From Alishewanella jeotgali KCTC 22429 (GTDB lineage Bacteria; Pseudomonadota; Gammaproteobacteria; Enterobacterales; Alteromonadaceae): DNA of 64,000 bases. Made by a program: the position numbers and the translations under genes. Location: contig NZ_AHTH01000002.1 in the NCBI RefSeq assembly GCF_000245735.1, forward strand, positions 1 through 64,000, given 5' to 3'. The stretch's first letter is position 1. Each line of letters starts with the position of its first letter. This document shows positions 1 to 64,000 of the stretch, piece after piece. The notes beneath the pieces were generated by a model. That model was given only the letters and a program-made list of their open reading frames with translations. It was not told the DNA's origin and made no database searches.

Positions 1-5
1 ACTCA

Positions 6-34
6 GACTCCGGTACGCCCGCCGTACCGGAGTC
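6..34. terminator. Perfect hairpin at the window edge
   Basis: A 12-bp perfect stem (GACTCCGGTACG paired with CGTACCGGAGTC) closes a 5-nt loop. It is not followed by a clear T tract, so it could be a terminator of a gene lying left of the window or a dispersed palindromic unit. No gene is visible between it and the kinase at 228. Confidence 0.4.
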
Positions 35-227
35 ATTCTGCGATAGCGATAGAACAGATTAAGCCAAACGCAACCAAAGACTTATCACAGCGAGCCGTAG
101 CAACGACATCAACCGCTGCACTTACGACCAGATAAGTCTAAGCACTGTTCAATAAAATACAGCTTTAAGTGACAACCACTGCTCTTTTTGCACCGTATAC
201 CTGAGCTAATGAATCTTAGGAAGTGTT

Positions 228-1538
228 ATGACACAAAACAGCTCAAAGGTCCCTGCACACCGACTTTCCCGTTTTGGTAGCCTGGCTTCGTTAGCCGGCA
301 GGGTCGCAGGTGGAATGTTAGCCGAAGGTGCGCGACAGCTTGTCAAAGGCCAGCTGCCAGCGAAACAGGATTTGTTGTTAACTCCTGGCAATGTTAAACG
401 TGTCGCCGAGCAACTGGCACATCTGCGTGGTGCTGCGATGAAAATAGGCCAGCTATTGTCGATGGATGCCGGCGATCTATTACCGCCAGCGTTGACCGAG
501 ATTCTGGCAAGGCTACGCGCCAGTGCCAACCCCATGCCGGCCAAACAACTCGCTCAGGTTCTGCTGCAGGAGTGGGGGGATAACTGGCAACGGCATTTTG
601 CTGATTTTACCTTTGTGCCTATGGCTGCCGCCTCAATAGGTCAGGTGCACCAGGCTTATCATGACAACGGTAAACGTTTGGCAGTTAAGATCCAGTACCC
701 TGGCGTCAGGCAAAGTATTGATAGTGATGTTGATAACGTGGCAACGCTACTGCGGTTAAGCGGCTTATTACCAAAGGGTGTAGACTACCAAAGCTTACTT
801 GAAGAAGCCAAACAACAGTTAAAGCATGAAGCGGATTATTTATTGGAAGCACGCTATTTAAGCCGCTACGGTCAACTTCTTGCTACCAGCCCTGATTATC
901 AGGTGCCCACTGTTTTTCCGGAGTTGAGTACAGTCAATATTCTGGTGATGAGTTATGTGGAAGGTGCGCATATTGAAAGCCTGGCGCAGGCAAGTCAAGC
1001 TGAACGTGATAGGGTAATGACCTTACTGTTTCAGCTATTATTTCGGGAATTGTTTGAATTTCGCCTGGTGCAAACCGATCCCAATTTTGCCAACTATCTG
1101 TATGACAGTCGTCGGCAACAATTAGTCCTGCTGGATTTTGGCGCTTGTCGCGAATATTCTGCGGATTTTAGTGACGGTTATCGCGCTTTGTTTGGCGCAG
1201 CACTTAAAAATGATAAAGCTAACATTGAAACAGCCTTACAACAGATTGGTTTTTTCAGTCAGCATATTGTCGAATCCCAGAAAGTCGCGGTACTGGAGTT
1301 AGTTGCTTTGGCCTGTGAACCGTTGAAACAGCCGCATGCTTTCGATTTTGGAGCTTCTGATTTAGCCAACCGGCTACGCGAAGCCGGTATGGCCCTCAGC
1401 ATGAAGCAGAACTATTGGCATACGCCGCCAGCAGATGCGATCTTTTTGCACCGAAAAATTGGCGGGCTTTATCTGTTGGCTGCCCGGTTAAAAGCGCGTG
1501 TCAATTTGCAGGCTATATTACACCCTTACCTGGTTTAA
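228..1538 (+). CDS. ABC1/UbiB-family atypical kinase
   Basis: A 436-residue protein of the ABC1/AarF/UbiB family of atypical kinases, which in bacteria support ubiquinone biosynthesis or other isoprenoid-lipid functions. It shows the family KxGQ motif (MKIGQLLSMD, about residues 70-80), the alanine-rich nucleotide loop AAAS (about 131), a VKIQYPGV lysine strand, QTDPNFANYL in the catalytic loop and LDFGAC as the metal-binding DFG equivalent (about 301). The ATG is preceded by AGGAAG at good spacing. It lacks the two C-terminal membrane helices of classical UbiB, so it belongs to the shorter soluble ABC1 group. The gene stands alone and ends at a hairpin terminator. Family assignment is firm; the substrate is unknown. 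Confidence 0.9.
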   Translation: MTQNSSKVPAHRLSRFGSLASLAGRVAGGMLAEGARQLVKGQLPAKQDLLLTPGNVKRVAEQLAHLRGAAMKIGQLLSMDAGDLLPPALTEILARLRASANPMPAKQLAQVLLQEWGDNWQRHFADFTFVPMAAASIGQVHQAYHDNGKRLAVKIQYPGVRQSIDSDVDNVATLLRLSGLLPKGVDYQSLLEEAKQQLKHEADYLLEARYLSRYGQLLATSPDYQVPTVFPELSTVNILVMSYVEGAHIESLAQASQAERDRVMTLLFQLLFRELFEFRLVQTDPNFANYLYDSRRQQLVLLDFGACREYSADFSDGYRALFGAALKNDKANIETALQQIGFFSQHIVESQKVAVLELVALACEPLKQPHAFDFGASDLANRLREAGMALSMKQNYWHTPPADAIFLHRKIGGLYLLAARLKARVNLQAILHPYLV

Positions 1539-1576
1539 GCTAAGCGTAGTAAAGGGAGATAGTGAAGCTCGCTTAC

Positions 1577-1603
1577 AGCGCAGGTGTTCAGCCTGCGCTT
1601 TTG
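1577..1603 (+). terminator. Rho-independent terminator after the ABC1 kinase gene
   Basis: Stem AGCGCAGG/CCTGCGCT with a 7-nt loop, followed by a short T-rich run, 38 nt after the kinase stop. It also sits immediately beyond the end of the convergent peptidase gene. Confidence 0.75.
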
Positions 1604-1613
1604 TTGCCGGGAT

Positions 1614-2987
1614 TTAGCGTACCAAATGCCACATAGTCTGGCGGCCAGCCAGATAAATCACCGTTTTACCGTCAAAGTAGGCGCTTTGCTCCAGTTTGAT
1701 GTGGGCCAGTTGATTTTGCCACTCAGGAATAGCCTGCTTGATATTTCCCTCTATCGCATAGGCAGTATTGGCATAAAGTTTCCAGTCGCCTTGCACTGGC
1801 GTTGGTCCTTGGTTATCCCACATTCCGATGGTGGGCCCCGGAGCATGGCCGAAAAAGCCCAGTGGGTGTGAGTAAGTACTGCTGAGAATGCCGGCAGCCT
1901 GAGCCTTTTGCTGGGTCACTTTTAAAATCTGATTACCGGTACGTCCCGTTATAAACTCCTTTTTCAGAATGTCCTGCCAGCGGTTGCCGGTCGCCAGCGC
2001 GGCTTTTAATCCTGCAGGAGCATCCTCCTCATCGGTCTTGAGCACATAGGCCATTTCCTGGGTGTCGCTACACAGCTTTAGATAACAGATCCCAACGTCA
2101 GTATGCAGAATATCACCACGTTGAATAACGCCGGACTCGCCGCAAAATGCCGTATCTTTATCACAAGGTGTGCCAGGGCGCTGTAAGCTGACATAAGGCA
2201 TAAACCAGATCGGTAATTGCAACTCACTAAAACGCTCACGCAGATACCAGGCGACATCTTCAGTGGTGGTTACACCAGGCGTAATGACCCGGCTACTAAA
2301 GCCCTCGGCAATGACGCCACGGGCAATGCCGATAATATGCGGATAGACAGCCAATTCAGTAGCAGTACGTTGTTCTAACCAACGCACCACCAGATTTTCC
2401 GCAGGCACCAGGCGACTTTGGTAAGCCTGTGGTAAAACTTCTTTTAAGCGGCTATGCAGGGCCGAGGTTAAACCATCCGCCACCGGCCATTCTTTTGAGA
2501 CGTTAATACCAATTGTTTTTGGATCTTTGCTGACAATTAAATCAGCCAACGCCTGCCACTGCTCATCGAGGCTGCCGCCTTGCCAGGCCGCAGTGTAGGG
2601 CGCGCCCAACGGGTAGCGGTTTACCGTGAGTTTTTCGATAGTACCATCAGCCAAGCGATTAAAAACCAGCATAGTGGTGCGCCTGGCGGCAAAGCTGGGT
2701 TGGGGCACCAGCGTAAAATACACCGGATCTTCGGCCTTTTCGCGATTAAGTACCAACCACATATCCAGGTTTTGTTCTACCATCAGCTGTGGCAAGAGTT
2801 GCTCTAACCGCTCTGTAAGCATCGCGTTTTCCGGAGCAATACGCTCCCGCTGCGGTAGCACCGCAAAATCTGCAGCGCTATTAATATAGCGCCCCTGACT
2901 AAAGCTTGCTTCGGCGGCGACATGCAAGGGGTGGCAGATAAGTAAAGGCAGGCAGCATTTTAAAATTAAACGAATTTTATGCTTCAT
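1614..2987 (-). CDS. Exported M24-family (Xaa-Pro-type) metallopeptidase
   Basis: A 457-residue protein with an N-terminal signal peptide (positively charged start, hydrophobic LILKCCLPLLICHPLHVAA, likely cleavage after VAA or AEA), so it is probably periplasmic. The C-terminal half has the pita-bread M24 fold: metal ligands are visible in LHTDVGICY, in the histidine-rich SHPLGFFGHAPG segment, in AIEGN and in the final KLEQSAYF stretch. The N-terminal domain resembles a creatinase/prolidase N domain. Family members remove N-terminal residues before proline, but the substrate here is not shown. It converges on the upstream ABC1 gene. Confidence 0.85.
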   Translation of the reverse strand: MKHKIRLILKCCLPLLICHPLHVAAEASFSQGRYINSAADFAVLPQRERIAPENAMLTERLEQLLPQLMVEQNLDMWLVLNREKAEDPVYFTLVPQPSFAARRTTMLVFNRLADGTIEKLTVNRYPLGAPYTAAWQGGSLDEQWQALADLIVSKDPKTIGINVSKEWPVADGLTSALHSRLKEVLPQAYQSRLVPAENLVVRWLEQRTATELAVYPHIIGIARGVIAEGFSSRVITPGVTTTEDVAWYLRERFSELQLPIWFMPYVSLQRPGTPCDKDTAFCGESGVIQRGDILHTDVGICYLKLCSDTQEMAYVLKTDEEDAPAGLKAALATGNRWQDILKKEFITGRTGNQILKVTQQKAQAAGILSSTYSHPLGFFGHAPGPTIGMWDNQGPTPVQGDWKLYANTAYAIEGNIKQAIPEWQNQLAHIKLEQSAYFDGKTVIYLAGRQTMWHLVR

Positions 2988-3074
2988 ATAGTTTATTCTT
3001 CGTAGATGTGGTTTTAGTTATTGGGTCTTAGGTTATTCGCGTTGGCTGCAACAAGAGTTGCCGCCGACGGGCGA

Positions 3075-4697
3075 TTAAATACGAAACTTCTGTACCAGTA
3101 TATGCAGTTGTTCCGCCAGCTTTGCCAGCTCATTGCTCGAGGCACTGGTTTGATTAGCGCCGGATGATGTTTGCAATGAAAGATCTCGGATATTCACCAG
3201 GTTCTTGTCAACTTCCCGCGCTACAGTAGCTTGTTGTTCTGCAGCACTGGCGATGGTGAGGTTTTGTTCATTGATCTGCAGTACCGAAGCAGCAATTTGT
3301 TCCAGGGCTGCGCCGGCTTCGTGTGCAATTTGCCGGGTGCGATCGGCTTTTTCGGCACTAACGCTGATGGCTTTAACGGTATTACTGGTTTCCGCCTGAA
3401 TGGCATGCATCATACTTTCAATTTCTTTCGTCGACTCCTGTGTTCGATGCGCCAATGCCCGTACCTCGTCGGCGACAACGGCAAACCCCCGGCCTGAATC
3501 ACCTGCTCTGGCGGCCTCTATAGCCGCGTTCAAAGCTAATAGGTTAGTTTGTTCTGCGATAGCACGAATGACATCAAGGACTCTGCTGATACTGGTTACC
3601 CGCTCAGCCAGAGTTTGTACACCCTGGTGGGTATTGGTAATTTCATGCTCAAGTTCGGCAACAGTCGCGATGGTATGTTTGACCTTGTCCCGGCCAGATT
3701 TCGCCTGTTCCTCAGCAAGCTCTGAGTTCTGTGATGTTGCGGCAGCGTTACGGGCTACTTCTTCAACAGCAGTGGTAAGTTCGGTAACTGCAGTAGCGGC
3801 TTGCTCTAGTTCATCACTTTGTTGGTGGAGTACCCGGGTTGATTGCTCAGTAACAACTCTGAGTTCTTCTGCTGTTGTTGATAGCTGATTCGATGAATCA
3901 TTAATGGCAACAATAGTGTGCTTCAGCTGTTGTTGCATCTGTACTAACGCGCGGATCATCGCCGCCATTTCATCGCGGCTCTGGTCATCAAAGTGTTGTG
4001 TCAGATCGCCTTTAGCGATTGTTTCGGTAGCACTCAGAGCCTGATTGATCGGTTGTAATAAACTGCGACTAAACACGAACGCAAAGAGGGCGACTAAACC
4101 AACCGCAATAACGATCGCTGTGATCATCATGGTATTGGCCTGGTTGATAATGCTATACACATCCGTGCCAGCAGCCTCCGCCCGTGTTTGTTGATAGCGC
4201 CCAAGTTGATTGAGAGCATCCGTGACCTGAAACCCCAGCTCAGTGAAGCCCTCATGCCGAAAACTGTCTGCGCGAGCAAAATCACCAGCGCGGACAAACT
4301 CCATCAGCCGCGCGTGCTGTACATCATAATTTCTCTTGCCGGTCATCACGGCCTCGAGCATTTGCCGACCCTCTGCGGACTCGACCAAGCGCCGCATCTT
4401 TTCATAACTAGCATTAAAGCTTTGCTCTAACTCAGTTAACTGTGTAAGGGCTTGTTGTCTGGCTTGTGGGTTGGGAGCGTAGATTGCATTGAGGGTATGC
4501 AGGCGGGTAAGTAAAAAGTCGCGCCTTAGCTCGCCAACGGTGATAGCTGCAGGAACTCTGCGCTCAACCAGGGTTCCAACCACTTGACCTGTCTGATGAA
4601 ATTGACTAATGGCGATAATGCCGAGAATTAAGGTAATAAGCCCCAGTAATGCAAAAGCCAGTGTTGCGCGAAGTCCAATTTTGAGTTGTCTTACCAT
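3075..4697 (-). CDS. Methyl-accepting chemotaxis protein
   Basis: A 540-residue inner-membrane chemoreceptor. In order: TM1 near residues 10-30, a periplasmic helical ligand-binding region of about 155 residues (four-helix-bundle type), TM2 near 187-208 ([20 protein letters not shown]), a HAMP linker and a long cytoplasmic coiled coil. The signalling tip has the highly conserved [15 protein letters not shown] and [15 protein letters not shown] motifs. The ATG at 4697 has GGAGGG 6-7 nt upstream; an earlier TTG at 4712 would include the ribosome site and is rejected. No C-terminal CheR-binding pentapeptide is seen. The ligand is unknown. Confidence 0.93.
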
Positions 4698-4915
4698 GGT
4701 GGTTCCCTCCAAACTTATATAGTGGTAGAAGTTATAGCAGGGTGTTACCAGAAGCTCAATTTTTTACCGTTTGCCAGTAAGATAATTGCGACCAACTTTT
4801 TATGACATCATCTTGAGTTGGTTTGGCATGTTAATTATTTAGAAAGTATGGAGAATTTTGCGAAGCCAGTTATCATGGCATTGACAGCTATTTTATTGTA
4901 AAGGACATTCAAAGC

Positions 4916-6574
4916 GTGATTGAATTATCAAATTTCGGCTACTTGCTGCTTAGTGTGCTGGCTTTACTGGCCGCTACGCTCGGTTACTTATTGGCCAGCG
5001 TTAAGCTGCGGCAAAAACTGGGGCAGCTTGCCACCGAATTAGCAACTCAGCAGCAAATAAGTCAGACGAGTCAGCAGCAACTTGAACAGCTACAACTGAG
5101 CCATCAAACAACGCAGATGCAACTACAGCAGCTGCAACTGGCCGATACGAAAAATACTGAGAAGTTACATTTTAGCGAAACCACTAACCAACGTGTTCAG
5201 CAAGAACTGGTGCAAGCGCAACTTGAGGTTAAACAGTTATTGCAGAAGTTGGAGCAACAAACTGGTTTTACGCATGAACAACAGCAACAGAACCAGCGTC
5301 TTAGCGCACAGCTTGAAGAAAGCGCTAAGCAGTTGGTGCTGCGCAGTTCAGAATTGGAGCAGATGCGTAGCGCCCGCGAGCAGCTGCAACAGGAATATCA
5401 TCATCTCTCAAACCGTTATACACAGCTGAAAACCGAGCTCGATGAGCGTGAAGCCAGCCATCAGCGGGAACTGGTTAACTTCGAAAAACAAAAACAAAGC
5501 CTGGTGGAGCAGTTTAAAGCCTTGTCTAACGAGATCCTGGACGCAAAAGCACAGAGTCTGCAGGAGACCAGCAAGCTAAGCTTAAATGCGATGTTAAGTC
5601 CGTTTCAGCAATCAATTGAAGCTTTTAAAAAAGAAGTGCAGGATATCCATCACCGCGAAACCACGGCACAGGGTGAGCTGAAAAAAGAGTTGGCATCGTT
5701 AAAAGAGCTGAATCAGCATATCACCAAAGAAGCGCATGAGTTATCTACCGCACTGCGGGGGCAGAAGAAGTTGCAGGGCAACTGGGGCGAACTGGTACTG
5801 GAAAATGTGCTGGATCGCTCCGGCTTGCAGCCGGGTAAGGACTATCAGCGAGAGGTCAGTTTTAGTACCGACGACGGCAAATTCCGCCCCGATGCGATAG
5901 TATACCTGCCACAAAATAAGCATTTGGTAATTGATGCTAAGGTGTCACTCAACGCCTATACCCGTTATGTTAACGCCGAACAGGAGCTTGAGCGGCAACA
6001 AGCCTTAAAAGAGCATGTGCAGGCGGTGGCTAGCCGGATCAAGGAGTTGTCGGCGAAAGACTACTTCCGTTTGCCGGGTTTAAACTCGCCGGATATGGTG
6101 TTTATGTTTATCCCGATTGAATCGGCTTTTGTTGAAGCCCTGAAGGCGGATGAAAGCCTGTTTCAGCAAGCCATCGAAAATAATATTCTGGTGGCGACAC
6201 CCACTACCTTGCTAACCAGCCTGAATATTGTGCGTCAGCTGTGGCGCTATGAAGATCAGAACAAGCATACTGCGGCTCTGGCCGACAAAGCCGAAGCGGT
6301 ATTTAAAAAGCTGAACAGCTTTTTGGGGAACTTTGAAAAAATTAAACGTGGGCTCGACAGCGCTGGCGCGGCCTATTTGGCGGCTGAAAACCAACTGGTT
6401 AGTGGTCGTGGTAATCTGGTAAAACAGGTAGCCGATTTTAAAAATCTGGCACCCGCGATCAAGGCTGAGCTGCCACAGTATTTTGTCGAAAAAGCTGAGC
6501 TTGAGATTGATTTTATTGCTGCAAGCGACGGCGATAAACCACAACCTTTACCTTCGGAGTTTGCTGATGACTGA
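4916..6574 (+). CDS. rmuC: RmuC-family DNA recombination protein, core copy
   Basis: A 552-residue RmuC protein. One N-terminal membrane helix (residues 8-27) is followed by a long glutamine-rich coiled coil (about 30-200) and the conserved RmuC nuclease-like domain (about 260-520) with [26 protein letters not shown] and [12 protein letters not shown], the last matching a PD-(D/E)XK core. RmuC limits inversions and short-repeat rearrangements in E. coli. The start is GTG. It overlaps the downstream deaminase by 8 nt, so the pair is translationally coupled. A second RmuC lies inside the restriction operon at 52743; the two are very similar from the [14 protein letters not shown] segment onward but differ in the N-terminal coil. 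Confidence 0.92.
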   Translation: MIELSNFGYLLLSVLALLAATLGYLLASVKLRQKLGQLATELATQQQISQTSQQQLEQLQLSHQTTQMQLQQLQLADTKNTEKLHFSETTNQRVQQELVQAQLEVKQLLQKLEQQTGFTHEQQQQNQRLSAQLEESAKQLVLRSSELEQMRSAREQLQQEYHHLSNRYTQLKTELDEREASHQRELVNFEKQKQSLVEQFKALSNEILDAKAQSLQETSKLSLNAMLSPFQQSIEAFKKEVQDIHHRETTAQGELKKELASLKELNQHITKEAHELSTALRGQKKLQGNWGELVLENVLDRSGLQPGKDYQREVSFSTDDGKFRPDAIVYLPQNKHLVIDAKVSLNAYTRYVNAEQELERQQALKEHVQAVASRIKELSAKDYFRLPGLNSPDMVFMFIPIESAFVEALKADESLFQQAIENNILVATPTTLLTSLNIVRQLWRYEDQNKHTAALADKAEAVFKKLNSFLGNFEKIKRGLDSAGAAYLAAENQLVSGRGNLVKQVADFKNLAPAIKAELPQYFVEKAELEIDFIAASDGDKPQPLPSEFADD

Positions 6575-7157
6575 GCCCCAGGTTGAAATAAAACTCTTTT
6601 CTGCCAGCACCCCGCTAAATGATGCAGTATTGCGTACACTGGCTCATTTGCCGACCCGTAGCTTAGGGTTGCTTGTAGCCGACGAGTTCTGGTGCCGGTT
6701 ATCTGATGCCGATTTGATGCGCATTGCGGTGTTACTGGCCGAGAAAAGCTACCTCGAAGGTGGCTGTCCGATTGGCGCTGTAATTATCGACAACGCCAGC
6801 CGTCGCATTGTCGGCAAGGGCCATAATACGCTGGTGCAGGAAAGCCATCCTTATAATCATGGCGAAACATCAGCCATTCGGGATGCTGGCCGCATCGACT
6901 TTAGTCAAACCACACTTTTTACCTCACTTAGCCCTTGTAATATCTGTACGGCGCTGTTGATTAACCGCGGTTTTAACCGGGTGGTGGTTGGCGATGTCAG
7001 CAGTGCTGGCGGCAATGAGCAAACGCTAAGCAATCACGGTGTTGCGGTCAAGGTGCTTGAAGATAGCAAAGGTGTAGCGCTGTATCAGCAGTTCCGGCGT
7101 GAGCAACCAGAGTTAGAGCGTGAAGACTGGCTTGGCCTGCGGCAGAACAAAGACTAA
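6567..7157 (+). CDS. Cytidine/guanine-type nucleoside deaminase
   Basis: A 196-residue zinc deaminase. The zinc site is visible as the HGE motif (YNHGETSAI, catalytic glutamate) and the PCNIC motif (SLSPCNICTALL), which together give His plus two Cys ligands. This is the cytidine/deoxycytidylate deaminase superfamily; the length and the GAVIIDNASRRIVGKGHN strand resemble cytosine/guanine deaminases, but the base cannot be set from motifs. The start ATG lies inside the rmuC stop region (overlap of 8 nt); the longer upstream frame runs inside rmuC and is rejected. It ends at a hairpin shared with the convergent transglycosylase gene. Confidence 0.88.
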   Translation: MTEPQVEIKLFSASTPLNDAVLRTLAHLPTRSLGLLVADEFWCRLSDADLMRIAVLLAEKSYLEGGCPIGAVIIDNASRRIVGKGHNTLVQESHPYNHGETSAIRDAGRIDFSQTTLFTSLSPCNICTALLINRGFNRVVVGDVSSAGGNEQTLSNHGVAVKVLEDSKGVALYQQFRREQPELEREDWLGLRQNKD

Positions 7158-7167
7158 ATCAGAGGCT

Positions 7168-7200
7168 GCACAGTATGGTTATACCCGAACCATACCGTGC
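7168..7200. terminator. Hairpin between convergent genes
   Basis: A 13-bp stem with one mismatch (GCACAGTATGGTT against AACCATACCGTGC) and a 7-nt loop, located between the stops of the deaminase gene and the convergent transglycosylase gene. It probably ends transcription from both sides. Confidence 0.6.
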
Positions 7201-7212
7201 GCTAAAAGTCTG

Positions 7213-8349
7213 CTATGGTAAGGATGTAAGCGTTTGTTGCAGCGCCGGGAACAGCCCTGGGCTCTTCTTCGATTGTAAAAGCTGCTGCGCAATACGAATA
7301 TCTGCTGTGTAGTAAAGCGATGCAAAACCCAGCCGGTTGCGGCCTAAGTTGTGAAACACCATGCCAAAGGCAATGTCACCGGCGCTGAATTGTTGGTGAT
7401 TGGCAGCAAAATAACTGGCTGGCCGACTAAGTTCTTCGTCGACCAGTAACGAGCGTACCCGACCTGGCCCACCATGATAAGCCTGGATCAGCAGCAGGCG
7501 ATAAATTTGCTCCTGCTTGTCTTCCGGCAAATGCCCAAATTTTGCCACAAACACCGGCTGTAGCATGCGATGGTTACGTTCAAACAGCCAGAGTGCGCAA
7601 TCCACCTGAGCAATGCGGTGTAAATGCTTATTTGCCGGTACGCCACAATCTTTTAGGGCGGTTGGGGTAAGCTGTAAAATACCCCGGGCATTGGCTTTGG
7701 ATTTGGCTTCACGCACACCGCCGCTTTCGATAATCAGCATCCCCGCCAGATCCGGTAACAGGTTGGGGGGCAGTGTAATCTTCTTTTGCTGCACCCGGCG
7801 GTTGTAGACGGTTTGTAATACCTCATGCAGCGACGCCTGCTTCTTTGGCGTGCCGACCGAAATACCCTGCCAATTGCCAGACAGTCGACCATCCGGATGT
7901 TCACCCAGATAGCGGGCTATTGCGAGTGGTAAATCAACATAGGGTTGATGACAGCGAATGGCAAAGGGGTAACCGACGGTATTGCTGTTGCCGGCAACAT
8001 AGGCCGGTACCAGGCCTTGCTGCGCCAGTTGCTGTCGGCTTTGATTTAATCGCTGCTGCGTTTGCAAAGAATTATCGGCATCTTCGACGTATTTTAAAAA
8101 GTTACCGCGCATATCGAACAACACATGACGCTTTTGCTCGGTACAGTAGCCAGAGCGGGTCAGGATCCAGCGCCGTACATTCATCATATTGTCGTAAACG
8201 CCCTGGCTATCATCAAAGGCCTTGGTACGGACCACATCGGTCCAGCTCTGAAAGGCCGCACCCTGTGCCAGGGAGGCCGGCGTAAAAAGCGACCATACCA
8301 GTCCTGCCAGGACCAGTGGCACATTATTGCGACGAGAGAAGAGTGCCAT
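7213..8349 (-). CDS. Periplasmic lytic transglycosylase (SLT domain)
   Basis: A 378-residue exported protein. The signal peptide covers about the first 28 residues (MALFSRRNN then a hydrophobic segment ending ASLAQG). The C-terminal half has the lysozyme-like SLT fold: the IIESGGVREAKSK segment carries the catalytic glutamate (near residue 208), followed by ARGILQLTP and, later, AYHGGPGRV. It would cleave peptidoglycan glycan strands to 1,6-anhydro products. ATG 8349 has GGAG 7 nt upstream; the ATG 60 nt further upstream would bury the signal peptide and is rejected. Confidence 0.88.
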   Translation of the reverse strand: MALFSRRNNVPLVLAGLVWSLFTPASLAQGAAFQSWTDVVRTKAFDDSQGVYDNMMNVRRWILTRSGYCTEQKRHVLFDMRGNFLKYVEDADNSLQTQQRLNQSRQQLAQQGLVPAYVAGNSNTVGYPFAIRCHQPYVDLPLAIARYLGEHPDGRLSGNWQGISVGTPKKQASLHEVLQTVYNRRVQQKKITLPPNLLPDLAGMLIIESGGVREAKSKANARGILQLTPTALKDCGVPANKHLHRIAQVDCALWLFERNHRMLQPVFVAKFGHLPEDKQEQIYRLLLIQAYHGGPGRVRSLLVDEELSRPASYFAANHQQFSAGDIAFGMVFHNLGRNRLGFASLYYTADIRIAQQLLQSKKSPGLFPALQQTLTSLP

Positions 8350-8549
8350 GCAAACTCCGCGAGCTGTTGCTATTTCGCTGAATAGTATTACTGAATGATA
8401 GCTGAACACAATACGGCATTAGGATGAGAGGCCGACTTTTTTACAGGTTGGAGCAGTGCGTTCTGTAATTGCTGTTCGCGCGGCAGCCAACCAATCCAAA
8501 GCGCCGCGACAACGTATAAGAGCGTAATGTCGTGAAGAAGGATGATGCG

Positions 8550-9179
8550 GTGAAAATTATTGTTAGCCTGGTTGTGGCGTTGTGTTTAGCCGCCTGTTCA
8601 GTGGTGGGGCGCAGTGAGGTAGAGATTGCGCCTTATCAGGTGCTTAAGGCCGATAGTAGCCTGGACATCGAAGTTCGCCGTTACGAGCCCATGGTGCTAG
8701 TGTCGACCAGTATGGCCGGCGATGGCAGAAATAACTCTTTTCGAAAATTATTCCGTTACATCTCGGGTGATAATGCCGGCAGCAACAATATTGCGATGAC
8801 AGCACCGGTGTTGATGGCAGGAGAGTCAGTAAACCAGGGTACGAAAATTGCCATGACTGCGCCGGTATTTATGTCGGGAGCTAAGAGTGAGCCGCGGATG
8901 GCCTTTGTTATGCCAAAGCACTTTACTCTCGACAGCACACCCAAGCCGACCAACCCAGATCTGCTGGTTGAGGAGGTACGCGACTATACAGTAGCCGCTA
9001 TTCGCTTCAGTGGCACTTTATCACAGCGCAATGTGCAGCGTTACAGTCAGCAATTGCAGCAATGGATTACCGCCAATGGCCTTACTGCAGTTAGCGAACC
9101 TGTTGCCGCCGGATATAACGGGCCTTTAACGCTGCCAATGCTCAGGCGGAATGAGATTTTGATCGAAATCACGCAGTAA
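8550..9179 (+). CDS. SOUL-family heme-binding lipoprotein
   Basis: A 209-residue protein of the SOUL/HBP heme-binding family, recognised from EVRRYEPMVLVST, FRKLFRYISGDNAG, the repeated IAMTAPV motifs and the C-terminal region ending in LRRNEILIEI. A signal peptide with lipobox LCLAAC predicts lipidation at Cys14, so it is probably periplasmic and membrane-anchored. The GTG at 8550 is chosen because AAGAAGGA lies 7 nt before it and it places the signal peptide at the N terminus; a GTG 18 nt upstream is in frame. Its physiological ligand is unknown. Confidence 0.88.
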   Translation: MKIIVSLVVALCLAACSVVGRSEVEIAPYQVLKADSSLDIEVRRYEPMVLVSTSMAGDGRNNSFRKLFRYISGDNAGSNNIAMTAPVLMAGESVNQGTKIAMTAPVFMSGAKSEPRMAFVMPKHFTLDSTPKPTNPDLLVEEVRDYTVAAIRFSGTLSQRNVQRYSQQLQQWITANGLTAVSEPVAAGYNGPLTLPMLRRNEILIEITQ

Positions 9180-9326
9180 GCATCCGGTTTAGCTGCTGTT
9201 TGGACAAGAGACTTTCAGCGCATTGATTTACAGCATAGTTAAGGCAATCAATATGTTGTATTAATAGCAATATAGTTAAATTGAACTTATATTGTATGTG
9301 GGATTAGCTGTTTGGTTGTCGCTGTG

Positions 9327-11246
9327 ATGAAGAAAGGCGTTATTGTCTTACTTAGTTTGTTGTTGCTGTGCGCTGCAGGCCAGGTATCGGCCAGTTACGC
9401 CGGGGCACGAGATCCAGGCCTTGAGCAACGCCTGGACACCATTCTGGGAATAAACCTGCTAGCGCGTGATCGTGAAGCGTTAAGCCTGGTTCTGCGTGCG
9501 CTTAACGATCAAACCCCTACCGCCACTCTCGCTCGTGCCAAAGCCTATCAAGCTTTAGCGCAGGCAATTCAGGATAATGAGCCGGCGGCGGCAATTGCAC
9601 TTCTTGATGCTTTGTCAAATGAGCCGGAAATTGCGCAGGATCCGCATGCACTTGCAGAGTTAAGTAATGCCCGGGGCGAAATCTACCTCCATACCCAAAA
9701 TCGCGACGCGTTACGGCACTACCTTGGCGAGCTAAAAGATCAGAGCATAGCGGAACCCAAACTTTATTTTCACAGATTGCATCTCATCGCGCGCAGTTAT
9801 GACTTGCTCCATGATTATGAACAAGCCCTAACTTATCTGCTGCGTGCGCATGAGATGGTTGCAAGTATACAAGATGAGCAGCAACAGCGCCGCCGGCAGT
9901 TTATTAACCTGCATATCGGTCGCACCTATGCCCGTTTACGGCACTTTGACAGTGCACGACAAAGCCTGGATAAAACCATTGCAGAATCTAACCGGCTTGG
10001 GGTGACAGAATATCTACCGGAATTACATATGGTGCGGGGCTTTGTGATCCAGGTTACCGAAGGGCCTAACGCTGCCGCTGAGGCTGACTTTTTAAAAGCA
10101 ACCACGCCAGTCCGCGGCGAGCCAGTTGGTCGCACTCAAATGCTGGCCTTCAATAATCTGGGAACTCTTAAACTTCATACTGGCCAGTATGCCGCGGCAG
10201 AACAATATTTCTCACAAGGCATTGAAATAGCTCATCAAATAGATAATAGCTTTGAGCTGCATATAATGCGCTTTAACCAGGGTTACGTGATGGTTAAACA
10301 AGGTGGTTATGAGCAAGGCTTAAGTATTATGGAAGCTGCCTTTGCTGATTTCAGCCAGGTCGCGCCGCCCGGTACTCAGGCAGATATGCTAAATTATTTA
10401 GCCGACGCTTATGAAACGGCACATCGATTAGAGCGGGCATTGGGTGTGTTGAGGCAGCAGCTGGAACTACGTGAAACCGCTCATCGGGCTGAACGTGAAC
10501 GCACCCTGGCTGAATTGCAAGTGCAACACGATGCTCAGGAAGCAAGCCTACGTATCCAACTACTAGAGCAGGAGTCTGCGCTACGCGAAGCGAAGATAGC
10601 TGAGCAACAACGCAATCAATATTGGGTTATCCTGCTCAGTAGTATCCTGTTCGTTGCGCTTGCATTATCTTTGTTCGCAGCCCGTTACGTACGACAACTT
10701 AACCGGCAGTTATCAAAGGCTAATCAGGAATTAACAGAGTTATCTCATCGCGATCCCTTAACGCAACTTTATAATCGCCGCGCTCTGGCGGGCTTTTCTG
10801 AACAACATGGTGATTTGCTGGTGCTGTTCGATCTGGACAAATTTAAGGGTATTAACGATCAGTTCGGCCATGATGTCGGTGATCAGGTGCTGCAAAGTGT
10901 AAGCCAACGAGTAAAAGCGGTGCTTCGAACGGAGGATTTGTTAGTGCGTTGGGGTGGGGAAGAGTTTTTAGTGGTTATTCGCCGGATCAACGAGTTGGGG
11001 CTGGATGTGATCAAAGCTAAGCTGCATAGCGCTATTGTGCATTCACCTTTTGCCGACATAACGGTAAATGCATCAGGTGGCGCCGTGTTTTTACAGGGGC
11101 AAACCAGTACCTGGCAATCGGCAATCAAGCGGGCAGATGAACTATTGTATCAGGCTAAAGCAAATGGGCGCGCCCGGATCCTGCTTGAGCACAACGGCGA
11201 AGTTCAAACGTGGCAGATGCGGGAAGCACCGCCGGAGAATAGTTAA
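9327..11246 (+). CDS. TPR-GGDEF diguanylate cyclase
   Basis: A 639-residue protein that probably makes cyclic di-GMP. A signal peptide (first 22 residues, ending GQVSA) leads into a long helical TPR region (about 30-400) in the periplasm, a coiled coil, one membrane helix (about 431-454, YWVILLSSILFVALALSLF) and a cytoplasmic GGDEF domain. The active-site motif is GGEEF with the DPLTQLYNRRAL and FDLDKFKGINDQFGHDVGD signatures intact, so it should be catalytic. No RxxD product-inhibition site is evident at the usual spacing. ATG 9327 is preferred to the GTG/ATG a few codons upstream because it begins the signal peptide; there is no strong ribosome site. Its stop overlaps the convergent WYL remnant. 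Confidence 0.9.
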   Translation: MKKGVIVLLSLLLLCAAGQVSASYAGARDPGLEQRLDTILGINLLARDREALSLVLRALNDQTPTATLARAKAYQALAQAIQDNEPAAAIALLDALSNEPEIAQDPHALAELSNARGEIYLHTQNRDALRHYLGELKDQSIAEPKLYFHRLHLIARSYDLLHDYEQALTYLLRAHEMVASIQDEQQQRRRQFINLHIGRTYARLRHFDSARQSLDKTIAESNRLGVTEYLPELHMVRGFVIQVTEGPNAAAEADFLKATTPVRGEPVGRTQMLAFNNLGTLKLHTGQYAAAEQYFSQGIEIAHQIDNSFELHIMRFNQGYVMVKQGGYEQGLSIMEAAFADFSQVAPPGTQADMLNYLADAYETAHRLERALGVLRQQLELRETAHRAERERTLAELQVQHDAQEASLRIQLLEQESALREAKIAEQQRNQYWVILLSSILFVALALSLFAARYVRQLNRQLSKANQELTELSHRDPLTQLYNRRALAGFSEQHGDLLVLFDLDKFKGINDQFGHDVGDQVLQSVSQRVKAVLRTEDLLVRWGGEEFLVVIRRINELGLDVIKAKLHSAIVHSPFADITVNASGGAVFLQGQTSTWQSAIKRADELLYQAKANGRARILLEHNGEVQTWQMREAPPENS

Positions 11247-11662
11247 AAAGCATGACAACGCACCTCATCCAAATTCGCCACCATTATTTGTTGGGCCTGC
11301 GGTCGGGCTTCAATTTTAGTCAGATCCAGGTTTAGCGCCTGCACGGCATAAGGTACTAGTGCTGAGCGCACAGAGAACACCCGTTTCCTCTCTTGAATAT
11401 TGTAATCCTCGGCAATAATCGCGTTTTAATAGTCCGTCAGGCGGGAGTCGGGTACCAGTACGATATCAATCTTGTTATTCCAGCGTTTATCATCTGCTTT
11501 GGTAAAGTCCGCGTCACCTTCCAGACCATTAATGCGACGAAAGCGGCTTAACACAAAATCGCGAAAGGCCCGATTTTTCTCACAGTAAGCACGCACATGC
11601 CAGCGAAGTGGCCAGCCGCTGTCATCCAGGCAGTTTGGTAACTCAGTTTTCAGGTTATGCAT
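11243..11662 (-). pseudogene. WYL-domain regulator remnant, interrupted by a stop
   Basis: The frame starting at 11662 (good AGGAG upstream) encodes WPLRWHVRAYCEKNRAFRDF, typical of a WYL domain, then hits TAA after 78 residues at 11426-11428. The same frame continues after the stop with about 59 further residues, including KRVFSVRSALVPYAVQALNLD, which matches the WYL C-terminal extension, and ends at TAA overlapping the GGDEF stop. The N-terminal helix-turn-helix half is absent. I read it as a decayed WYL regulator, related in type to the two intact ones at 16954 and 37190, and lying just outside the first sirtuin repeat. Confidence 0.65.
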
Positions 11663-12020
11663 CCCAGCTCCTGTAAATATGCCTGTTTACCAGACAGTCA
11701 ATCAGCTTGATCAAGCTAACTATCTTAACCAGAGCGAACAGGAAAGGCACTTTACCTGGCAGGCTAATACCTGAAAAATAGAATGGTCTGCCTGAAAAAC
11801 ATACACTGAACACTTACACAGTGTGGCGCTATTTTGGTAACGGCGTATTCTGTAGCAACAGGACGTAATGTGTCGCTGCAGATAACACTTCTGGTGTGTA
11901 ATGCAGTTGATAAAGGAGCAGGTGCCGGATGCACCAACACGGAACAGGACAGGGCATGATGCCGATAATATTACAGCTAAGTTTGGGCAGGGATGCCAAA
12001 ACGCATTACAGGAGGCGACC

Positions 12021-12338
12021 ATGAATATGCTGCAACAGGATCTGTTTTTAATTACGCTGGAATCGCAATTTCGTGACATCTTTCAAACCAGTAAGGCTGG
12101 TAAAGATAATAGCGAACAGCGGCTGCGTGCGCAGGGTTTTATCCATGCTGGTGAGCTGTTACAGCTTTGTACACGTCAACAGGTACAGCAGTTAATGGAG
12201 CGAGTACATCTGGAGGTATTTGGTATTCGTATTAGTGAGCGGCAACCTGCCGAGGCCAGACGTCGGCAACAGGCATTACAGCTTGGCGATTATGATTACT
12301 TTGATGAGCCGGCATTTATTCGATCACAGCGAGAGTGA
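12021..12338 (+). CDS. Hypothetical 105-aa protein, repeat copy 1
   Basis: A 105-residue charged, mostly helical protein (MNMLQQDLFLITL to RSQRE) that I do not recognise. It has no membrane segment and no cysteine pair. The start at 12021 has AGGAGGCG 4-5 nt upstream, much better than an upstream in-frame codon at 11901. Retention of the reading frame in both repeat copies, with only three residue differences, supports it being real. It lies immediately upstream of the sirtuin promoter, so the two may work together, but nothing in the sequence gives a function. Confidence 0.7.
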   Translation: MNMLQQDLFLITLESQFRDIFQTSKAGKDNSEQRLRAQGFIHAGELLQLCTRQQVQQLMERVHLEVFGIRISERQPAEARRRQQALQLGDYDYFDEPAFIRSQRE

Positions 12339-12367
12339 AGCGCTGAAGCCAACAACAATAGCTAAAC

Positions 12368-12401
12368 TGCGACGTATTTTGTCTTAGTAAGAGGTTAGAC
12401 T
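12368..12401 (+). promoter_or_regulatory. Regulon palindrome and -10 upstream of sirtuin copy 1
   Basis: Palindrome TGCGAC-GTATTTT-GTCTTA (12368-12386), then 9 bp, then the hexamer TAGACT (12396-12401). No -35 consensus is present. The same arrangement occurs at nine other promoters in the window. Confidence 0.75.
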
Positions 12402-12460
12402 GCCGTCACGATTAACTCCATCGTCTGATATAGCGTTTATTTAATGAGTAGGAGAGTACA

Positions 12461-13192
12461 TTGAATCAACAAGCAACCAAAATCGTGATTATTAGTGGCG
12501 CTGGTATCAGCGCTGAGAGTGGCTTAGCGACCTTTCGCGATCCCGATGGCTTATGGCAGCAATATGCTCTGGAAGACCTGGCCACCCCACAAGCCTTTGC
12601 GCGTAACCCTGCATTAGTGCATCGCTTTTATAATTCGCGGCGCATACAAGCAGCGAAAGCCGAGCCCAATGCAGCACATTTAGCGATTGCCAAGTTAGAG
12701 CAAGCCTTTAACGTGGTGGTAGTAACACAAAATGTTGATGATTTACATGAGCGGGCAGGGTCGAGCAAGGTTCTTCATCTGCATGGCAAACTTAATGAAG
12801 CTCGCAGCAGCAGAAATCCAAATCTGATTGAAGTTATCGGTCAGCGCGAATTAAAAGTGGGAGAGCTCGCCGCTGATGGCTCAGCGCTACGCCCTAATAT
12901 TGTCTGGTTTGGCGAAGAGGTACCCGCCATGGAGCCTGCCATTAAAGAGATCGCCAGTGCCGATAAAATTTTAGTTGTCGGCACTTCACTACAAGTTTAT
13001 CCCGCTGCATCATTACTATTCTATGCACGCAAGGGAGCAGAAAAAGTACTGATTAACCTGGAAGCCACCGATAATGATGCCGGCTATCAATTTATACAAG
13101 GAAAGGCGGCTACGGAAGTACCGAAGTTGGTGGAGAAGTGGTTGGCCAAGCAAGAATGGTTTGATCCTAAGTCAAAACAAACTGGCATTTGA
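12461..13192 (+). CDS. Sir2-family NAD-dependent deacylase, copy 1 (zinc-less)
   Basis: A 243-residue sirtuin. NAD-binding GAGISAESG and FRDPDGLW (residues 12-31), TQNVDDLHERAG (about 89-100), the catalytic-histidine motif LHLHGKL and the VGTSLQVYPAASLL loop are all present, so NAD chemistry is likely intact. The segment that normally holds four zinc-binding cysteines has none. Start is TTG with AGGAGA upstream; the aligned TTG is also the start in copy 2. The last ~17 residues (after KWLAKQ) differ from copy 2 because the repeat ends here. It is expressed from a regulon-type promoter. Substrate could be an acylated or ADP-ribosylated protein, or free NAD; the sequence does not decide. Confidence 0.88.
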   Translation: MNQQATKIVIISGAGISAESGLATFRDPDGLWQQYALEDLATPQAFARNPALVHRFYNSRRIQAAKAEPNAAHLAIAKLEQAFNVVVVTQNVDDLHERAGSSKVLHLHGKLNEARSSRNPNLIEVIGQRELKVGELAADGSALRPNIVWFGEEVPAMEPAIKEIASADKILVVGTSLQVYPAASLLFYARKGAEKVLINLEATDNDAGYQFIQGKAATEVPKLVEKWLAKQEWFDPKSKQTGI

Positions 13193-13271
13193 AAAGCAAT
13201 TGCTGCTGGAAAATGGCTGTTGATTTCGGTAATGTCGGACCAGTTGCTACTGCCGGGCTAAATCTGTTCTA

Positions 13272-14033
13272 ATGCAGTTACATATTCTACAGGGCTATAT
13301 TCAGCATATTTATCTGGTGCAGCATAACGATAGTTTAATGCTGCTCGATGGTTGTAGTCGTGCTGATATCGCTACGGTAACGGATTTTATTCAGCAGCAA
13401 CTGGGTTTGCCGTTGGAGGCGTTAAAGCTGATTATTGTGACCCATATGCATCCGGACCATGCGGGTGGTGCACATAAGCTCAGGCGTTTAACCGGCGCCC
13501 GTATTGCCAGCCACCCCAAAGCACGGCGCTGGTATAGTGGCCTGTTGGGCCGCACCGCGCATCTGATTGATGTTAGCCTGACCTGGTGGGTTGCTACCCG
13601 GCTGGGTAAGCCCAAGCGGCATATTTGGTATAACCCGCTGTTAAAACCAGACTTGTTATTATTGGACGGGCAACAGGTACCAGACTTTGCTGAGTGGCAA
13701 GTGCTGTACACTCCGGGCCATACCGATCATGATTTATCCTTGCTGCATCTGCCAACCAGGCAATTGTATATCGCTGACCTAATCGTATCGGTTAAAAAAC
13801 GGCTGGTACCGCCATATCCGGTGTGTCACCCGAACCAATATAAGCAATCATTGCAGCGTGTGCAGGACCTTGCACCTAGCAAGATCTATTTTGCCCATCT
13901 GCCGGCACGTGCCGCTGAGAGTATCGACTTTGCCGCGATACTAGCGCAGGCACCAACCTTACCAAAAAATCATTGGCACTCGATGAAAAACCGTATCTTA
14001 CACACGCTAGGTCGACAAAACCGGTCGCATTAA
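13272..14033 (+). CDS. MBL-fold metallohydrolase
   Basis: A 253-residue metallo-beta-lactamase-fold protein. The metal motif is THMHPDHAGG (about residues 56-65), the second-shell histidine is in LYTPGHTDHD, then the aspartate in YIADLIVS and a final histidine in YFAHLPA. This is the glyoxalase-II-like hydrolase pattern; many relatives cleave thioesters or other esters. No ribosome site is obvious. It follows the sirtuin by 79 nt on the same strand and may be cotranscribed, but it is outside the repeat. Specific substrate unknown. Confidence 0.85.
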   Translation: MQLHILQGYIQHIYLVQHNDSLMLLDGCSRADIATVTDFIQQQLGLPLEALKLIIVTHMHPDHAGGAHKLRRLTGARIASHPKARRWYSGLLGRTAHLIDVSLTWWVATRLGKPKRHIWYNPLLKPDLLLLDGQQVPDFAEWQVLYTPGHTDHDLSLLHLPTRQLYIADLIVSVKKRLVPPYPVCHPNQYKQSLQRVQDLAPSKIYFAHLPARAAESIDFAAILAQAPTLPKNHWHSMKNRILHTLGRQNRSH

Positions 14034-14139
14034 GCCTGGTCGTTGTCACTGGCTGTAATAATAATGTTCTGAAACAAACTTTGGCGTTTTGGTTTTTTGC
14101 GCAATAAGTTGTGCATTAAAAACTAATGCGCAAAATTTA

Positions 14140-14331
14140 ATGCAAAAAATAGAAATTCTGAGTGCGCAACACCAGTTTGAGATGTCATTGGGGAAGTTAG
14201 TTAAGCATCAGCGGGCTCAGCGTATGGCTCAGGGCGAACTTGCTACACGCACTGGCCTTGGCTATTTTGTCAGACTGGGTGTGGGAGAAGGGGATGTCGA
14301 GCGCTTCCATGGCGTTATTCCACGTTTATAG
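14140..14331 (+). pseudogene. Broken XRE/HipB-type antitoxin-like gene
   Basis: The frame from 14140 begins like a HipB/XRE helix-turn-helix protein (LGKLVKHQRAQRMAQGELATRTGL), then loses similarity. In the +1 frame from about 14240 the expected continuation appears (LSDWVWEKGMSSASM resembles the usual recognition-helix end and GxSSPSL motif), so a frameshift is likely. Upstream DNA contains TTGCGCAA and ATGCGCAA half-sites, of the kind bound by such regulators. No HipA-like partner remains; the next gene is a Fic protein. Confidence 0.45.
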
Positions 14332-14414
14332 ATTTCAAATCTTGTTACATACGATCTTTAACAGTAAAAAGTGTATACTTTCTCAAGTCTTACTAACATT
14401 GTGAAAACATTGCC

Positions 14415-15128
14415 ATGCACCTGCTTACTGAAAAAGTGTGGAATATGAAACCCAACAAGCCCTTAGCTAAACAGCTTGCTAAAAGGGATTTACCTGCTTT
14501 GGTGTGTGATGCCGTCAACCTGGAAGGTGTAGCAATGACTCTGCCGGAAGTGCAGACCATCCTTGATGGCATTACGGTGGGAGGTCATCGCATCAGTGAT
14601 CAAAATATGGCAATTAACCAAGCTAAAGCTTGGGAGTATCTGTTCAGTCTAGTTGAGCAAGATAGGTTTACATTTGATAAAGTAACTGCCATCCAAATTC
14701 ATAATATCGCCGGAAAAGAAGAGGCGTTAGAGTGGGGAAAGTTCCGCTCAGGCTATGTTTCTATTGCTGGCTCTGATTATGCCCCTCCTGCGCCTGAGAT
14801 GTTAGACGATAAATGGCGTGAAATTGAGCAGCTGGTTGAAAGCGAAGTCGATATCTACGACAAGGCTATTACAGCTTTCCTTCAAATGGCTCGAGTACAA
14901 TTTTTCTGGGACGTGAATAAACGCACTGGCCGTTTTATGATGAACGGTATTTTATTAGCGAATGGGTATCCTATCATTAATGTGCCAGCTAAGCGTCAGC
15001 TAGAATTTAACACCTTAATGCTTGATTTCTACGCGGATAATAATATGACCGCAATGAATAAGTTTTTAAGAAGTTGTATCGATGAAAGAATCATTCGGAA
15101 TTTTAAGCTCGATTTGCCACTAGGTTAG
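14415..15128 (+). CDS. Fic-domain protein with degenerate active site
   Basis: A 237-residue Fic-fold protein. The Fic core is seen as QFFWDVNKRTGRFMMNGILLANGYP (about 166-190, given here only to mark the position), aligning with HPFxDGN(G/K)R: the catalytic histidine is Gln and the anion-loop glycine is Val, while Asp, Asn, Lys and Arg remain. The N-terminal helix carries AVNLEG, resembling the inhibitory (S/T)xxxE(G/N) motif with Ala at the first position. AMP transfer by the normal mechanism looks unlikely. The longest start is used; ATG 14448 is an equally good alternative, and neither has a clear ribosome site. It ends at a compact terminator. Confidence 0.8.
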   Translation: MHLLTEKVWNMKPNKPLAKQLAKRDLPALVCDAVNLEGVAMTLPEVQTILDGITVGGHRISDQNMAINQAKAWEYLFSLVEQDRFTFDKVTAIQIHNIAGKEEALEWGKFRSGYVSIAGSDYAPPAPEMLDDKWREIEQLVESEVDIYDKAITAFLQMARVQFFWDVNKRTGRFMMNGILLANGYPIINVPAKRQLEFNTLMLDFYADNNMTAMNKFLRSCIDERIIRNFKLDLPLG

Positions 15129-15147
15129 TCTCCAACCTAAGTTTTAC

Positions 15148-15164
15148 CCGTTAAAACGGTTTTT
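15148..15164 (+). terminator. Terminator after the Fic gene
   Basis: Stem CCGTT/AACGG with a 2-nt loop followed by five T residues, 20 nt after the Fic stop. Short, but the T run makes it credible. Confidence 0.6.
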
Positions 15165-15167
15165 ATC

Positions 15168-15305
15168 ATGAGCAATACTTGGGTTGTCGACCTTCGCCAT
15201 TATCTGAACGAAAACGGTGCTATTTAAATCCCATTAAGCCCGGGGTTGCGTTTGCCCGAGCAATTTGACGCTGCTCCTTATTGGGTGGGGCTACTTCCCA
15301 AATGA
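15168..15305 (+). pseudogene. Remnant of a small mobile-element-associated ORF
   Basis: The reading MSNTWVVDLRHYLNENGAI resembles the N terminus of short proteins often found beside transposable or integrative elements (pattern TWVxDxRHYL). A stop at 15225 interrupts it; the frame then continues 25 codons to TGA at 15303-15305 with weak similarity. I treat it as a relic. The rest of 15129-15337 holds nothing else I can see. Confidence 0.3.
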
Positions 15306-15337
15306 CCACCTTTCTTTGTCTAAGGCGCGATGTTATT

Positions 15338-15844
15338 TCAGTCAATGGACAATGATTTCTTGATATCGCAGCTCCTTGCCATGAGTACTAAAGGGGCAAA
15401 AATTGATTCTTTGAAGCCAAATTTTTTGTAGAACGCTTGCGCACTGTTATCGATAGCATGTACTAAAATTCCGGCACCATCGACAGCATTCATTGCTTGT
15501 ACTGAGCGAATAATACAATCTTTTAACAAACCTGCCGCAATACCGCGACCTTGATAAGCGCTTTCCACCCCAAGCCTTGCTAAAATTACCATCGGAATGG
15601 GATCAGGGCTATTTCTTCGTAGTGAACTAAATGCTTGCTCTCTCGATACCGAACTCATGGCAATAGCATAGTACCCAACCACCTTGTTGGCCGTAGTATC
15701 ATTGACAACATACACTCTCGCGGTTCCTCGGCTTTGGCTCTTCAACGCCTGTATTCTTAACCACGTATCGAGCTCTTCAATACCACATTGAAAGTTATTA
15801 AGCTGACGCCCATCATTCAATAGCGTTGGCGCACTTATTCCCAA
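15338..15844 (-). CDS. GNAT acetyltransferase toxin (TacT/AtaT type)
   Basis: A 168-residue GNAT acetyltransferase. The acetyl-CoA loop is LGVESAYQGRGIAAGLLKDC (residues about 86-105), a good Q/RxxGxG/A motif, followed by the YKKFGF helix near 141. Size, orientation and the preceding DUF1778 gene match the class II toxin-antitoxin modules whose toxin acetylates the amino group of charged tRNAs. The start overlaps the end of the antitoxin gene by 10 nt, so translation is coupled. Which tRNA it would target cannot be read from sequence. Confidence 0.88.
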   Translation of the reverse strand: MGISAPTLLNDGRQLNNFQCGIEELDTWLRIQALKSQSRGTARVYVVNDTTANKVVGYYAIAMSSVSREQAFSSLRRNSPDPIPMVILARLGVESAYQGRGIAAGLLKDCIIRSVQAMNAVDGAGILVHAIDNSAQAFYKKFGFKESIFAPLVLMARSCDIKKSLSID

Positions 15845-16101
15845 GGCGCTCTCCTATTGAACAGATCTTTCATGCCTTCAAGCGTCTGATGCTCTGCACG
15901 AAGTTCGGTATCGAAAGCTTCAAAAGCCTTTGCTTCAAGGACAAAATCCCGCTGTTCGGCCAGTATGCTATGCGCTTCATTGAGCGCGGCTTGCTGAATA
16001 AACACGGTCCTATCGACTTTTTTTAAACTTGCCGCTGCATCAATAATATCCCTCACCGATGGCAGTACTCGCATGTTGATTGACGCTGTTTTTGTAGTCA
16101 T
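15835..16101 (-). CDS. DUF1778 antitoxin (TacA type)
   Basis: An 88-residue antitoxin. The N-terminal MTTKTASINMRVLPSVRDI segment is a ribbon-helix-helix DNA-binding motif, followed by RTVFIQQAALNEAHSIL (dimer helix) and an acidic C-terminal tail that would neutralise the GNAT toxin. The ATG at 16101 has AGGG about 9 nt upstream; a GTG three codons earlier is less likely. It lies first in the operon, as expected, and an 11-bp inverted repeat just upstream is a candidate autoregulatory operator. Confidence 0.88.
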   Translation of the reverse strand: MTTKTASINMRVLPSVRDIIDAAASLKKVDRTVFIQQAALNEAHSILAEQRDFVLEAKAFEAFDTELRAEHQTLEGMKDLFNRRAPWE

Positions 16102-16113
16102 AACACACACCCT

Positions 16114-16169
16114 GTATATCTATTTAATACACAGTCTAGATGATTTATGCGTGTAGTCAATAGATATAC
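16114..16169 (-). promoter_or_regulatory. Inverted-repeat operator of the toxin-antitoxin operon
   Basis: GTATATCTATT (16114-16124) and AATAGATATAC (16159-16169) form a perfect 11-bp inverted repeat separated by 34 bp, immediately upstream of the antitoxin start. Spaced inverted half-sites fit ribbon-helix-helix autorepression by antitoxin or toxin-antitoxin complex. Confidence 0.6.
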
Positions 16170-16560
16170 GGATTTGTTCAAGGAACAGTGGGTAAGGTGG
16201 GTCTTGTAAGTTTGACTATGCTCGTCCTTTGGAATGTAGCTTTTAACGATACTGCCATACAGCAAACGTGAGGGACTTGGACGAGTTGTATGAAATACGC
16301 ACACAAAGCTGTAGCATTCTGTTCTCAAAATAGCTTGAGCCGTTTCAAAAGTGATATGAAGCAATGTAACTATTTTAAGCTGAACTAAGCGGTATATACC
16401 GTGAGAAAGTTCTTAAATTGATGCGCCACAATTATTATTTCGCCATTTCTTTGGGACAGTCGTAATCAAAAACCGGCTAAATCAAGTCAAGCCAACCTGA
16501 TAAGTAACGGGTCATCTGTAGTCGATTTTAAAAAAGTTAGCATAGGCTTGTTAAAGTATT
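16170..16560. other. Non-coding stretch, no gene recognised
   Basis: Nearly 400 nt between the toxin-antitoxin operon and the first regulon palindrome. The 88-residue minus-strand frame that starts here (to 16364) has no recognisable domain or credible ribosome site and I do not call it. No tRNA or repeat was seen. Confidence 0.5.
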
Positions 16561-16593
16561 TGCGACTTAAATTGTCGCATGCTTCTATATTCT
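16561..16593 (+). promoter_or_regulatory. Regulon palindrome and -10 upstream of WYL-1
   Basis: TGCGAC-TTAAATT-GTCGCA (16561-16579) has perfect 6-bp arms and is the most symmetric site in the window. TATTCT lies 8 bp downstream (16588-16593; the other sites have 9). It reads toward the WYL-1 gene but 361 nt away, so it would give a long leader. Autoregulation is the simplest reading. Confidence 0.65.
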
Positions 16594-16953
16594 GATCTTA
16601 AAGGTTTGGATTTCTATTGTAATTGGTAGCATTTTAAAACTGCGTCGCAGACGATTGCCAATACAGATGGAGCAATTACACCATTGTTGCAAAGCCACAA
16701 AGTCCAGTTTGGCAGTTCAGTATTAGTGCATATCTGTGCAGCGCCAGTTTTACTTTAGAGTAGTTTGAAGCGACGGGATTGCAATTAGCAAAGGCATTAC
16801 CAAAAGCATCGCAGAACCTTCAAGGCGTGTCGATAAAACCAGATTATGCTGAACAATTTGTGTTACTCCTGTTAGTGTGAGATTTAGCAGTCAATCGAGT
16901 TAACTTACTGTTTTGTATATAAACTATGTAATATCGTAATCATAGGAATTGAT
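16594..16953 (+). other. Leader or gene relic ahead of WYL-1
   Basis: 360 nt between the promoter-like palindrome and the regulator start. Short open stretches interrupted by stops suggest a decayed gene, but none is recognisable. Contains an extra TGCGTCGCA near 16640, half-site-like but without the paired arm. Confidence 0.4.
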
Positions 16954-17958
16954 ATGTCAGCATCCCCAAGGCAGAACACCGTTGCCCGTCAGTGGCAACT
17001 GTTAAAGCTTATTCCGACTCGGGCACCAGGATTGGAAGCCAGACTTTTAACACAGCAATTACAGGATGCCGGTTTTAGTGTATCTAAGCGTACAGTTGAG
17101 CGTGATTTGTTGGAGCTCTCATTGCTGTTTCCATTACAGTGCAACGAAAAAAGCAAACCTTACGGTTGGTACTGGATGCAGGATGCCAGCCTGGATATTC
17201 CCGGCGTCACTCTAGCTGAAGCGATGAGTCTTACATTGGTCGAAACTCAACTTCGTCAGTTATTGCCAACACCGCTTTTTGATAGTTTGCAAGCCCGCTT
17301 TAATCTGGCAAAAAGTAAACTGAAAGCATTGGATTCGATGAATGTCGGCGCACGCTGGCCGAATAAGGTTGCGTCTGTATCAGCAGGCATGCAATTGTTA
17401 CCACCCAAAATAGACGCCGACTTGTTACAAAAAGTACAACAAGCGTTGCTAGAGGATAAACAGCTGGACGTTAGTTATCATGCCTTGCACCAGAGTGCAG
17501 TGAAACATTATCGGTTAAACCCGCTAGGGTTAATCCAGCGTGGTCAGATAAGTTACCTGATAGCCTCGGCTGAGCCTTATTGCGACCCGCTACGTTTTGC
17601 CATTCATCGTTTTCAGCAAGTGGAAATAACCGAATACTCATCAGTGATACCTAAAGAGTTTAACCTACGAGGCTATCTGGCTAAAGGTGCGATGGAGTTT
17701 AGCGAAGGTGAAACCATAAAGCTCGAACTTACGGTAAAACCAGTATTAGCTAACTTGTTGTTGGAAACACCACTTTCAGCCGACATGAGCTGCGACGAGC
17801 TGGTAAATGGTGATTACCACATCAGAGCAACGGTACATAAAGGCTGGCAGCTGAATTTATGGTTGATGTCGCAAAGTGATTATTTAACCGTGTTAGCGCC
17901 GCAAGAGATGCGGGAAAATATCAAGCAACAGTTGGCAGAGGCATTGGCTAAGTATTAA
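16954..17958 (+). CDS. WYL-domain transcriptional regulator 1
   Basis: A 334-residue WYL regulator. The N-terminal winged helix (residues 8-60, RQWQLLKLIPTRA then SVSKRTVERDLLELS) is followed by the WYL domain with KHYRLNPLGLIQRGQISYLIAS (about 188-210; the classical W-Y-L is G-Q-I-S-Y-L-I here) and FAIHRFQQVE, and a C-terminal WCX extension ending in a short helix. WYL domains can bind nucleic acid or nucleotide ligands and control damage or phage-defence genes. The start has AGGA 7 nt upstream. It is paralogous to the regulator at 37190. One or both probably bind the palindrome described at ten promoters. Confidence 0.93.
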   Translation: MSASPRQNTVARQWQLLKLIPTRAPGLEARLLTQQLQDAGFSVSKRTVERDLLELSLLFPLQCNEKSKPYGWYWMQDASLDIPGVTLAEAMSLTLVETQLRQLLPTPLFDSLQARFNLAKSKLKALDSMNVGARWPNKVASVSAGMQLLPPKIDADLLQKVQQALLEDKQLDVSYHALHQSAVKHYRLNPLGLIQRGQISYLIASAEPYCDPLRFAIHRFQQVEITEYSSVIPKEFNLRGYLAKGAMEFSEGETIKLELTVKPVLANLLLETPLSADMSCDELVNGDYHIRATVHKGWQLNLWLMSQSDYLTVLAPQEMRENIKQQLAEALAKY

Positions 17959-18014
17959 TAGCAGCCAAGTAGGATTAGTTGGTCTGCGCTGTTTTATTTG
18001 GAGCGTAAGAAATA

Positions 18015-18683
18015 ATGAGGAGTTTTAACCTAAGCACCTTAGTGAAGTCTGACTATAACAAGAGGGCAATCGACATTGCGCTAAAGTTTATTGCGGATCA
18101 AGACGCATTTTTTATGACCATTGATAGTTACTCTGGTAATGGCGATGGCATGACGCATTTAATGATGAGTTTGGCGGGCGAACTTCACCGCACAGGTATG
18201 AAGGTTGTCAACTACAGTGCAGAGCGGTTGCTTAGAGAAGCTGCAGCAGATGCCAGCCAATTGGATCGACTGGCTGACAGTGATTGCCTGCTACTTGATG
18301 ATATAAATTTCTTATTTGATAAGTGCACTTCAGTAAGCGAATCTATTTTCGAAATGCTGGGCACCAGAAATATTACCGGTAAAAAAACGATCTGCACGTT
18401 AGCGATAGCGGCTAATGACATCGAAAACACAATACCTCAATCGTATCTCTGCTTATTGTATTCAGGAACGGTATGTCGACTGAGGGCTCCAACATTTGCA
18501 GATAAATTTAGAATAGCCATGGCGAAAATTGATCACCTTGGCATTCCTTTCAATGCGAGCTTTAATGACATCATTGAACAGGCAGGAAATATAAGAGAGT
18601 TAGAAGGTAAGCTAACCCAATACGCTGCGTTACAAAGTATCCAGCGCAAAGCGCAAACTGGTGCCAAGAGCAGTTATGACTAA
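18015..18683 (+). CDS. DnaA-like AAA+ protein with degenerate Walker A
   Basis: A 222-residue protein resembling DnaA domain III. SYSGNGDGMTHLMMSLAGEL aligns with the DnaA GxxGxGKTHL loop, but the P-loop lysine is Met and the preceding glycine spacing is altered. VVNYSAERLL, LLLDDINFLFDK (Walker B, both Asp kept) and the closing NIRELEGKLTQYAAL (DnaA VRELEGAL sensor-2 region) support the assignment. It has no domain IV for DnaA-box binding. It may act as an ATP-independent adaptor or partner, as Hda-like or DnaC-like proteins do. It follows WYL-1 by 56 nt on the same strand and ends at a terminator. Confidence 0.75.
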   Translation: MRSFNLSTLVKSDYNKRAIDIALKFIADQDAFFMTIDSYSGNGDGMTHLMMSLAGELHRTGMKVVNYSAERLLREAAADASQLDRLADSDCLLLDDINFLFDKCTSVSESIFEMLGTRNITGKKTICTLAIAANDIENTIPQSYLCLLYSGTVCRLRAPTFADKFRIAMAKIDHLGIPFNASFNDIIEQAGNIRELEGKLTQYAALQSIQRKAQTGAKSSYD

Positions 18684-18688
18684 AGGGT

Positions 18689-18720
18689 AGCGCCAGTTAA
18701 CACCGGCGCTTTGCTCTTTT
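18689..18720 (+). terminator. Terminator after the WYL-1/DnaA-like pair
   Basis: Stem AGCGCC/GGCGCT around a 10-nt loop that itself contains GTTAAC, followed by TTGCTCTTTT. It marks the end of the WYL-1/DnaA-like transcription unit and lies against the convergent 244-aa gene. Confidence 0.75.
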
Positions 18721-18721
18721 G

Positions 18722-19456
18722 CTAAACCTGTTTTATCTCAGCTTTAAGTTGTGCAATTCTACTACCAAAGGCTTGCAGCAGTGCATCACTGTTTAAACCG
18801 AAGCGGCCGCTGAAAAAAGGCAGTACTACCAGCAAGGTGTTATCAACTTTGCTCCAGTATAATGTACGTTTTTCAGTGGCGTTGATGCTGATAACTTCAC
18901 TTTCTATTGTTCTAACACCATCAGATCCGGCGAAAAACATCAGAAAATCTTTCAGGTAATTCACTCCGGTGCAGATAATCAGCTTAGGTTGATATTGCTT
19001 TCGCAATGCTGCATAAAATGGGAAGCGATTAAAAAAGCACCAATTATTAAACAGCAGCTTACTGGGGAAGCTTGTTGCTTCATCAAAACGGTACTGATGC
19101 CAAAGATCATCCGCGGTAGAATTAAAGGCAATAGGGTACAGGTTAAGCTTAAAAAGTTGTTCGCCACTAAGTTCTGCAACTGAACGATAAGACTGCACGG
19201 GTTGCTGGTTTATTGCCTGATACAATTTGGCAAAGCGCACTCCGTAGGGATAGCTTATGCTGTGTCTCCAATCAAAATTAGTCTTAGTTACCTTTACGGC
19301 ACCCGCCTGCATTTGCTGCTTCAGTCTAGTGTAGTACTCGTCAGCAGCGTCTGGCTCAAGACCCCACTCAATACCACATAACCAGGTATCGGCTTCAGGG
19401 TTACCTCCATCACAACCACTAAAAGAGCAGGCCCACGGTTTAATTTTGTCCAGCAT
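18722..19456 (-). CDS. Hypothetical protein, possible uracil-DNA-glycosylase-like fold
   Basis: A 244-residue protein I do not recognise with certainty. WACSFSGCDGG, ADTWLCGIEWG near the start, KLIICTGVNYLKDFL in the middle and VVLPFFSGRFGLNSD near the end follow the order of motifs of the UDG superfamily (loop after strand 1, a central strand, and a late loop), which is an inference from pattern only. No membrane segment. AAGGAG lies 7 nt upstream of the ATG. It is transcribed away from the PP2C gene, and the regulon palindrome between them reads in both directions, with TATCAT 8 bp beyond it on this strand. Confidence 0.6.
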   Translation of the reverse strand: MLDKIKPWACSFSGCDGGNPEADTWLCGIEWGLEPDAADEYYTRLKQQMQAGAVKVTKTNFDWRHSISYPYGVRFAKLYQAINQQPVQSYRSVAELSGEQLFKLNLYPIAFNSTADDLWHQYRFDEATSFPSKLLFNNWCFFNRFPFYAALRKQYQPKLIICTGVNYLKDFLMFFAGSDGVRTIESEVISINATEKRTLYWSKVDNTLLVVLPFFSGRFGLNSDALLQAFGSRIAQLKAEIKQV

Positions 19457-19545
19457 TGTCTATCTCCTTATTTTTATTGTTCAAACTTGTTCCTACAAAT
19501 TTGCATTGCCCAGTTGTATCACCATACAGTTAAACTTGTAAATCT

Positions 19546-19593
19546 ATGATAAGTTCATATGCGACACAATATGACGCAGATGTTCTATATGCT
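19546..19593. promoter_or_regulatory. Bidirectional regulon palindrome between the PP2C and UDG-like genes
   Basis: TGCGAC-ACAATAT-GACGCA (19560-19578). On the plus strand TATGCT follows 9 bp later (19588-19593). On the minus strand TATCAT follows 8 bp later (19551-19546). One site may therefore drive both divergent genes. The plus-strand -10 lies inside the longest PP2C reading frame, which sets the real PP2C start downstream. Confidence 0.7.
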
Positions 19594-19621
19594 GGCAATT
19601 GGTCATGATAGGAGTCTGTTA

Positions 19622-20407
19622 ATGCCTTACCAGCTGGCGATATTACAACTAAGTGGTTTTAACGCGACAGGTGCTAAATGGTCGCAGCAAGATGCTCTCG
19701 GCTATGCTGCTGCCGGTGAGGTGCCAATGCTACTGCAGCAAGATCAAGTTAATCAAGTGCTGGAGCTGCCATCGCCAAACAGTTTATTGCTGGCCGCTGA
19801 TGGGGTATCTGCCAGCCCAGCAGCGGCTGTAGCAAGCTCCAGCGTTGTTAAGTATTTGCTACAGCACTGGCCTGGTACAGGGTTTTCCAGTAGGCAGTTA
19901 CGTCTGGCCCAACAATATCTTGTCGATACGCTCGGCCGCAAACGGCAGAGTTTTGGGGCAGCAACTACCATAGCGGCATTGCATTTAAGCGCAGAGCGCT
20001 TTGTGGCAATTAATGCCGGTGATAGCCGTATTTGGCGTTTGCGAAATGGTCAGTTGCAACAACTGAGTGAGGATCATGACTGGCAGAATGATAGCGCAGA
20101 GCTAAAACAACAAACCGGCCTGGCTCAATGCTACCGGGCGTTAACCAGTTATCTGGCTGCCGATAGTGAGGCGGCTGATTTTACTGTTGCGGTATCAGAT
20201 GGCGCCTTGCAAACCGGCGATCAATTTGTGCTCACCACAGACGGTGTGCATGACCTGGTTACACCAGAGGAGTTAGCTGAGATGTTTGCTGTTGCTGATA
20301 GCGCCACAGCGTTGCAACAACTGCAGAGCCTGATATTGGAGCGGGGCGCAACAGACAATGCTAGTTTATTGTGGCTGCGGCCGATGGCTAACGCTGGTGA
20401 GTGCTAA
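19622..20407 (+). CDS. PP2C-type serine/threonine phosphatase
   Basis: A 261-residue PP2C phosphatase. Metal-binding aspartates are visible in LLLAADGVSAS, in FVAINAGDSRIWRLRNG, in LTTDGVHDLV and in RGATDNASLL, in the correct order. It would remove phosphate from Ser/Thr of a partner, or perhaps from a nucleotide. The ATG at 19622 is chosen because the regulon -10 sits at 19588-19593, inside the longer frame from 19559, and because GGAG lies 7 nt before 19622. No dedicated kinase gene is apparent in the cluster, which is unusual for PP2C modules. Confidence 0.88.
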   Translation: MPYQLAILQLSGFNATGAKWSQQDALGYAAAGEVPMLLQQDQVNQVLELPSPNSLLLAADGVSASPAAAVASSSVVKYLLQHWPGTGFSSRQLRLAQQYLVDTLGRKRQSFGAATTIAALHLSAERFVAINAGDSRIWRLRNGQLQQLSEDHDWQNDSAELKQQTGLAQCYRALTSYLAADSEAADFTVAVSDGALQTGDQFVLTTDGVHDLVTPEELAEMFAVADSATALQQLQSLILERGATDNASLLWLRPMANAGEC

Positions 20408-20485
20408 TGTGCAGTGTGAGCTTTGTGGGTAGCTCAATTCTAATGGGGTATATGAACCCAGGCTGGGCTAAAGGTAAACAAAGCT

Positions 20486-20797
20486 TTATTTGTTTGGTGC
20501 GACCTTTAAATAGAATTGCGCCCTACGATCTTCGTTGCAGACTAACTGCGGTAGTAATAACAGGTTGCCCTGGCGCTCTAGCGGTAAAAAGGTACCTTGC
20601 ATCATAAGCAATAAACGTGACTGATCTTCATTGGCCAGCTGATCTGCAAGTTGTTGTAAAATTTGCGTGTTGTAAGCTGCGGTTAACACAAACCAGCTTA
20701 GTTCATCCTGGCCTTGGGTAAGTACGTAGTCTTCTTCAGCCGCTATAGTGGGCAGGAGTAAAAAGTTACTAATACGTTCCAGCGCAATTGTGACCAT
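20486..20797 (-). CDS. Hypothetical 103-aa protein of the regulon
   Basis: A 103-residue protein rich in Leu and Gln with no domain I recognise. It has GAGGAT 6-7 nt before its ATG and its own regulon-type promoter, which is the strongest evidence that it is real and part of the cluster. No signal peptide or membrane segment. Confidence 0.65.
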   Translation of the reverse strand: MVTIALERISNFLLLPTIAAEEDYVLTQGQDELSWFVLTAAYNTQILQQLADQLANEDQSRLLLMMQGTFLPLERQGNLLLLPQLVCNEDRRAQFYLKVAPNK

Positions 20798-20826
20798 GAC
20801 TTATCCTCGGTATCGTCTTTAGAAGC

Positions 20827-20860
20827 AGCATAACGTCGCAGAGCGGCAGAATGTGTCGAG
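20827..20860 (-). promoter_or_regulatory. Regulon palindrome and -10 upstream of the 103-aa gene
   Basis: Read on the minus strand: CTCGAC-ACATTCT-GCCGCT (20860-20842), 9 bp, TATGCT (20832-20827). The downstream arm has two differences from GTCGCA, but the -10 and spacing match exactly. Confidence 0.55.
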
Positions 20861-20897
20861 GGTTGGTTCCTGCCGCTCCAAAGGAGCCATATACTGA

Positions 20898-21302
20898 CTA
20901 AAACTCCTCCATTAATGCATCCCAAAAGCCAGGTTCATCATGATGCTGGTTCTTCATCGCATGCTCTAAGGGTAGATAACAAAAAGTGACACCTTCGAAT
21001 TTGCAGCTCCCATCCGGATGCTCCAGAAAGTGGTTTAACTTTATAAAGTCTGGATCAGATTCATCAAAAGGAACATCAACATAGATTTGTCCTTTATAGG
21101 ACGACAATTCATATTCACTGGCAACATCACCGCAGGGGACATGATTGATGTGGTTCTTGTCGAGCCAGTCGATAATGTCTTGCCGAGTTTTCCAAGAGGA
21201 CCAATCGGGGGTTGTAAAAGCCTGACTGTTAAAAGTGAGGTAGAGCACGTCTCGTTGTTTTTCTCGACAAATTTTATCAATGTATTGAATATGTTGTGGC
21301 AT
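20898..21302 (-). CDS. Hypothetical 134-aa protein
   Basis: A 134-residue acidic protein with no recognised domain. It contains the segments DVLYLTFNSQAF and IYVDVPFDESDPDF and ends DALMEEF; the overall look is a small soluble immunity-like or adaptor protein, but this is only an impression. GAAGGGA lies about 10 nt before the ATG. It is upstream of the 103-aa gene on the same strand, separated by that gene's own promoter. Confidence 0.6.
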   Translation of the reverse strand: MPQHIQYIDKICREKQRDVLYLTFNSQAFTTPDWSSWKTRQDIIDWLDKNHINHVPCGDVASEYELSSYKGQIYVDVPFDESDPDFIKLNHFLEHPDGSCKFEGVTFCYLPLEHAMKNQHHDEPGFWDALMEEF

Positions 21303-21514
21303 TTTAAATTGCTTCCCTTCAGGTTAATCCGCGCAGCCTAACGACTAAAAACGATCGAGTCAAAACGGATATGCTTGTTTTGCATACACTGTATGTTGAA
21401 ACAGTATGGTGTAAATGTAAATACCGGATTAGGATTGCTGTCAATAATTAAACATTAACCTATCCTTAAGTTAACTTTGTTTTTGGCTTCGCCCTATCTC
21501 ATACGAGGAAATTT

Positions 21515-21724
21515 ATGTCTCAAACGATGTTACGTGACGGTGCCGGGCGGGTATACGCCTTTATCAATACTGAGCCAAATGGCGATCAAACTATTCGACC
21601 AGCCGATGGCGTGCCGATTGGTCGATACTATAAAGGTATGGATATGACCATGGATTTACGCAGTGGTCGTCAAATCGCAAAAGGGAATGCCTTGATGGCG
21701 TTAGTGCCGCCACCGGTGTACTGA
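21515..21724 (+). CDS. Hypothetical 69-aa small protein
   Basis: A 69-residue protein with beta-hairpin-like character (GRVYAFINTEPNGDQTI, PIGRYYKGMDMTMDLRSG). GAGGAAAT stands just before the ATG. The 212 nt upstream (21303-21514) hold no other gene, only AT-rich promoter-like DNA with short inverted repeats around ACTGT/ACAGT. Function unknown. Confidence 0.6.
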   Translation: MSQTMLRDGAGRVYAFINTEPNGDQTIRPADGVPIGRYYKGMDMTMDLRSGRQIAKGNALMALVPPPVY

Positions 21725-21778
21725 TGCGTCACTATGTTTATGTTTCAAAGAACTGAAATCTGTAATTAAGGATAATTA

Positions 21779-22480
21779 ATGAAAGAAGCGGTATCTGCAA
21801 TTCTAGGTTTTTACGAGGAAGTTCAACCTCGACTTCAGCATGAATATACCTGGAAAATTCCCGTTGTTGACGGGTTTTCTTCCACTCCACTGTCGGGTTA
21901 TGACGCCAATGTTGAACTGAAAAAATTCTTAAACAAGGAATGGAAAAGTGCAGACTTTGAGAAGAAAAAAGAATTGGCGAGGTTTGTGGTGGCCGATTGG
22001 GGCGGCGTCAGAGCAAACAAAGTTGAAACACTTGATAGATACATAACACAGGCAGATCTCCAGAGACCGATTACGCCTCTGCAGGGAGTTGCAAGTTACT
22101 CAAAGATTTTTGCGATCGCAGCGCCAGAGCAATACGCTATCTACGATGCCAGAGTGGCAGCTTGCTTAAATGCCTCTCAATTCTTAAACGGTGTCCGGCG
22201 AGGACTTACGTTTAACTATGTTTCTGGCCGAAATAATATTATCGGGCATGCAACAAAAAAACAGGGATTTGTGTTTCACCCATCTTTCAAGTCAAATGCT
22301 TTACATACTGTTGGATGGGATGCCATTCCAAAAAATGAAACCTACCAAACTTACTTAACCTTGCTAAACAGCTGTTCTAAAGCGTTATCAAATATTCCTC
22401 TTTATGCTCTTGAAATGTGTTTATTCGCATTTGCCGAAGAACAATGTAATAAAGCGCTTGCTAAGTTCGCCAGCAGTTAA
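21779..22480 (+). CDS. Hypothetical 233-aa protein with helical IYDARVA motif
   Basis: A 233-residue protein I cannot name. VVADWGGVRANKVETLDRYI and FAIAAPEQYAIYDARVAACLN are the most distinctive segments; the pattern of a short helix, then YDxRVA, occurs in helix-hairpin-helix glycosylase-like proteins of restriction and repair neighbourhoods, but that is inference. Its base composition is more AT-rich than the flanking regulon genes, which suggests separate acquisition. AAGGATA precedes the ATG. No regulon palindrome is found upstream. Confidence 0.6.
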   Translation: MKEAVSAILGFYEEVQPRLQHEYTWKIPVVDGFSSTPLSGYDANVELKKFLNKEWKSADFEKKKELARFVVADWGGVRANKVETLDRYITQADLQRPITPLQGVASYSKIFAIAAPEQYAIYDARVAACLNASQFLNGVRRGLTFNYVSGRNNIIGHATKKQGFVFHPSFKSNALHTVGWDAIPKNETYQTYLTLLNSCSKALSNIPLYALEMCLFAFAEEQCNKALAKFASS

Positions 22481-22534
22481 AACTGTGCCAGCACAATCTG
22501 AACATATTAATCAAGGTTTACCAGGGGGAGTGGG

Positions 22535-23572
22535 ATGTGGTTTGAAGAGCTAACCGGTTTTATTGAACAGGATGCATCACAGGTACATCAACAGATTGCA
22601 ATACAAGGCGACAAGCTATTGTTTAAAAACTCGGGTAAGGTGGTGCAAGCAGGGACACTTAGTACCCCATCGTTAGCGGAGTTAAACGAACAGGCGCAGT
22701 TGGTTTTGCATACCGATGCAGTGGTAACCGGCGTTTTGTCGCTGGAAGAAGTGGTAGCGGATGTACAAGAATTGCATGCCAACCCAGATAATGCCGGTGC
22801 TTTATTCCAGGTTGCATCGCAGTTTAATCTACTAGAGATGGTCTCACCAGATGTAACGCCGGAGCAGGGTGTTACCCGCTATCAAAACGACAAAACACAG
22901 GGGCCTGCCTGTGCCATTGCCTGCGGCGCGGGGTTAATATACCGCAATTACTTTGTACCAGTTGGCGAACAGCTGGGTCAAACAGCCAATAAGCAGCTTA
23001 ATATGCTTGCTTCGCTGGAGCAGGCATTGGTGCGTTACTTCAGTCAACTGGCAGCAACGGACTATGCAAATATTACGTCACCCTGGGTAATGCAAAATGG
23101 GTATGCACTGCCAAGTAAACAGCAACTTATTCTGATCAATAAGGTGCTTGCAGGGCTAAACCCAACGGAATATCAGCAGTTAAAAGAGCTGGTTTGCATA
23201 GGGCTGCAATATGATACTCAGGTAACGATAAAGCAGGCATCACATTTGGTTACTCAAGCCTATTGCTCTGCAATGCCTGTGGCTTATAGCTACCACTCCA
23301 ATGATTTATGGCAGCCATTGGCAAGCTTAATTCTGGAAGCTGCCTATGAAGCAACCTTTGCGGCAGCGGTTGTGAATGCAAAGCGCACCGGCAATAAACG
23401 GCTGTATTTAACGCTGTTAGGCGGAGGCGCCTTTGGTAACCAACCGCAGTGGATCTTAAATGCGATTAAACAAGCCTGTACTCGTTATAAAGATTACGCC
23501 TTAGAGGTAAAAATTGTGAGCTACCGGTATTCAAACCCGCAGCTTGCGGCGTTGCTCTCGTCATTAACCTAG
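22535..23572 (+). CDS. Macro/PARG-like ADP-ribose-binding protein (putative)
   Basis: A 345-residue protein. The centre reads LFQVASQFNLLEMVSPDVTP, then TQGPACAIACGAGLIYRNYF, and near the end LYLTLLGGGAFGN followed by a helix. The GGGAFGN loop and the upstream NxLEM segment resemble poly(ADP-ribose) glycohydrolase-type macro domains. If so, it would bind or hydrolyse ADP-ribose conjugates, matching the sirtuins in the same regulon. A GGGGGAG ribosome site stands 4-5 nt from the ATG. It precedes the moxR promoter on the same strand. The assignment is by motif only; catalytic residues are not proven. Confidence 0.6.
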   Translation: MWFEELTGFIEQDASQVHQQIAIQGDKLLFKNSGKVVQAGTLSTPSLAELNEQAQLVLHTDAVVTGVLSLEEVVADVQELHANPDNAGALFQVASQFNLLEMVSPDVTPEQGVTRYQNDKTQGPACAIACGAGLIYRNYFVPVGEQLGQTANKQLNMLASLEQALVRYFSQLAATDYANITSPWVMQNGYALPSKQQLILINKVLAGLNPTEYQQLKELVCIGLQYDTQVTIKQASHLVTQAYCSAMPVAYSYHSNDLWQPLASLILEAAYEATFAAAVVNAKRTGNKRLYLTLLGGGAFGNQPQWILNAIKQACTRYKDYALEVKIVSYRYSNPQLAALLSSLT

Positions 23573-23678
23573 TTCGCGCAGTAAGCCAGTGCTTGAATGC
23601 CTTTGCCTAAGGTAAAGCCTGGCTGCTTATACATCATTTTTCACTCTTATCTCATTGATTTTTCAACTTCGGTAATGG

Positions 23679-23712
23679 CGCGACATATCTTGTCGCGACA
23701 CTGCCTTATGCT
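23679..23712 (+). promoter_or_regulatory. Regulon palindrome and -10 upstream of moxR
   Basis: CGCGAC-ATATCTT-GTCGCG (23679-23697) with perfect arms, then 9 bp, then TATGCT (23707-23712). The predicted transcript would begin near 23719, about 20 nt before the ATG, leaving room only for the AGAGG ribosome site. The tight fit supports the promoter call. Confidence 0.8.
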
Positions 23713-23738
23713 GGGTTATCTACTAGTCAGAGGTGTCT

Positions 23739-24866
23739 ATGTCCGCAAATCGCCAGATCTTAACCACCCCAAAAGAGCTACAACAATTTCTATCGCTTCA
23801 ACTTAAGTTGCTGGAAAACGCTGAGCATGCATCGCTGGTCGCGCCGGTGATGCTATGGGGCCCACCAGGTGTGGGTAAAAGCACTATCGTTCGTGAGCTG
23901 TGCAAAAAACAGGGGATTGGTTTTATCGATATCCGGCTTGCACAGCGTGAGCCGGTGGATATTCGTGGTTTACCGGTAGTGCGCGGTAATCAGGTTGACT
24001 GGTTACTCAGTGGCGAATGGCCACGCGATCCGAACAGCCGTGGCATTATTTTGTTTGATGAAATCACTGCGGCCGATCGCAGCCTGCAAGTTGCAGCTTA
24101 TGAGATTATTCTCGATCGGCGGCTGGGTGATCTTTACCAATTACCCCCTGGCTGGTTGGTATTAGCGGCTGGGAATCGCAGTGGCGATCGCGCAGTGGCC
24201 TATACCATGTCTAGCGCCTTAGCGAACCGGTTTTGCCATTTGGAGCTTAAAGCTGACTTAAACAGCTGGACGCTGTGGGCACGCAATCATGAACTCGACG
24301 ATGGCCTGATTGCCTTTTTACGTTATCAACCACAATGTTTTTTTGATATGGAAACCGATGTTGAGCGGGGTTGGCCCAGCCCGCGCAGTTGGGAGAAAGT
24401 ATCGTTTTATCTCAAGCAGCGTGAGCAATTAGGCGAAAGCCTGCTGCAAAAAATACTCTGTGGTTTAGTGGGGCCGGGGGCGGCTTATCAGTTAATCGCC
24501 TTTTTAAAATCACGCTCTGAGATGCCAGATATTGATTTAATGCTTAACGGCAAAGTGCCTATAGAGATCCCAGAGCGGCCAGATATGCTTTTTGCTTTCT
24601 GCTCAGCGTTAAGTCATCAGCTTTGGCGGCAAGATACCATGTTAGACACCCGAATCGGACGTTTTCTGGATATTGGCGTTGCCATGAGCGCCGATTTCGC
24701 GACCTTGGCATTAGTAGATTGTTTACAGCATCCAAAAGAGAGTGAAGTGCAAAGAAGAACCGAATTACTGCTGGGGCATAGCAAATTTAGCCAGTGGTCT
24801 GATAAACACGGCCAGCACGTTAATTTGGGTAAAGGGGCTAACCTGGCCGAGGATGCACCAATATGA
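23739..24866 (+). CDS. MoxR-family AAA+ ATPase
   Basis: A 375-residue AAA+ ATPase of the MoxR group. Walker A is GPPGVGKST (about residues 43-51), Walker B is GIILFDEITAAD, sensor 1 is VLAAGNRSGD and the arginine finger region is SSALANRFCHLEL. MoxR proteins act as chaperones that load or remodel VWA-domain partners. ATG 23739 is chosen over GTG 23733 because AGAGG is 5 nt before it. It overlaps the HExxH/VWA gene by 4 nt (ATGA), the usual arrangement of partner pairs. Confidence 0.9.
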   Translation: MSANRQILTTPKELQQFLSLQLKLLENAEHASLVAPVMLWGPPGVGKSTIVRELCKKQGIGFIDIRLAQREPVDIRGLPVVRGNQVDWLLSGEWPRDPNSRGIILFDEITAADRSLQVAAYEIILDRRLGDLYQLPPGWLVLAAGNRSGDRAVAYTMSSALANRFCHLELKADLNSWTLWARNHELDDGLIAFLRYQPQCFFDMETDVERGWPSPRSWEKVSFYLKQREQLGESLLQKILCGLVGPGAAYQLIAFLKSRSEMPDIDLMLNGKVPIEIPERPDMLFAFCSALSHQLWRQDTMLDTRIGRFLDIGVAMSADFATLALVDCLQHPKESEVQRRTELLLGHSKFSQWSDKHGQHVNLGKGANLAEDAPI

Positions 24867-26125
24867 CAGCGCCGCTCAGTATTCATTGCCGCTATCCTAA
24901 TGCGCTGGAACTGCGGGATAAACAGCAGATGCAAGAAGAGTTAACGCAACTGCGATCGGATATGTTGCTGAGCCAGCCTTTTGTGGCGGTGCTGGCCATG
25001 CGTTTAAAAATGGTGGTGGTGGTGGATGATCGGCTGCCCACCGCCTGCACCGACAGCCAGCATATCTTTTTTAACCTGGATTTTATGCGTAAATGCAGTG
25101 CGCCACAGCGCCGTTTCGTTATCGCACATGAGGTGTGGCATTGCGTAATGGGGCATTTTCTACGCCAGCAACAGCGTGATCAACAGCGGTGGAATTTCGC
25201 CTGTGATTATGAAATTAATGGCATCCTGAGCTACTTTTTTAAACGTGATGATCTGCCCAATAATATTTTGTTTGATCAGAATTATCGGGGTAAATCTGCC
25301 GAGCAAATTTACACCTTGTTGGGTAAATTACCGGACAACGAGTGGACAGAAACCTACTATCAGCCTGGTAATCGATTACCCGCTGGCGGAGCACAGTTTG
25401 ACCAACATCAACCTGACCTCAGTATGCCAGATTTAGAGGAATTTAAGATCGACCCCGATTTTCGACCACAAAGCCCCGCTGAAATGGATGTTGAACGTTG
25501 GCGCGAATTTACCGCTGCAGCGGGACAAGTCACTGGGATTACTGCAGGTAGCTTCGGGGCAGATGTGCAACAGGTAATAAAAAATGCGCTGAAACCACAA
25601 CTGAATTGGCCTACCTTATTGCAACGTTTTATTCAGCGCACCATAAGTGGCAGTTATCAATGGCATAAACCGGCCCGACGCTATCTGGCCCAGGGTTTAT
25701 ATTTGCCAGGCAGGCAAGGGCAGTGTCTGCGGTTGACACTCGCCATTGATACCAGTGGTAGCACCTTACAAGACTTGCCAAAGTTTTTAGCCGAACTTAC
25801 TGCCATCTTACAGGGTTTTGAACAGGTACAATTGCAGGTGATAAGCTGCGATGCCAGCATTACCGATGTTAGCTTTTATGATAAATCTGATCTGCCGGCG
25901 CTAACAAAGTGGCAAGCAAAGGGGTTGGGTGGCACCAGCTTTACTCCGGTATTTCATTATATCGCTGACGAGCCGGACCATGTGGGCATACCCAATGCGC
26001 TGATATTTTTTACAGATGGTTATGGCAATGCGCCAGTCGAGGCACCTGCATATCCGGTCATTTGGGTGCTAAGCCCTAATGGCGAGCCGCCGGTAAAGTG
26101 GGGCGAAGTGCTGCATCTTCAATAA
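24863..26125 (+). CDS. VWA-like protein with N-terminal HExxH metallopeptidase domain
   Basis: A 420-residue two-domain protein. The N-terminal half has a zinc-peptidase motif VIAHEVWHCVMGH (HEVWH, about residues 87-99) in the DUF2201-type arrangement. The C-terminal half is a von Willebrand A-like domain with the MIDAS motif AIDTSGST (about 295) and a later GGTSFTPVF threonine loop. Such proteins pair with MoxR ATPases and are probably remodelled by them. It is translationally coupled to moxR and ends at a bidirectional terminator. Whether the peptidase is active is unknown. Confidence 0.85.
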   Translation: MTAPLSIHCRYPNALELRDKQQMQEELTQLRSDMLLSQPFVAVLAMRLKMVVVVDDRLPTACTDSQHIFFNLDFMRKCSAPQRRFVIAHEVWHCVMGHFLRQQQRDQQRWNFACDYEINGILSYFFKRDDLPNNILFDQNYRGKSAEQIYTLLGKLPDNEWTETYYQPGNRLPAGGAQFDQHQPDLSMPDLEEFKIDPDFRPQSPAEMDVERWREFTAAAGQVTGITAGSFGADVQQVIKNALKPQLNWPTLLQRFIQRTISGSYQWHKPARRYLAQGLYLPGRQGQCLRLTLAIDTSGSTLQDLPKFLAELTAILQGFEQVQLQVISCDASITDVSFYDKSDLPALTKWQAKGLGGTSFTPVFHYIADEPDHVGIPNALIFFTDGYGNAPVEAPAYPVIWVLSPNGEPPVKWGEVLHLQ

Positions 26126-26172
26126 GCCGGATAGAATAGTGGAATACACGATTATGGTTAAACCTTAAGCCA

Positions 26173-26206
26173 AAAACGCCAGCATTATAACGATAGCTGG
26201 CGTTTT
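26173..26206. terminator. Bidirectional terminator between convergent operons
   Basis: An 11-bp perfect stem (AAAACGCCAGC with GCTGGCGTTTT) and a 12-nt loop, with A and T tracts on both flanks, so it can end both the moxR operon and the convergent repeat-protein operon. Confidence 0.85.
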
Positions 26207-26216
26207 GATTAAGTGA

Positions 26217-27998
26217 TTAAGCAGATTTTGCCAGTGCCGCCTTGGTATACCATACCTTTACACTGTCATAGGAAACGTCTGCAAATCTTGTGATAAAGGG
26301 TAATTTACTGTCATAGGCCATGGCTAAAAGCTTAGGCCGAACATATTCCGGAAACACCCGCATGGCAGCAGGTAAAATGCCGCTAAGCAATTTAGGTGAT
26401 ACGCTTTGCAGCAAAAATTGGAACAGCTCTTTAAGCAGCTGTTGCTGGTCAGCGTTATCGGCTTCTGCTGTTGCGCTAAGCTGTTTAAAATAATGACATA
26501 ACCGTTTTAACCCGGGTACTAAGTTTTCATTCAAATTTAACCAGGTATTAGTTTGTGCCAGTTTTTTCTGCGTCATTACCGCCAGAAAATCCAACTTCTC
26601 GTCCAACAACAGATGGACAGCCTCACTACTTAGCATGGTACACAGGGTAAAAAAAGCCACCGGCTCGCTGGTTAATGCCGTCTGTACCATCAAAGGCATA
26701 AAATCGTCTGCTTCTGGCAAGCCGTTACGCTTTGCTTTAAGCCAAAACAAAAAATCAGCCTCATAACTTTCAAAAACACGATCCACCTTAATATTCCAGC
26801 GCCAGTTTGATAGCTTAATGCCCGTTGGCTCTTGCCGGAAATGTACCTGGCGACGTTGGTTTTTAAGATGCAAGACCGCCCTGAGTTCCCATAATTTCTC
26901 AATATCGTAGTCAAGCTCGGCTAAGGCTTGTAATAGCATAATGGCATGGCCAACATTGTAGGGCTTGTATTGACGAAGAGCCTGTTGCAGCAATGCCTCA
27001 ACCAACTCCTGATCCATATGCTCAGTCAGTTTTTGTAGGGTGTCACGAATCATGCCCTCGTTAATAGAAAAACTGGACTGATCCAGTAATTCCGGGGCAA
27101 AGATGCCGTTGGTAAAAATTAACGGCGAGCCAACGGCTAACCGTTGCAGGTTAGGGCAATCGGTGACATGAAGTTGATCAATTTGCACGGCAGCTAATTC
27201 AGTTAGCGCGCAACGGCGTAGTTTAACGCTTTGCCAGCGGCCGGAAAGAGCAACACTGCCATGCGCTGCATCAGTTAACTGCGCTTCCTCAGCGCTAAAA
27301 TCAGCAGGCGCAGTGAGCTGACTAAATTGTGGGCACTGTTGTAGTTGCAGGCGTGCCAAACCCGGTTCTAATACCGCAATAGTGCGCAAGCCTATCGCCC
27401 GTTGCACAACAAGATGTTTTACCTGACTAACCGTTAGGCAATCGATCCCTGCAATATCGGTAAACAGCAGATGATCAATATTAGCAAAAGTAGGCACAAC
27501 CGCTTGTTGATAGCCCCCGTAACACACCACCAAGCTATGGTCTGGCAATTCCTGCAAGGCAGAAAAATCGCTTACCGTCATTTGGCTTAAATCAAAAAAG
27601 ACTACTTCATGAAACAAGGCCGCTTTAATCTGCGGGGTGAGCGTAAGCAGCTCGTTATCCTGCAGCCAGCACATATCCAGATGCGCTAATGGGGCTTCGA
27701 TGGATAAGCCATGTGGAAAATTCGGTAAATCAAGATGCACCACCCAACGATTCTCGTTATGTCCACTGAGTTGCATAGTTTTTAACGCAGTTGCACCCTG
27801 TACCCGTACGTGCCGCTCGGCAGGCTCAGGGCAATGCAACGCTAATGTTTGCAATGCGCTAACCTGATAAAGGTCTAAATGTTTAAGCTCGCGCTGCTGA
27901 ATATACACTTGCTCCACCTGGTTATCGGTTAAGCAACTGCTGTAATCCTGATTTAAGGGTAAAGGCGAGGTATCGCTAAAATGCTTAATAATCGTCAT
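26217..27998 (-). CDS. Leucine-rich/solenoid protein of unknown role
   Basis: A 593-residue protein. The first ~320 residues are built from short irregular repeats with a beta-strand plus turn periodicity (for example VYIQQRELKHLDLYQVSALQ, ALKTMQLSGHNE, LARLQLQQCPQFSQL), like leucine-rich or pentapeptide-type solenoids that recognise ligands. The remaining part is helical (about 320-593), with no motif I recognise. It is the second gene of the metallophosphatase operon (15-nt gap). A sensor or scaffold role is plausible but unproven. Confidence 0.65.
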   Translation of the reverse strand: MTIIKHFSDTSPLPLNQDYSSCLTDNQVEQVYIQQRELKHLDLYQVSALQTLALHCPEPAERHVRVQGATALKTMQLSGHNENRWVVHLDLPNFPHGLSIEAPLAHLDMCWLQDNELLTLTPQIKAALFHEVVFFDLSQMTVSDFSALQELPDHSLVVCYGGYQQAVVPTFANIDHLLFTDIAGIDCLTVSQVKHLVVQRAIGLRTIAVLEPGLARLQLQQCPQFSQLTAPADFSAEEAQLTDAAHGSVALSGRWQSVKLRRCALTELAAVQIDQLHVTDCPNLQRLAVGSPLIFTNGIFAPELLDQSSFSINEGMIRDTLQKLTEHMDQELVEALLQQALRQYKPYNVGHAIMLLQALAELDYDIEKLWELRAVLHLKNQRRQVHFRQEPTGIKLSNWRWNIKVDRVFESYEADFLFWLKAKRNGLPEADDFMPLMVQTALTSEPVAFFTLCTMLSSEAVHLLLDEKLDFLAVMTQKKLAQTNTWLNLNENLVPGLKRLCHYFKQLSATAEADNADQQQLLKELFQFLLQSVSPKLLSGILPAAMRVFPEYVRPKLLAMAYDSKLPFITRFADVSYDSVKVWYTKAALAKSA

Positions 27999-28013
27999 AG
28001 CGTATTCCCATTA

Positions 28014-28784
28014 TTAAGCAAGGTTAGCGGTAGCTGCATTAAAACCAGCTAGCAGCTCAGGTAAACTTATTACCGTTAGCCGGTGGGTATAATATGCCCC
28101 GGTATCAATATAGACGCGGTTGGAAATATATTCGGGGGTTCTTACCACCACATGGCCGGATACCACGTAATCGATATTGGATACGCGTAACCTTGCTAAG
28201 TCATTTAATTGTTTAGCTTTTAAGATCCCACGACCAGAAAGTAAGCATCGTTGCCAACGCGGCTCGCCAGCCGCATTTTTCTCAGTTTGGTTACTCAACT
28301 CGGTATCATTTGCTAAATTGCGTAAACGCTGCCAGCAATTTTCTGGCACATCGCCATGAACCACACCGATACGTAGATCTGAGGTGATAAGTTCCAGCGC
28401 CAATGGCTCAGCTGCCAAGTGGTGTAATTTTGTAAGCACGGTATTGGCTTCATCGCGGTTAAAGGCTTTTAGGCGGTCAAACCAGTCGCCATCATTCTGC
28501 ATCCAGTAATTGTAATCACCCACTGGATAATGGTCGTGGTTACCCGTTACCATTGCAATGTATTTTCTTTCTAAGCCTTCCAAAACAAAATCAACTACTT
28601 GCGGGCAATGGTCGCCACGGTCAATTAAATCACCTACCAGCACCAGCAGATCGCTGCTTGGGTCAAACTGACGCGTATGTAATGCCTGTTCAAGCAAGTC
28701 AAAACGGCCATGAATATCACCGCAGAAGAAAATATTGCGGTAGTGTTCAACATTGAGCACTTTGAGTTTGGGTACGGATGGCAT
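28014..28784 (-). CDS. PP1/ApaH-type metallophosphatase
   Basis: A 256-residue calcineurin-like phosphoesterase. The metal motifs are FFCGDIHGRFD (residues about 19-29), LVGDLIDRGD, VTGNHDHYPV, a histidine in GVVHGD and a late VVSGHVVV, which match the PPP/ApaH family. It could act on phosphoproteins or on dinucleoside polyphosphates. The second ATG (28784) is preferred over 28790 because AGGAG then lies 8 nt upstream. It is the first gene after a regulon promoter and is followed by the solenoid protein. Confidence 0.88.
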   Translation of the reverse strand: MPSVPKLKVLNVEHYRNIFFCGDIHGRFDLLEQALHTRQFDPSSDLLVLVGDLIDRGDHCPQVVDFVLEGLERKYIAMVTGNHDHYPVGDYNYWMQNDGDWFDRLKAFNRDEANTVLTKLHHLAAEPLALELITSDLRIGVVHGDVPENCWQRLRNLANDTELSNQTEKNAAGEPRWQRCLLSGRGILKAKQLNDLARLRVSNIDYVVSGHVVVRTPEYISNRVYIDTGAYYTHRLTVISLPELLAGFNAATANLA

Positions 28785-28823
28785 CGGCATTTCTCCTGGC
28801 GGGCGATTTCGTAGTAACTCCCA

Positions 28824-28857
28824 AGTGTAAAGTGTGCCTGCGACAAGATGTGTCGAA
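28824..28857 (-). promoter_or_regulatory. Regulon palindrome and -10 upstream of the metallophosphatase operon
   Basis: On the minus strand TTCGAC-ACATCTT-GTCGCA (28857-28839), 9 bp, TACACT (28829-28824). It lies 33 bp from the plus-strand site of the divergent nuclease operon, so each operon has its own palindrome. Confidence 0.75.
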
Positions 28858-28890
28858 TCAGCTTTGCCCGTTGAAAATTAATCTATAAGA

Positions 28891-28924
28891 CACGACGCAA
28901 TTTGTCGCATTGTCCTGATAGTCT
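28891..28924 (+). promoter_or_regulatory. Regulon palindrome and -10 upstream of the nuclease/helicase operon
   Basis: CACGAC-GCAATTT-GTCGCA (28891-28909), 9 bp, TAGTCT (28919-28924). The leader to the nuclease ATG is about 165 nt, AT-rich, with no gene recognised. Confidence 0.75.
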
Positions 28925-29094
28925 GAGAATGATGATGTTTCCTAGTTAAAGCAGAAATACTGATTTGGAACACCTGTAGGTTTTAACAGTTAGTAAAAAT
29001 AAATTGGTATTTAATAACTCTTTAATGTTTATTATAACTCACTGATTAATTGTTGTTTGTCCAAAGCTTATAACGTGACTAAAGGTGGAAATGG

Positions 29095-31719
29095 ATGATA
29101 GTACCTCTTGAGTATTGTGTTTCACTTAACTTCTTCGAACGTCAGCATGCTCTGCAGCTTAAAAATGGATTGGGTCAGCAGCACTTGGGGCGTCTTTCTT
29201 TCTTGGCCTTACTTGAAAGTCGTTTAGCGCTTCCTGTGATTGAAGAGCAAACCCGACAAGAGGCTATGTTAGCGCTACTCAATGATTCTCTTTCAATACA
29301 GGATGCACCCTACCAATCATTCCAAGTGAGCCCCAGCGTTGTCAGCCGGCAGTTACTGAGTTGGTATGACACACTCACGCTTGCTGGTTGGCAAGGTGAG
29401 CCTTTTAATGACAAGGCATTGTCTCGATTTGACATAATGGTAAAGCTCTATCCATTACTTGCACAAAGTTACGCAAAATGGAGTGAGGCCGCGCGTATTA
29501 ATCGTCTTATTTCTGTTTTGAATACAGAACAAACTGGCATCAAGCGTATTACTCTTGAGCAACCGCAAGCGTTTTATCCAGCCTGCTGGCAAGCGCTATT
29601 TAAAGTTTTAGCGCAAAGTTTGACTTTGGTTGACGCGCAGCCACTATCTACTCTCTCAAATGATACCCTAAAGGCTGGTATTTATCGGGTCAAAACGGCT
29701 GGGGCTTTAGCAAGCTGCTATGCCGCTGCCCAACTATGGGATAATTACAAACCAAGCAGAGCTCTTGTGGTAACTGAGCTGGCCGAGTTATTTGATCAAG
29801 TCTTCGATAGCTATCAATTACCTGTTGTGGGGCTTAGCTCTGAAAATGCAAATCGTTTAGCCATACAAATCGTTAATCTGGCTTGTCGCTTATTCGATGG
29901 CCAATATCAATTTGAAACCTTACATGCCATTTTAGTGCATCCCCTGTGTCCAATTGATTTCTCATTAGCGCAACAACTAGCCAGAAGTTTGGCCAATAAC
30001 AAAGGTTTTGCCGAAAATTGGCCGCAATTGTTTGCAGACTTGCCAGTCGACCAACAGAGCTGGTTACTGCAGCTTCCTAAACAAAATGACGAAAATAAAG
30101 AAAAGCTGATAAGCCTATTGAAAGCGGTACAGGCAAAATGCGCAAAACGCTATGCCGTAACTGAAGGCTCGCTGGATAAAGCACTTTACGGGAACTTAAG
30201 CGCTAAGCTAACTACGATTATCGATAAAATCGCGGTGTTATCCATAACGTCAACGCTTGAAATTTCCCGATTTCTGGAAGACGCACAACTTATACAGCAA
30301 GCAAGTCATTCAAAAATGGGCGCCGTAAACGCACAATACCGAATTGAAGGGCTAGCTCAACCAGGCATAGTGTTGCATCAACCAGACTTAACGCTTTGGT
30401 GCGGTCCTTATCTGCAAAGTGAGCATCAGTTACCCGATTGGCATAAATCGGAATGGCAAAGCTTGAATCAAAAGTATCCAGCATTTTCACCCGCTGCTTT
30501 ACTACAGCTACAACATTATGATTGGCAGCATTTTTTAGCGAATGTGGCCCATAGCGCCAGTCAAACCGTGGTTGTTTTTGAGCACTCCAGCGAAAGTACC
30601 ACTCATCCATTGTTTGATGAGATCTTGCATAAGTACAAACCGAAAACAATTGAATGGACTCAGTTACTAAATGGCTTAGCTGTTGAGACCACCCAAGCGC
30701 CGCTATGCGCTGATGAAGTAAAGCATCTGCCACTACCCGCTAACAATCGTTATCTTAAGCTGGACGTTGCTATTCCAGTCACCGATGAAATGTCAGCTTC
30801 GCGCTTCGAAAAGTTGATATTCAAACCCAGTGATTTTGTTCTGAACTACATTGCTAAACTGCGTAAGCAGCGCCTCGAGCAGGTTGAGGTAGATAATATG
30901 CTAAAAGGTAATGTGGCTCATAAAGTCTTTGAAACATTTTTTAAAGCATTCCCAAATAGCAGCCAATGGCTTGCAGCGAATACAAATCTCGATAACTGGA
31001 TAAGCCAACATTTTACGGTTATTGCAGAACAGTACGGTCTGCCACTTTTAGAAGCGGGGCAGCATCTGGAGCAACTTAGACTCCAACAGACAATTCAAAG
31101 AGCGCTTCAGGCATTACTAAACTATTTCACAGCCAATGGTATTGTAAATGTGCAATCTGAACTGAGTTTACAGGGGATAGCGCTGAAAATTGGTCAGCAT
31201 CACTTTAACTTATTAGGAAACATTGACTTTGTGCTAACGAACCAACAGGGTGAAGTGTTTCTGCTAGATGCTAAGTGGTCAAACAGTGGCGATAAAAAAT
31301 CCAAAGAGTTGGAAGAAAATCGAGCAGTGCAATTGTATTTTTATGCTGCAGCTTATCATCAAGCCTTTAAGATTTGGCCAAAAGTTGGCTTTTTTATCGT
31401 CGAATCTACACACCTGGTTTGTGACAGTCTATCGGCTTCCTTTTTTCCAAGTAGCGACGTGCAGATGGTAAAAAATGCTGAACCTATTGGTCAAAGCTGG
31501 CAGGTATTTGAAACCCTTGCTAACTGGCGCTTTGAGCAATTTCGCAATGGGTTGTTAGAGTTGAACGATCCCAGATTTGAAATAACGGAACAACCGGAAG
31601 ATCCTGCCGCTAAGGAAATTCTGGCGCGTTATCAAAAATCTCAAAAAGCAGATAAAGAACGAGATCCCTATTCTGATTATCGTTATTTAGTAGGTTGGGC
31701 CATTGAGGGAGCGCAATAA
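29095..31719 (+). CDS. AddB/RecB-like PD-(D/E)XK nuclease
   Basis: An 874-residue protein with the layout of an AddB-like subunit: a long N-terminal region without a P-loop (an inactivated helicase-like part), then a C-terminal nuclease. The nuclease is marked by GNVAHKVFETFF (GxxxH motif, near residue 608), GNIDFVLTN plus VFLLDAKWS (the D...DxK core, near 712-730) and QLYFYAAAYHQ (QxxxY). There are no cysteines arranged for the AddB iron-sulfur cluster. It overlaps nothing but ends 1 nt before the helicase start, so they form one operon and probably one complex for processing DNA ends. Confidence 0.82.
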   Translation: MIVPLEYCVSLNFFERQHALQLKNGLGQQHLGRLSFLALLESRLALPVIEEQTRQEAMLALLNDSLSIQDAPYQSFQVSPSVVSRQLLSWYDTLTLAGWQGEPFNDKALSRFDIMVKLYPLLAQSYAKWSEAARINRLISVLNTEQTGIKRITLEQPQAFYPACWQALFKVLAQSLTLVDAQPLSTLSNDTLKAGIYRVKTAGALASCYAAAQLWDNYKPSRALVVTELAELFDQVFDSYQLPVVGLSSENANRLAIQIVNLACRLFDGQYQFETLHAILVHPLCPIDFSLAQQLARSLANNKGFAENWPQLFADLPVDQQSWLLQLPKQNDENKEKLISLLKAVQAKCAKRYAVTEGSLDKALYGNLSAKLTTIIDKIAVLSITSTLEISRFLEDAQLIQQASHSKMGAVNAQYRIEGLAQPGIVLHQPDLTLWCGPYLQSEHQLPDWHKSEWQSLNQKYPAFSPAALLQLQHYDWQHFLANVAHSASQTVVVFEHSSESTTHPLFDEILHKYKPKTIEWTQLLNGLAVETTQAPLCADEVKHLPLPANNRYLKLDVAIPVTDEMSASRFEKLIFKPSDFVLNYIAKLRKQRLEQVEVDNMLKGNVAHKVFETFFKAFPNSSQWLAANTNLDNWISQHFTVIAEQYGLPLLEAGQHLEQLRLQQTIQRALQALLNYFTANGIVNVQSELSLQGIALKIGQHHFNLLGNIDFVLTNQQGEVFLLDAKWSNSGDKKSKELEENRAVQLYFYAAAYHQAFKIWPKVGFFIVESTHLVCDSLSASFFPSSDVQMVKNAEPIGQSWQVFETLANWRFEQFRNGLLELNDPRFEITEQPEDPAAKEILARYQKSQKADKERDPYSDYRYLVGWAIEGAQ

Positions 31720-31720
31720 T

Positions 31721-34700
31721 ATGACAGCAGAAATTCAATTTATCAGTGCAGGCGCTGGCAGTGGCAAAACCTACACGATTACTGAGGCTTTAAATCGGGC
31801 CTTGTTAGAAGAAAACTTTAGCCCAGACAGCATTTTTGCTACAACCTTTACTAAAAAAGCCGCACAAGAACTGCTGCAGCGTGTACGCGAAAAAGTGCTA
31901 CAAACAGTCGCCGCAGATCCTTCAAAGCAAACGTTGGCGCTACAAATTAATCAAGCAAAAATAGGCACTTTGCATAGTCTTTGTGCAATTTATGTTGAAC
32001 GTTTCGCCTTTGAATTAGGCTTAAGCCCCAAACTCAATATTATAGATGAACAACATGCAGAGCAGATGTTGTACGAGGTGTTTGAGCAATTAGCAGATGT
32101 TGAGGCTGTGCAAAACATGATTGAGCGAGCCTTAGCAACAGGGATGCGTTTTGGTTTTGGTAAAGCCGGTTTTAAAGGTGAAAGCACCACTATTATTGAT
32201 TTAGCGGTAAAGCTGGTACAAGAAGCACGCGCAAATGCCATCGCGCCTGAAGATTTTAAAAAAATGGCGCAAAGTAGCTGGCAAGCCTACGAGAGTCTTC
32301 TACCAGCAGTGGATGAAAACAACGAAATTAACCTTAAAAGCTATTTAGAATTAGCCAAAGCTACCGTGCGCAACCTTGAAGAGGTTTACGCTGCAAAAAA
32401 TAGGGACTTTCCTGGGTGGCTAAAAAAGCTCAGAAGTAGCAGCTTTGTTGATCCACAGCGTTTCAAATGGTCTGATTGGGAAAACGATGAAGGGTTAAGC
32501 GGCAAAGCTGTGTTGCCATATACTCAGCTGCTACTTAGTTTTAAGGATCGTTATGCTGAATGTAGTGATTTTCGTAATGACCTAAAGCAATTTATCGAAG
32601 ACATCTTTGCCTTGGCCGAAGGGCTGGCAGTTCGCTATCAGGCAGAAAAACGCAAAATTGGTTATATCGACTATGCCGATCTTGAAGCGTATTTTTTAAA
32701 TATTATCCAAAATCCAGCCTACCTCAGTGCTATTGCTCCAGAGTTTGCCTTTGTACTAGTAGACGAGTTTCAGGATACCAACCCGATGCAGCTTGCTATT
32801 TATAGTGAGTTATTTAAGGTTGCCCGCAAAGTTACATTGGTCGGCGATCTAAAGCAGGCAATCTATGGCTTCCGTGGTGCTAGCCCGGAGTTAATGGAGC
32901 TACTGATCAATAAACTGCGTCAGCAAGGGCATAAAATTACTGCTTTGGAATCCTCGTGGCGCTCTACGTCTGAGGTATTGGCTTATTCTAATCAGTTATT
33001 TACTAAAGTGTTTAACGATCAACAGGTAGCACTCAATTTAGTTGAAAAAAATAACTGGCAGGTTCCGGCTGAACAATTCTTACCAGCGGTAAGTCACTGG
33101 CCTTTATTAGGGAAAAATGCAGCTGAATATGCCAAGGATTTGTGTCATAAACTGCAACAATTAATGCAAAAGCCGCCATTGATCCCTGCCAATAAAGATG
33201 TAGGTACAACAGAATCGGTCACGATGCGCCCGCTTCGTTGGCGAGATATCGTTATTTTAGAGAACTCCAATGCGGATATCCGAGCAACCGTGGCTGCACT
33301 TCAACAAGCTGGGATCCCTGCAGTAGCTGAGCAATCTGGGCTAACTGAGCAAGCCGAAGTCATATTGGCACTGGCTGCACTGCAGTTAGTAATAGAACCA
33401 GATGATACTTTAGCGCAAGCAGAGTTTATTACGTTATACCAGCAGCAGGGTTTAACAACCTGGCTGAAGAACGTTTTACAGCCAGAAAGTACTCTGAGCA
33501 TAACTGAAGATGCCCAGCAAGTTTTGCGTGATCTACATCAGGCTAGATTACATTTGGCCCCTGAAGAACTGCTAAGTTTAGTCATAACTAAACTTAAACT
33601 GGCTGATATTATTGTCAGCTGGGATGGCTCGGCCTATCAGAGTGAGCAACGTTTAGCGAACCTCGATGCGTTGCTTAACTATGCACAAGACTATAGTCAA
33701 TTAAAGCAGGCAATGCGTTTGCCAGTAAACATAAATGGTTTTTATAACTTTTTAAAAAATAAGGCGAAAAAGGATTTAGATCTGCAGCAAGGTAGTGCTG
33801 GGGATGCAGTACAGGTAATGACAGTGCATGCTGCCAAAGGCTTAGAGTGGCCAATGGTTATTGCTAATTTTCTTGATAAGCAGATAAAGCATCGCCTGTT
33901 CAGTGTTAAAGCGCTTAACAGCGATGTTGATTATCAGATTGAACAGCCACTGCAGGGGCGCGCTTTACGCTTTTTACCGTCTTATAAAGCCTCTCGAGGC
34001 ACAGTCGATAAGAAAGACTCACTCGAAAAACGTATGCTGGAGCAGGGCCTTGGCGTCAATGAGTTACAACAAGCCTTATCTGAAGCCAAACGCGAACTCT
34101 ATGTCGCGCTAACGCGAGCTAAACACTATTTGGTTTTAAGTCGCTTAGACGCCGAACCCGCCAACTTCAGCTTTTACGATAAGTTTCCGGAAATATTAAC
34201 AGGGGTACCCAGCAACCTTACATTGCATGCTCCGGCAAATACCCAACCACAAGCCCAAATTCGTTGGCGAGCTATCTCGGCATTAGACCGCTCTGCAAGA
34301 AAAATTATCCCTTCGGCGATGCATGGCGGGCAACAGCTTTGTGTGGTGGTTAAGCAGCAATTTGGCCAAAACCTTACTATCCCCAAGCAGGTAGTCGCCA
34401 ATAAACAAGAAAGCCAACTTGGCGATCGAATTCATCAGGTAGTTTCTTGGGCCGTTAGTAACCCAGGAGTTAATTTAGAAAAACGCTGTACAGCCTTATT
34501 AGCCGATTTTGGGATACAAGATCAGGAGTTTATCGCCGCCTTAAGCAATAATCTTAATGCATTTATCCAGCACCTCCATGCCGAAGGTTTGAGCAGCTGC
34601 CACAGTGAGTTACCCATTAACGTGGTAAATCCTGCAGGGCAGGAAATTAGTGGCAGTATTGATTTGCTGGTGCAGTTAGAAGATGGATGGCTGATCATTG

Positions 34701-34873
34701 ACCATAAATTATTTTCTGGCCAAAACACGGAAACAGAGTATTTAGAAAATTATGCCGGACAGTTGCTAGCCTACAAGCAAGCCTTAATGCTTGCCGGTAT
34801 GCCTGCCGCAAACATGGCGATACATGCAGTTACTAAAGGTACCTTGTATAAATTGGCTGAACATCAAGTTTAA
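31721..34873 (+). CDS. UvrD/AddA-like helicase-nuclease
   Basis: A 1050-residue superfamily 1 helicase. Walker A is AGAGSGKTYT (residues 10-19), motif II is LVDEFQDTNPMQ (about 346), QAIYGFRGAS is motif III and VMTVHAAKGLEWP is motif V. The C-terminal part has GDRIHQVV and GSIDLLVQLEDGWLIIDHK, which follow the AddA-type nuclease order (late Asp...DxK-like core with DHK), so it may carry a second nuclease domain. ATG 31721 with GAGGGA about 10 nt upstream is preferred over a TTG 18 nt earlier that overlaps the nuclease gene. It forms a two-subunit system with the preceding nuclease. Confidence 0.85.
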   Translation: MTAEIQFISAGAGSGKTYTITEALNRALLEENFSPDSIFATTFTKKAAQELLQRVREKVLQTVAADPSKQTLALQINQAKIGTLHSLCAIYVERFAFELGLSPKLNIIDEQHAEQMLYEVFEQLADVEAVQNMIERALATGMRFGFGKAGFKGESTTIIDLAVKLVQEARANAIAPEDFKKMAQSSWQAYESLLPAVDENNEINLKSYLELAKATVRNLEEVYAAKNRDFPGWLKKLRSSSFVDPQRFKWSDWENDEGLSGKAVLPYTQLLLSFKDRYAECSDFRNDLKQFIEDIFALAEGLAVRYQAEKRKIGYIDYADLEAYFLNIIQNPAYLSAIAPEFAFVLVDEFQDTNPMQLAIYSELFKVARKVTLVGDLKQAIYGFRGASPELMELLINKLRQQGHKITALESSWRSTSEVLAYSNQLFTKVFNDQQVALNLVEKNNWQVPAEQFLPAVSHWPLLGKNAAEYAKDLCHKLQQLMQKPPLIPANKDVGTTESVTMRPLRWRDIVILENSNADIRATVAALQQAGIPAVAEQSGLTEQAEVILALAALQLVIEPDDTLAQAEFITLYQQQGLTTWLKNVLQPESTLSITEDAQQVLRDLHQARLHLAPEELLSLVITKLKLADIIVSWDGSAYQSEQRLANLDALLNYAQDYSQLKQAMRLPVNINGFYNFLKNKAKKDLDLQQGSAGDAVQVMTVHAAKGLEWPMVIANFLDKQIKHRLFSVKALNSDVDYQIEQPLQGRALRFLPSYKASRGTVDKKDSLEKRMLEQGLGVNELQQALSEAKRELYVALTRAKHYLVLSRLDAEPANFSFYDKFPEILTGVPSNLTLHAPANTQPQAQIRWRAISALDRSARKIIPSAMHGGQQLCVVVKQQFGQNLTIPKQVVANKQESQLGDRIHQVVSWAVSNPGVNLEKRCTALLADFGIQDQEFIAALSNNLNAFIQHLHAEGLSSCHSELPINVVNPAGQEISGSIDLLVQLEDGWLIIDHKLFSGQNTETEYLENYAGQLLAYKQALMLAGMPAANMAIHAVTKGTLYKLAEHQV

Positions 34874-34911
34874 ATTAACGTAGCCTTAAAAAAGCTCATC
34901 GCTAATTTTTA

Positions 34912-34945
34912 CTCGACGCAATTTGTCGCAGCTACCCGGCATACT
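34912..34945 (+). promoter_or_regulatory. Regulon palindrome and -10 upstream of the tandem AAA+ gene
   Basis: CTCGAC-GCAATTT-GTCGCA (34912-34930), 9 bp, CATACT (34940-34945). Inner sequence is the same as that of the 28891 site. The ATG follows 28 nt after the -10, enough for a ribosome site. Confidence 0.75.
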
Positions 34946-34972
34946 GGTTCTCCATTACAGAGGAGTGCCACT

Positions 34973-37069
34973 ATGCCGATAGCAAAGCGTAAACCACGTC
35001 GTCACCAGCCAGAGTTAGATGCAGCTGCCAATTTTGAGCATCTGCCGATTGGCTTGTTGTGGAACTATCGTTTAGTTCTGGAGTGTAATGTACTCAGCCG
35101 GTTCTTTGATCAGGATGGCGAGCTGGATCGCGAAGATGCACAAAGTGTAGGCATTCCGGATCAGGCGATGGAGTTTGATCGCGCCCAGATGCAGCGCTAT
35201 CTAAAACAGCAAATCAAAGTACTGGAGCGGCAGGTTGAACAGGGCGTTCCCTTGTCATTGCGCAGTAATGCGCAACAACTGGCGCAGTTGGTTGGTTTAA
35301 ACGACACTGAGCAACAGGTGCTGATCTTTGTGGCGTTGGTCAAGACCGAGCAAATCGTTAACAACCTCTGCGAGATGATTCGGGTTAAGCATCTGAGTAG
35401 CCTGTGTAAGCTGGTAGCGAAGGCGCTAAATTTACCGCTAGCTGATATCAAAATGGCCTTAAGCGATAAATCAGCCTTACTTACCACCGGCATATTAGAG
35501 CTGGAAATTCACAGTTTTGGTAACACCATTGCCGATTGCTTTGACTTTCTGAGTCAGAAATTCAGTGAATTACTGCTATCTGACAACGCCGAACCGACAG
35601 CGTTTTTTAAAGAAATTATCCAGCAAGCGCCGGCATCTACTCTTAAGCTTGAGCATTTTGCCCATGTGCAACAAGACTTGGATATCTTATTACCTTATTT
35701 GCAGCACAGCGTAGCGACCAGCAAAGCTGGGGTGAATGTCCTGCTGTATGGCCAACCTGGCACCGGCAAAACCGAACTGTCGCGGTTATTGGCACAGCAG
35801 CTCAATGTCACTTTACATGAAGTCAGTTGCCAGTGTGATGATGGCGATGCCATCGCCGGTAATGCCAGAATGCGGGCATACCGCTTGGCGCAGCGTTGTT
35901 TGGCCAATACCCAAAGCCTGTTGCTATTTGATGAGGTAGAGGATGTGTTTATCCAAAATCCGTTTGCCCGTCAGTCTGAGCAGCGTAAAGGCTGGTTAAA
36001 CCGGATGCTGGAGCAAAACCCGGTTCCGACCTTATGGTTAACCAACAATCATCAGATTATTGATCCAGCCTTTATCCGCCGCTTTGATCTGGTTATTGAA
36101 ATGCCAGTACCACCACAAGCACAACGCGCTGAGTTTTTGCATCAGGCTGCAGGTGGCATCTTAACGCCTAATGCTGCCATGCAGCTGGCGGCACACCCAA
36201 GGCTAACGCCAGCAGTAATCGATCGTGCCAGTAAAGTGGTACAAAGCATTCAGCTTGATACTGATAAGTATGATAAAGCGACGCTACTGCAGCGCGTGAT
36301 GCAGCAAACCTTATCCGCGCAGGGGCATCAGCTACCCTTTGCTAAGGGCCAGGAATTAGGTGATGTGTACGATCCAGGCTTAATTAATACTGAAGCGAAT
36401 TTGAGCGTGATTGTTGAGGGTTTAAAGATGCAGGGCTCTGGCCGCTTATGTTTGTATGGCCCACCGGGTACCGGTAAAACTGCCTTTGCGCATTATCTGG
36501 CCAAACAACTGGCTAAGCCGTTAATTATTAAACGCGCCTCGGATCTGTTAAGCCCCTATCTTGGTGAAACAGAAATGGCGGTGGCGGCAGCTTTTAATCA
36601 GGCGGCAAAGCAGCAGGCTATTTTGCTTATTGATGAAGTGGATAGTTTTTTACAGGATCGCAGTAAGGCACGGCAAAGCTGGGAGGTGAGTATGGTTAAT
36701 GAGTTACTCACACAGCTTGAACGCTTTGACGGACTCTTTATTGCCAGCACTAACCTGATGCACAATTTAGATCAGGCGGCACTGCGGCGCTTTGATCTAA
36801 AAGCCTGCTTTAGTTACTTAAAACCGGCACAGGCGCAGCAGTTATTGCAGGCTCATTGCCAGCAATTAGGCTTAAATGTTTGTGATACAAGCTTGCAACG
36901 TGTCGCTAGCAGCAGCGTGTTAACCCCTGGTGACTTTAATGCAATACGCCGGCAGGCACGGTTTCAGCCATTTGCCAGTGCGCAACAGTTTGTAACAGCA
37001 CTCTTGACCGATGTGGCGTTAAAAACTCAGCACCAGACTGAAAGCAAAGGGATAGGTTTTTTGCAATAA
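34973..37069 (+). CDS. Tandem AAA+ ATPase (two ATPase domains)
   Basis: A 698-residue protein with two AAA+ modules. Domain 1: Walker A GQPGTGKTE (about 261) and Walker B LLLFDEVEDVF (about 317), with RRFDLVIEMP as the arginine region. Domain 2: Walker A GPPGTGKTA (about 497), Walker B ILLIDEVDSFL (about 551) and LRRFDLKACF. Both sites look complete, as in Cdc48- or SpoVK-like double-ring remodellers, but the ~230-residue helical N-terminal part is not a known substrate-binding domain. GAGGAG precedes the ATG. It ends at a hairpin and faces WYL-2. Confidence 0.85.
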   Translation: MPIAKRKPRRHQPELDAAANFEHLPIGLLWNYRLVLECNVLSRFFDQDGELDREDAQSVGIPDQAMEFDRAQMQRYLKQQIKVLERQVEQGVPLSLRSNAQQLAQLVGLNDTEQQVLIFVALVKTEQIVNNLCEMIRVKHLSSLCKLVAKALNLPLADIKMALSDKSALLTTGILELEIHSFGNTIADCFDFLSQKFSELLLSDNAEPTAFFKEIIQQAPASTLKLEHFAHVQQDLDILLPYLQHSVATSKAGVNVLLYGQPGTGKTELSRLLAQQLNVTLHEVSCQCDDGDAIAGNARMRAYRLAQRCLANTQSLLLFDEVEDVFIQNPFARQSEQRKGWLNRMLEQNPVPTLWLTNNHQIIDPAFIRRFDLVIEMPVPPQAQRAEFLHQAAGGILTPNAAMQLAAHPRLTPAVIDRASKVVQSIQLDTDKYDKATLLQRVMQQTLSAQGHQLPFAKGQELGDVYDPGLINTEANLSVIVEGLKMQGSGRLCLYGPPGTGKTAFAHYLAKQLAKPLIIKRASDLLSPYLGETEMAVAAAFNQAAKQQAILLIDEVDSFLQDRSKARQSWEVSMVNELLTQLERFDGLFIASTNLMHNLDQAALRRFDLKACFSYLKPAQAQQLLQAHCQQLGLNVCDTSLQRVASSSVLTPGDFNAIRRQARFQPFASAQQFVTALLTDVALKTQHQTESKGIGFLQ

Positions 37070-37090
37070 GCACTAAGCATTTAGCACAGT

Positions 37091-37127
37091 CGCGGTAAAG
37101 CACTTTAGCATGTTATACCGCGAAATT
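37091..37127. terminator. Hairpin between the tandem AAA+ gene and WYL-2
   Basis: CGCGGTA (37091-37097) pairs with TACCGCG (37116-37122) around an 18-nt loop, followed by AAATTTTT. It is located between convergent genes. Confidence 0.55.
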
Positions 37128-37189
37128 TTTGAGCATCCCATTCAATTTTTAAGCAGCTGTTTGAGGGAGAACACTTCAGGCAAGGACGC

Positions 37190-38203
37190 CTAATCCTCAG
37201 CGTAAAGCGCTGCGGCCCCGCGGATTTTATCAACTATTTCCTGCCTAAGCTCGGGTGGAGATACCACCTGAATAGCCAAAGAGTGAGATAAAATCCACCA
37301 CTGTAATTGCCAACCATCAATAACAGTGGCGCTGAGTTCAAACCAGCCGTCGGCAGCCGGAGTAAGCTGCATATCTTCTGCTAACGGCGCTTCATGCAGA
37401 ATTTTAGCCAGATGCGGGTTAACCCGGGCCACAAACTGTATGGCCATGCCACTGCCAAACTGCATAGCGCCCGCGTTAATATACTGCGCCAGTGAAAAGC
37501 CATCAGGTATTTTTATTGTTGTATCGGTTAGTGTTAAGGCATTAAAGCGATGTAATGCGAACAAGCGCTGATCGGTATAGTCGCCAATTGACGCCACCAG
37601 GTAAGTAATGTGGCCGCGTTGTACCAACCCCAGCGGGTTAATCTGATACTCTTTTTGGACCTGATCGTGGATTGCCGTATACACCGCAGCCAGTTGTTTG
37701 CCCTCGGTCATCGCCTGTTGCACTGCTTCGTAATGTTCAGCCGGCGTTGCGGGTGGCGTTAAGGGTAAAGCGGGTGAGACCACGGCAATTTTATCTGCCA
37801 ACAAGCCTTTGCTGTTGCTGCCATCCAACGCATCAATTTTGCGTTTAGCCAAAGCAAAGCGATCTTTTAAGCCTTGCAGCATAGTATCTGGCAGGATAGT
37901 TTTTAAAGTGCCTTCAACCAGCTGTAACATCATCGCATCAGCAACGCTTACGCCAGGGATATGGCTGGTTTTATCCTCCATCCAGCGCCAATACTGGGCA
38001 TTGCCTTCTTTATTACAATAAATGGGAAAGGGGATCGACAAATCAATCAGATCTCTATCCACTGTGCGGCGGGTCACCTCAAAACCAGCGGCAGCCAGTT
38101 TGTTATGAATATCGCTAACACTAATCCCGTTTCCTTGCGAGGGGATCATCTTTAGCACTTCCCACTGGCGGCTTATCGAGGCGTTATTTTTATTTGATGG
38201 CAT
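37190..38203 (-). CDS. WYL-domain transcriptional regulator 2
   Basis: A 337-residue paralogue of the regulator at 16954. The N-terminal winged helix (SRQWEVLKMIPSQ then EVTRRTVDRDLIDLS) is followed by KEYQINPLGLVQRGHITYLVASIG (WYL region, about 190-212), FALHRFNALTL, and a C-terminal extension ending with a short helix. The two proteins align over their whole length and share the IPGV(S/T)xAxAM segment. ATG 38203 has AAGGAG 6 nt upstream; the longer start is rejected. It is transcribed divergently from sbcD, from which a palindrome lies 144 nt away. Two related WYL proteins could act together, as PafB and PafC do in actinobacteria. Confidence 0.93.
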   Translation of the reverse strand: MPSNKNNASISRQWEVLKMIPSQGNGISVSDIHNKLAAAGFEVTRRTVDRDLIDLSIPFPIYCNKEGNAQYWRWMEDKTSHIPGVSVADAMMLQLVEGTLKTILPDTMLQGLKDRFALAKRKIDALDGSNSKGLLADKIAVVSPALPLTPPATPAEHYEAVQQAMTEGKQLAAVYTAIHDQVQKEYQINPLGLVQRGHITYLVASIGDYTDQRLFALHRFNALTLTDTTIKIPDGFSLAQYINAGAMQFGSGMAIQFVARVNPHLAKILHEAPLAEDMQLTPAADGWFELSATVIDGWQLQWWILSHSLAIQVVSPPELRQEIVDKIRGAAALYAED

Positions 38204-38346
38204 CGCTGACTCCTTGCAAATCCACTTTGCCGTCATCTTAATGGCTGACTTAACAAATGAAAAGACTAAAATATCCCTAAAATCAGCACTTAACCATCTT
38301 GTTATCCGGTAGTATCTGCATAACGTTTTAGCTAAACCACATTTTG

Positions 38347-38380
38347 CTCGTCACATTTTGTCGTAGGCCTATTTTAGACT
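38347..38380 (+). promoter_or_regulatory. Regulon palindrome and -10 upstream of sbcDC
   Basis: CTCGTC-ACATTTT-GTCGTA (38347-38365), 9 bp, TAGACT (38375-38380). The left arm differs by one base from the consensus CGAC. No matching -10 is seen on the strand facing WYL-2. Confidence 0.7.
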
Positions 38381-38411
38381 CACCAGTGATTAACCGCACA
38401 GGAACTGCAGC

Positions 38412-39638
38412 ATGAAAATCCTCCATACTTCCGACTGGCATTTAGGCCAGAATTTTTACACCAAAAGCCGCAAAGCGGAGCATCAGGCATTTTTAGACTG
38501 GCTACTGCAGCAGATTACCGCACAGCAAATTGATGCGGTTATTGTGGCCGGGGATATTTTTGATACCGCTACACCGCCCAGTTATGCCCGTGAGATGTAT
38601 AACCAGTTTGTGGTAGATATGCATAAAGCCGGTTGTAATTTAATAGTGCTGGGTGGCAATCATGACTCTGTTTCAGTGCTTAACGAAACCAAATCGCTAT
38701 TAAAGCAACTGAATGCCTATGTTGTCGCCAATACCAGTGAAGATGCGGCAGAGCAGGTGATCCCGCTTTGTAACCGTGCCGGCGAAGTGGGCGCGATCCT
38801 CTGTGCCGTGCCCTTTATTCGGGCCCGCGATATACTGGAAAGTAACGCCGGTGACAGCGCCGATGCAAAGCGCGAGGCCCTGGCCTTGGCGATCAAACAG
38901 CATTATCAGCGGCTTTACGAAGAAGCACAGCAACAACAGGCCGCACTACCCAATTGGGTACCGATTATTGCCACTGGTCATCTGGCTGCTGTGGGGGTTA
39001 CAGCTTCCGAAAGTGTACGCGAAATCTATATCGGCACCTTAAATGGCTTGCAAGCCGACACCTTTCCGCCAGCAGACTATATTGCGCTTGGCCATATTCA
39101 CCGGCCACAGCTGGTAAGTAAAAATCGACCCATTTACTATTCGGGTTCACCCATTGCGCTAAGCTTCGATGAGCTTTCGCATAAAAAACAAGTCAATGTG
39201 CTGGAATTTACTACCAATAAAACACTGCAGCTGGACTTACTTGAAGTGCCGACATTTCAGCCTTTAGCTGTATTAAAAGGCGATCTGATGGCATTAGAAC
39301 AGTCCTTGCAGCAGTATGCTGACCATAGCGGCGTACCAGTTTGGCTCAGCATTGAAGTAACAGGGCAGGACTTTTTAAGTGATATCCAGCAAAAGATCCA
39401 GCAACTTACACAAGACCTACCCGTAGAGGTACTGCAAGTTAAACGCAGCCGCAAGAACGTGCAGACTGACACCACTAAAACGGCCGAGCGCACCTTAACT
39501 GAGCTTACTCCAGAAGAAGTATTTGCCAAACGCCTGGCACAGCAAGATTTTACCAAGGATCCACAGCAGCCAGAGCGCTTAACCCTGCATTTTGCGCAAA
39601 CCCTTGCCAGCTTGCACGAACAGGAGGCTAACGTATGA
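38412..39638 (+). CDS. sbcD: SbcD exonuclease subunit
   Basis: A 408-residue Mre11-type phosphoesterase. Motifs: TSDWHLGQNF (residues 5-14), VAGDIFDTATPPS, LGGNHDSVS, TGHLAAVG and ALGHIHRPQ, the full calcineurin-like set for two metals. It would degrade DNA ends and cleave hairpins together with SbcC. It overlaps sbcC by 4 nt (ATGA) and sits behind a regulon-type promoter, so this sbcDC is part of the regulon rather than an isolated housekeeping pair. Confidence 0.95.
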   Translation: MKILHTSDWHLGQNFYTKSRKAEHQAFLDWLLQQITAQQIDAVIVAGDIFDTATPPSYAREMYNQFVVDMHKAGCNLIVLGGNHDSVSVLNETKSLLKQLNAYVVANTSEDAAEQVIPLCNRAGEVGAILCAVPFIRARDILESNAGDSADAKREALALAIKQHYQRLYEEAQQQQAALPNWVPIIATGHLAAVGVTASESVREIYIGTLNGLQADTFPPADYIALGHIHRPQLVSKNRPIYYSGSPIALSFDELSHKKQVNVLEFTTNKTLQLDLLEVPTFQPLAVLKGDLMALEQSLQQYADHSGVPVWLSIEVTGQDFLSDIQQKIQQLTQDLPVEVLQVKRSRKNVQTDTTKTAERTLTELTPEEVFAKRLAQQDFTKDPQQPERLTLHFAQTLASLHEQEANV

Positions 39639-42600
39639 AGATTTTAACCCTACGCCTGAAAAACCTGAACTCGTTAAAAGGTGAGTGGAAAATCGACTTT
39701 ACTGCCGCGCCCTTTGCCGACAGTGGCCTGTTTGCGATCACCGGGCCAACCGGGGCCGGTAAAACCACTTTATTAGATGCGATCTGCCTCGCGCTCTATC
39801 ACGAAACGCCGCGCCTGGGCGCCATTAATAATAACAATAATGAAATTATGAGCCGCGGTACCGCCGAGTGTTTGGCAGAAGTGGAATTTGAAGTAAAAGG
39901 TATCGCTTATCGCGCGTTTTGGAGCATGCGTCGTGCCAGAAATAATGTGGACGGGCAGCTGCAGGCGGCTGCAGTAGAATTAGCGGAAGTTGCCACCGGT
40001 AAAGTGCTGGCCAATCAGATTAAGCCCAAATTAGATGAAGTGGAGCGTTTAACCGGGCTGGATTTTGGCCGTTTTACAAAATCAATGTTGTTATCGCAAG
40101 GTGCTTTTGCTGCATTTTTAAATGCAAGTGAGAGTGAACGCGCCGGGTTATTAGAGCAGCTTACCGGTACTGAAATTTATGGTTTTATTTCACAGCGGGT
40201 GTACGAGCGTTACACTGCAGCTAAACAGCAGCTGCAGGCCTTGCAGCAACAAGCCCAGCATATTGAACTGTTAAGTGAAGCACAGCAGCAAGAACTGCAG
40301 GATGCCCGTCAAGCCTTAATCACTGCCAACCAGCAAGCAGAGCATCAACTCAAAGCGCTGCAACAACAACTTAATTGGTATCAGCAGCAACAAGAGCTAC
40401 TGAGTCAGCAAGCAAGTGCCCGGCAGCAAGTAACTGAGGCACTGCAAGCAGAGCAGGCAGCTGCTGCGGATCTAAGCCGCCTGAGTTTAAGCGAACCAGC
40501 AGAAATACTGCGTACGCCCTGGCATTTATTGCAGCAGGCAGAGCAACAACTTGCCGCCTTACAAGCCGAAGCCAGCCAATTAATCGCGCAGCAGCAAAAG
40601 CTAGGCGAAAATGTTGCTCAAGCACAGCAGGTGCAACAGCAGACTGAGCAGCAATTTAACCAAGTGCGCCAGGCACAGCACCAGCATGAGCTGCTGATTA
40701 TGGATAAGGTATTGCCGCTGGATAGCCAGATCCAAGCTATGACTGAGCAGCTTAAACAAACGCAGCGGCACCAGCAGCAAAGCCAGCAGCAGCTATCTGA
40801 GTTAACTTTAGACCATAGTCGTTTAAGCCAGGCGTTATCCGTTACCCAACAACAGCTGCAAAGCACACAGCAATTTTTAGCTGAACAGCAGCACGATGAC
40901 GCTTTAGTAAGCCTGTTACCGGCCTGGCAGCAACGGCAGCAGTATTTGCAGCAGCAACAGCATGAAATTCAAGCCGTAAAAGCACAGCTGCCAACGCTGG
41001 AACAGCAAATTAACCAACAACAGCAACAACATACGGGTTTAACTACCCAAGCTCAGCAAGCGTCAACAGAGCTTAGTCAGGCCCAGCAAGCGGCCGAGCA
41101 AGCTAGCCAGCAGCTGTCGGCGCTGCACCAAGATGGCGATTTAACCCAGATCCGAGAGCGGCTAAAACAACAGCAAACCTGGCTTGATGCAGTAAAATAT
41201 GCACAAAGCACTCAGCAGGCTTATGGCCAACTTGCGCAGCAGCAAAACGGCTATCAGCGACAAGCCCAGGATTATCAGCAGCAAGCTGAGCAATTAGTGA
41301 CCCAGCAAGCGGCATTAACTGCTCAGGTAGATCTGGCCAAGCAGCTTGTTCATAGCCTCGGGCAAACTATTGATACAGAAAGCCAGCTGGCCAGCTACCG
41401 GCAACAACTCTGTGACGGCGAAGCCTGCCCACTGTGCGGCGCCACTGAGCATCCAATGCGAGCACACAGTATTGCGGTACCGGAAATTATTCAGCAGCAA
41501 GCGCAGGCCAAAGCGCAGTTAGATAGCCTGACAGGTCAGTTACAGGCCACCACACTGAATATTGCCAAACTTGAACAGCAGCAAAGCTTATTGGCTGCAA
41601 GCGAGCAGCAAGCTCAGGAAAAAAGCGCTGAGCTCTATCAACAATTTAGTAGCTGGTGCCTGAATTTACCGGCAGCGCTGCTGGCGTTCTGGCAAGCAGC
41701 GATTGCAGGCAAGGGACAGCATGTCGTTTCGGAGGCTGCCTTAATACTGCAGCAGTTAGCCGAGGCAGACGAGCAGGGCGCCCGGGCGCTTGTGCCACAC
41801 CCCGAGTTAATGACCGCGCTTAATACAGCGCTGCAGCAGGCCATCGAATTGGATAACGCACATTTAACGCAGCTATTGCAGGCACAGCAACAGCTAGCTC
41901 AGGCGCAGGCTGCGTTAAACACTAAGCAACAAACCCATACAGCGCTGACGAATCAACTGGCATTACTTGCGCAGCAACAGCACAGCACCCAAGCTGAGTT
42001 AAGCCGGCAGCAGCAACAGCTTAGTAAGTTAGAGCAACAAAGCGCGGCAGCCTTAACGGCACTTGTGCAAGATATTGCGCAGCAAGGCTTTAGCCTAAAC
42101 AACAGCCTAAGCCTGCCGGAGCTGGCCAGTTGGCTAGCACAAAAAACACAAGATCTAACGCGTTATCAGCAATACCAGCAGCAAGGACAAAAACTGACAC
42201 AGCAGCTTGCCGAACAGCAGAATCAGCTGTCTGGCCTGAGCGCACAACATCAAGCCGCAGAGCAAGGTGCAGCGCACCTGGCGCAAGGGCTTAACCGCTT
42301 AACAGAAAGCCTGACTAACCTAACTGCCGAGCGACAGGCACTTTACGGTAATAAGGTGGTAAAAGACGAAACGCAGGCCTTTACCGTGCGCGTACAACAG
42401 GCCGAGCAGCACCTGTCTCATGCTCAGCAGCTGTTACGCCAGGCCGAGCAGGCGCAGCAACACAACCAAACGGCTGCGGCGCTTAATCAAAGTAAAACCG
42501 CCGAGCAGCAAACCAGGCTTGCTGAACAAAGACGCGCATGGCAACAACAACGTGAAGCACAGCAGTTTAGCAGTAATGAGGCCTTTTTAGCGGCGTTATT

Positions 42601-43426
42601 GCCAGCAGAGGAGCGTAGCCGCTTAACGCAGCTAAAACAGCAGCTCTCTGAAGCAAAAACCACCGCACAAACGCTACTGTCGCAGGCCAGCAGCAAGCTT
42701 GAGGCGCTAATGGCACATACTGAAGCCGCAAACTGGCAGCAGCAAGTACCGGATGAGGTGGCGCAGCAGCACAATAACCTGCAACAACAGCGTGAACAGC
42801 AATTGCAGCGCCTGGGAGAAATGCAACAACAGCTACAGGAAGATGCGAAGCGCCGGCAACAACATGCGGCACTGCTCACCGAGATCACCAAAGCAGAGCT
42901 GGCCTTTGTTGACTATGACGCGATGAATGACTTAATCGGTTCCGCCAAAGGCGATAAATTCCGTAAATTTGCCCAGGGTTTAACGCTGGATAACCTGATT
43001 TATCTGGCCAATAAACAGCTGGAGCGCTTACACGGGCGCTATGCGCTAAGCCGCAAAAATACCGAAGGTTTAGAGTTATCAGTACTGGATACCTGGCAGG
43101 CCGATACGATACGCGATACCAAAACGCTATCGGGTGGTGAAAGCTTTTTAGTGAGCTTAGCCTTAGCACTGGCGTTATCTGATTTGGTTAGCCATAAAAC
43201 CAGTATCGATTCGCTGTTTTTAGACGAAGGCTTTGGCACCCTGGATGCGGAAACTCTGGATATTGCTCTTGACGCGCTGGATAACTTAAATGCTACCGGT
43301 AAAACAATAGGGGTAATTAGCCATATCGAAGCCATGAAAGAGCGTATTCCGGTGCAGCTTAAAGTGACCAAAAAAAGTGGCTTAGGCATCAGTGAGCTTA
43401 ACAAAGAGTTTCGGGTAGAGGCATAA
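39635..43426 (+). CDS. sbcC: SbcC exonuclease ATPase subunit
   Basis: A 1263-residue Rad50/SMC-like ATPase. Walker A GPTGAGKTT (residues 38-46) starts the head; a long antiparallel coiled coil follows, with the zinc-hook CPLC near residue 598; the second half of the head has the signature LSGGESFLVSLALALALSDL (about 1163) and Walker B LFLDEGFGTLD (about 1194). The coil is exceptionally rich in glutamine, giving long cag/caa codon runs that look like repeats in DNA but are coding. It works with SbcD as a DNA-end nuclease. A hairpin follows. Confidence 0.95.
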   Translation: MKILTLRLKNLNSLKGEWKIDFTAAPFADSGLFAITGPTGAGKTTLLDAICLALYHETPRLGAINNNNNEIMSRGTAECLAEVEFEVKGIAYRAFWSMRRARNNVDGQLQAAAVELAEVATGKVLANQIKPKLDEVERLTGLDFGRFTKSMLLSQGAFAAFLNASESERAGLLEQLTGTEIYGFISQRVYERYTAAKQQLQALQQQAQHIELLSEAQQQELQDARQALITANQQAEHQLKALQQQLNWYQQQQELLSQQASARQQVTEALQAEQAAAADLSRLSLSEPAEILRTPWHLLQQAEQQLAALQAEASQLIAQQQKLGENVAQAQQVQQQTEQQFNQVRQAQHQHELLIMDKVLPLDSQIQAMTEQLKQTQRHQQQSQQQLSELTLDHSRLSQALSVTQQQLQSTQQFLAEQQHDDALVSLLPAWQQRQQYLQQQQHEIQAVKAQLPTLEQQINQQQQQHTGLTTQAQQASTELSQAQQAAEQASQQLSALHQDGDLTQIRERLKQQQTWLDAVKYAQSTQQAYGQLAQQQNGYQRQAQDYQQQAEQLVTQQAALTAQVDLAKQLVHSLGQTIDTESQLASYRQQLCDGEACPLCGATEHPMRAHSIAVPEIIQQQAQAKAQLDSLTGQLQATTLNIAKLEQQQSLLAASEQQAQEKSAELYQQFSSWCLNLPAALLAFWQAAIAGKGQHVVSEAALILQQLAEADEQGARALVPHPELMTALNTALQQAIELDNAHLTQLLQAQQQLAQAQAALNTKQQTHTALTNQLALLAQQQHSTQAELSRQQQQLSKLEQQSAAALTALVQDIAQQGFSLNNSLSLPELASWLAQKTQDLTRYQQYQQQGQKLTQQLAEQQNQLSGLSAQHQAAEQGAAHLAQGLNRLTESLTNLTAERQALYGNKVVKDETQAFTVRVQQAEQHLSHAQQLLRQAEQAQQHNQTAAALNQSKTAEQQTRLAEQRRAWQQQREAQQFSSNEAFLAALLPAEERSRLTQLKQQLSEAKTTAQTLLSQASSKLEALMAHTEAANWQQQVPDEVAQQHNNLQQQREQQLQRLGEMQQQLQEDAKRRQQHAALLTEITKAELAFVDYDAMNDLIGSAKGDKFRKFAQGLTLDNLIYLANKQLERLHGRYALSRKNTEGLELSVLDTWQADTIRDTKTLSGGESFLVSLALALALSDLVSHKTSIDSLFLDEGFGTLDAETLDIALDALDNLNATGKTIGVISHIEAMKERIPVQLKVTKKSGLGISELNKEFRVEA

Positions 43427-43448
43427 AGCAAACGTAGAAGCCGGCATC

Positions 43449-43492
43449 GGAAGTAAGTAGCGAATTAGCAGGGTAAAGGCCTGCTTACTTCC
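43449..43492 (+). terminator. Hairpin after sbcC
   Basis: GGAAGTAAGTAG with CTGCTTACTTCC, a 12-bp stem with one G-T pair and a 20-nt loop, without a T tract. Possible terminator or RNA 3' end structure. Confidence 0.45.
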
Positions 43493-43631
43493 GCCAAGAT
43501 GCAGCAACCTAATCATCTAAAAGGGGTTATCGGCGCAGGCTAGTACAAAAGTTGTAGCTAAAGTACTTGCCTAAGCTGTACCTGATATGGCATTAATAGG
43601 GCCAGAAAAAGCAACCAGGAAGCTGATTCAA

Positions 43632-44303
43632 ATGGTATTAACGGATTTAAGCTACAGCGCCCTTAAAGCCTATCAACGGCAACATCGTGATCATTTCCCG
43701 GAAAACCTGTCACTGCGGGTACACCGCGCCTTAAGTTGGCTAAGTAAAGCCGAACAAGCCAGGGCCAACAAAGATACCGACACCGAATTTATTTACTACT
43801 GGATCAGCTTTAATGCCGCTTACGCCAACGAATTTGGCGAAATCGACCGGGTCGGCGAAAGAGAACTGTTTGAAGCCTTTTTAAGCAAAATTGCCGATCT
43901 AGATACCAGCGAGAAGCTATACCAGCTTATTTGGCAACAATTTAGCGGCAGCATCCGCCTGCTAATGGACAATAAATTTGTTTACCAGCCATTTTGGGAT
44001 TACCACCGCGGCCGCATCAGTGAAGAAGAATGGCAGCAGCGCTTTATGGCATCAAAGGTCGCACTAAACGTGGCGCTGGCATCAAAAAATGTGCCGGTAG
44101 CCATGGCTCAAATTTTTACCCGGCTTTACACCCTGCGCAACCAAATTATCCATGGCGGCGCAACCTACAACAGCCAGGTAAACCGCGAACAACTTAAAGA
44201 CGCTTGTAACCTGCTAAATAAACTCATCCCCTTGATTATTGCACTGATGATGAGCGCACCGGATCAGCTTTGGGGGGAGGGGTGTTATCCGGTGGTTTCA
44301 TGA
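43632..44303 (+). CDS. HEPN-domain protein
   Basis: A 223-residue helical protein. LRNQIIHGGATYNS carries the HEPN RNxxxH motif (here R-N-Q-I-I-H, near residue 183), the RNase active site of many toxins and defence effectors. The body (AFEAFLSKI, FYYWISFNAAYAN) is helical. ATG 43632 has AGGAAG about 9 nt upstream; an ATG 45 nt earlier is in frame but has no ribosome site. No nucleotidyltransferase partner is adjacent. It may act as a stand-alone RNase or with the next gene; neither is shown. Confidence 0.75.
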   Translation: MVLTDLSYSALKAYQRQHRDHFPENLSLRVHRALSWLSKAEQARANKDTDTEFIYYWISFNAAYANEFGEIDRVGERELFEAFLSKIADLDTSEKLYQLIWQQFSGSIRLLMDNKFVYQPFWDYHRGRISEEEWQQRFMASKVALNVALASKNVPVAMAQIFTRLYTLRNQIIHGGATYNSQVNREQLKDACNLLNKLIPLIIALMMSAPDQLWGEGCYPVVS

Positions 44304-44566
44304 ATTTTTTATTGGCTACATAGCTATGTCTATGGGTTTATCTATATAAATCTCTACAAGACTTGCGTCCCTAAGTTACACCCAGACAAACATTTAACTA
44401 CTTCAGAGAAACCAGTTGAAAATAGTTACATCAGGGATAGCTTGATATGTGATAGTTCCTGAATTAAAGCAAACAATGCTCGTCTCTTGGCTAGACTGCT
44501 TTTAAAAATTGATTGTTGAAAATGCAATTGATGCACTAACTTTAAATATAAATCGGAGAACCGATC

Positions 44567-45700
44567 ATGTCGCTATGTTCTACAGAGCTTGATATCTTTA
44601 CACAAAAATTTGACACTACCTATGAAGACAAAGCGTTAAGTGTCCGTGGACAATTTTTGTGTTCTTATCCGCTTAACAAACTCAAAAATATTACTCTCGA
44701 TGAGTATGTAATCGGCAAGGGCACAGCGTCATTTTGTGCGTGTGTCGAAGCAAAGACCAAGGCTTGGGCAAATATGCAAGGTGCAACTGCAAACAAGTTT
44801 GGTATTTACTTCGGCAAGACAAAATCTGATCCAACAATGAAATACCGCTTTACTCAGAAGTTTGGAAAGACAAAAAATGAAGCTTTTAATGGAGTTAAGG
44901 ACGCACTACTAGATCTTATCGAAGCAGGTAGGTCGAAAAGCTTTAGCGAGATTGACGATAACCCACTTTCTCAGATGTTCAAGGCCAAGATATTGAGCCT
45001 TTACTTTCCAGAGCTGTACTTGAATATATGCAGTTCCGAACATCTCAAAAAAATTGCTTTGGATATGAAAATTCCGGAGCAACAATTCGTGAGCGAGTAT
45101 CAGCATTTGTTAGTCGAAAGAAAAATGGCGAACACGATCACTAAGAAGTGGAGCAACCCAAAATTCATGTCATTTCTTTACGCTAAGTTTATTCGTGGCG
45201 ATTTGAACACAACTCCGTCAGCGGCAGTCAAAAAACCTCGACAACAAGTCAGGCAGAGAGTTAATTTCGAAGACATTGCTGCAAACCGAGATGCCATAGG
45301 TAAGGTAAGTGAAGAGTTCGCCATCGAATGGGAAAGAAATCGATTAATCGGCCTCGGCTATCAAGAGTTGGTAGCGAAAATAGAAGATAGACGTGACATT
45401 CCATCCTATGGATATGACTACCTTTCTTTTAGTGCACCAGGGCAGGAAAGATACATTGAGGTTAAATCAGTCGGCCGGGATAGAAAAGGAAACTGCTACC
45501 GGTTTTATCTTTCAGAGAACGAACTTTCGACTTCCAACTCTGATGAGAACTGTAATCAATACTACTTTTATCTAGTGCTCTTTGGTAAGGATGGAAAACC
45601 ATGCGACCTTTTGGCGAGACACGCCAAAGAGTTTTATACGAGTAGTGAAATAAGTCCCTGTGCGTATGTGGTGAGGTTTGATCTTGAAGACCGTAGTTAG
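44567..45700 (+). CDS. DUF3883-type protein (putative PD-(D/E)XK-like domain)
   Basis: A 377-residue protein. The C-terminal part (about 245-377) has GYDYLSFSAPGQERYIEVKS, then RFYLSENEL, which is the DUF3883 pattern; the D...ExK arrangement resembles a nuclease core. The N-terminal ~200 residues (MSLCSTELDIFTQKFDTTYEDK onward, cited in part) are not recognised. CGGAGAAC precedes the ATG. The gene is AT-rich compared with sbcC, suggesting separate acquisition. DUF3883 proteins often sit in restriction loci. The flanking 44304-44566 holds nothing else I can see. Confidence 0.7.
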   Translation: MSLCSTELDIFTQKFDTTYEDKALSVRGQFLCSYPLNKLKNITLDEYVIGKGTASFCACVEAKTKAWANMQGATANKFGIYFGKTKSDPTMKYRFTQKFGKTKNEAFNGVKDALLDLIEAGRSKSFSEIDDNPLSQMFKAKILSLYFPELYLNICSSEHLKKIALDMKIPEQQFVSEYQHLLVERKMANTITKKWSNPKFMSFLYAKFIRGDLNTTPSAAVKKPRQQVRQRVNFEDIAANRDAIGKVSEEFAIEWERNRLIGLGYQELVAKIEDRRDIPSYGYDYLSFSAPGQERYIEVKSVGRDRKGNCYRFYLSENELSTSNSDENCNQYYFYLVLFGKDGKPCDLLARHAKEFYTSSEISPCAYVVRFDLEDRS

Positions 45701-46157
45701 CCATTTCGCTCGTGACGGGTTTGCAAGACAATAAATCTGATTGCTTTACGCTGCATTTCAAGTGGCAAATTGTGGCGACGGCACATCCGTATTTTGCTCG
45801 TAGTTGACCACTACAAACTTTACCCTTACAGCGGAAGATTTGGCGCACCAAGTAGCAGCCCTTTAAGCTCAGCGCCATGTATAAAATAACTGCGCCAACA
45901 CTTTGGCACTGATAATAAAAATAGTCTGCCTGAAAAACATACACTGAACACTTACACAGTGTGGCGCTATTTTGGTAACGGCGTATTCTGTAGCGACAGG
46001 ACGTAATGTGTCGCTGTAGTTAACACTTCTGGTGTGAATTGCGGTTGATAAAGGGGTAGGTGCCGGATGCACCAACACGGAACAGGACAGGGCATGATGC
46101 CGATAATATTACAGGTAAGTTTGGGCAGGGATGCCAAACGCATTACAGGAGGCGACC

Positions 46158-46475
46158 ATGAATATGCTGCAACAGGATCTGTTTTTAATTACGCTGGAAT
46201 CGCAATTCCGTGACATCTTTCAAACCAGTAAGGCTGGTAGAGATAATAGTGAACAGCGGCTGCGGGCTCAGGGTTTTATCCATGCTGGTGAACTGTTAGA
46301 GCTTTGTACACGCCAACAGGTACAGCAGTTAATGGAGCGAGTGCATCTGGAGGTATTTGGTATTCACATTAGTGAGCGGCAACCTGCCGAGGCCCGGCGT
46401 CGGCAACAGGCATTACAGCTTGGCGATTATGATTACTTTGATGAGCCGGCATTTATTCGATCACAGCGAGAGTAA
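46158..46475 (+). CDS. Hypothetical 105-aa protein, repeat copy 2
   Basis: Same 105-residue protein as at 12021 with three substitutions that I count (Lys to Arg, Gln to Glu, Arg to His). The same AGGAGGCG ribosome site precedes the ATG. Conservation of the frame argues for function. Longer upstream readings are artefacts. Confidence 0.7.
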   Translation: MNMLQQDLFLITLESQFRDIFQTSKAGRDNSEQRLRAQGFIHAGELLELCTRQQVQQLMERVHLEVFGIHISERQPAEARRRQQALQLGDYDYFDEPAFIRSQRE

Positions 46476-46504
46476 AGCACTGAAGCCAACAACAATAGAT
46501 AAAC

Positions 46505-46538
46505 TGCGACTTATTTTGTCGTAGTAAGAGGTTAGACT
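46505..46538 (+). promoter_or_regulatory. Regulon palindrome and -10 upstream of sirtuin copy 2
   Basis: TGCGAC-TTATTTT-GTCGTA (46505-46523), 9 bp, TAGACT (46533-46538). It is a slightly better palindrome than in copy 1. Confidence 0.75.
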
Positions 46539-46597
46539 GCTGTCACGATTAACTCCATCGTTTGATATAGCGTTTATTTAATGAGCAGGTGAGTACA

Positions 46598-47287
46598 TTG
46601 AATCAGCAAGCAATCAAAATCGTGATTATCAGTGGTGCCGGTATCAGCGCTGAGAGTGGCTTAGCGACCTTTCGCGATCCCGATGGCTTATGGCAGCAAT
46701 ATGATCTGGAAGACCTAGCCACACCACAAGCCTTTGCGCGTAACCCCGCATTAGTGCATCGCTTTTATAATTCGCGGCGCATACAAGCAGCGAAAGCCGA
46801 GCCCAATGCAGCGCATTTAGCCATTGCCAAGTTAGAGCAAGCCTTTAACGTGGTGGTGGTAACGCAGAATGTCGATGATTTGCATGAGCGGGCAGGGTCG
46901 AGCAAGGTGCTGCATTTGCATGGCAAATTAAATGAAGCGCGCAGCAGCAAAAATCCAAATCTGATTGAAGTTATCGGTCAGCGCGAATTAAAAGTGGGAG
47001 AGCTCGCCGCTGATGGCTCAGCGCTGCGCCCTAATATCGTATGGTTTGGCGAAGATGTGCCAGCTATGCAGCCTGCCATTAGAGAGATCAAAAGTGCTGA
47101 TAAAATTCTGGTTGTAGGAACTTCGCTGCAAGTTTATCCGGCTGCCTCATTACTATTTTACGCACGGGATGATGCAGAGAAAGTCCTTATTAACTTGGAA
47201 GCCACTGATACTGATGCCGGGTATCAATTTATTCAAGGAAAAGCGGCTACGGAAGTTCCGAAGTTAGTAAAGAAGTGGTTAGGCTGA
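46598..47287 (+). CDS. Sir2-family NAD-dependent deacylase, copy 2 (zinc-less)
   Basis: A 229-residue sirtuin that differs from copy 1 at about a dozen positions and at the C terminus (ends KKWLG). All NAD motifs (GAGISAESG, TQNVDD, LHLHGK) are intact and the four zinc cysteines are again absent. TTG 46598 is the equivalent of the copy 1 start; a GTG 9 nt upstream is also in frame. Changes cluster near the end of the Rossmann domain (EDVPAMQ, KSADK, RDDAEK), compatible with slow divergence under selection. Confidence 0.85.
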   Translation: MNQQAIKIVIISGAGISAESGLATFRDPDGLWQQYDLEDLATPQAFARNPALVHRFYNSRRIQAAKAEPNAAHLAIAKLEQAFNVVVVTQNVDDLHERAGSSKVLHLHGKLNEARSSKNPNLIEVIGQRELKVGELAADGSALRPNIVWFGEDVPAMQPAIREIKSADKILVVGTSLQVYPAASLLFYARDDAEKVLINLEATDTDAGYQFIQGKAATEVPKLVKKWLG

Positions 47288-47389
47288 TTGCAAATTAATT
47301 TCAGTTTCTCTAAAGTTCTAGCCGTTGCTCAGTTCAGCTGGGATAAGAGCATTTAGTAGCCGATACTTCGGGTGTTTAAAAGGATTTAA

Positions 47390-47953
47390 ATGAAAGTCTA
47401 TCAAATTTATGACGTTTGGATGGCGCTTCGAAAAGCCGGGGCTAACCTGTTAATTTTAAGCGTTATTGCAAGTTTTATCTGCTACCTGTTCGATTTGCTG
47501 CAATTTTTGCCGCTGATCCTGTTAGTGATCTTAATCCAAAGCACAATTATCTATCGGGCAAATCATCTTTATAAAATTGATCAGGTAACTCAAACCTTTA
47601 CCTTTCCAGCAAGTGATCTTGAAAACAGTATTCTGGCCATTGTGTTAATGCAGCCGTACTGGAATTTGATGCGACGAAAATCGGTACCACTTTCTACAAT
47701 TGAGAATCTGTATCTAGATACTCAGCGCTGGAACACTAAGCAGCAAGTTGTTACTGGAACAACTGCCAAAGGGAAGACAAAATTCAAACAAACTACTAAA
47801 AAGCATGTTCGATATTGCCTGAATGTAGCTGGTGCTTTTGGTTCAGCGAATCTTGATTTTCTAAGTCGTCAAAAGCGCGATGAGGTACGCAACGCGTTAC
47901 AGCAAAGTGTTAAAAATGCCTCCATAGATAGCAAAGTTTCTGAGATGGCATAA
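47390..47953 (+). CDS. Small membrane protein of unknown function
   Basis: A 187-residue protein with two predicted membrane helices near residues 20-52 (NLLILSVIASFICYLF and LPLILLVILIQSTIIY) and a cytoplasmic part (IENLYLDTQRWNTKQQ) that looks like a small PH-like or lipid-associated domain; not recognised. AAAGGA precedes the ATG by 5-6 nt. It is followed at 22 nt by another membrane protein, likely an operon. Confidence 0.6.
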   Translation: MKVYQIYDVWMALRKAGANLLILSVIASFICYLFDLLQFLPLILLVILIQSTIIYRANHLYKIDQVTQTFTFPASDLENSILAIVLMQPYWNLMRRKSVPLSTIENLYLDTQRWNTKQQVVTGTTAKGKTKFKQTTKKHVRYCLNVAGAFGSANLDFLSRQKRDEVRNALQQSVKNASIDSKVSEMA

Positions 47954-47975
47954 TTTTTAAGCAACAAGGATGTTT

Positions 47976-49058
47976 ATGAAAGTATTACGTTTTATTGTTT
48001 TTATCATATTCTTTTTAGGCTCCGGCGTTTTCCTGTTACCACTGGCGTATGATTCGGTATTGTTTTTAGTGCACCAACATGCAAGTGAAGCTATTGCTCG
48101 AGTACATCTACGTTTTGTACCAGACAAAGAGTTCAATATTCACCTTAAAGCTGCGCTAGAGGAAAATGAAATTGAGCTTGCTAATATTATCCGTGAAATT
48201 GGCACAGAGCAGGGTATCGAATTTGAACCCGCTCTTATCAGCCAGCTTGATAAAGAGAATGGTTCCTGGCAAACGGTCTCACGCAACAGTCGTAAGGTTT
48301 TAGAGGGAGCTAAAACAGGCGAAATTACTTCAGGATATGCAATGGCTGGTGCTTTGGGCTCTGATCTATTTGGCATATCGGATTTTCGCGATCTAGCAAA
48401 TGAATTCCAAGCTTATCCGGATTACAACTCCTTTAACGTGAGCTTGTCCCTAGTCGGCGTGGTTGGCACCGCATTGACTGTATCGGCAATTTTTAATGGT
48501 GGTAGTAGCGCTGTAGCCGGCGTGCCTCTAAGATCTTCTGTTACTGCCATAAAAGGAGCCAAAAAAGCCGGTAAATTATCAAAGAAACTTGAGAAATTTG
48601 TCTCAGGTCATCTGGACAACATCGTAGATAAAAATGCCGTTGACGAACTAGCTCTCGCTTTTAAAAAAATCGACATTGACTCAATCAATAAAAAGCAAGC
48701 CGATGAATTGCTTGAACTTAGCAAAAAGTCAGTCAACATTAAGGCTCTTGAACCTTTAGCTTCCGGTGTTGATGATCTGCGAGTTATCAGCGGTAGTTCC
48801 GGATTTCTGGGACTTTCACGAACCCTAGCTATTGCAGATGACTTTAACGATACCGCCCGTTTGTCAAAACTTGCTAAAGCTACGAAAAGCCGCTACGCAG
48901 GCTACATCACTCTGGCTCCGAAGTTGGCAAAATCTATCACTAAAGCACTGCGCATATTGCTTGAGGCTATTGCAACCCTTATTAGCGCCGTGATTTGGTT
49001 GTTGGGGTTAGTTTGGTATCTCTTCAGCGCAGTAAGGCTAGTTTTCAGGCGGACATAG
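47976..49058 (+). CDS. Membrane-anchored protein of unknown function
   Basis: A 360-residue protein with an N-terminal membrane helix (residues 3-27) and a C-terminal hydrophobic segment (about 330-355, LLEAIATLISAVIWLLGLVW). Between them lies a helical region with GSDLFGISDFRDL and a hydrophobic VSLVGVVGTALTVSAIFNGGSS stretch that could be a third membrane segment. No known domain; a role as envelope or toxin-associated protein cannot be judged. The second ATG (47976) is used because AAGGA lies 5 nt before it. Confidence 0.6.
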   Translation: MKVLRFIVFIIFFLGSGVFLLPLAYDSVLFLVHQHASEAIARVHLRFVPDKEFNIHLKAALEENEIELANIIREIGTEQGIEFEPALISQLDKENGSWQTVSRNSRKVLEGAKTGEITSGYAMAGALGSDLFGISDFRDLANEFQAYPDYNSFNVSLSLVGVVGTALTVSAIFNGGSSAVAGVPLRSSVTAIKGAKKAGKLSKKLEKFVSGHLDNIVDKNAVDELALAFKKIDIDSINKKQADELLELSKKSVNIKALEPLASGVDDLRVISGSSGFLGLSRTLAIADDFNDTARLSKLAKATKSRYAGYITLAPKLAKSITKALRILLEAIATLISAVIWLLGLVWYLFSAVRLVFRRT

Positions 49059-49326
49059 TTTTTAGGTACTATGAAATTAATAAACATATGCACAAAGCTT
49101 GTAGATTAAGCGCTTATAATCATAATGCTTGTTTTTCATTTAGAAACATTGATTAGCTTAGCACGATTAAAAATTTATCTGCCACTAAAGAGACGCCCAA
49201 ACTGTACAACAATGACTAATAAGGGTAAATTCAGTAGCAATCGCTAATTCAGGGACGAACTGATTTGTGCGGCAGTTTACAGTACATAACTTAAGCTAAT
49301 GCCCAAGCCGACAGTAACAGGGAAAA

Positions 49327-52300
49327 ATGCAAAAGATGATATCAACAAATTTTGAATTTTTAAGGCCGGAAAACGACAACCTGGCAAACCTGTGCGCCTT
49401 AGCTGAAGCAGTGTTGTATATCGATCCGGGTAGCACATTAGTGCGCCTGCGTAGCTTTGCTGAAGAACTTACCAAAACCATTTATAAAGAAGAATTGCTG
49501 CCGCGTATGCCGCAGGCAAGTTTTTATGAACTGCTAAAAAGCCCCGTTTTTGAAGATTGTGTAAGTAAATCCCTCATCTACCAAATTAACTTTATAAGGG
49601 TTAAAGGCAACGATACCGCCCACGGTGCTGAAGGGGAGTTACAAAATGCACAAATGGCACTGCGTACGGCTCATCAACTGGCCATTTACCTGGCGGTAAA
49701 ATATTACAGTAAAGATCAAAATCAAATACCCGGCTTTGCCGAGGTACCGGATCCGAGCAAAACACTTAATCAGCTGCAAAAAACGGTATTTGAGTACGAA
49801 AAAGAGCTGAAAAAGCAGCAAGAAGATCTGGAAAAGGTTTTTGAAAAACTGGATGCCGAACGCGCTAAAAATGCCGATAAAATTGGCTTACCGCCTAAAC
49901 CTGTACTGCAACAGCAGAAGCAGCAAAGCCAGCAAGTGGCTGATAGCCTGCAGTGGAGTGAAGCAAAAACCCGGGCATTAATGATCGATGCCATGCTATT
50001 ACAAGCAGGTTGGGATGTCTCTGATCCGGAAAAGGTTGGGCAAGAAGTTGAGGTCGACTTTCCCAATAACCCAAGTGGCAAAGGCTTTGTCGATTATGTG
50101 TTGTGGGCTGACAACGGCCAGCCATTGGCGGTAGTCGAGGCGAAAAAGTCGGGTAACACCAGTTTACAGGCTGGGCGTGAGCAGGCGCGCATGTATGCAG
50201 ACTCACTTGAACGAATGGGGTATCAACGGCCGGTTATCTTTTATACCAATGGTTATGAAACCTTTATCTGGGATGATACCCAATATAATACCTACCGGCC
50301 GGTATATGGCTTTTATAGCAAAGACAGCCTAGATTATTTGATTTACCAGCGAAACTACCGCGCTGCAGAGTTAGAGCGATTTAACCCAGATTTAAATATC
50401 GCCGATCGGCCTTATCAAATTGAAGCGATAAAAACCGTAGCCGAACATTTTCAGAACCAGCGACGTAAAGCATTAATCATTCAGGCTACTGGCACAGGCA
50501 AAACCCGTGTTGCCATTGCTCTGGCAGAATTATTACTTAGAACCGGTTGGGCCAAACGTGTGCTGTTCCTCTGTGATCGCAAAGAGTTACGGGTACAAGC
50601 TGACGATGCATTTAAACAAAACTTACCCTCAGAGCCACGCTGTGTCATTGGCGAAACGAATAAAATAGATCAAAGCGCCAGGGTATATATCGCTACTTAC
50701 CCTGGCATGATGAACCGTTTCGCCCAGCTGGATGTTGGTTTTTTTGACCTTATCATTGCTGATGAGTCACATCGTAGTATTTACAATAAATACCGCGACT
50801 TATTCGAGTACTTTGATGCGTTACAGGTTGGCTTAACCGCAACGCCAGTGAAGTTTATTAGCCGCAATACATTTGATATTTTTGATTGCGAAGCCACCGA
50901 TCCTACCTTTGAGTTTGGCTTGGATGCCGCTATTAATAATGAGCCACCTTATCTGGTGCCGTTTCGGGTAAAAGATCTTACTACGGATTTTTTGCGTGAC
51001 GGTATTCACTATAGCCAGCTAACTACAGAGCAACAGCGTCAATTAGAAGAAGATTTGGGCGAAGACGAAGCGCGAAAAACAACCATAGCGGGTAAAGATA
51101 TCGGCCGGAAAATTTTCAGTGAAGATACGGATCGTATCATTCTTGAAAACCTGATCAACAATGGCATCAAAGATGAAACCGGCTCCCTGGTTGGGAAAAC
51201 CATTATTTTTGCCCAGCGCCAAGACCATGCTGAACATTTAGCCAAGTTATTCTGTGAAAAGTTATATCCACAATATGGCGCAAAGGTTTGCAAGGTTATC
51301 CATAACGATATTCCGCATGTTGAAAGTTTAATTAAAGAGTTTAAAAAGGCCGATAACGATTTTCGCATCGCCATTTCGGTAGATATGCTCGATACCGGCA
51401 TCGACGTACCCGAGGTAGTCAACCTGGTTTTTGCTAAACCGGTTAAAAGCTGGGTGAAGTTCTGGCAAATGATTGGCCGTGGCACTCGGTTGCGGCAAAA
51501 TTTGTTTGGCCCGGGTAAGCACAAAACAGAATTTCTGATTTTCGACCATTACGGCAACTTTGAGTTTTTCGAGCAGGAATATCAGGAGCCTGAAGATACC
51601 GGTGGAAAATCTTTACTACAATCCACCTTCGAAGCACGTTTAACGCTGGCACAGGCGGCATTAAAACATAATCATGCCGAAGCATTTGATGCCGCAGTGG
51701 CCTTGTTGCGGGCAGATATCAATGATCTACCCGATAACAGTGTCGCAGTTAGGCGGAAATTGCGTATCGTTCATCAACTACAACAAACCGATTTACTAAA
51801 CAAGCTGGATGCGAAAACCCTGCATCTGTTGCTAAACGACATTGCTCCCTTAATGTCGGCTCGCGTACTGCGTGATAAGCATGCAACGCAGTTAGATAAA
51901 TTGATGGCCACTATAGAGCGCTGCATGGTAGAGCAAGCCAGCTGCTTCGCAGATGGCCGCAACGAATTATTAGCTGATCTGGATAAATTGGCCGTCAATA
52001 TTCAGGCTGTGCGGCAAAAAGATGAAATTATTGCCAAAGTACGCAGTGGCGCATTCTGGCAAAACCCCAGTATTCCTTCGCTAGAACATGTTCGGGAAGA
52101 GTTGCGTGGCATTATGAAGTACCGCCAACCAGGCACCGGCCCGTTTTATGAAACTGCCACAACCCGCACCCTGGATGGTGGGATAAAAGAAGCTGTGCGA
52201 GAAGTGAAAATTGCTGGTGCAGACGAGGCCATGTTATACCGGCGAAGGCTAAAAACCATTTTAGAGCAAATGATTGCCGCTAACCCGACATTGCAAAAAA

Positions 52301-52740
52301 TCCGTAAAGGCGAGCCTATTGCTGAGCACGAGCTGCAAAGCCTTACCTCAACCATACTCACCAGCCACCCAGGCGTCAGCCTTGAAGTGCTAAACGAGTT
52401 TTATGGCAGAACCGCCAAAGAGCTGCATATCACAGTACGGGAAATGATTGGGGTAGATGTGCAAGCCATAGAGGAACACTTTAAACGGTTCCTGCACAGC
52501 CACCCGAGCTTAACAGCAAAGCAGGTAAATTTTATGAACCTGCTGAAAACCTATATCGCGCAGCATGGCAGTATTGTCATTGAAAAGCTGTATGACGCCC
52601 CCTTTACTGCTGTATCGCACGAGGGTATCGATGGCGTATTTGCTGCTGACGACATTACCGATTTAATTTCTGTGCTTAAACCCTTTATGCAAACTGTACC
52701 GCCAATAACATCAAACCAACCTATCGCTTCACAGGAGTGA
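49327..52740 (+). CDS. hsdR: Type I restriction endonuclease subunit R
   Basis: A 1137-residue HsdR. The first ~130 residues form a DUF4145-like helical domain (NLCALAEAVLYIDPGSTLVRLRSF), followed by the nuclease core VDYVLWADNG...VVEAKKSG (about 256-276), then a DEAD-like motor with QATGTGKTRVA (about 385), IIADESHRS (475), GLTATP, and VDMLDTGIDVPEVVN; the C-terminal region is helical. It cuts DNA after translocation when assembled with HsdM and HsdS. The stop is 2 nt before the rmuC start. Confidence 0.93.
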   Translation: MQKMISTNFEFLRPENDNLANLCALAEAVLYIDPGSTLVRLRSFAEELTKTIYKEELLPRMPQASFYELLKSPVFEDCVSKSLIYQINFIRVKGNDTAHGAEGELQNAQMALRTAHQLAIYLAVKYYSKDQNQIPGFAEVPDPSKTLNQLQKTVFEYEKELKKQQEDLEKVFEKLDAERAKNADKIGLPPKPVLQQQKQQSQQVADSLQWSEAKTRALMIDAMLLQAGWDVSDPEKVGQEVEVDFPNNPSGKGFVDYVLWADNGQPLAVVEAKKSGNTSLQAGREQARMYADSLERMGYQRPVIFYTNGYETFIWDDTQYNTYRPVYGFYSKDSLDYLIYQRNYRAAELERFNPDLNIADRPYQIEAIKTVAEHFQNQRRKALIIQATGTGKTRVAIALAELLLRTGWAKRVLFLCDRKELRVQADDAFKQNLPSEPRCVIGETNKIDQSARVYIATYPGMMNRFAQLDVGFFDLIIADESHRSIYNKYRDLFEYFDALQVGLTATPVKFISRNTFDIFDCEATDPTFEFGLDAAINNEPPYLVPFRVKDLTTDFLRDGIHYSQLTTEQQRQLEEDLGEDEARKTTIAGKDIGRKIFSEDTDRIILENLINNGIKDETGSLVGKTIIFAQRQDHAEHLAKLFCEKLYPQYGAKVCKVIHNDIPHVESLIKEFKKADNDFRIAISVDMLDTGIDVPEVVNLVFAKPVKSWVKFWQMIGRGTRLRQNLFGPGKHKTEFLIFDHYGNFEFFEQEYQEPEDTGGKSLLQSTFEARLTLAQAALKHNHAEAFDAAVALLRADINDLPDNSVAVRRKLRIVHQLQQTDLLNKLDAKTLHLLLNDIAPLMSARVLRDKHATQLDKLMATIERCMVEQASCFADGRNELLADLDKLAVNIQAVRQKDEIIAKVRSGAFWQNPSIPSLEHVREELRGIMKYRQPGTGPFYETATTRTLDGGIKEAVREVKIAGADEAMLYRRRLKTILEQMIAANPTLQKIRKGEPIAEHELQSLTSTILTSHPGVSLEVLNEFYGRTAKELHITVREMIGVDVQAIEEHFKRFLHSHPSLTAKQVNFMNLLKTYIAQHGSIVIEKLYDAPFTAVSHEGIDGVFAADDITDLISVLKPFMQTVPPITSNQPIASQE

Positions 52741-52742
52741 CA

Positions 52743-54590
52743 ATGCAGAGTATTGAATGGACAACAAGCCTGATCGTAATGGCAGTTATTGCCGCCATAG
52801 TGTTACTGGCGCTGGGATATTTTATCGCCAAAGCAGTTGCTAGCAGTATGGTTGCCGCATTAAACGCGCAGTTGCAGCAAGCCCAACAAGCAATGGAGCA
52901 AGCCAATAGCCAAAACCAGCAGCTACAGCTAAAACTGGGCCAGGCAGATGATGCGCTGCGGCAAAAAGAGCTATCAGAAAGCAAGCTACAAACCCAGCTC
53001 ACAGCAGCAGATGCCACCGAGCAGCGTTTAACCGCAGAGCTTGGTGACCGTAAAAATGAATTCAACAATCAAAGTCAGGTATTAGAAGTTGTAAGAGCGC
53101 AGCATCATAATGCGGAGAAACTGTTGGAAACGGCGCAGGCAGATAACCGCAGTCTTAAAGAGCAGGTTCAGGAGTTACGTAGCCGCTTAGATAAATCGGA
53201 GCAGGGTTTGCAGCAAGAGCGGTTACAAGTAAATCAGCTAAAAGATTTATTGGCGGAAGAGGGCAAAGCAACGGAGTCCTTGAGTAGTAAATTGGAAGAA
53301 GCTCGAAAACATTTCGCAGAACAAAGAGAAAGCCTGATGGCAGAAAAACAGCGGAATGAAACGTTACAAGCTGAACATCAAGCTTTGGTGAAAGCACATA
53401 CTCAACTTAAAACAGAATTAGACGAACGAGAAGCTAGCCATGCTCGTGAAGTAGCCAATTTTGAGAAGCAGAAGCAGAGCTTAGCTGAGCAATTTAAAGT
53501 TCTGTCGAATGAAATATTAGAAGCTAAGACTAAGTCATTGCAGGAAAGCAGCAAGCTGACGTTAAGTTCGGTTATGAGTCCATTTCAACAGTCAATTGAT
53601 AGCTTCAAAAAAGAAGTACAGGAAATACATCACCGTGAAACTACGCAGCAAGGTGAGTTGCGCAAAGAGCTGGAGTCACTGAAAGAACTTAATCAGAAAA
53701 TCACCACAGAAGCGCATGAGCTATCAACGGCTTTGCGTGGACAGAAAAAATTACAAGGAAATTGGGGTGAATTGGTTCTTGAGAACGTGCTGGATCGTTC
53801 GGGCTTGCAGCTTGGAAAAGATTATCAACGTGAAGTTAGTTTTACTTCGGAAGAGGGCCGTCAAAGGCCTGATGCCGTGGTGTATTTGCCACAGGGCAGG
53901 CACTTGATCATTGATGCCAAAGTGTCACTTAATGCTTATACTCGCTTTGTTAATTCGGAAGATGAACTAGAGCGGTCTCAAGCTTTAAAAGAGCATGTTC
54001 ATGCTGTAGGTAGCCGCATTAAAGAGTTAGCTGATCGCAATTATTACAAGCTGCCAGGCTTAAACTCGCCAGAAATGGTATTTATGTTTATCCCGATTGA
54101 ATCTGCATTTGTTGAAGCACTAAAAGCTGACGAAACATTGTTCCAACAGGCGATAGAAAATAATGTTTTGGTTGCAACCCCAACCACATTACTTACCAGT
54201 CTAAACATAGTGCGTCAGTTATGGCGCTATGAAGATCAAAATAAACACACTGCAGCTTTAGCAAACAAAGCGGAAGCCGTATTTAAAAAATTAAACACCT
54301 TTCTGGGAAGCTTTGAACGGATTAAGAAAGGTTTGGATACGGCTTCTGATGCTTATTCCATGGCCGAAAATCAACTGGTTAGTGGTAAGGGTAACTTGGT
54401 GAAGCAAGTCGGCGAGTTTAAGAATCTTGCACCGGCTATCAGAGGTGAACTTCCAAGCTATTTTGCCGATAAGGCGGCGCTTGAAATCGACTTTATTGCA
54501 GCAGATCAAATGCTGATTAATGAGACACAATCCGAAATTAAGGATGCCAGTGCTGATAACATCCAAGAAACCGAAATTGAGAACAACTAA
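52743..54590 (+). CDS. rmuC: RmuC-family protein embedded in the type I restriction operon
   Basis: A 615-residue RmuC paralogue: membrane helix (about 8-30), glutamine-rich coiled coil, and the RmuC domain with [26 protein letters not shown] and [12 protein letters not shown]. From [14 protein letters not shown] onward it is very close to the core copy at 4916 while the upstream coil is unrelated in detail and longer. It sits between hsdR (2-nt gap) and hsdM (next codon after the stop), so expression is tied to the restriction system. ATG 52743 has ACAGGAG 6 nt upstream. A role in processing cleaved DNA or protecting the host is inference. Confidence 0.9.
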
Positions 54591-56195
54591 ATGCTAACAG
54601 GCCAAATTCGTAATGATATCGACAAACTTTGGGAAAAGTTTTGGACAGGCGGTATCACTAACCCATTAACGGTAATTGAGCAAATCAGCTATCTGATGTT
54701 TGCCCGCATGCTCGACATGCAGGAAGACATGGCTGAGCGCAAAGCTAACCGTACGGGTAATGCCTTTTCTCGCATTTTTCCAAATACTCCTGAGGGGCAA
54801 TTGCTGCGCTGGAAAAACTTTAAGCAAAAAAGTGGTAAAGAGCTGCAGAGCCATTTAAAGCAGCAGGTGTTTCCGTTTTTTGCCACCCTGGGTAAAAAGT
54901 CAGATCAGCAAGATGGCCTGGGTGAAGAGGGTAGTGCCATAGAAGCGCTGGGCCATATTGGTGAATATATGCAAGATGCCGATCTCGAAATTAAAAATGA
55001 ATCGGTACTATCCAGCGCAATATCCATGGTTGATGCGTTGCCGCTTACACAAAGCGATGTAAAGGGTGATATTTACGAGTATCTGTTAAGCAAGCTAACG
55101 ACCGCCGGCATTAACGGCCAGTTTCGTACCCCAAGGCATATTATTGATGCCATGATCGAGCTGATGGATCCGCAACCAACCGATGTTATCTGCGACCCGT
55201 CATGCGGCACGGCAGGCTTTTTAGCCCGCACTATGGAATATTTAAACCGCGTGTATTCCAGCGAAGCAGGCACCTTTACCGATGAAGACGGCAATAAGCA
55301 CTATACCGGTGATAAGTTAGAGCCGTATCGCGATCATATTAACAAGCAAATGTTTTGGGGCTTTGACTTCGACACCACCATGCTGCGCGTATCCAGCATG
55401 AACATGGCGCTGCACGGCGTTAACGGTGCCAATATTCTGTATCAGGACAGCTTAAGCAAGTCGATTAAAGAGAATTACCCTCGGCAGGAAGAAAACTTCT
55501 TCGACGTAATTCTGGCCAACCCGCCATTTAAAGGCAGCCTGGACGAAACCAATACCAACCCTGATGTATTGGGCCTGGTTAAAACCAAAAAGACTGAGCT
55601 GCTGTTCGTTGCGCATATTTTGCGCTCACTTAAACTAGGTGGCCGGGCAGCAGTGATTGTGCCCGATGGCGTACTTTTCGGCTCATCTAAAGCGCACCAA
55701 CAGCTGCGCCAGGCGCTTATTGAAAATAACCAGCTGGAAGGCATTATTAGCCTGCCAAGCGGTGTGTTTAAACCCTACGCTGGGGTAAGCACCGCGATTC
55801 TGCTCTTTACCAAAGGCGGCACGACTGAACGGGTATGGTTTTACGATTTACAAGCCGATGGCTATTCGCTGGACGACAAACGCACCGAGCTAAAAGGCGA
55901 GGGCAGTAACGACCTGCCCGATGCCATTACCAAGTGGAAGCAATACCGCCAGCTGGTAGAAGCGAATGCACCTGCTGCGGATATTCAGCAAGCCTTTGGC
56001 GATAAAACGCAAAAAGCCTTTGTAGTTGCGGCCGAGGCTATTAAAGCGCAAAAATTTGACCTGTCCATAAACCGCTATAAAGAAGTGGTATACGCCGAAC
56101 AGCAGTATGAAGACCCTAAGCTCATTCTGAAAAAGCTTAAAGCGCTGGAAAGCGAGATTATGGCAGATTTAGACGAGCTGGAGGCTATGCTGTGA
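54591..56195 (+). CDS. hsdM: Type I restriction modification methyltransferase subunit M
   Basis: A 534-residue N6-adenine DNA methyltransferase. N-terminal HsdM_N region ([25 protein letters not shown]), AdoMet motif [10 protein letters not shown] (about 201) and catalytic NPPF (about 306, [11 protein letters not shown]) are intact. It methylates the sequence chosen by HsdS. The start follows directly after the rmuC stop and the end overlaps hsdS by 4 nt. Confidence 0.95.
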
Positions 56196-57361
56196 GTTGG
56201 CCGATGGTTAAATTAGGAGACTTAGTTTCTATAAAAGGAGGTGGTACTCCAAGTAAAAGTGATAGTAGTTTTTGGGGAGGTGACATACCTTGGGCTTCTG
56301 TTAAAGACCTAAAAGGAAGTCGTATTTCGGTAACTGAGGACACTATCAATGATTTGGGTGTCAAAAATTCAGCTACAAATATTATTCCTGCTGGAACGAT
56401 TATTACTGCAACTCGAATGGCTTTAGGAAGATTCGCTATCAATACTGTTGATATGGCAATCAACCAAGATTTAAAGGCTTTATTTGTTAATGACCATACT
56501 GAAATATCAAGCGATTACCTGTTTAGGTTTCTTGAGTCTAAAGCTCAATACATCGAGGGTGAGGGCAAAGGGGCAACTGTAAAAGGTATAACTCTCGATT
56601 TTCTTAAATCTATTGATGTGCCACTCCCACCACTAGCCGAGCAAAAACGTATTGCCGCGATTCTGGACAAAGCCGACGCCATCCGCCGCAAACGCCAACA
56701 AGCCATTCAACTCGCCGACGACTTCCTCCGCGCCGTGTTTTTGGAGATGTTTGGTGATCCGGTGACGAATCCGAAGGGGTGGGGGGTTAAAACGTTAGGT
56801 GAAATAACTACATTTGAAAATGGCGACCGTTCTTCCAACTATCCGAGTGGTGATGAAATTGTTCAAAGTGGTGTGCTTTTCCTTAGCACCAAAAATATTG
56901 TCGCAGATGCTCTGGATTTGAGAACAAAACAGTTTATTACCGAGGAAAAATATAACTCTCTATCGAGAGGTAAAGCTCAAAAAGGTGATTTGATTATTAC
57001 CTTACGTGGCACATTGGGAGCATGCTGTATTTTCGATTGTGCTTATGACAAAGCCTTTATAAATGCCCAGATGATGATTATTCGACCTACTAAACAAGTT
57101 GTAGTTGGCTTCCTTCATGACTTTTTAGTATCTGGAACAATGAAATCTCACTTTCAAAGAATCGGACAAGGTGCAGCGGTTCCTCAACTTACAGCGAAGC
57201 AATTTAAAGAACTGTTGATTCCTTTACCAACATTAGAATTGCAATTTAAGTATGACAAAATCAGAAGTTTCGTAATTTCAACTATTGAGAAATTATCTGG
57301 CGCAGAAGATGAAAAACTTTTTAATTCACTAAGCCAAAAAGCCTTTTTCGGGCAGTTATAA
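56192..57361 (+). CDS. hsdS: Type I restriction specificity subunit S
   Basis: A 389-residue HsdS with two target-recognition domains. TRD1 spans residues about 1-150 and TRD2 about 190-370, each ending in a helical conserved region; the central one (LPPLAEQKRIAAILDKADAIRRKR) is distinctly GC-rich in DNA, whereas both TRDs are AT-rich. That contrast is the usual sign of TRD exchange. The start is GTG within the hsdM stop overlap. The recognised sequence cannot be predicted. Confidence 0.92.
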   Translation: MSWPMVKLGDLVSIKGGGTPSKSDSSFWGGDIPWASVKDLKGSRISVTEDTINDLGVKNSATNIIPAGTIITATRMALGRFAINTVDMAINQDLKALFVNDHTEISSDYLFRFLESKAQYIEGEGKGATVKGITLDFLKSIDVPLPPLAEQKRIAAILDKADAIRRKRQQAIQLADDFLRAVFLEMFGDPVTNPKGWGVKTLGEITTFENGDRSSNYPSGDEIVQSGVLFLSTKNIVADALDLRTKQFITEEKYNSLSRGKAQKGDLIITLRGTLGACCIFDCAYDKAFINAQMMIIRPTKQVVVGFLHDFLVSGTMKSHFQRIGQGAAVPQLTAKQFKELLIPLPTLELQFKYDKIRSFVISTIEKLSGAEDEKLFNSLSQKAFFGQL

Positions 57362-57380
57362 CAAATATAACAAGGATGTT

Positions 57381-58091
57381 ATGAATACCGAACTTATCAC
57401 CATAAACGACAAATACCTTTATGCCTTAAGTGCCGCGGCCGATTGGCTAACGGTATCGGAATGGGCACTAAAGGTATCGGAGTTATTCCCCGATTTACTG
57501 GCCAATGCCGACGCGCAGGCGTCTAAACAGAAAAACGACACTACAGGCCTTAGAGAAATTGCCGCTAGGCTAAGCTCTCGTATTTCCAGTGGTGGCTTTG
57601 GCAGCCAGATTGAAGTTGATGCCAGCGAGCGGCCCAAAAAGGTGCGGTTTTTAACCCCTAGCGAACAGCAGCAACATGAGGCGGAAGAGGTCGAAGAAGA
57701 CTTAGCACCACTTCGCCGTATCGACATAATAAAGCGCGATAATGAACAACTAAGCGTGGCTGAGCAATACCGAATTGACGAGTTTGAAGCCATCAGTCGC
57801 CAGCTTAAAGCCTACTTTGGGCTAGATTTCGAGGTAGACCACGCAACAGCGCTGTTAAATGCCAAAACACCGGGCAAACACCACCCTGATAATTTGCAGC
57901 TATTATTAAAAGCGCATAACGCTAAAAAACACGCCAATAACTGGCCACGTTTTAGCTTTGACGAGCAAAAGCAGTACATTGAAGCCGCCATAACCCTACA
58001 AACCTTGGTTGCAGGCAGAATGGATGTTGAGGTAGAAACTCATGTAATGGAGTCACTTTTAAGCCGGTTAGAAGCGGTTTATGGGAGCTGA
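57381..58091 (+). CDS. HNH endonuclease of the restriction locus
   Basis: A 236-residue protein. The C-terminal HNH core is DFEVDHATALLN then HHPDNLQLLLKAHNAKKHANNW (about 153-190; quoted to mark the DH...NLQLL...HN..K pattern). The N-terminal half is helical and unrecognised. It follows hsdS by 19 nt with AAGGA before the ATG, so it belongs to the operon. It could restrict modified phage DNA or act with the type I complex; which one is unknown. Confidence 0.8.
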   Translation: MNTELITINDKYLYALSAAADWLTVSEWALKVSELFPDLLANADAQASKQKNDTTGLREIAARLSSRISSGGFGSQIEVDASERPKKVRFLTPSEQQQHEAEEVEEDLAPLRRIDIIKRDNEQLSVAEQYRIDEFEAISRQLKAYFGLDFEVDHATALLNAKTPGKHHPDNLQLLLKAHNAKKHANNWPRFSFDEQKQYIEAAITLQTLVAGRMDVEVETHVMESLLSRLEAVYGS

Positions 58092-58185
58092 GGAAACAAC
58101 ATGCAGATAAAGGTAAGCGTCCGGCGATCACAGGTAGGTGTTCTAATTTAAGTGTCCACTTAATTTTTAGTGGACACTTAGTGTC

Positions 58186-59715
58186 TTAGATCGCATCACC
58201 TGGCTGGACAGATAAGTCGATGTTCCAGGGTAACAGTTCATCAATGCGGTTGATCGGATGATTACCGATACGTTTTAACACGGCAGTTAAATACGCATTG
58301 GGATTGATGCCATTGAGCTTGGCGGTGCCAAGTATCGAATACAGCACGGCGGCCCGTTCCCCTCCGCCAACAGAGCCGGCAAACAGGTAGTTTTTCCGAC
58401 CCAGGGCGATGGGCCGTAATGACCGCTCCGCACTGTTGTTATCTATCTCAGCATAACCATTATCCACGTACGCCACCAACGCGTCCCATTGCTTTAGTGC
58501 ATATTGGATAGCTTTAGACAACGCAGAGCCTTTTGATAAGGTGCGCAGGGTTGTCTGTAACCAGTTGTTAAACTGTACCAGGATAGGTTTTGCCTGCAGA
58601 CTTCGCAGGCGCTGTCGTTCATCCGGTGGTTGCCCTCGCGCCTGTTTCTCAATCACATACAGTGATTGGATTATGGTCAGGGCTTCTTCTGCCAAGGGGG
58701 ACGGGCCGGATTGGGTAATGTCATAGAACTTACGCCGCACATGGGCCCAACAACCATGCTGGGTGATGTGGTTTTGGTATAAGGCATTGTAACCGGCATA
58801 GGCATCAGCCTGCAGCGAACCTTTATACCCGGTTAAATGGGCAGTGGGGTGCAGACTTTTTCTATCTTCACTGTATTGCAGCCACACGGCAGGCGGTGTG
58901 GTATCGCCCCAGGAACGACCATCACGCACATACGTCCAATAGCGACCGGTTTGCGTGCGGCCTTTTCCTGGTGATAAGGTTGGCGCGGTCGTGTCATCCG
59001 CATAGATATGTTGACCGGCTTTGACATGGCGTCCAATCGCCTCAGCAAGGGGCGTTAATAATGCACCGGATTGACCAACCCAGTCTGCCAGCGTCGAGCG
59101 CTCGATATCAATGCCTTCCCGCTCCATCCGCTCAGCCTGACGGTACAGTGGTTGATGGTCGAGGTATTTATCGACAATCACTTGTGTCAGCAATGCTGCG
59201 CTGGCCAGGCCTTTTTTAATCACCCGCTCCGGAGCCTGACCTTGTACCAGCGTGTCGCAGTGCTGGCAGCTGAACTTAGGGCGTACAATGCGGATAACCC
59301 GATAAGATGCGGGTACGACATCCAACATTTCAGAGACATCCTCACCGATATGGGTTAATTCGCCCTGACATGCCGGACACTGGCAAGGTGCATCAACACG
59401 CTTTTCTTCACGTGGTAACTGTGCCGGTAAGGTCACACGACGACGCGCAGTGGCTTTCTCTTCGACAGCGCCATCGGTAAGTTTCGGTAAGGCGGCCGTC
59501 TGCATCTCCAGCTCTTCTAACTGCAATTCCAGTTGATGGATTTGCTTGTCCAGATGCTCCGAGGAACGACCAAAACGGGCGCGCTTTAATACAGCTAATT
59601 GATGGCGTAATGACGCAATAACCGTGTCTTGCTGGGCAAGCGTTTCCTGCAGTTGCAGGATAATCGCCTGCAACTGTTTCGGGTCATTGGGTAAGGTAGG
59701 TGCCAGCATTTTCAT
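58186..59715 (-). CDS. tnpC: IS66 transposase TnpC
   Basis: A 509-residue IS66 transposase. The N-terminal leucine-zipper-like coil (LQAIILQLQETLAQQD) is followed by a zinc-finger CQCPACQGEL with C..C spacing, and the DDE core with YADDTTAPTLSPGK, QADAYAGYN and NNSAERSLRPIALGRKNYLF (the last containing the catalytic glutamate). ATG 59715 is used; an ATG 36 nt upstream is an alternative. The length is normal, so the element may be active. Confidence 0.93.
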   Translation of the reverse strand: MKMLAPTLPNDPKQLQAIILQLQETLAQQDTVIASLRHQLAVLKRARFGRSSEHLDKQIHQLELQLEELEMQTAALPKLTDGAVEEKATARRRVTLPAQLPREEKRVDAPCQCPACQGELTHIGEDVSEMLDVVPASYRVIRIVRPKFSCQHCDTLVQGQAPERVIKKGLASAALLTQVIVDKYLDHQPLYRQAERMEREGIDIERSTLADWVGQSGALLTPLAEAIGRHVKAGQHIYADDTTAPTLSPGKGRTQTGRYWTYVRDGRSWGDTTPPAVWLQYSEDRKSLHPTAHLTGYKGSLQADAYAGYNALYQNHITQHGCWAHVRRKFYDITQSGPSPLAEEALTIIQSLYVIEKQARGQPPDERQRLRSLQAKPILVQFNNWLQTTLRTLSKGSALSKAIQYALKQWDALVAYVDNGYAEIDNNSAERSLRPIALGRKNYLFAGSVGGGERAAVLYSILGTAKLNGINPNAYLTAVLKRIGNHPINRIDELLPWNIDLSVQPGDAI

Positions 59716-59764
59716 GCGGCGTATTATAGCAAAAAGCGATGGATAACTCATTGATTAATTGTAT

Positions 59765-60112
59765 TTAAGCTGTGTTTTTTGGCGTATTTTTTCTGGCGGG
59801 CGGACGCCAGTCTAAGCCTTCAAGCAGTAGCGCTAACTCCGCTTGGGTTAAATGCACAGCACCGGATTTTGCGACAGGCCAGACGAACTGTCCCTGCTCA
59901 AGACGCTTGTAGAATAAACACAAGCCCTGACCATCCCACCACAGTAATTTCACCCGGTCACTACGCCGTCCGCGAAAGACAAACACATGACCACTGAAAG
60001 GGTCTTTTTGCAGGACGTGCTGCGCCATGGCAGCCAGGCCATCAAACCCTTTGCGCATATCGGTGAAACCCGCACACAGCCAGATACGCACATCACGCGA
60101 TAACATCATCAT
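59765..60112 (-). CDS. tnpB: IS66 accessory protein TnpB
   Basis: A 115-residue IS66 Orf2 protein, recognised from VRIWLCAGFTDMRKGFDGLA and FVFRGRRSDRVKLLWWDGQG. It is needed for IS66 transposition with TnpA and TnpC. It overlaps tnpA by 4 nt. Confidence 0.95.
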   Translation of the reverse strand: MMMLSRDVRIWLCAGFTDMRKGFDGLAAMAQHVLQKDPFSGHVFVFRGRRSDRVKLLWWDGQGLCLFYKRLEQGQFVWPVAKSGAVHLTQAELALLLEGLDWRPPARKNTPKNTA

Positions 60113-60486
60113 GATAACGCTGCCACCAGTTGCGCTAACAGGGCCGGTGTCGCCTCGTGCAACATCAACTGATGACCACTTCGAAATGACACCGTGATGG
60201 CAGCTTTAGGCAAAACGGGGGCTGCTGCATTAGCCGGGCGGACGCTGACAGGTAGAAAAGCTGAAGCAGCTACAGGCGCATCCGGTTCACCTTTAGCGCG
60301 TCTGACCCACAAAGCCTGACCCGCCTCAGCTTCACGCATCCAGCGAAATACCTGGTTGGTGTTCACATCGTATTTGCGGGCTAATTCAGAAACGGACAGT
60401 GTACGCTCTTTGGATTCTCGGACAATCTGCCATTTAAACTCAGGGGAAAAGACCCGGCGCACATCGGGGTGTTTTAAAGCTGTCAT
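60109..60486 (-). CDS. tnpA: IS66 accessory protein TnpA
   Basis: A 125-residue IS66 Orf1 protein with a helix-turn-helix of the transposase_8 type (FSPEFKWQIVRESKERTLSVSELARKYDVNTNQVFRW, positions about 13-48, cited in part). It is the first gene of the element from its right end. Confidence 0.93.
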   Translation of the reverse strand: MTALKHPDVRRVFSPEFKWQIVRESKERTLSVSELARKYDVNTNQVFRWMREAEAGQALWVRRAKGEPDAPVAASAFLPVSVRPANAAAPVLPKAAITVSFRSGHQLMLHEATPALLAQLVAALS

Positions 60487-60709
60487 TCATAAGTCCTCAC
60501 AGTTGGCAACAGTGAGCACTATGATGCGTGATCAGTTAGCAAATAAAAGATGTGTTCGCCGGACGCTTACAGATAAAGTCTATCACCATCCAAAACTTTA
60601 AAGGTATCCTCCGCAAGGTTTACTTTCCTTAGGAAGCTGAGAAGATACTATTTAAAAATCATGAATTAAAAAATCAACATAGATAAACTAAATAAAAAGG
60701 AAGTTTTTT

Positions 60710-61603
60710 TTGAAGGAAAGTCTAATTAAATTTGATGTTCGCGAACCAAAAATATCTTTAGATAAGGATGTTATCCTTCCAGCACATACTAAGCGTATGT
60801 TCAATGAAGCTATTGGCGCACTTAAGCATCATAAAACTATTTATTCCGATTGGGGATTTGGCGAAGTAGATCCTCAAGGCAGGAATATGGTGCTAAATTT
60901 TTATGGCCCACCAGGTACTGGAAAAACAATGGCTGCGGAGGCGCTGGCGGGAATTTTAAACCGAAATTTTATCCACATAGGTATTTCTGAACTGGAAAGT
61001 AAATATGTAGGCGAAACTGCGAGAAATATATCAGCTGCATTTATGGAAGCCGCCATGGCTGGTGCTTTACTGTTTTTCGATGAAGCTGATACGTTATTGG
61101 GGGCGAGATTATCTTCAGTAACTCAAGGTATTGACAATGAAATAAATGCAATGCGCTCGACTTTATTAATCGAGTTAGAGCGTTTTGATGGGATCGTTGT
61201 TTTTGCTACAAATTTTGCTCGGAATTATGATGCAGCATTCGTAAGCAGAATTAGATATCACATAGAATTTTTATTGCCAGATCTTGAAGGGCGAAAAGCT
61301 CTTTATAAAAAAATGTTAGTACCAGGCATTCCTATCGTGGGTGAGCATCAAAGCTTGGTTCAAGAGTGTGCAGAATTATCTCATGGGTTATCAGGTCGAG
61401 AAATAAGAACTGTACTACGAACCGCTTTACCAAAAGCCTTAATTAACGGTGTTGAAGGCGCTACTCTTACCATTCAGCATTTAACCGACGCAATTAATGA
61501 AGTTATAAAATCAAAAAAAGACGTGGGTGTTCAAGGTCGGCAAGCAATGACAACCTCAGATATTACGATTAGCCAAAAATTATTAGGTCTTGAGAATAAA
61601 TAA
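60710..61603 (+). CDS. AAA+ ATPase of the terminal three-gene operon
   Basis: A 297-residue AAA+ protein. Walker A is GPPGTGKTM (about residues 65-73), Walker B is ALLFFDEADTLL (about 118-129), sensor 1 is VVFATNFARNYDAAF and the arginine region is VSRIRYHIEF. The N-terminal ~60 residues are specific. The start is TTG with AAGGAAG 6-7 nt upstream; no in-frame ATG is near. It is AT-rich compared with the restriction genes. It shares an operon with the coiled-coil protein and a MotA-like protein, so it may drive assembly or opening of a membrane complex. Confidence 0.85.
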   Translation: MKESLIKFDVREPKISLDKDVILPAHTKRMFNEAIGALKHHKTIYSDWGFGEVDPQGRNMVLNFYGPPGTGKTMAAEALAGILNRNFIHIGISELESKYVGETARNISAAFMEAAMAGALLFFDEADTLLGARLSSVTQGIDNEINAMRSTLLIELERFDGIVVFATNFARNYDAAFVSRIRYHIEFLLPDLEGRKALYKKMLVPGIPIVGEHQSLVQECAELSHGLSGREIRTVLRTALPKALINGVEGATLTIQHLTDAINEVIKSKKDVGVQGRQAMTTSDITISQKLLGLENK

Positions 61604-61615
61604 AGGAGTATGAAT

Positions 61616-62923
61616 ATGGGATTTTTTAGCGATTGTTTTAACGCAGTGTCTTCATTTGTGCATTCGGTAGCTAACACGGTTAGCCGGGGCTTTGAGAAAG
61701 CTAAAGAGATTGCAGGCAAAGCTCTTGGTTGGATGGCCGAAAATGCTGAAAGTTTTGTTGGTGGCGTCAAAAAAGTTTGGGCCGTAGCTAAACCTTATGT
61801 AGATAAATTTGCTGTTTTTCTAGAGGCGGCAGCGAAAGGTGCGCCTTACCCTTGGCTAAAAGCTGCGCTTTCCGGTTTATCAAAAGCCCTTGTGGCACTG
61901 ACTGCGTTTGAAAATTCCCCAATAGCAAAAAAAATAGATGCTGCTATTAAATGGGCAATAGAAGTTGCAAAGCGCTGGCAGAAGCGTCGTGAGCAAAACG
62001 AAAATCAACAAAATGCAGAAAAGGAAAATGAAGAATTAAACGAAGCTGAATTTTCTGAAGCAAAACGCCATCAGGAGACTTTTCGAACTGCTGAGCGCGA
62101 ATTTGCTGATAATGAAAATAGGCATTCATTTGAGCTTGCATCGGCATTAAATGATTATGAGATTTCTCGGATAGAACTGAAAAAGGCGTTACTAAAAACC
62201 CCTGATAATTTTGAACATTACCTTAGGTTGCGAGCAACTCAAAAGTTGCTGAATATGGCTGAAAAGAAATTTATTGCAGCGAAGACTCTCGATGACTTAA
62301 GTCTCGACGATTTATTTCTAGTTAGAATCGCGTCAGATCTTATTAAATCAAACCCCCAATTATCCAATGATGCGGCTATTCGATTGGATCGAATTTTAAA
62401 AGAAGTTTACGGTTGCGCATTAGCACCATTTGTATTCGAAGAACTTGTGGCCTCTTGGGCTCTTCGTTCAAAAGAACTGACAAATGAGTGGGAATTAGCT
62501 AGTAAGACTCTAGCCAAAGAAAAAATTCTACTTAAAAATCTGGTGCTGGCTAAAGATATTCAAGGCTCATTAGCTGCAGAAGAAGAAGTATTATTGATCC
62601 AACTACAAGCTGATATTCCAAAGAATCAAATAAATTTAGACTCTAAACTAAATGAATTGAACGGATTAAACCTATATGTTGGTGCAGTAGAGGGGTTTTT
62701 ACAGCTTCTTGAGAAAGATGAACACCAGTTAGAAGCAGAAGGGCGAGATTACTTAATTGATGAAGGTGCTTCTGTGGGTACATTGCTAATAAGATGTGCC
62801 GAGCAAAACTTATCATTCCACTCATTAGACCCGGATGAACAAGCCTTAATTAATGATTATGCAAATATTTTTAAATCAGAGTCTGAGTTAAGAGTTGAAC
62901 GAGTACTGGAGACAGTTGCATGA
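61616..62923 (+). CDS. Long coiled-coil protein with amphipathic N terminus
   Basis: A 435-residue protein of unknown function. The first 110 residues are amphipathic and small-residue-rich (FSDCFNAVSSFVHSVANTVSRGFEKAKEIAGKALGW at its start, cited in part), able to lie on or insert in a membrane. Residues about 115-420 form a strongly charged coiled coil. ATG 61616 has AAGGAG 7 nt upstream; the ATG 6 nt earlier is too close to it. It is coupled to the next gene by a 4-nt overlap. A scaffold role is possible. Confidence 0.7.
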   Translation: MGFFSDCFNAVSSFVHSVANTVSRGFEKAKEIAGKALGWMAENAESFVGGVKKVWAVAKPYVDKFAVFLEAAAKGAPYPWLKAALSGLSKALVALTAFENSPIAKKIDAAIKWAIEVAKRWQKRREQNENQQNAEKENEELNEAEFSEAKRHQETFRTAEREFADNENRHSFELASALNDYEISRIELKKALLKTPDNFEHYLRLRATQKLLNMAEKKFIAAKTLDDLSLDDLFLVRIASDLIKSNPQLSNDAAIRLDRILKEVYGCALAPFVFEELVASWALRSKELTNEWELASKTLAKEKILLKNLVLAKDIQGSLAAEEEVLLIQLQADIPKNQINLDSKLNELNGLNLYVGAVEGFLQLLEKDEHQLEAEGRDYLIDEGASVGTLLIRCAEQNLSFHSLDPDEQALINDYANIFKSESELRVERVLETVA

Positions 62924-63186
62924 TGTTGTCTGATTTTACTGGTTTTCTGTTCCCGGATTTCTCTGATCCGATTCAATCTGTATTTTTTTGTTTAATGGTT
63001 AGTTTGACCATTGGTATCATCATTTTCGCTCAAATATATGCTCGTGAAAATCAGTGGATAAAAAAGTGGACTGGTGAAGCAAATAGTGGTGCTGACAAAA
63101 ATCTTGATATAGAACACGGAAGTGTTACTGATCTATCTCATGCGGTGGCTACTGCACCAGAAAAGCTAGCAGATGTCATGCCAGGG
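62920..63186 (+). pseudogene. MotA/ZorA-like membrane protein gene cut by an IS
   Basis: The frame starts with ATGATG and encodes one membrane helix (residues 21-41, VFFCLMVSLTIGIIIFAQIYA), a polar linker, then ATAPEKLADVMPGL, which resembles the cytoplasmic segment before the second membrane helix of ZorA and other MotA/ExbB-type proteins. At 63187 an insertion sequence begins and the remaining 44 codons of the open frame come from it. The following transmembrane segments and any partner gene are missing. The family call is an inference. Confidence 0.5.
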
Positions 63187-64000
63187 CTGAGGGATCCCCA
63201 CAAATTGCTCCCCCATATTATCCACACTCTATCAGATCGTCCGGTGTCCAGCACCACTGAGCTATCCACTGCAAAATTTGCTTTAGCCCTTGCTGATAAT
63301 ATCGCCTACTTATATTAAGCTTTTGCTCTTTACAGAGCAGTATCCCAAGGGAACAAAGAGCGAGCACTCGTCTATGCTTAACGGTATTAGCCTGATAACG
63401 TCGTTGTAAGCCAGCCTTCTCACCCGCACTGCCAAGCAGGTAATGAAACCAGTTAGCCAGGGCTGCCAAGAGCAGTAAGATCTCCAAGCGTGATTTCTTG
63501 CGAGTACCATGTAGATCGCTACCTAACCCGTAACGGTGACTTTTTTGATCCCGGAAGCTTTCTTCTATCTGCATTCGGCAGCTATAGCATTTGGCAATTT
63601 TCTCGGCATATCCATGACTTTCTGGTAAAGAGGAAACTAATAGCCAAGGCTCTTTGTATTGCCTGTTTTTATCTCTTTTCAATAACTTGTAACCTTTTCC
63701 AACCAAAACAGCTTGTGTTTCATAGCTCTGAGATTGGGTGAGTAAGATGTTGCCGACATGCTTGGGCTTGGCTTTGGCCTTACGATAAAATTGGTTAACA
63801 GTGATAAACTCTTCCTGCTCTGCCACTTTCAGCTTCACATTCCCTCTGACTCTGGCGACATAATGCCAGCCGAATTCGCGTACTTGTTTTAACCAAGGCA
63901 CTTTAAATCCGGCGTCTGTCACGATAATTGGCTTGCAGCCTTCTGGTAACATAGCTTTAAGTTGTTCTAAGAATGCCTGATGCAAACGGGGGCTGGTGTA
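63187..64000. mobile_element. IS4-family (IS10-like) element, partial
   Basis: The element end reads CTGAGGGATCCCCACAAATT, close to the IS10 terminus (CTGAGAGATCCCC). The transposase is read on the minus strand and runs beyond the window edge, so the other end and the target duplication cannot be seen. Confidence 0.85.
63218..64000 (-). CDS. IS4/IS10-type transposase, partial
   Basis: The C-terminal 260 residues of a DDE transposase. The second catalytic aspartate is in IIVTDAGFKVPWL and the YREK motif is YSCRMQIEESFRDQK (Y, R, E and K at the usual spacing), which defines the IS4 family. The frame is open to the window edge (YTSPRLHQAFLEQL before the first internal start), so the N terminus is outside. 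No stop or frameshift is visible. Confidence 0.93.
   Translation of the reverse strand, partial: YTSPRLHQAFLEQLKAMLPEGCKPIIVTDAGFKVPWLKQVREFGWHYVARVRGNVKLKVAEQEEFITVNQFYRKAKAKPKHVGNILLTQSQSYETQAVLVGKGYKLLKRDKNRQYKEPWLLVSSLPESHGYAEKIAKCYSCRMQIEESFRDQKSHRYGLGSDLHGTRKKSRLEILLLLAALANWFHYLLGSAGEKAGLQRRYQANTVKHRRVLALCSLGILLCKEQKLNISRRYYQQGLKQILQWIAQWCWTPDDLIECG

What the first reader, a model, noticed from the sequence alone, without database searches (positions are those of the whole stretch)
12368..46538. Ten promoters share one palindrome-plus-TAnnCT architecture: a hidden regulon
Sites at 12368, 16561, 19560, 20842(-), 23679, 28839(-), 28891, 34912, 38347 and 46505 all read nnCGAC-N7-GTCGnn (some arms degenerate). 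Nine have a -10 hexamer exactly 9 bp downstream and one 8 bp downstream: TAGACT three times, TATGCT three times, TACACT, TAGTCT, CATACT and TATTCT. No -35 consensus is present. They lie before sirtuins, WYL-1, PP2C, a 103-aa gene, moxR, metallophosphatase, nuclease/helicase, tandem AAA+ and sbcDC, on both strands. Gene order alone would not show these operons as one unit. A weaker relative (CAGGAC-N7-GTCGCT) lies in both repeat leaders.
Basis: seen in the sequence. Interest (0 to 1): 0.95.

Follow-up and report, generated by a model that had tools for sequence, protein, structure and literature searches.

The report
DriD-like WYL regulon on one island
Ten promoters in a 34-kb stretch of an Alishewanella-like bacterium share one activator site of a DNA-damage regulator type known from Caulobacter, which probably switches on a local set of DNA-break and defence-like genes together, and the same site sits beside related regulator genes in many other bacteria.

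Summary
Confirmed. All ten sites exist as described: nnCGAC-N7-GTCGnn, 9 bp (once 8), then (T/C)AnnCT. A matrix of the ten scores them 31.9-37.0 bits; the next distinct place in the window scores 12.3. Genome-wide a strict pattern gives 9 hits in 3.83 Mb, 7 of 9 in this island, reversed control 0. The core equals the published DriD operator (ATACGAC-N7-GTCGTAT, over the -35; passages of PMC12340889), and DriD is WYL-2's best solved match by sequence and fold. In loci chosen only by WYL-protein similarity, 48 of 61 carry the palindrome with the 7-bp spacer; ten other spacers occur in 3-8 of 61. There too a -10 lies 8-9 bp away. Palindrome plus -10 is kept in 24-25 of 25 columns in four promoter comparisons. 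Most likely a DriD-type WYL activator drives a real regulon confined to the island. Binding, activation and an ssDNA trigger are inferred; one arginine linked to ssDNA binding is Ala/Val in 55 of 55 family members. recA and lexA carry no site.

The parts
12368..12401 (+). operator TGCGACGTATTTTGTCTTA + 9 bp + -10 TAGACT, before sirtuin gene copy 1
   Evidence: a site also precedes SIR2 in A. aestuarii and A. tabrizica
12461..13192 (+). Sir2-family deacylase (copy 1)
   Evidence: PF02146 4e-44
16561..16593 (+). operator TGCGACTTAAATTGTCGCA + 8 bp + -10 TATTCT; precedes an ftsZ-like gene in relatives, here faces WYL-1
   Evidence: the 8-bp gap is kept in five Rheinheimera-type loci
16594..16953 (+). 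remnant of an ftsZ-like gene lacking about 650 bp relative to L115
   Evidence: blastn to L113/L115/L117; the intact gene of L113 is PF00091 5.6e-28
16954..17958 (+). WYL-1, WYL-WCX regulator (334 aa)
   Evidence: PF13280, PF25583
18015..18683 (+). DnaA AAA+ domain-only protein (222 aa), next to WYL-1
   Evidence: PF00308 1.5e-7; TIGR00362 5e-19, below cut-off
19560..19593 (+). operator TGCGACACAATATGACGCA + 9 bp + -10 TATGCT, before PP2C
   Evidence: kept in five Rheinheimera-type loci, footprint for three
19622..20407 (+). PP2C-type phosphatase
   Evidence: PF13672 6e-10
20827..20860 (-). operator CTCGACACATTCTGCCGCT + 9 bp + -10 TATGCT, before the 103-aa gene
   Evidence: a site also precedes the A. 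tabrizica homologue
20486..20797 (-). 103-aa protein of unknown family
   Evidence: no Pfam or NCBIfam match
23679..23712 (+). operator CGCGACATATCTTGTCGCG + 9 bp + -10 TATGCT, before moxR-vWA
23733..26125 (+). MoxR-type AAA+ and DUF2201 (metallopeptidase-like + vWA-like) pair
   Evidence: PF07728, PF13203, PF09967
28824..28857 (-). operator TTCGACACATCTTGTCGCA + 9 bp + -10 TACACT, before the metallophosphatase
26217..28790 (-). calcineurin-like phosphatase and following 593-aa protein of unknown family
   Evidence: PF00149 8e-18
28891..28924 (+). operator CACGACGCAATTTGTCGCA + 9 bp + -10 TAGTCT, before the nuclease/helicase pair
   Evidence: the pair is absent at this place in two Alishewanella relatives
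29095..34873 (+). PD-(D/E)XK nuclease and UvrD/AddA-like helicase-nuclease
   Evidence: PF12705, PF00580; TIGR02785 1.6e-69, below cut-off
34912..34945 (+). operator CTCGACGCAATTTGTCGCA + 9 bp + -10 CATACT, before the double AAA+ gene
34973..37069 (+). double AAA+ ATPase, IetA-like second domain
   Evidence: PF00004, PADLOC IetA 5e-47; homologue is the first gene after a site in 13 other loci
37190..38236 (-). WYL-2, wHTH-WYL-WCX regulator (348 aa), divergent from sbcDC
   Evidence: PF13280, PF25583; best PDB matches are DriD; model
38347..38380 (+). operator CTCGTCACATTTTGTCGTA + 9 bp + -10 TAGACT, before sbcDC
   Evidence: kept in A. aestuarii
38412..43426 (+). sbcD and sbcC
   Evidence: NF008206 over cut-off; PF13558
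46505..46538 (+). operator TGCGACTTATTTTGTCGTA + 9 bp + -10 TAGACT, before sirtuin gene copy 2 (duplicate of 12368)
46589..47287 (+). Sir2-family deacylase (copy 2)
   Evidence: PF02146 1.5e-44

Best explanation
The ten sites are operators of a DriD-type WYL activator (WYL-2, WYL-1 or both). A dimer binds CGAC-N7-GTCG at about -40 to -22, over a -35 region that sigma-70 can hardly read, and recruits RNA polymerase to a fixed -10. The signal is most likely ssDNA or a related nucleic acid made during DNA damage or phage attack. All island operons (SbcCD, an AddAB-like nuclease/helicase pair, double AAA+ ATPase, MoxR-vWA, PP2C, metallophosphatase, Sir2 proteins, and WYL-1 itself) then rise together, without LexA. 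Shown by sequence: site architecture, island confinement, link to this WYL family, conservation. Inferred: which WYL protein binds, activation rather than repression, the ligand, and the island's role.
For: The core equals the printed DriD consensus, and I find the same N9 spacing in two published DriD promoters with a clear site (didA, CCNA_03891), bapE being a weak third. DriD chains lead the PDB matches of WYL-2 and, with PafBC close behind, of the family profile; Foldseek puts full-length DriD first. N7 palindromes: 18 sites in 14 of 18 WYL loci and 80 sites in 48 of 61 loci; other spacers give 0-4 and 3-10 sites. A -10 hexamer peaks at 8-9 bp from 78 sites in 46 of 59 loci. Footprints are kept. 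The first gene after a site is a WYL gene in 8 and the double AAA+ gene in 13 of 82 oriented sites. Poor -35 elements, as printed for DriD promoters. No SOS-box excess.
Against: The first arginine of DriD's RLDR aligns with Ala/Val in 55 of 55 family members; an arginine pair of that spacing is required for ssDNA binding in PafB (passage; that it is the same pair is my inference), so the ligand may differ. DriD and PafBC nearly tie in the profile search, and WYL-1 alone has no PDB match at E<=0.01. 13 of 61 WYL loci show no site at my threshold. The strict window-derived pattern is not enriched genome-wide in the 38 other genomes, 18 of them with a WYL-2 relative (0-3 hits each, control 0-3). 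Fifteen Pseudomonas loci whose N-terminal segment is 51-55% identical to WYL-1 show no N7 excess. The model is of middling confidence (pLDDT 74, pTM 0.44).
Confidence: 0.72

Rival explanations
1. The WYL proteins are repressors of the BrxR/CapW kind: they sit on these promoters and leave when a ligand binds, so the island is derepressed on phage attack or damage.
For: Same fold class, and WYL repressors guard defence islands (passages). The island is defence-like, with IetA and GajB model matches. A CapW solved with ssDNA is among the fold matches, so ssDNA sensing would not tell the two apart.
Against: Printed CapW sites overlap the -10 and the BrxR repeats lie just downstream of the promoter (passages), whereas here the palindrome ends 8-9 bp upstream of the -10 in ten of ten sites and a -10 peaks at 8-9 bp elsewhere. 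Promoters lack a usable -35, which suits an activator. BrxR and CapW are the weaker matches.
Confidence: 0.18
2. The palindromes are read by another factor encoded elsewhere; the WYL genes are only passengers.
For: No binding data exist here; the third WYL gene (C51) has no strict-threshold site near it.
Against: Loci chosen only by this WYL family carry the N7 palindrome in 48 of 61 cases and the operator core equals that of the WYL protein DriD.
Confidence: 0.06
3. The sites are copies of one repeated sequence spread by duplication, not a functional regulon.
For: 12368 and 46505 are duplicates; 28891 and 34912 share 18 of 19 letters.
Against: Flanks differ by eye at the other sites; sites are kept between species while the rest of the intergenic DNA drifts (25/25 against 149/243 and 151/243).
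Confidence: 0.03

Closest known systems
[quoted passage not shown]
   Same: Operator core CGAC-N7-GTCG, over the -35, N9 to the -10 by my alignment, weak -35; wHTH-WYL-WCX regulator; regulator gene divergent from a target operon; nuclease and division-control targets (passages)
   Different: Another class of proteobacteria; ten promoters packed in one island and none at recA or lexA; two paralogous WYL proteins; payload unlike didA/bapE/recJ/dnaG; ALHR-like where DriD has RLDR; -10 is (T/C)AnnCT
SiwR of Mycobacterium smegmatis
   Same: WYL activator with a 19-bp imperfect palindrome between -35 and -10, genotoxic-stress response (passages)
   Different: One adjacent dinB-like operon; its palindrome letters were not compared
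BrxR and CapW
   Same: WYL regulators binding palindromes or inverted repeats in defence islands (passages)
   Different: Repressors with sites over or after the -10, few sites, weaker sequence and fold match
PafBC
   Same: WYL activator of DNA-damage genes, ssDNA-triggered (passages); near tie with DriD in the profile search
   Different: Heterodimer; only PafB touches promoter DNA, at -24 (passage)

Membership tests
DriD-type WYL activator regulon | regulator with wHTH, WYL and WCX parts | tested here: met
   WYL and WCX over cut-off in both proteins; N-terminal helices and wing in the WYL-2 model only; dimer state not tested
DriD-type WYL activator regulon | closer to DriD than to BrxR/CapW | tested here: met
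   PafBC almost ties
DriD-type WYL activator regulon | operator core CGAC-N7-GTCG | tested here: met
DriD-type WYL activator regulon | operator over a poor -35 at fixed distance from the -10 | tested here: met
DriD-type WYL activator regulon | conserved arginine pair for ssDNA in the WYL domain | tested here: inconclusive
   second Arg in 55 of 55, first is Ala/Val in 55 of 55; the pair was mutated in PafB and SiwR (passages); DriD's own contact residues were not read
DriD-type WYL activator regulon | expression rises on DNA damage through the WYL protein | not testable with these tools
   needs RNA data and mutants
BrxR/CapW repressor of a defence operon | operator over or just after the -10 | tested here: not met
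   ten of ten palindromes end 8-9 bp before the -10
LexA/SOS regulon | SOS boxes at the promoters | tested here: not met
   3 matches with <=2 mismatches in 64 kb, 2.11 expected, none at the ten promoters (box pattern recalled)

The most novel reading that the evidence does not exclude
A portable private damage response: an island-borne WYL activator, triggered by ssDNA or a like signal, turns on from one operator a division block (an FtsZ paralogue ending at the FtsZ_C domain, broken in this strain but intact in relatives), a DnaA-domain protein, DNA-break processing (SbcCD, AddAB-like pair), AAA+ and MoxR-vWA machines and Sir2 proteins, independent of LexA, perhaps as antiphage defence. Operons join it by acquiring the site, as the nuclease/helicase pair seems to have done here.
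Probability: 0.3. Interest if true: 0.82.

Novelty: new variant of a known kind. Interest (0 to 1): 0.66.

Why it matters
In the papers I could search, DriD is described from Caulobacter with a handful of targets; a search for DriD together with gammaproteobacteria found no paper. Here the same operator core marks a whole local regulon in a gammaproteobacterium and recurs beside a WYL family in Pseudomonas, Rheinheimera, Idiomarina, betaproteobacteria and Verrucomicrobia. It gives a simple sequence rule for finding candidate damage- or phage-induced genes, including uncharacterised AAA+ systems and an FtsZ paralogue, and a clear test of what ligand these WYL proteins sense.

Tried and rejected
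Rejected: a weak operator in the repeat leaders (12.3 bits, near chance); recA/lexA membership (nothing above 6.5 bits in the fetched recA and lexA loci); a LexA regulon. A first pattern with a 10-bp gap was my spacing error: it matched only site 16561 exactly, and its 194 hits lie below its control of 580. Off-island candidates: C45:11291 (24.0 bits, inside a resolvase-like frame by eye), C56:63148 (25.5 bits at gap 8, no frame of 60 aa over it, hexamer CACACC; possible eleventh site), C61:180937 (below 6 bits) and C38:22423 (8.4 bits). Led nowhere: Rfam (0 matches); a class-wide search with the vWA protein (52 of 274 genomes match, neighbourhoods not followed); an empty-site test (5 of 21 genus genomes match the flank gene, only one besides our own at high identity). 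Papers on Alishewanella islands: listing only, nothing relevant.

Dropped before counts: alignment A1 (19 rows) leaves out L069. One search used L102-L160 (59 of 61 loci, the two Alishewanella left out). One search used L054-L070 and L102-L162, leaving out L053 as the same contig as L129; it took the first frame of at least 80 aa within 450 nt, which favours short distances. Loci are not independent (L118/L119 and L132/L138 look like near copies).
Full report
Observation. A position matrix of the ten recovers them at 31.9-37.0 bits; the best further match, 15.3, is site 19560 on its other strand, and the next distinct place scores 12.3. Leave-one-out scores are 23.1-32.3, and in 20 Markov-1 copies of the window the mean number at 16 bits or more is 0.05, with a single outlier of 22.2. 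Genome-wide (3.83 Mb, 65 contigs), TGCGAC-NNANNTT-GTCGCA-N9-TANNCT with up to 3 mismatches gives 9 hits, 7 of 9 in the island, and 0 for the reversed pattern. Sites 16561, 20842 and 38347 are missed by that pattern because of gap or mismatches. The palindrome alone at up to 2 mismatches gives 23 rows, 9 of them in the island (8 distinct sites), the other 14 at the level of the control (12). Sites 12368 and 46505 lie in the continuation of a long direct repeat, so nine are independent.

Position. Counting +1 at 7 nt after the hexamer, the palindrome spans about -40 to -22. Predicted 5' leaders are 14-53 nt for eight of ten, 164 nt for the nuclease and 354 nt for WYL-1. At 15-18 bp spacing no site has more than 3 of 6 letters of TTGACA.

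Identity. The printed DriD consensus is ATACGAC-N7-GTCGTAT; [quoted passage not shown] I searched three printed promoters: the best or joint-best site is followed by 9 bp and CAATCT (CCNA_03891) or CAAGGT (didA); in bapE the corresponding site ties with two others at 7 of 12 and is followed by 9 bp and CAAGCC. That the -10 begins there is my alignment; the paper's figure is not held. Both window proteins carry WYL and WCX domains. WYL-2 finds DriD chains in the PDB (best 2.3e-6); WYL-1 alone finds nothing at 0.01. Profiles of the family find DriD first, PafBC close behind (4e-13 to 7e-13 against 9e-13) and BrxR/CapW far weaker. A model of WYL-2 (pLDDT 74, pTM 0.44) matches full-length DriD best (2.5e-16), then PafBC, CapW and BrxR.

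Independent test in other bacteria. Nineteen of 295 order genomes, the window's own included, hold a WYL-2 relative at 1e-30. In the 18 other loci, chosen by protein only, the palindrome with spacer 7 occurs 18 times in 14 of 18 loci; other spacers from 3 to 13 occur 0-4 times. A genome scan brought 79 loci. In the 61 with nearly full-length WYL matches (L100-L160) spacer 7 gives 80 sites in 48 of 61 loci; the ten other spacers give 3-10 sites in 3-8 loci. From 78 sites in 46 of 59 loci (the two Alishewanella left out), read in both directions, the hexamer (T/C)Ann(A/C)T lies at gap 9 in 36 cases and gap 8 in 19; no other gap from 0 to 29 exceeds 6. Results that do not add support: 13 of 61 loci have no site at the threshold; fifteen Pseudomonas loci with a WYL-1-like N-terminal segment but a shorter match show no excess (18 sites against 5-24 for other spacers at a laxer threshold); and the strict pattern derived from the window gives only 0-3 hits in each of the 38 other genomes, like its control, whether or not a WYL-2 relative is present. 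So the link elsewhere is local to the WYL genes and its regulons look small.

Conservation. A. aestuarii and A. tabrizica keep the sites of moxR, metallophosphatase and double AAA+; A. aestuarii also keeps that of sbcD. Genome-wide strict hits are 5 of 5 on the island contig in A. aestuarii (control 2) and 5 of 7 on one contig in A. tabrizica (control 3); the eight other genomes of that call have 1-3 hits (controls 0-3), except a Verrucomicrobia MAG with 7 (control 1). In A. tabrizica the Sir2 and 103-aa genes sit together elsewhere on that contig, each with its site. In four promoter comparisons (double AAA+, metallophosphatase, moxR, PP2C; the first two share one intergenic region) palindrome plus -10 is identical in 25/25, 25/25, 24/25 and 24/25 columns, against 149/243, 151/243, 61/128 and 93/134 in the rest of the intergenic DNA; the 9-bp gap is kept in 6/9, 5/9, 9/9 and 5/9.

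Payload. Of 82 oriented sites with a downstream frame in relatives, the first gene is the double AAA+ ATPase in 13, a WYL gene in 8, a family of 127-140 aa in 7, PP2C in 5 and an FtsZ paralogue in 5; the median distance from hexamer to start is 27 nt and 66 of 82 are within 60 nt. The AddAB-like pair is absent between metallophosphatase and double AAA+ in both Alishewanella relatives, so it seems to have joined here with a site of its own; relatives of the pair lie near WYL genes in 4 of 79 loci.

The missing gene. In five Rheinheimera-type loci the operon begins site - ftsZ-like - WYL-1. The ftsZ-like protein of L113 (312 aa) matches PF00091 and PF12327 and TIGR00065 at 1.4e-54, below its cut-off; it ends with the FtsZ_C domain. 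Against L115 the window lacks about 650 bp of it, which explains the 354-nt leader. The unusual 8-bp gap of this site is kept in all five. In A. aestuarii only part of WYL-1 matches, so WYL-2 may be enough to keep the sites under selection there.

Mechanism. The DriD model (activator over the -35, ssDNA ligand) fits position, weak -35 and kinship. The repressor model fits less well because printed CapW sites lie over the -10 and the BrxR repeats just downstream of the promoter (passages). The weak point is the ligand: where DriD reads RLDR the family reads ALHR or the like, with Ala/Val for the first arginine in 55 of 55 members and Arg kept in 55 of 55 at the second. An arginine pair of that spacing is required in PafB and was mutated in SiwR (passages); that it is the same pair is my inference. 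A CapW solved with ssDNA shows that ssDNA binding would not by itself prove activation.

Known or new. Papers seen as passages only: PMC12340889, PMC10693628, PMC9122601, PMC9122588, PMC11804915, PMC7159879. Searches for this family or island in print gave none that I recognised from titles and abstracts. It works like DriD and meets the testable defining features except the ssDNA residues, which are inconclusive. I call it a new variant of a known kind.

Noticed in passing
16594-16953: Remnant of an ftsZ-like gene; five relatives keep an FtsZ paralogue of 312-320 aa under the same promoter, a candidate division inhibitor.
   Followed up: partly
11771-13192 and 45909-47287: Direct repeats with a small reading frame, leader and Sir2 gene bracket the island; a 78% relative of the small frame lies near the third WYL gene on contig 51.
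   Followed up: no
L138 and genome G574: A Verrucomicrobia MAG has seven strict-pattern hits over five contigs (control 1), suggesting a genome-wide regulon there.
   Followed up: no
L113:5708-8899: 1064-aa protein upstream of the ftsZ-like gene with no Pfam match but a tyrosine-recombinase-like C-terminal stretch by eye; possible mobile element.
   Followed up: partly
L164-L178: Pseudomonas proteins with an N-terminal segment 51-55% identical to WYL-1 but only about 180 aa matched, and no operator excess nearby.
   Followed up: partly
L213 (contig 45 of the genome): A good operator match (24 bits) inside a resolvase-like gene beside an integron-type integrase, both named by eye.
   Followed up: partly
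L219 (contig 56 of the genome): Palindrome close to the island sites (25.5 bits) downstream of a DnaB-like frame (by eye), with a poor -10.
   Followed up: partly
plasmid and phage records (hits H1-H13): WYL-2 relatives at 30-40% identity occur in 10 plasmid-collection records and 3 phage records, so relatives of the regulator are carried on mobile elements; some plasmid records are of chromosome size.
   Followed up: no
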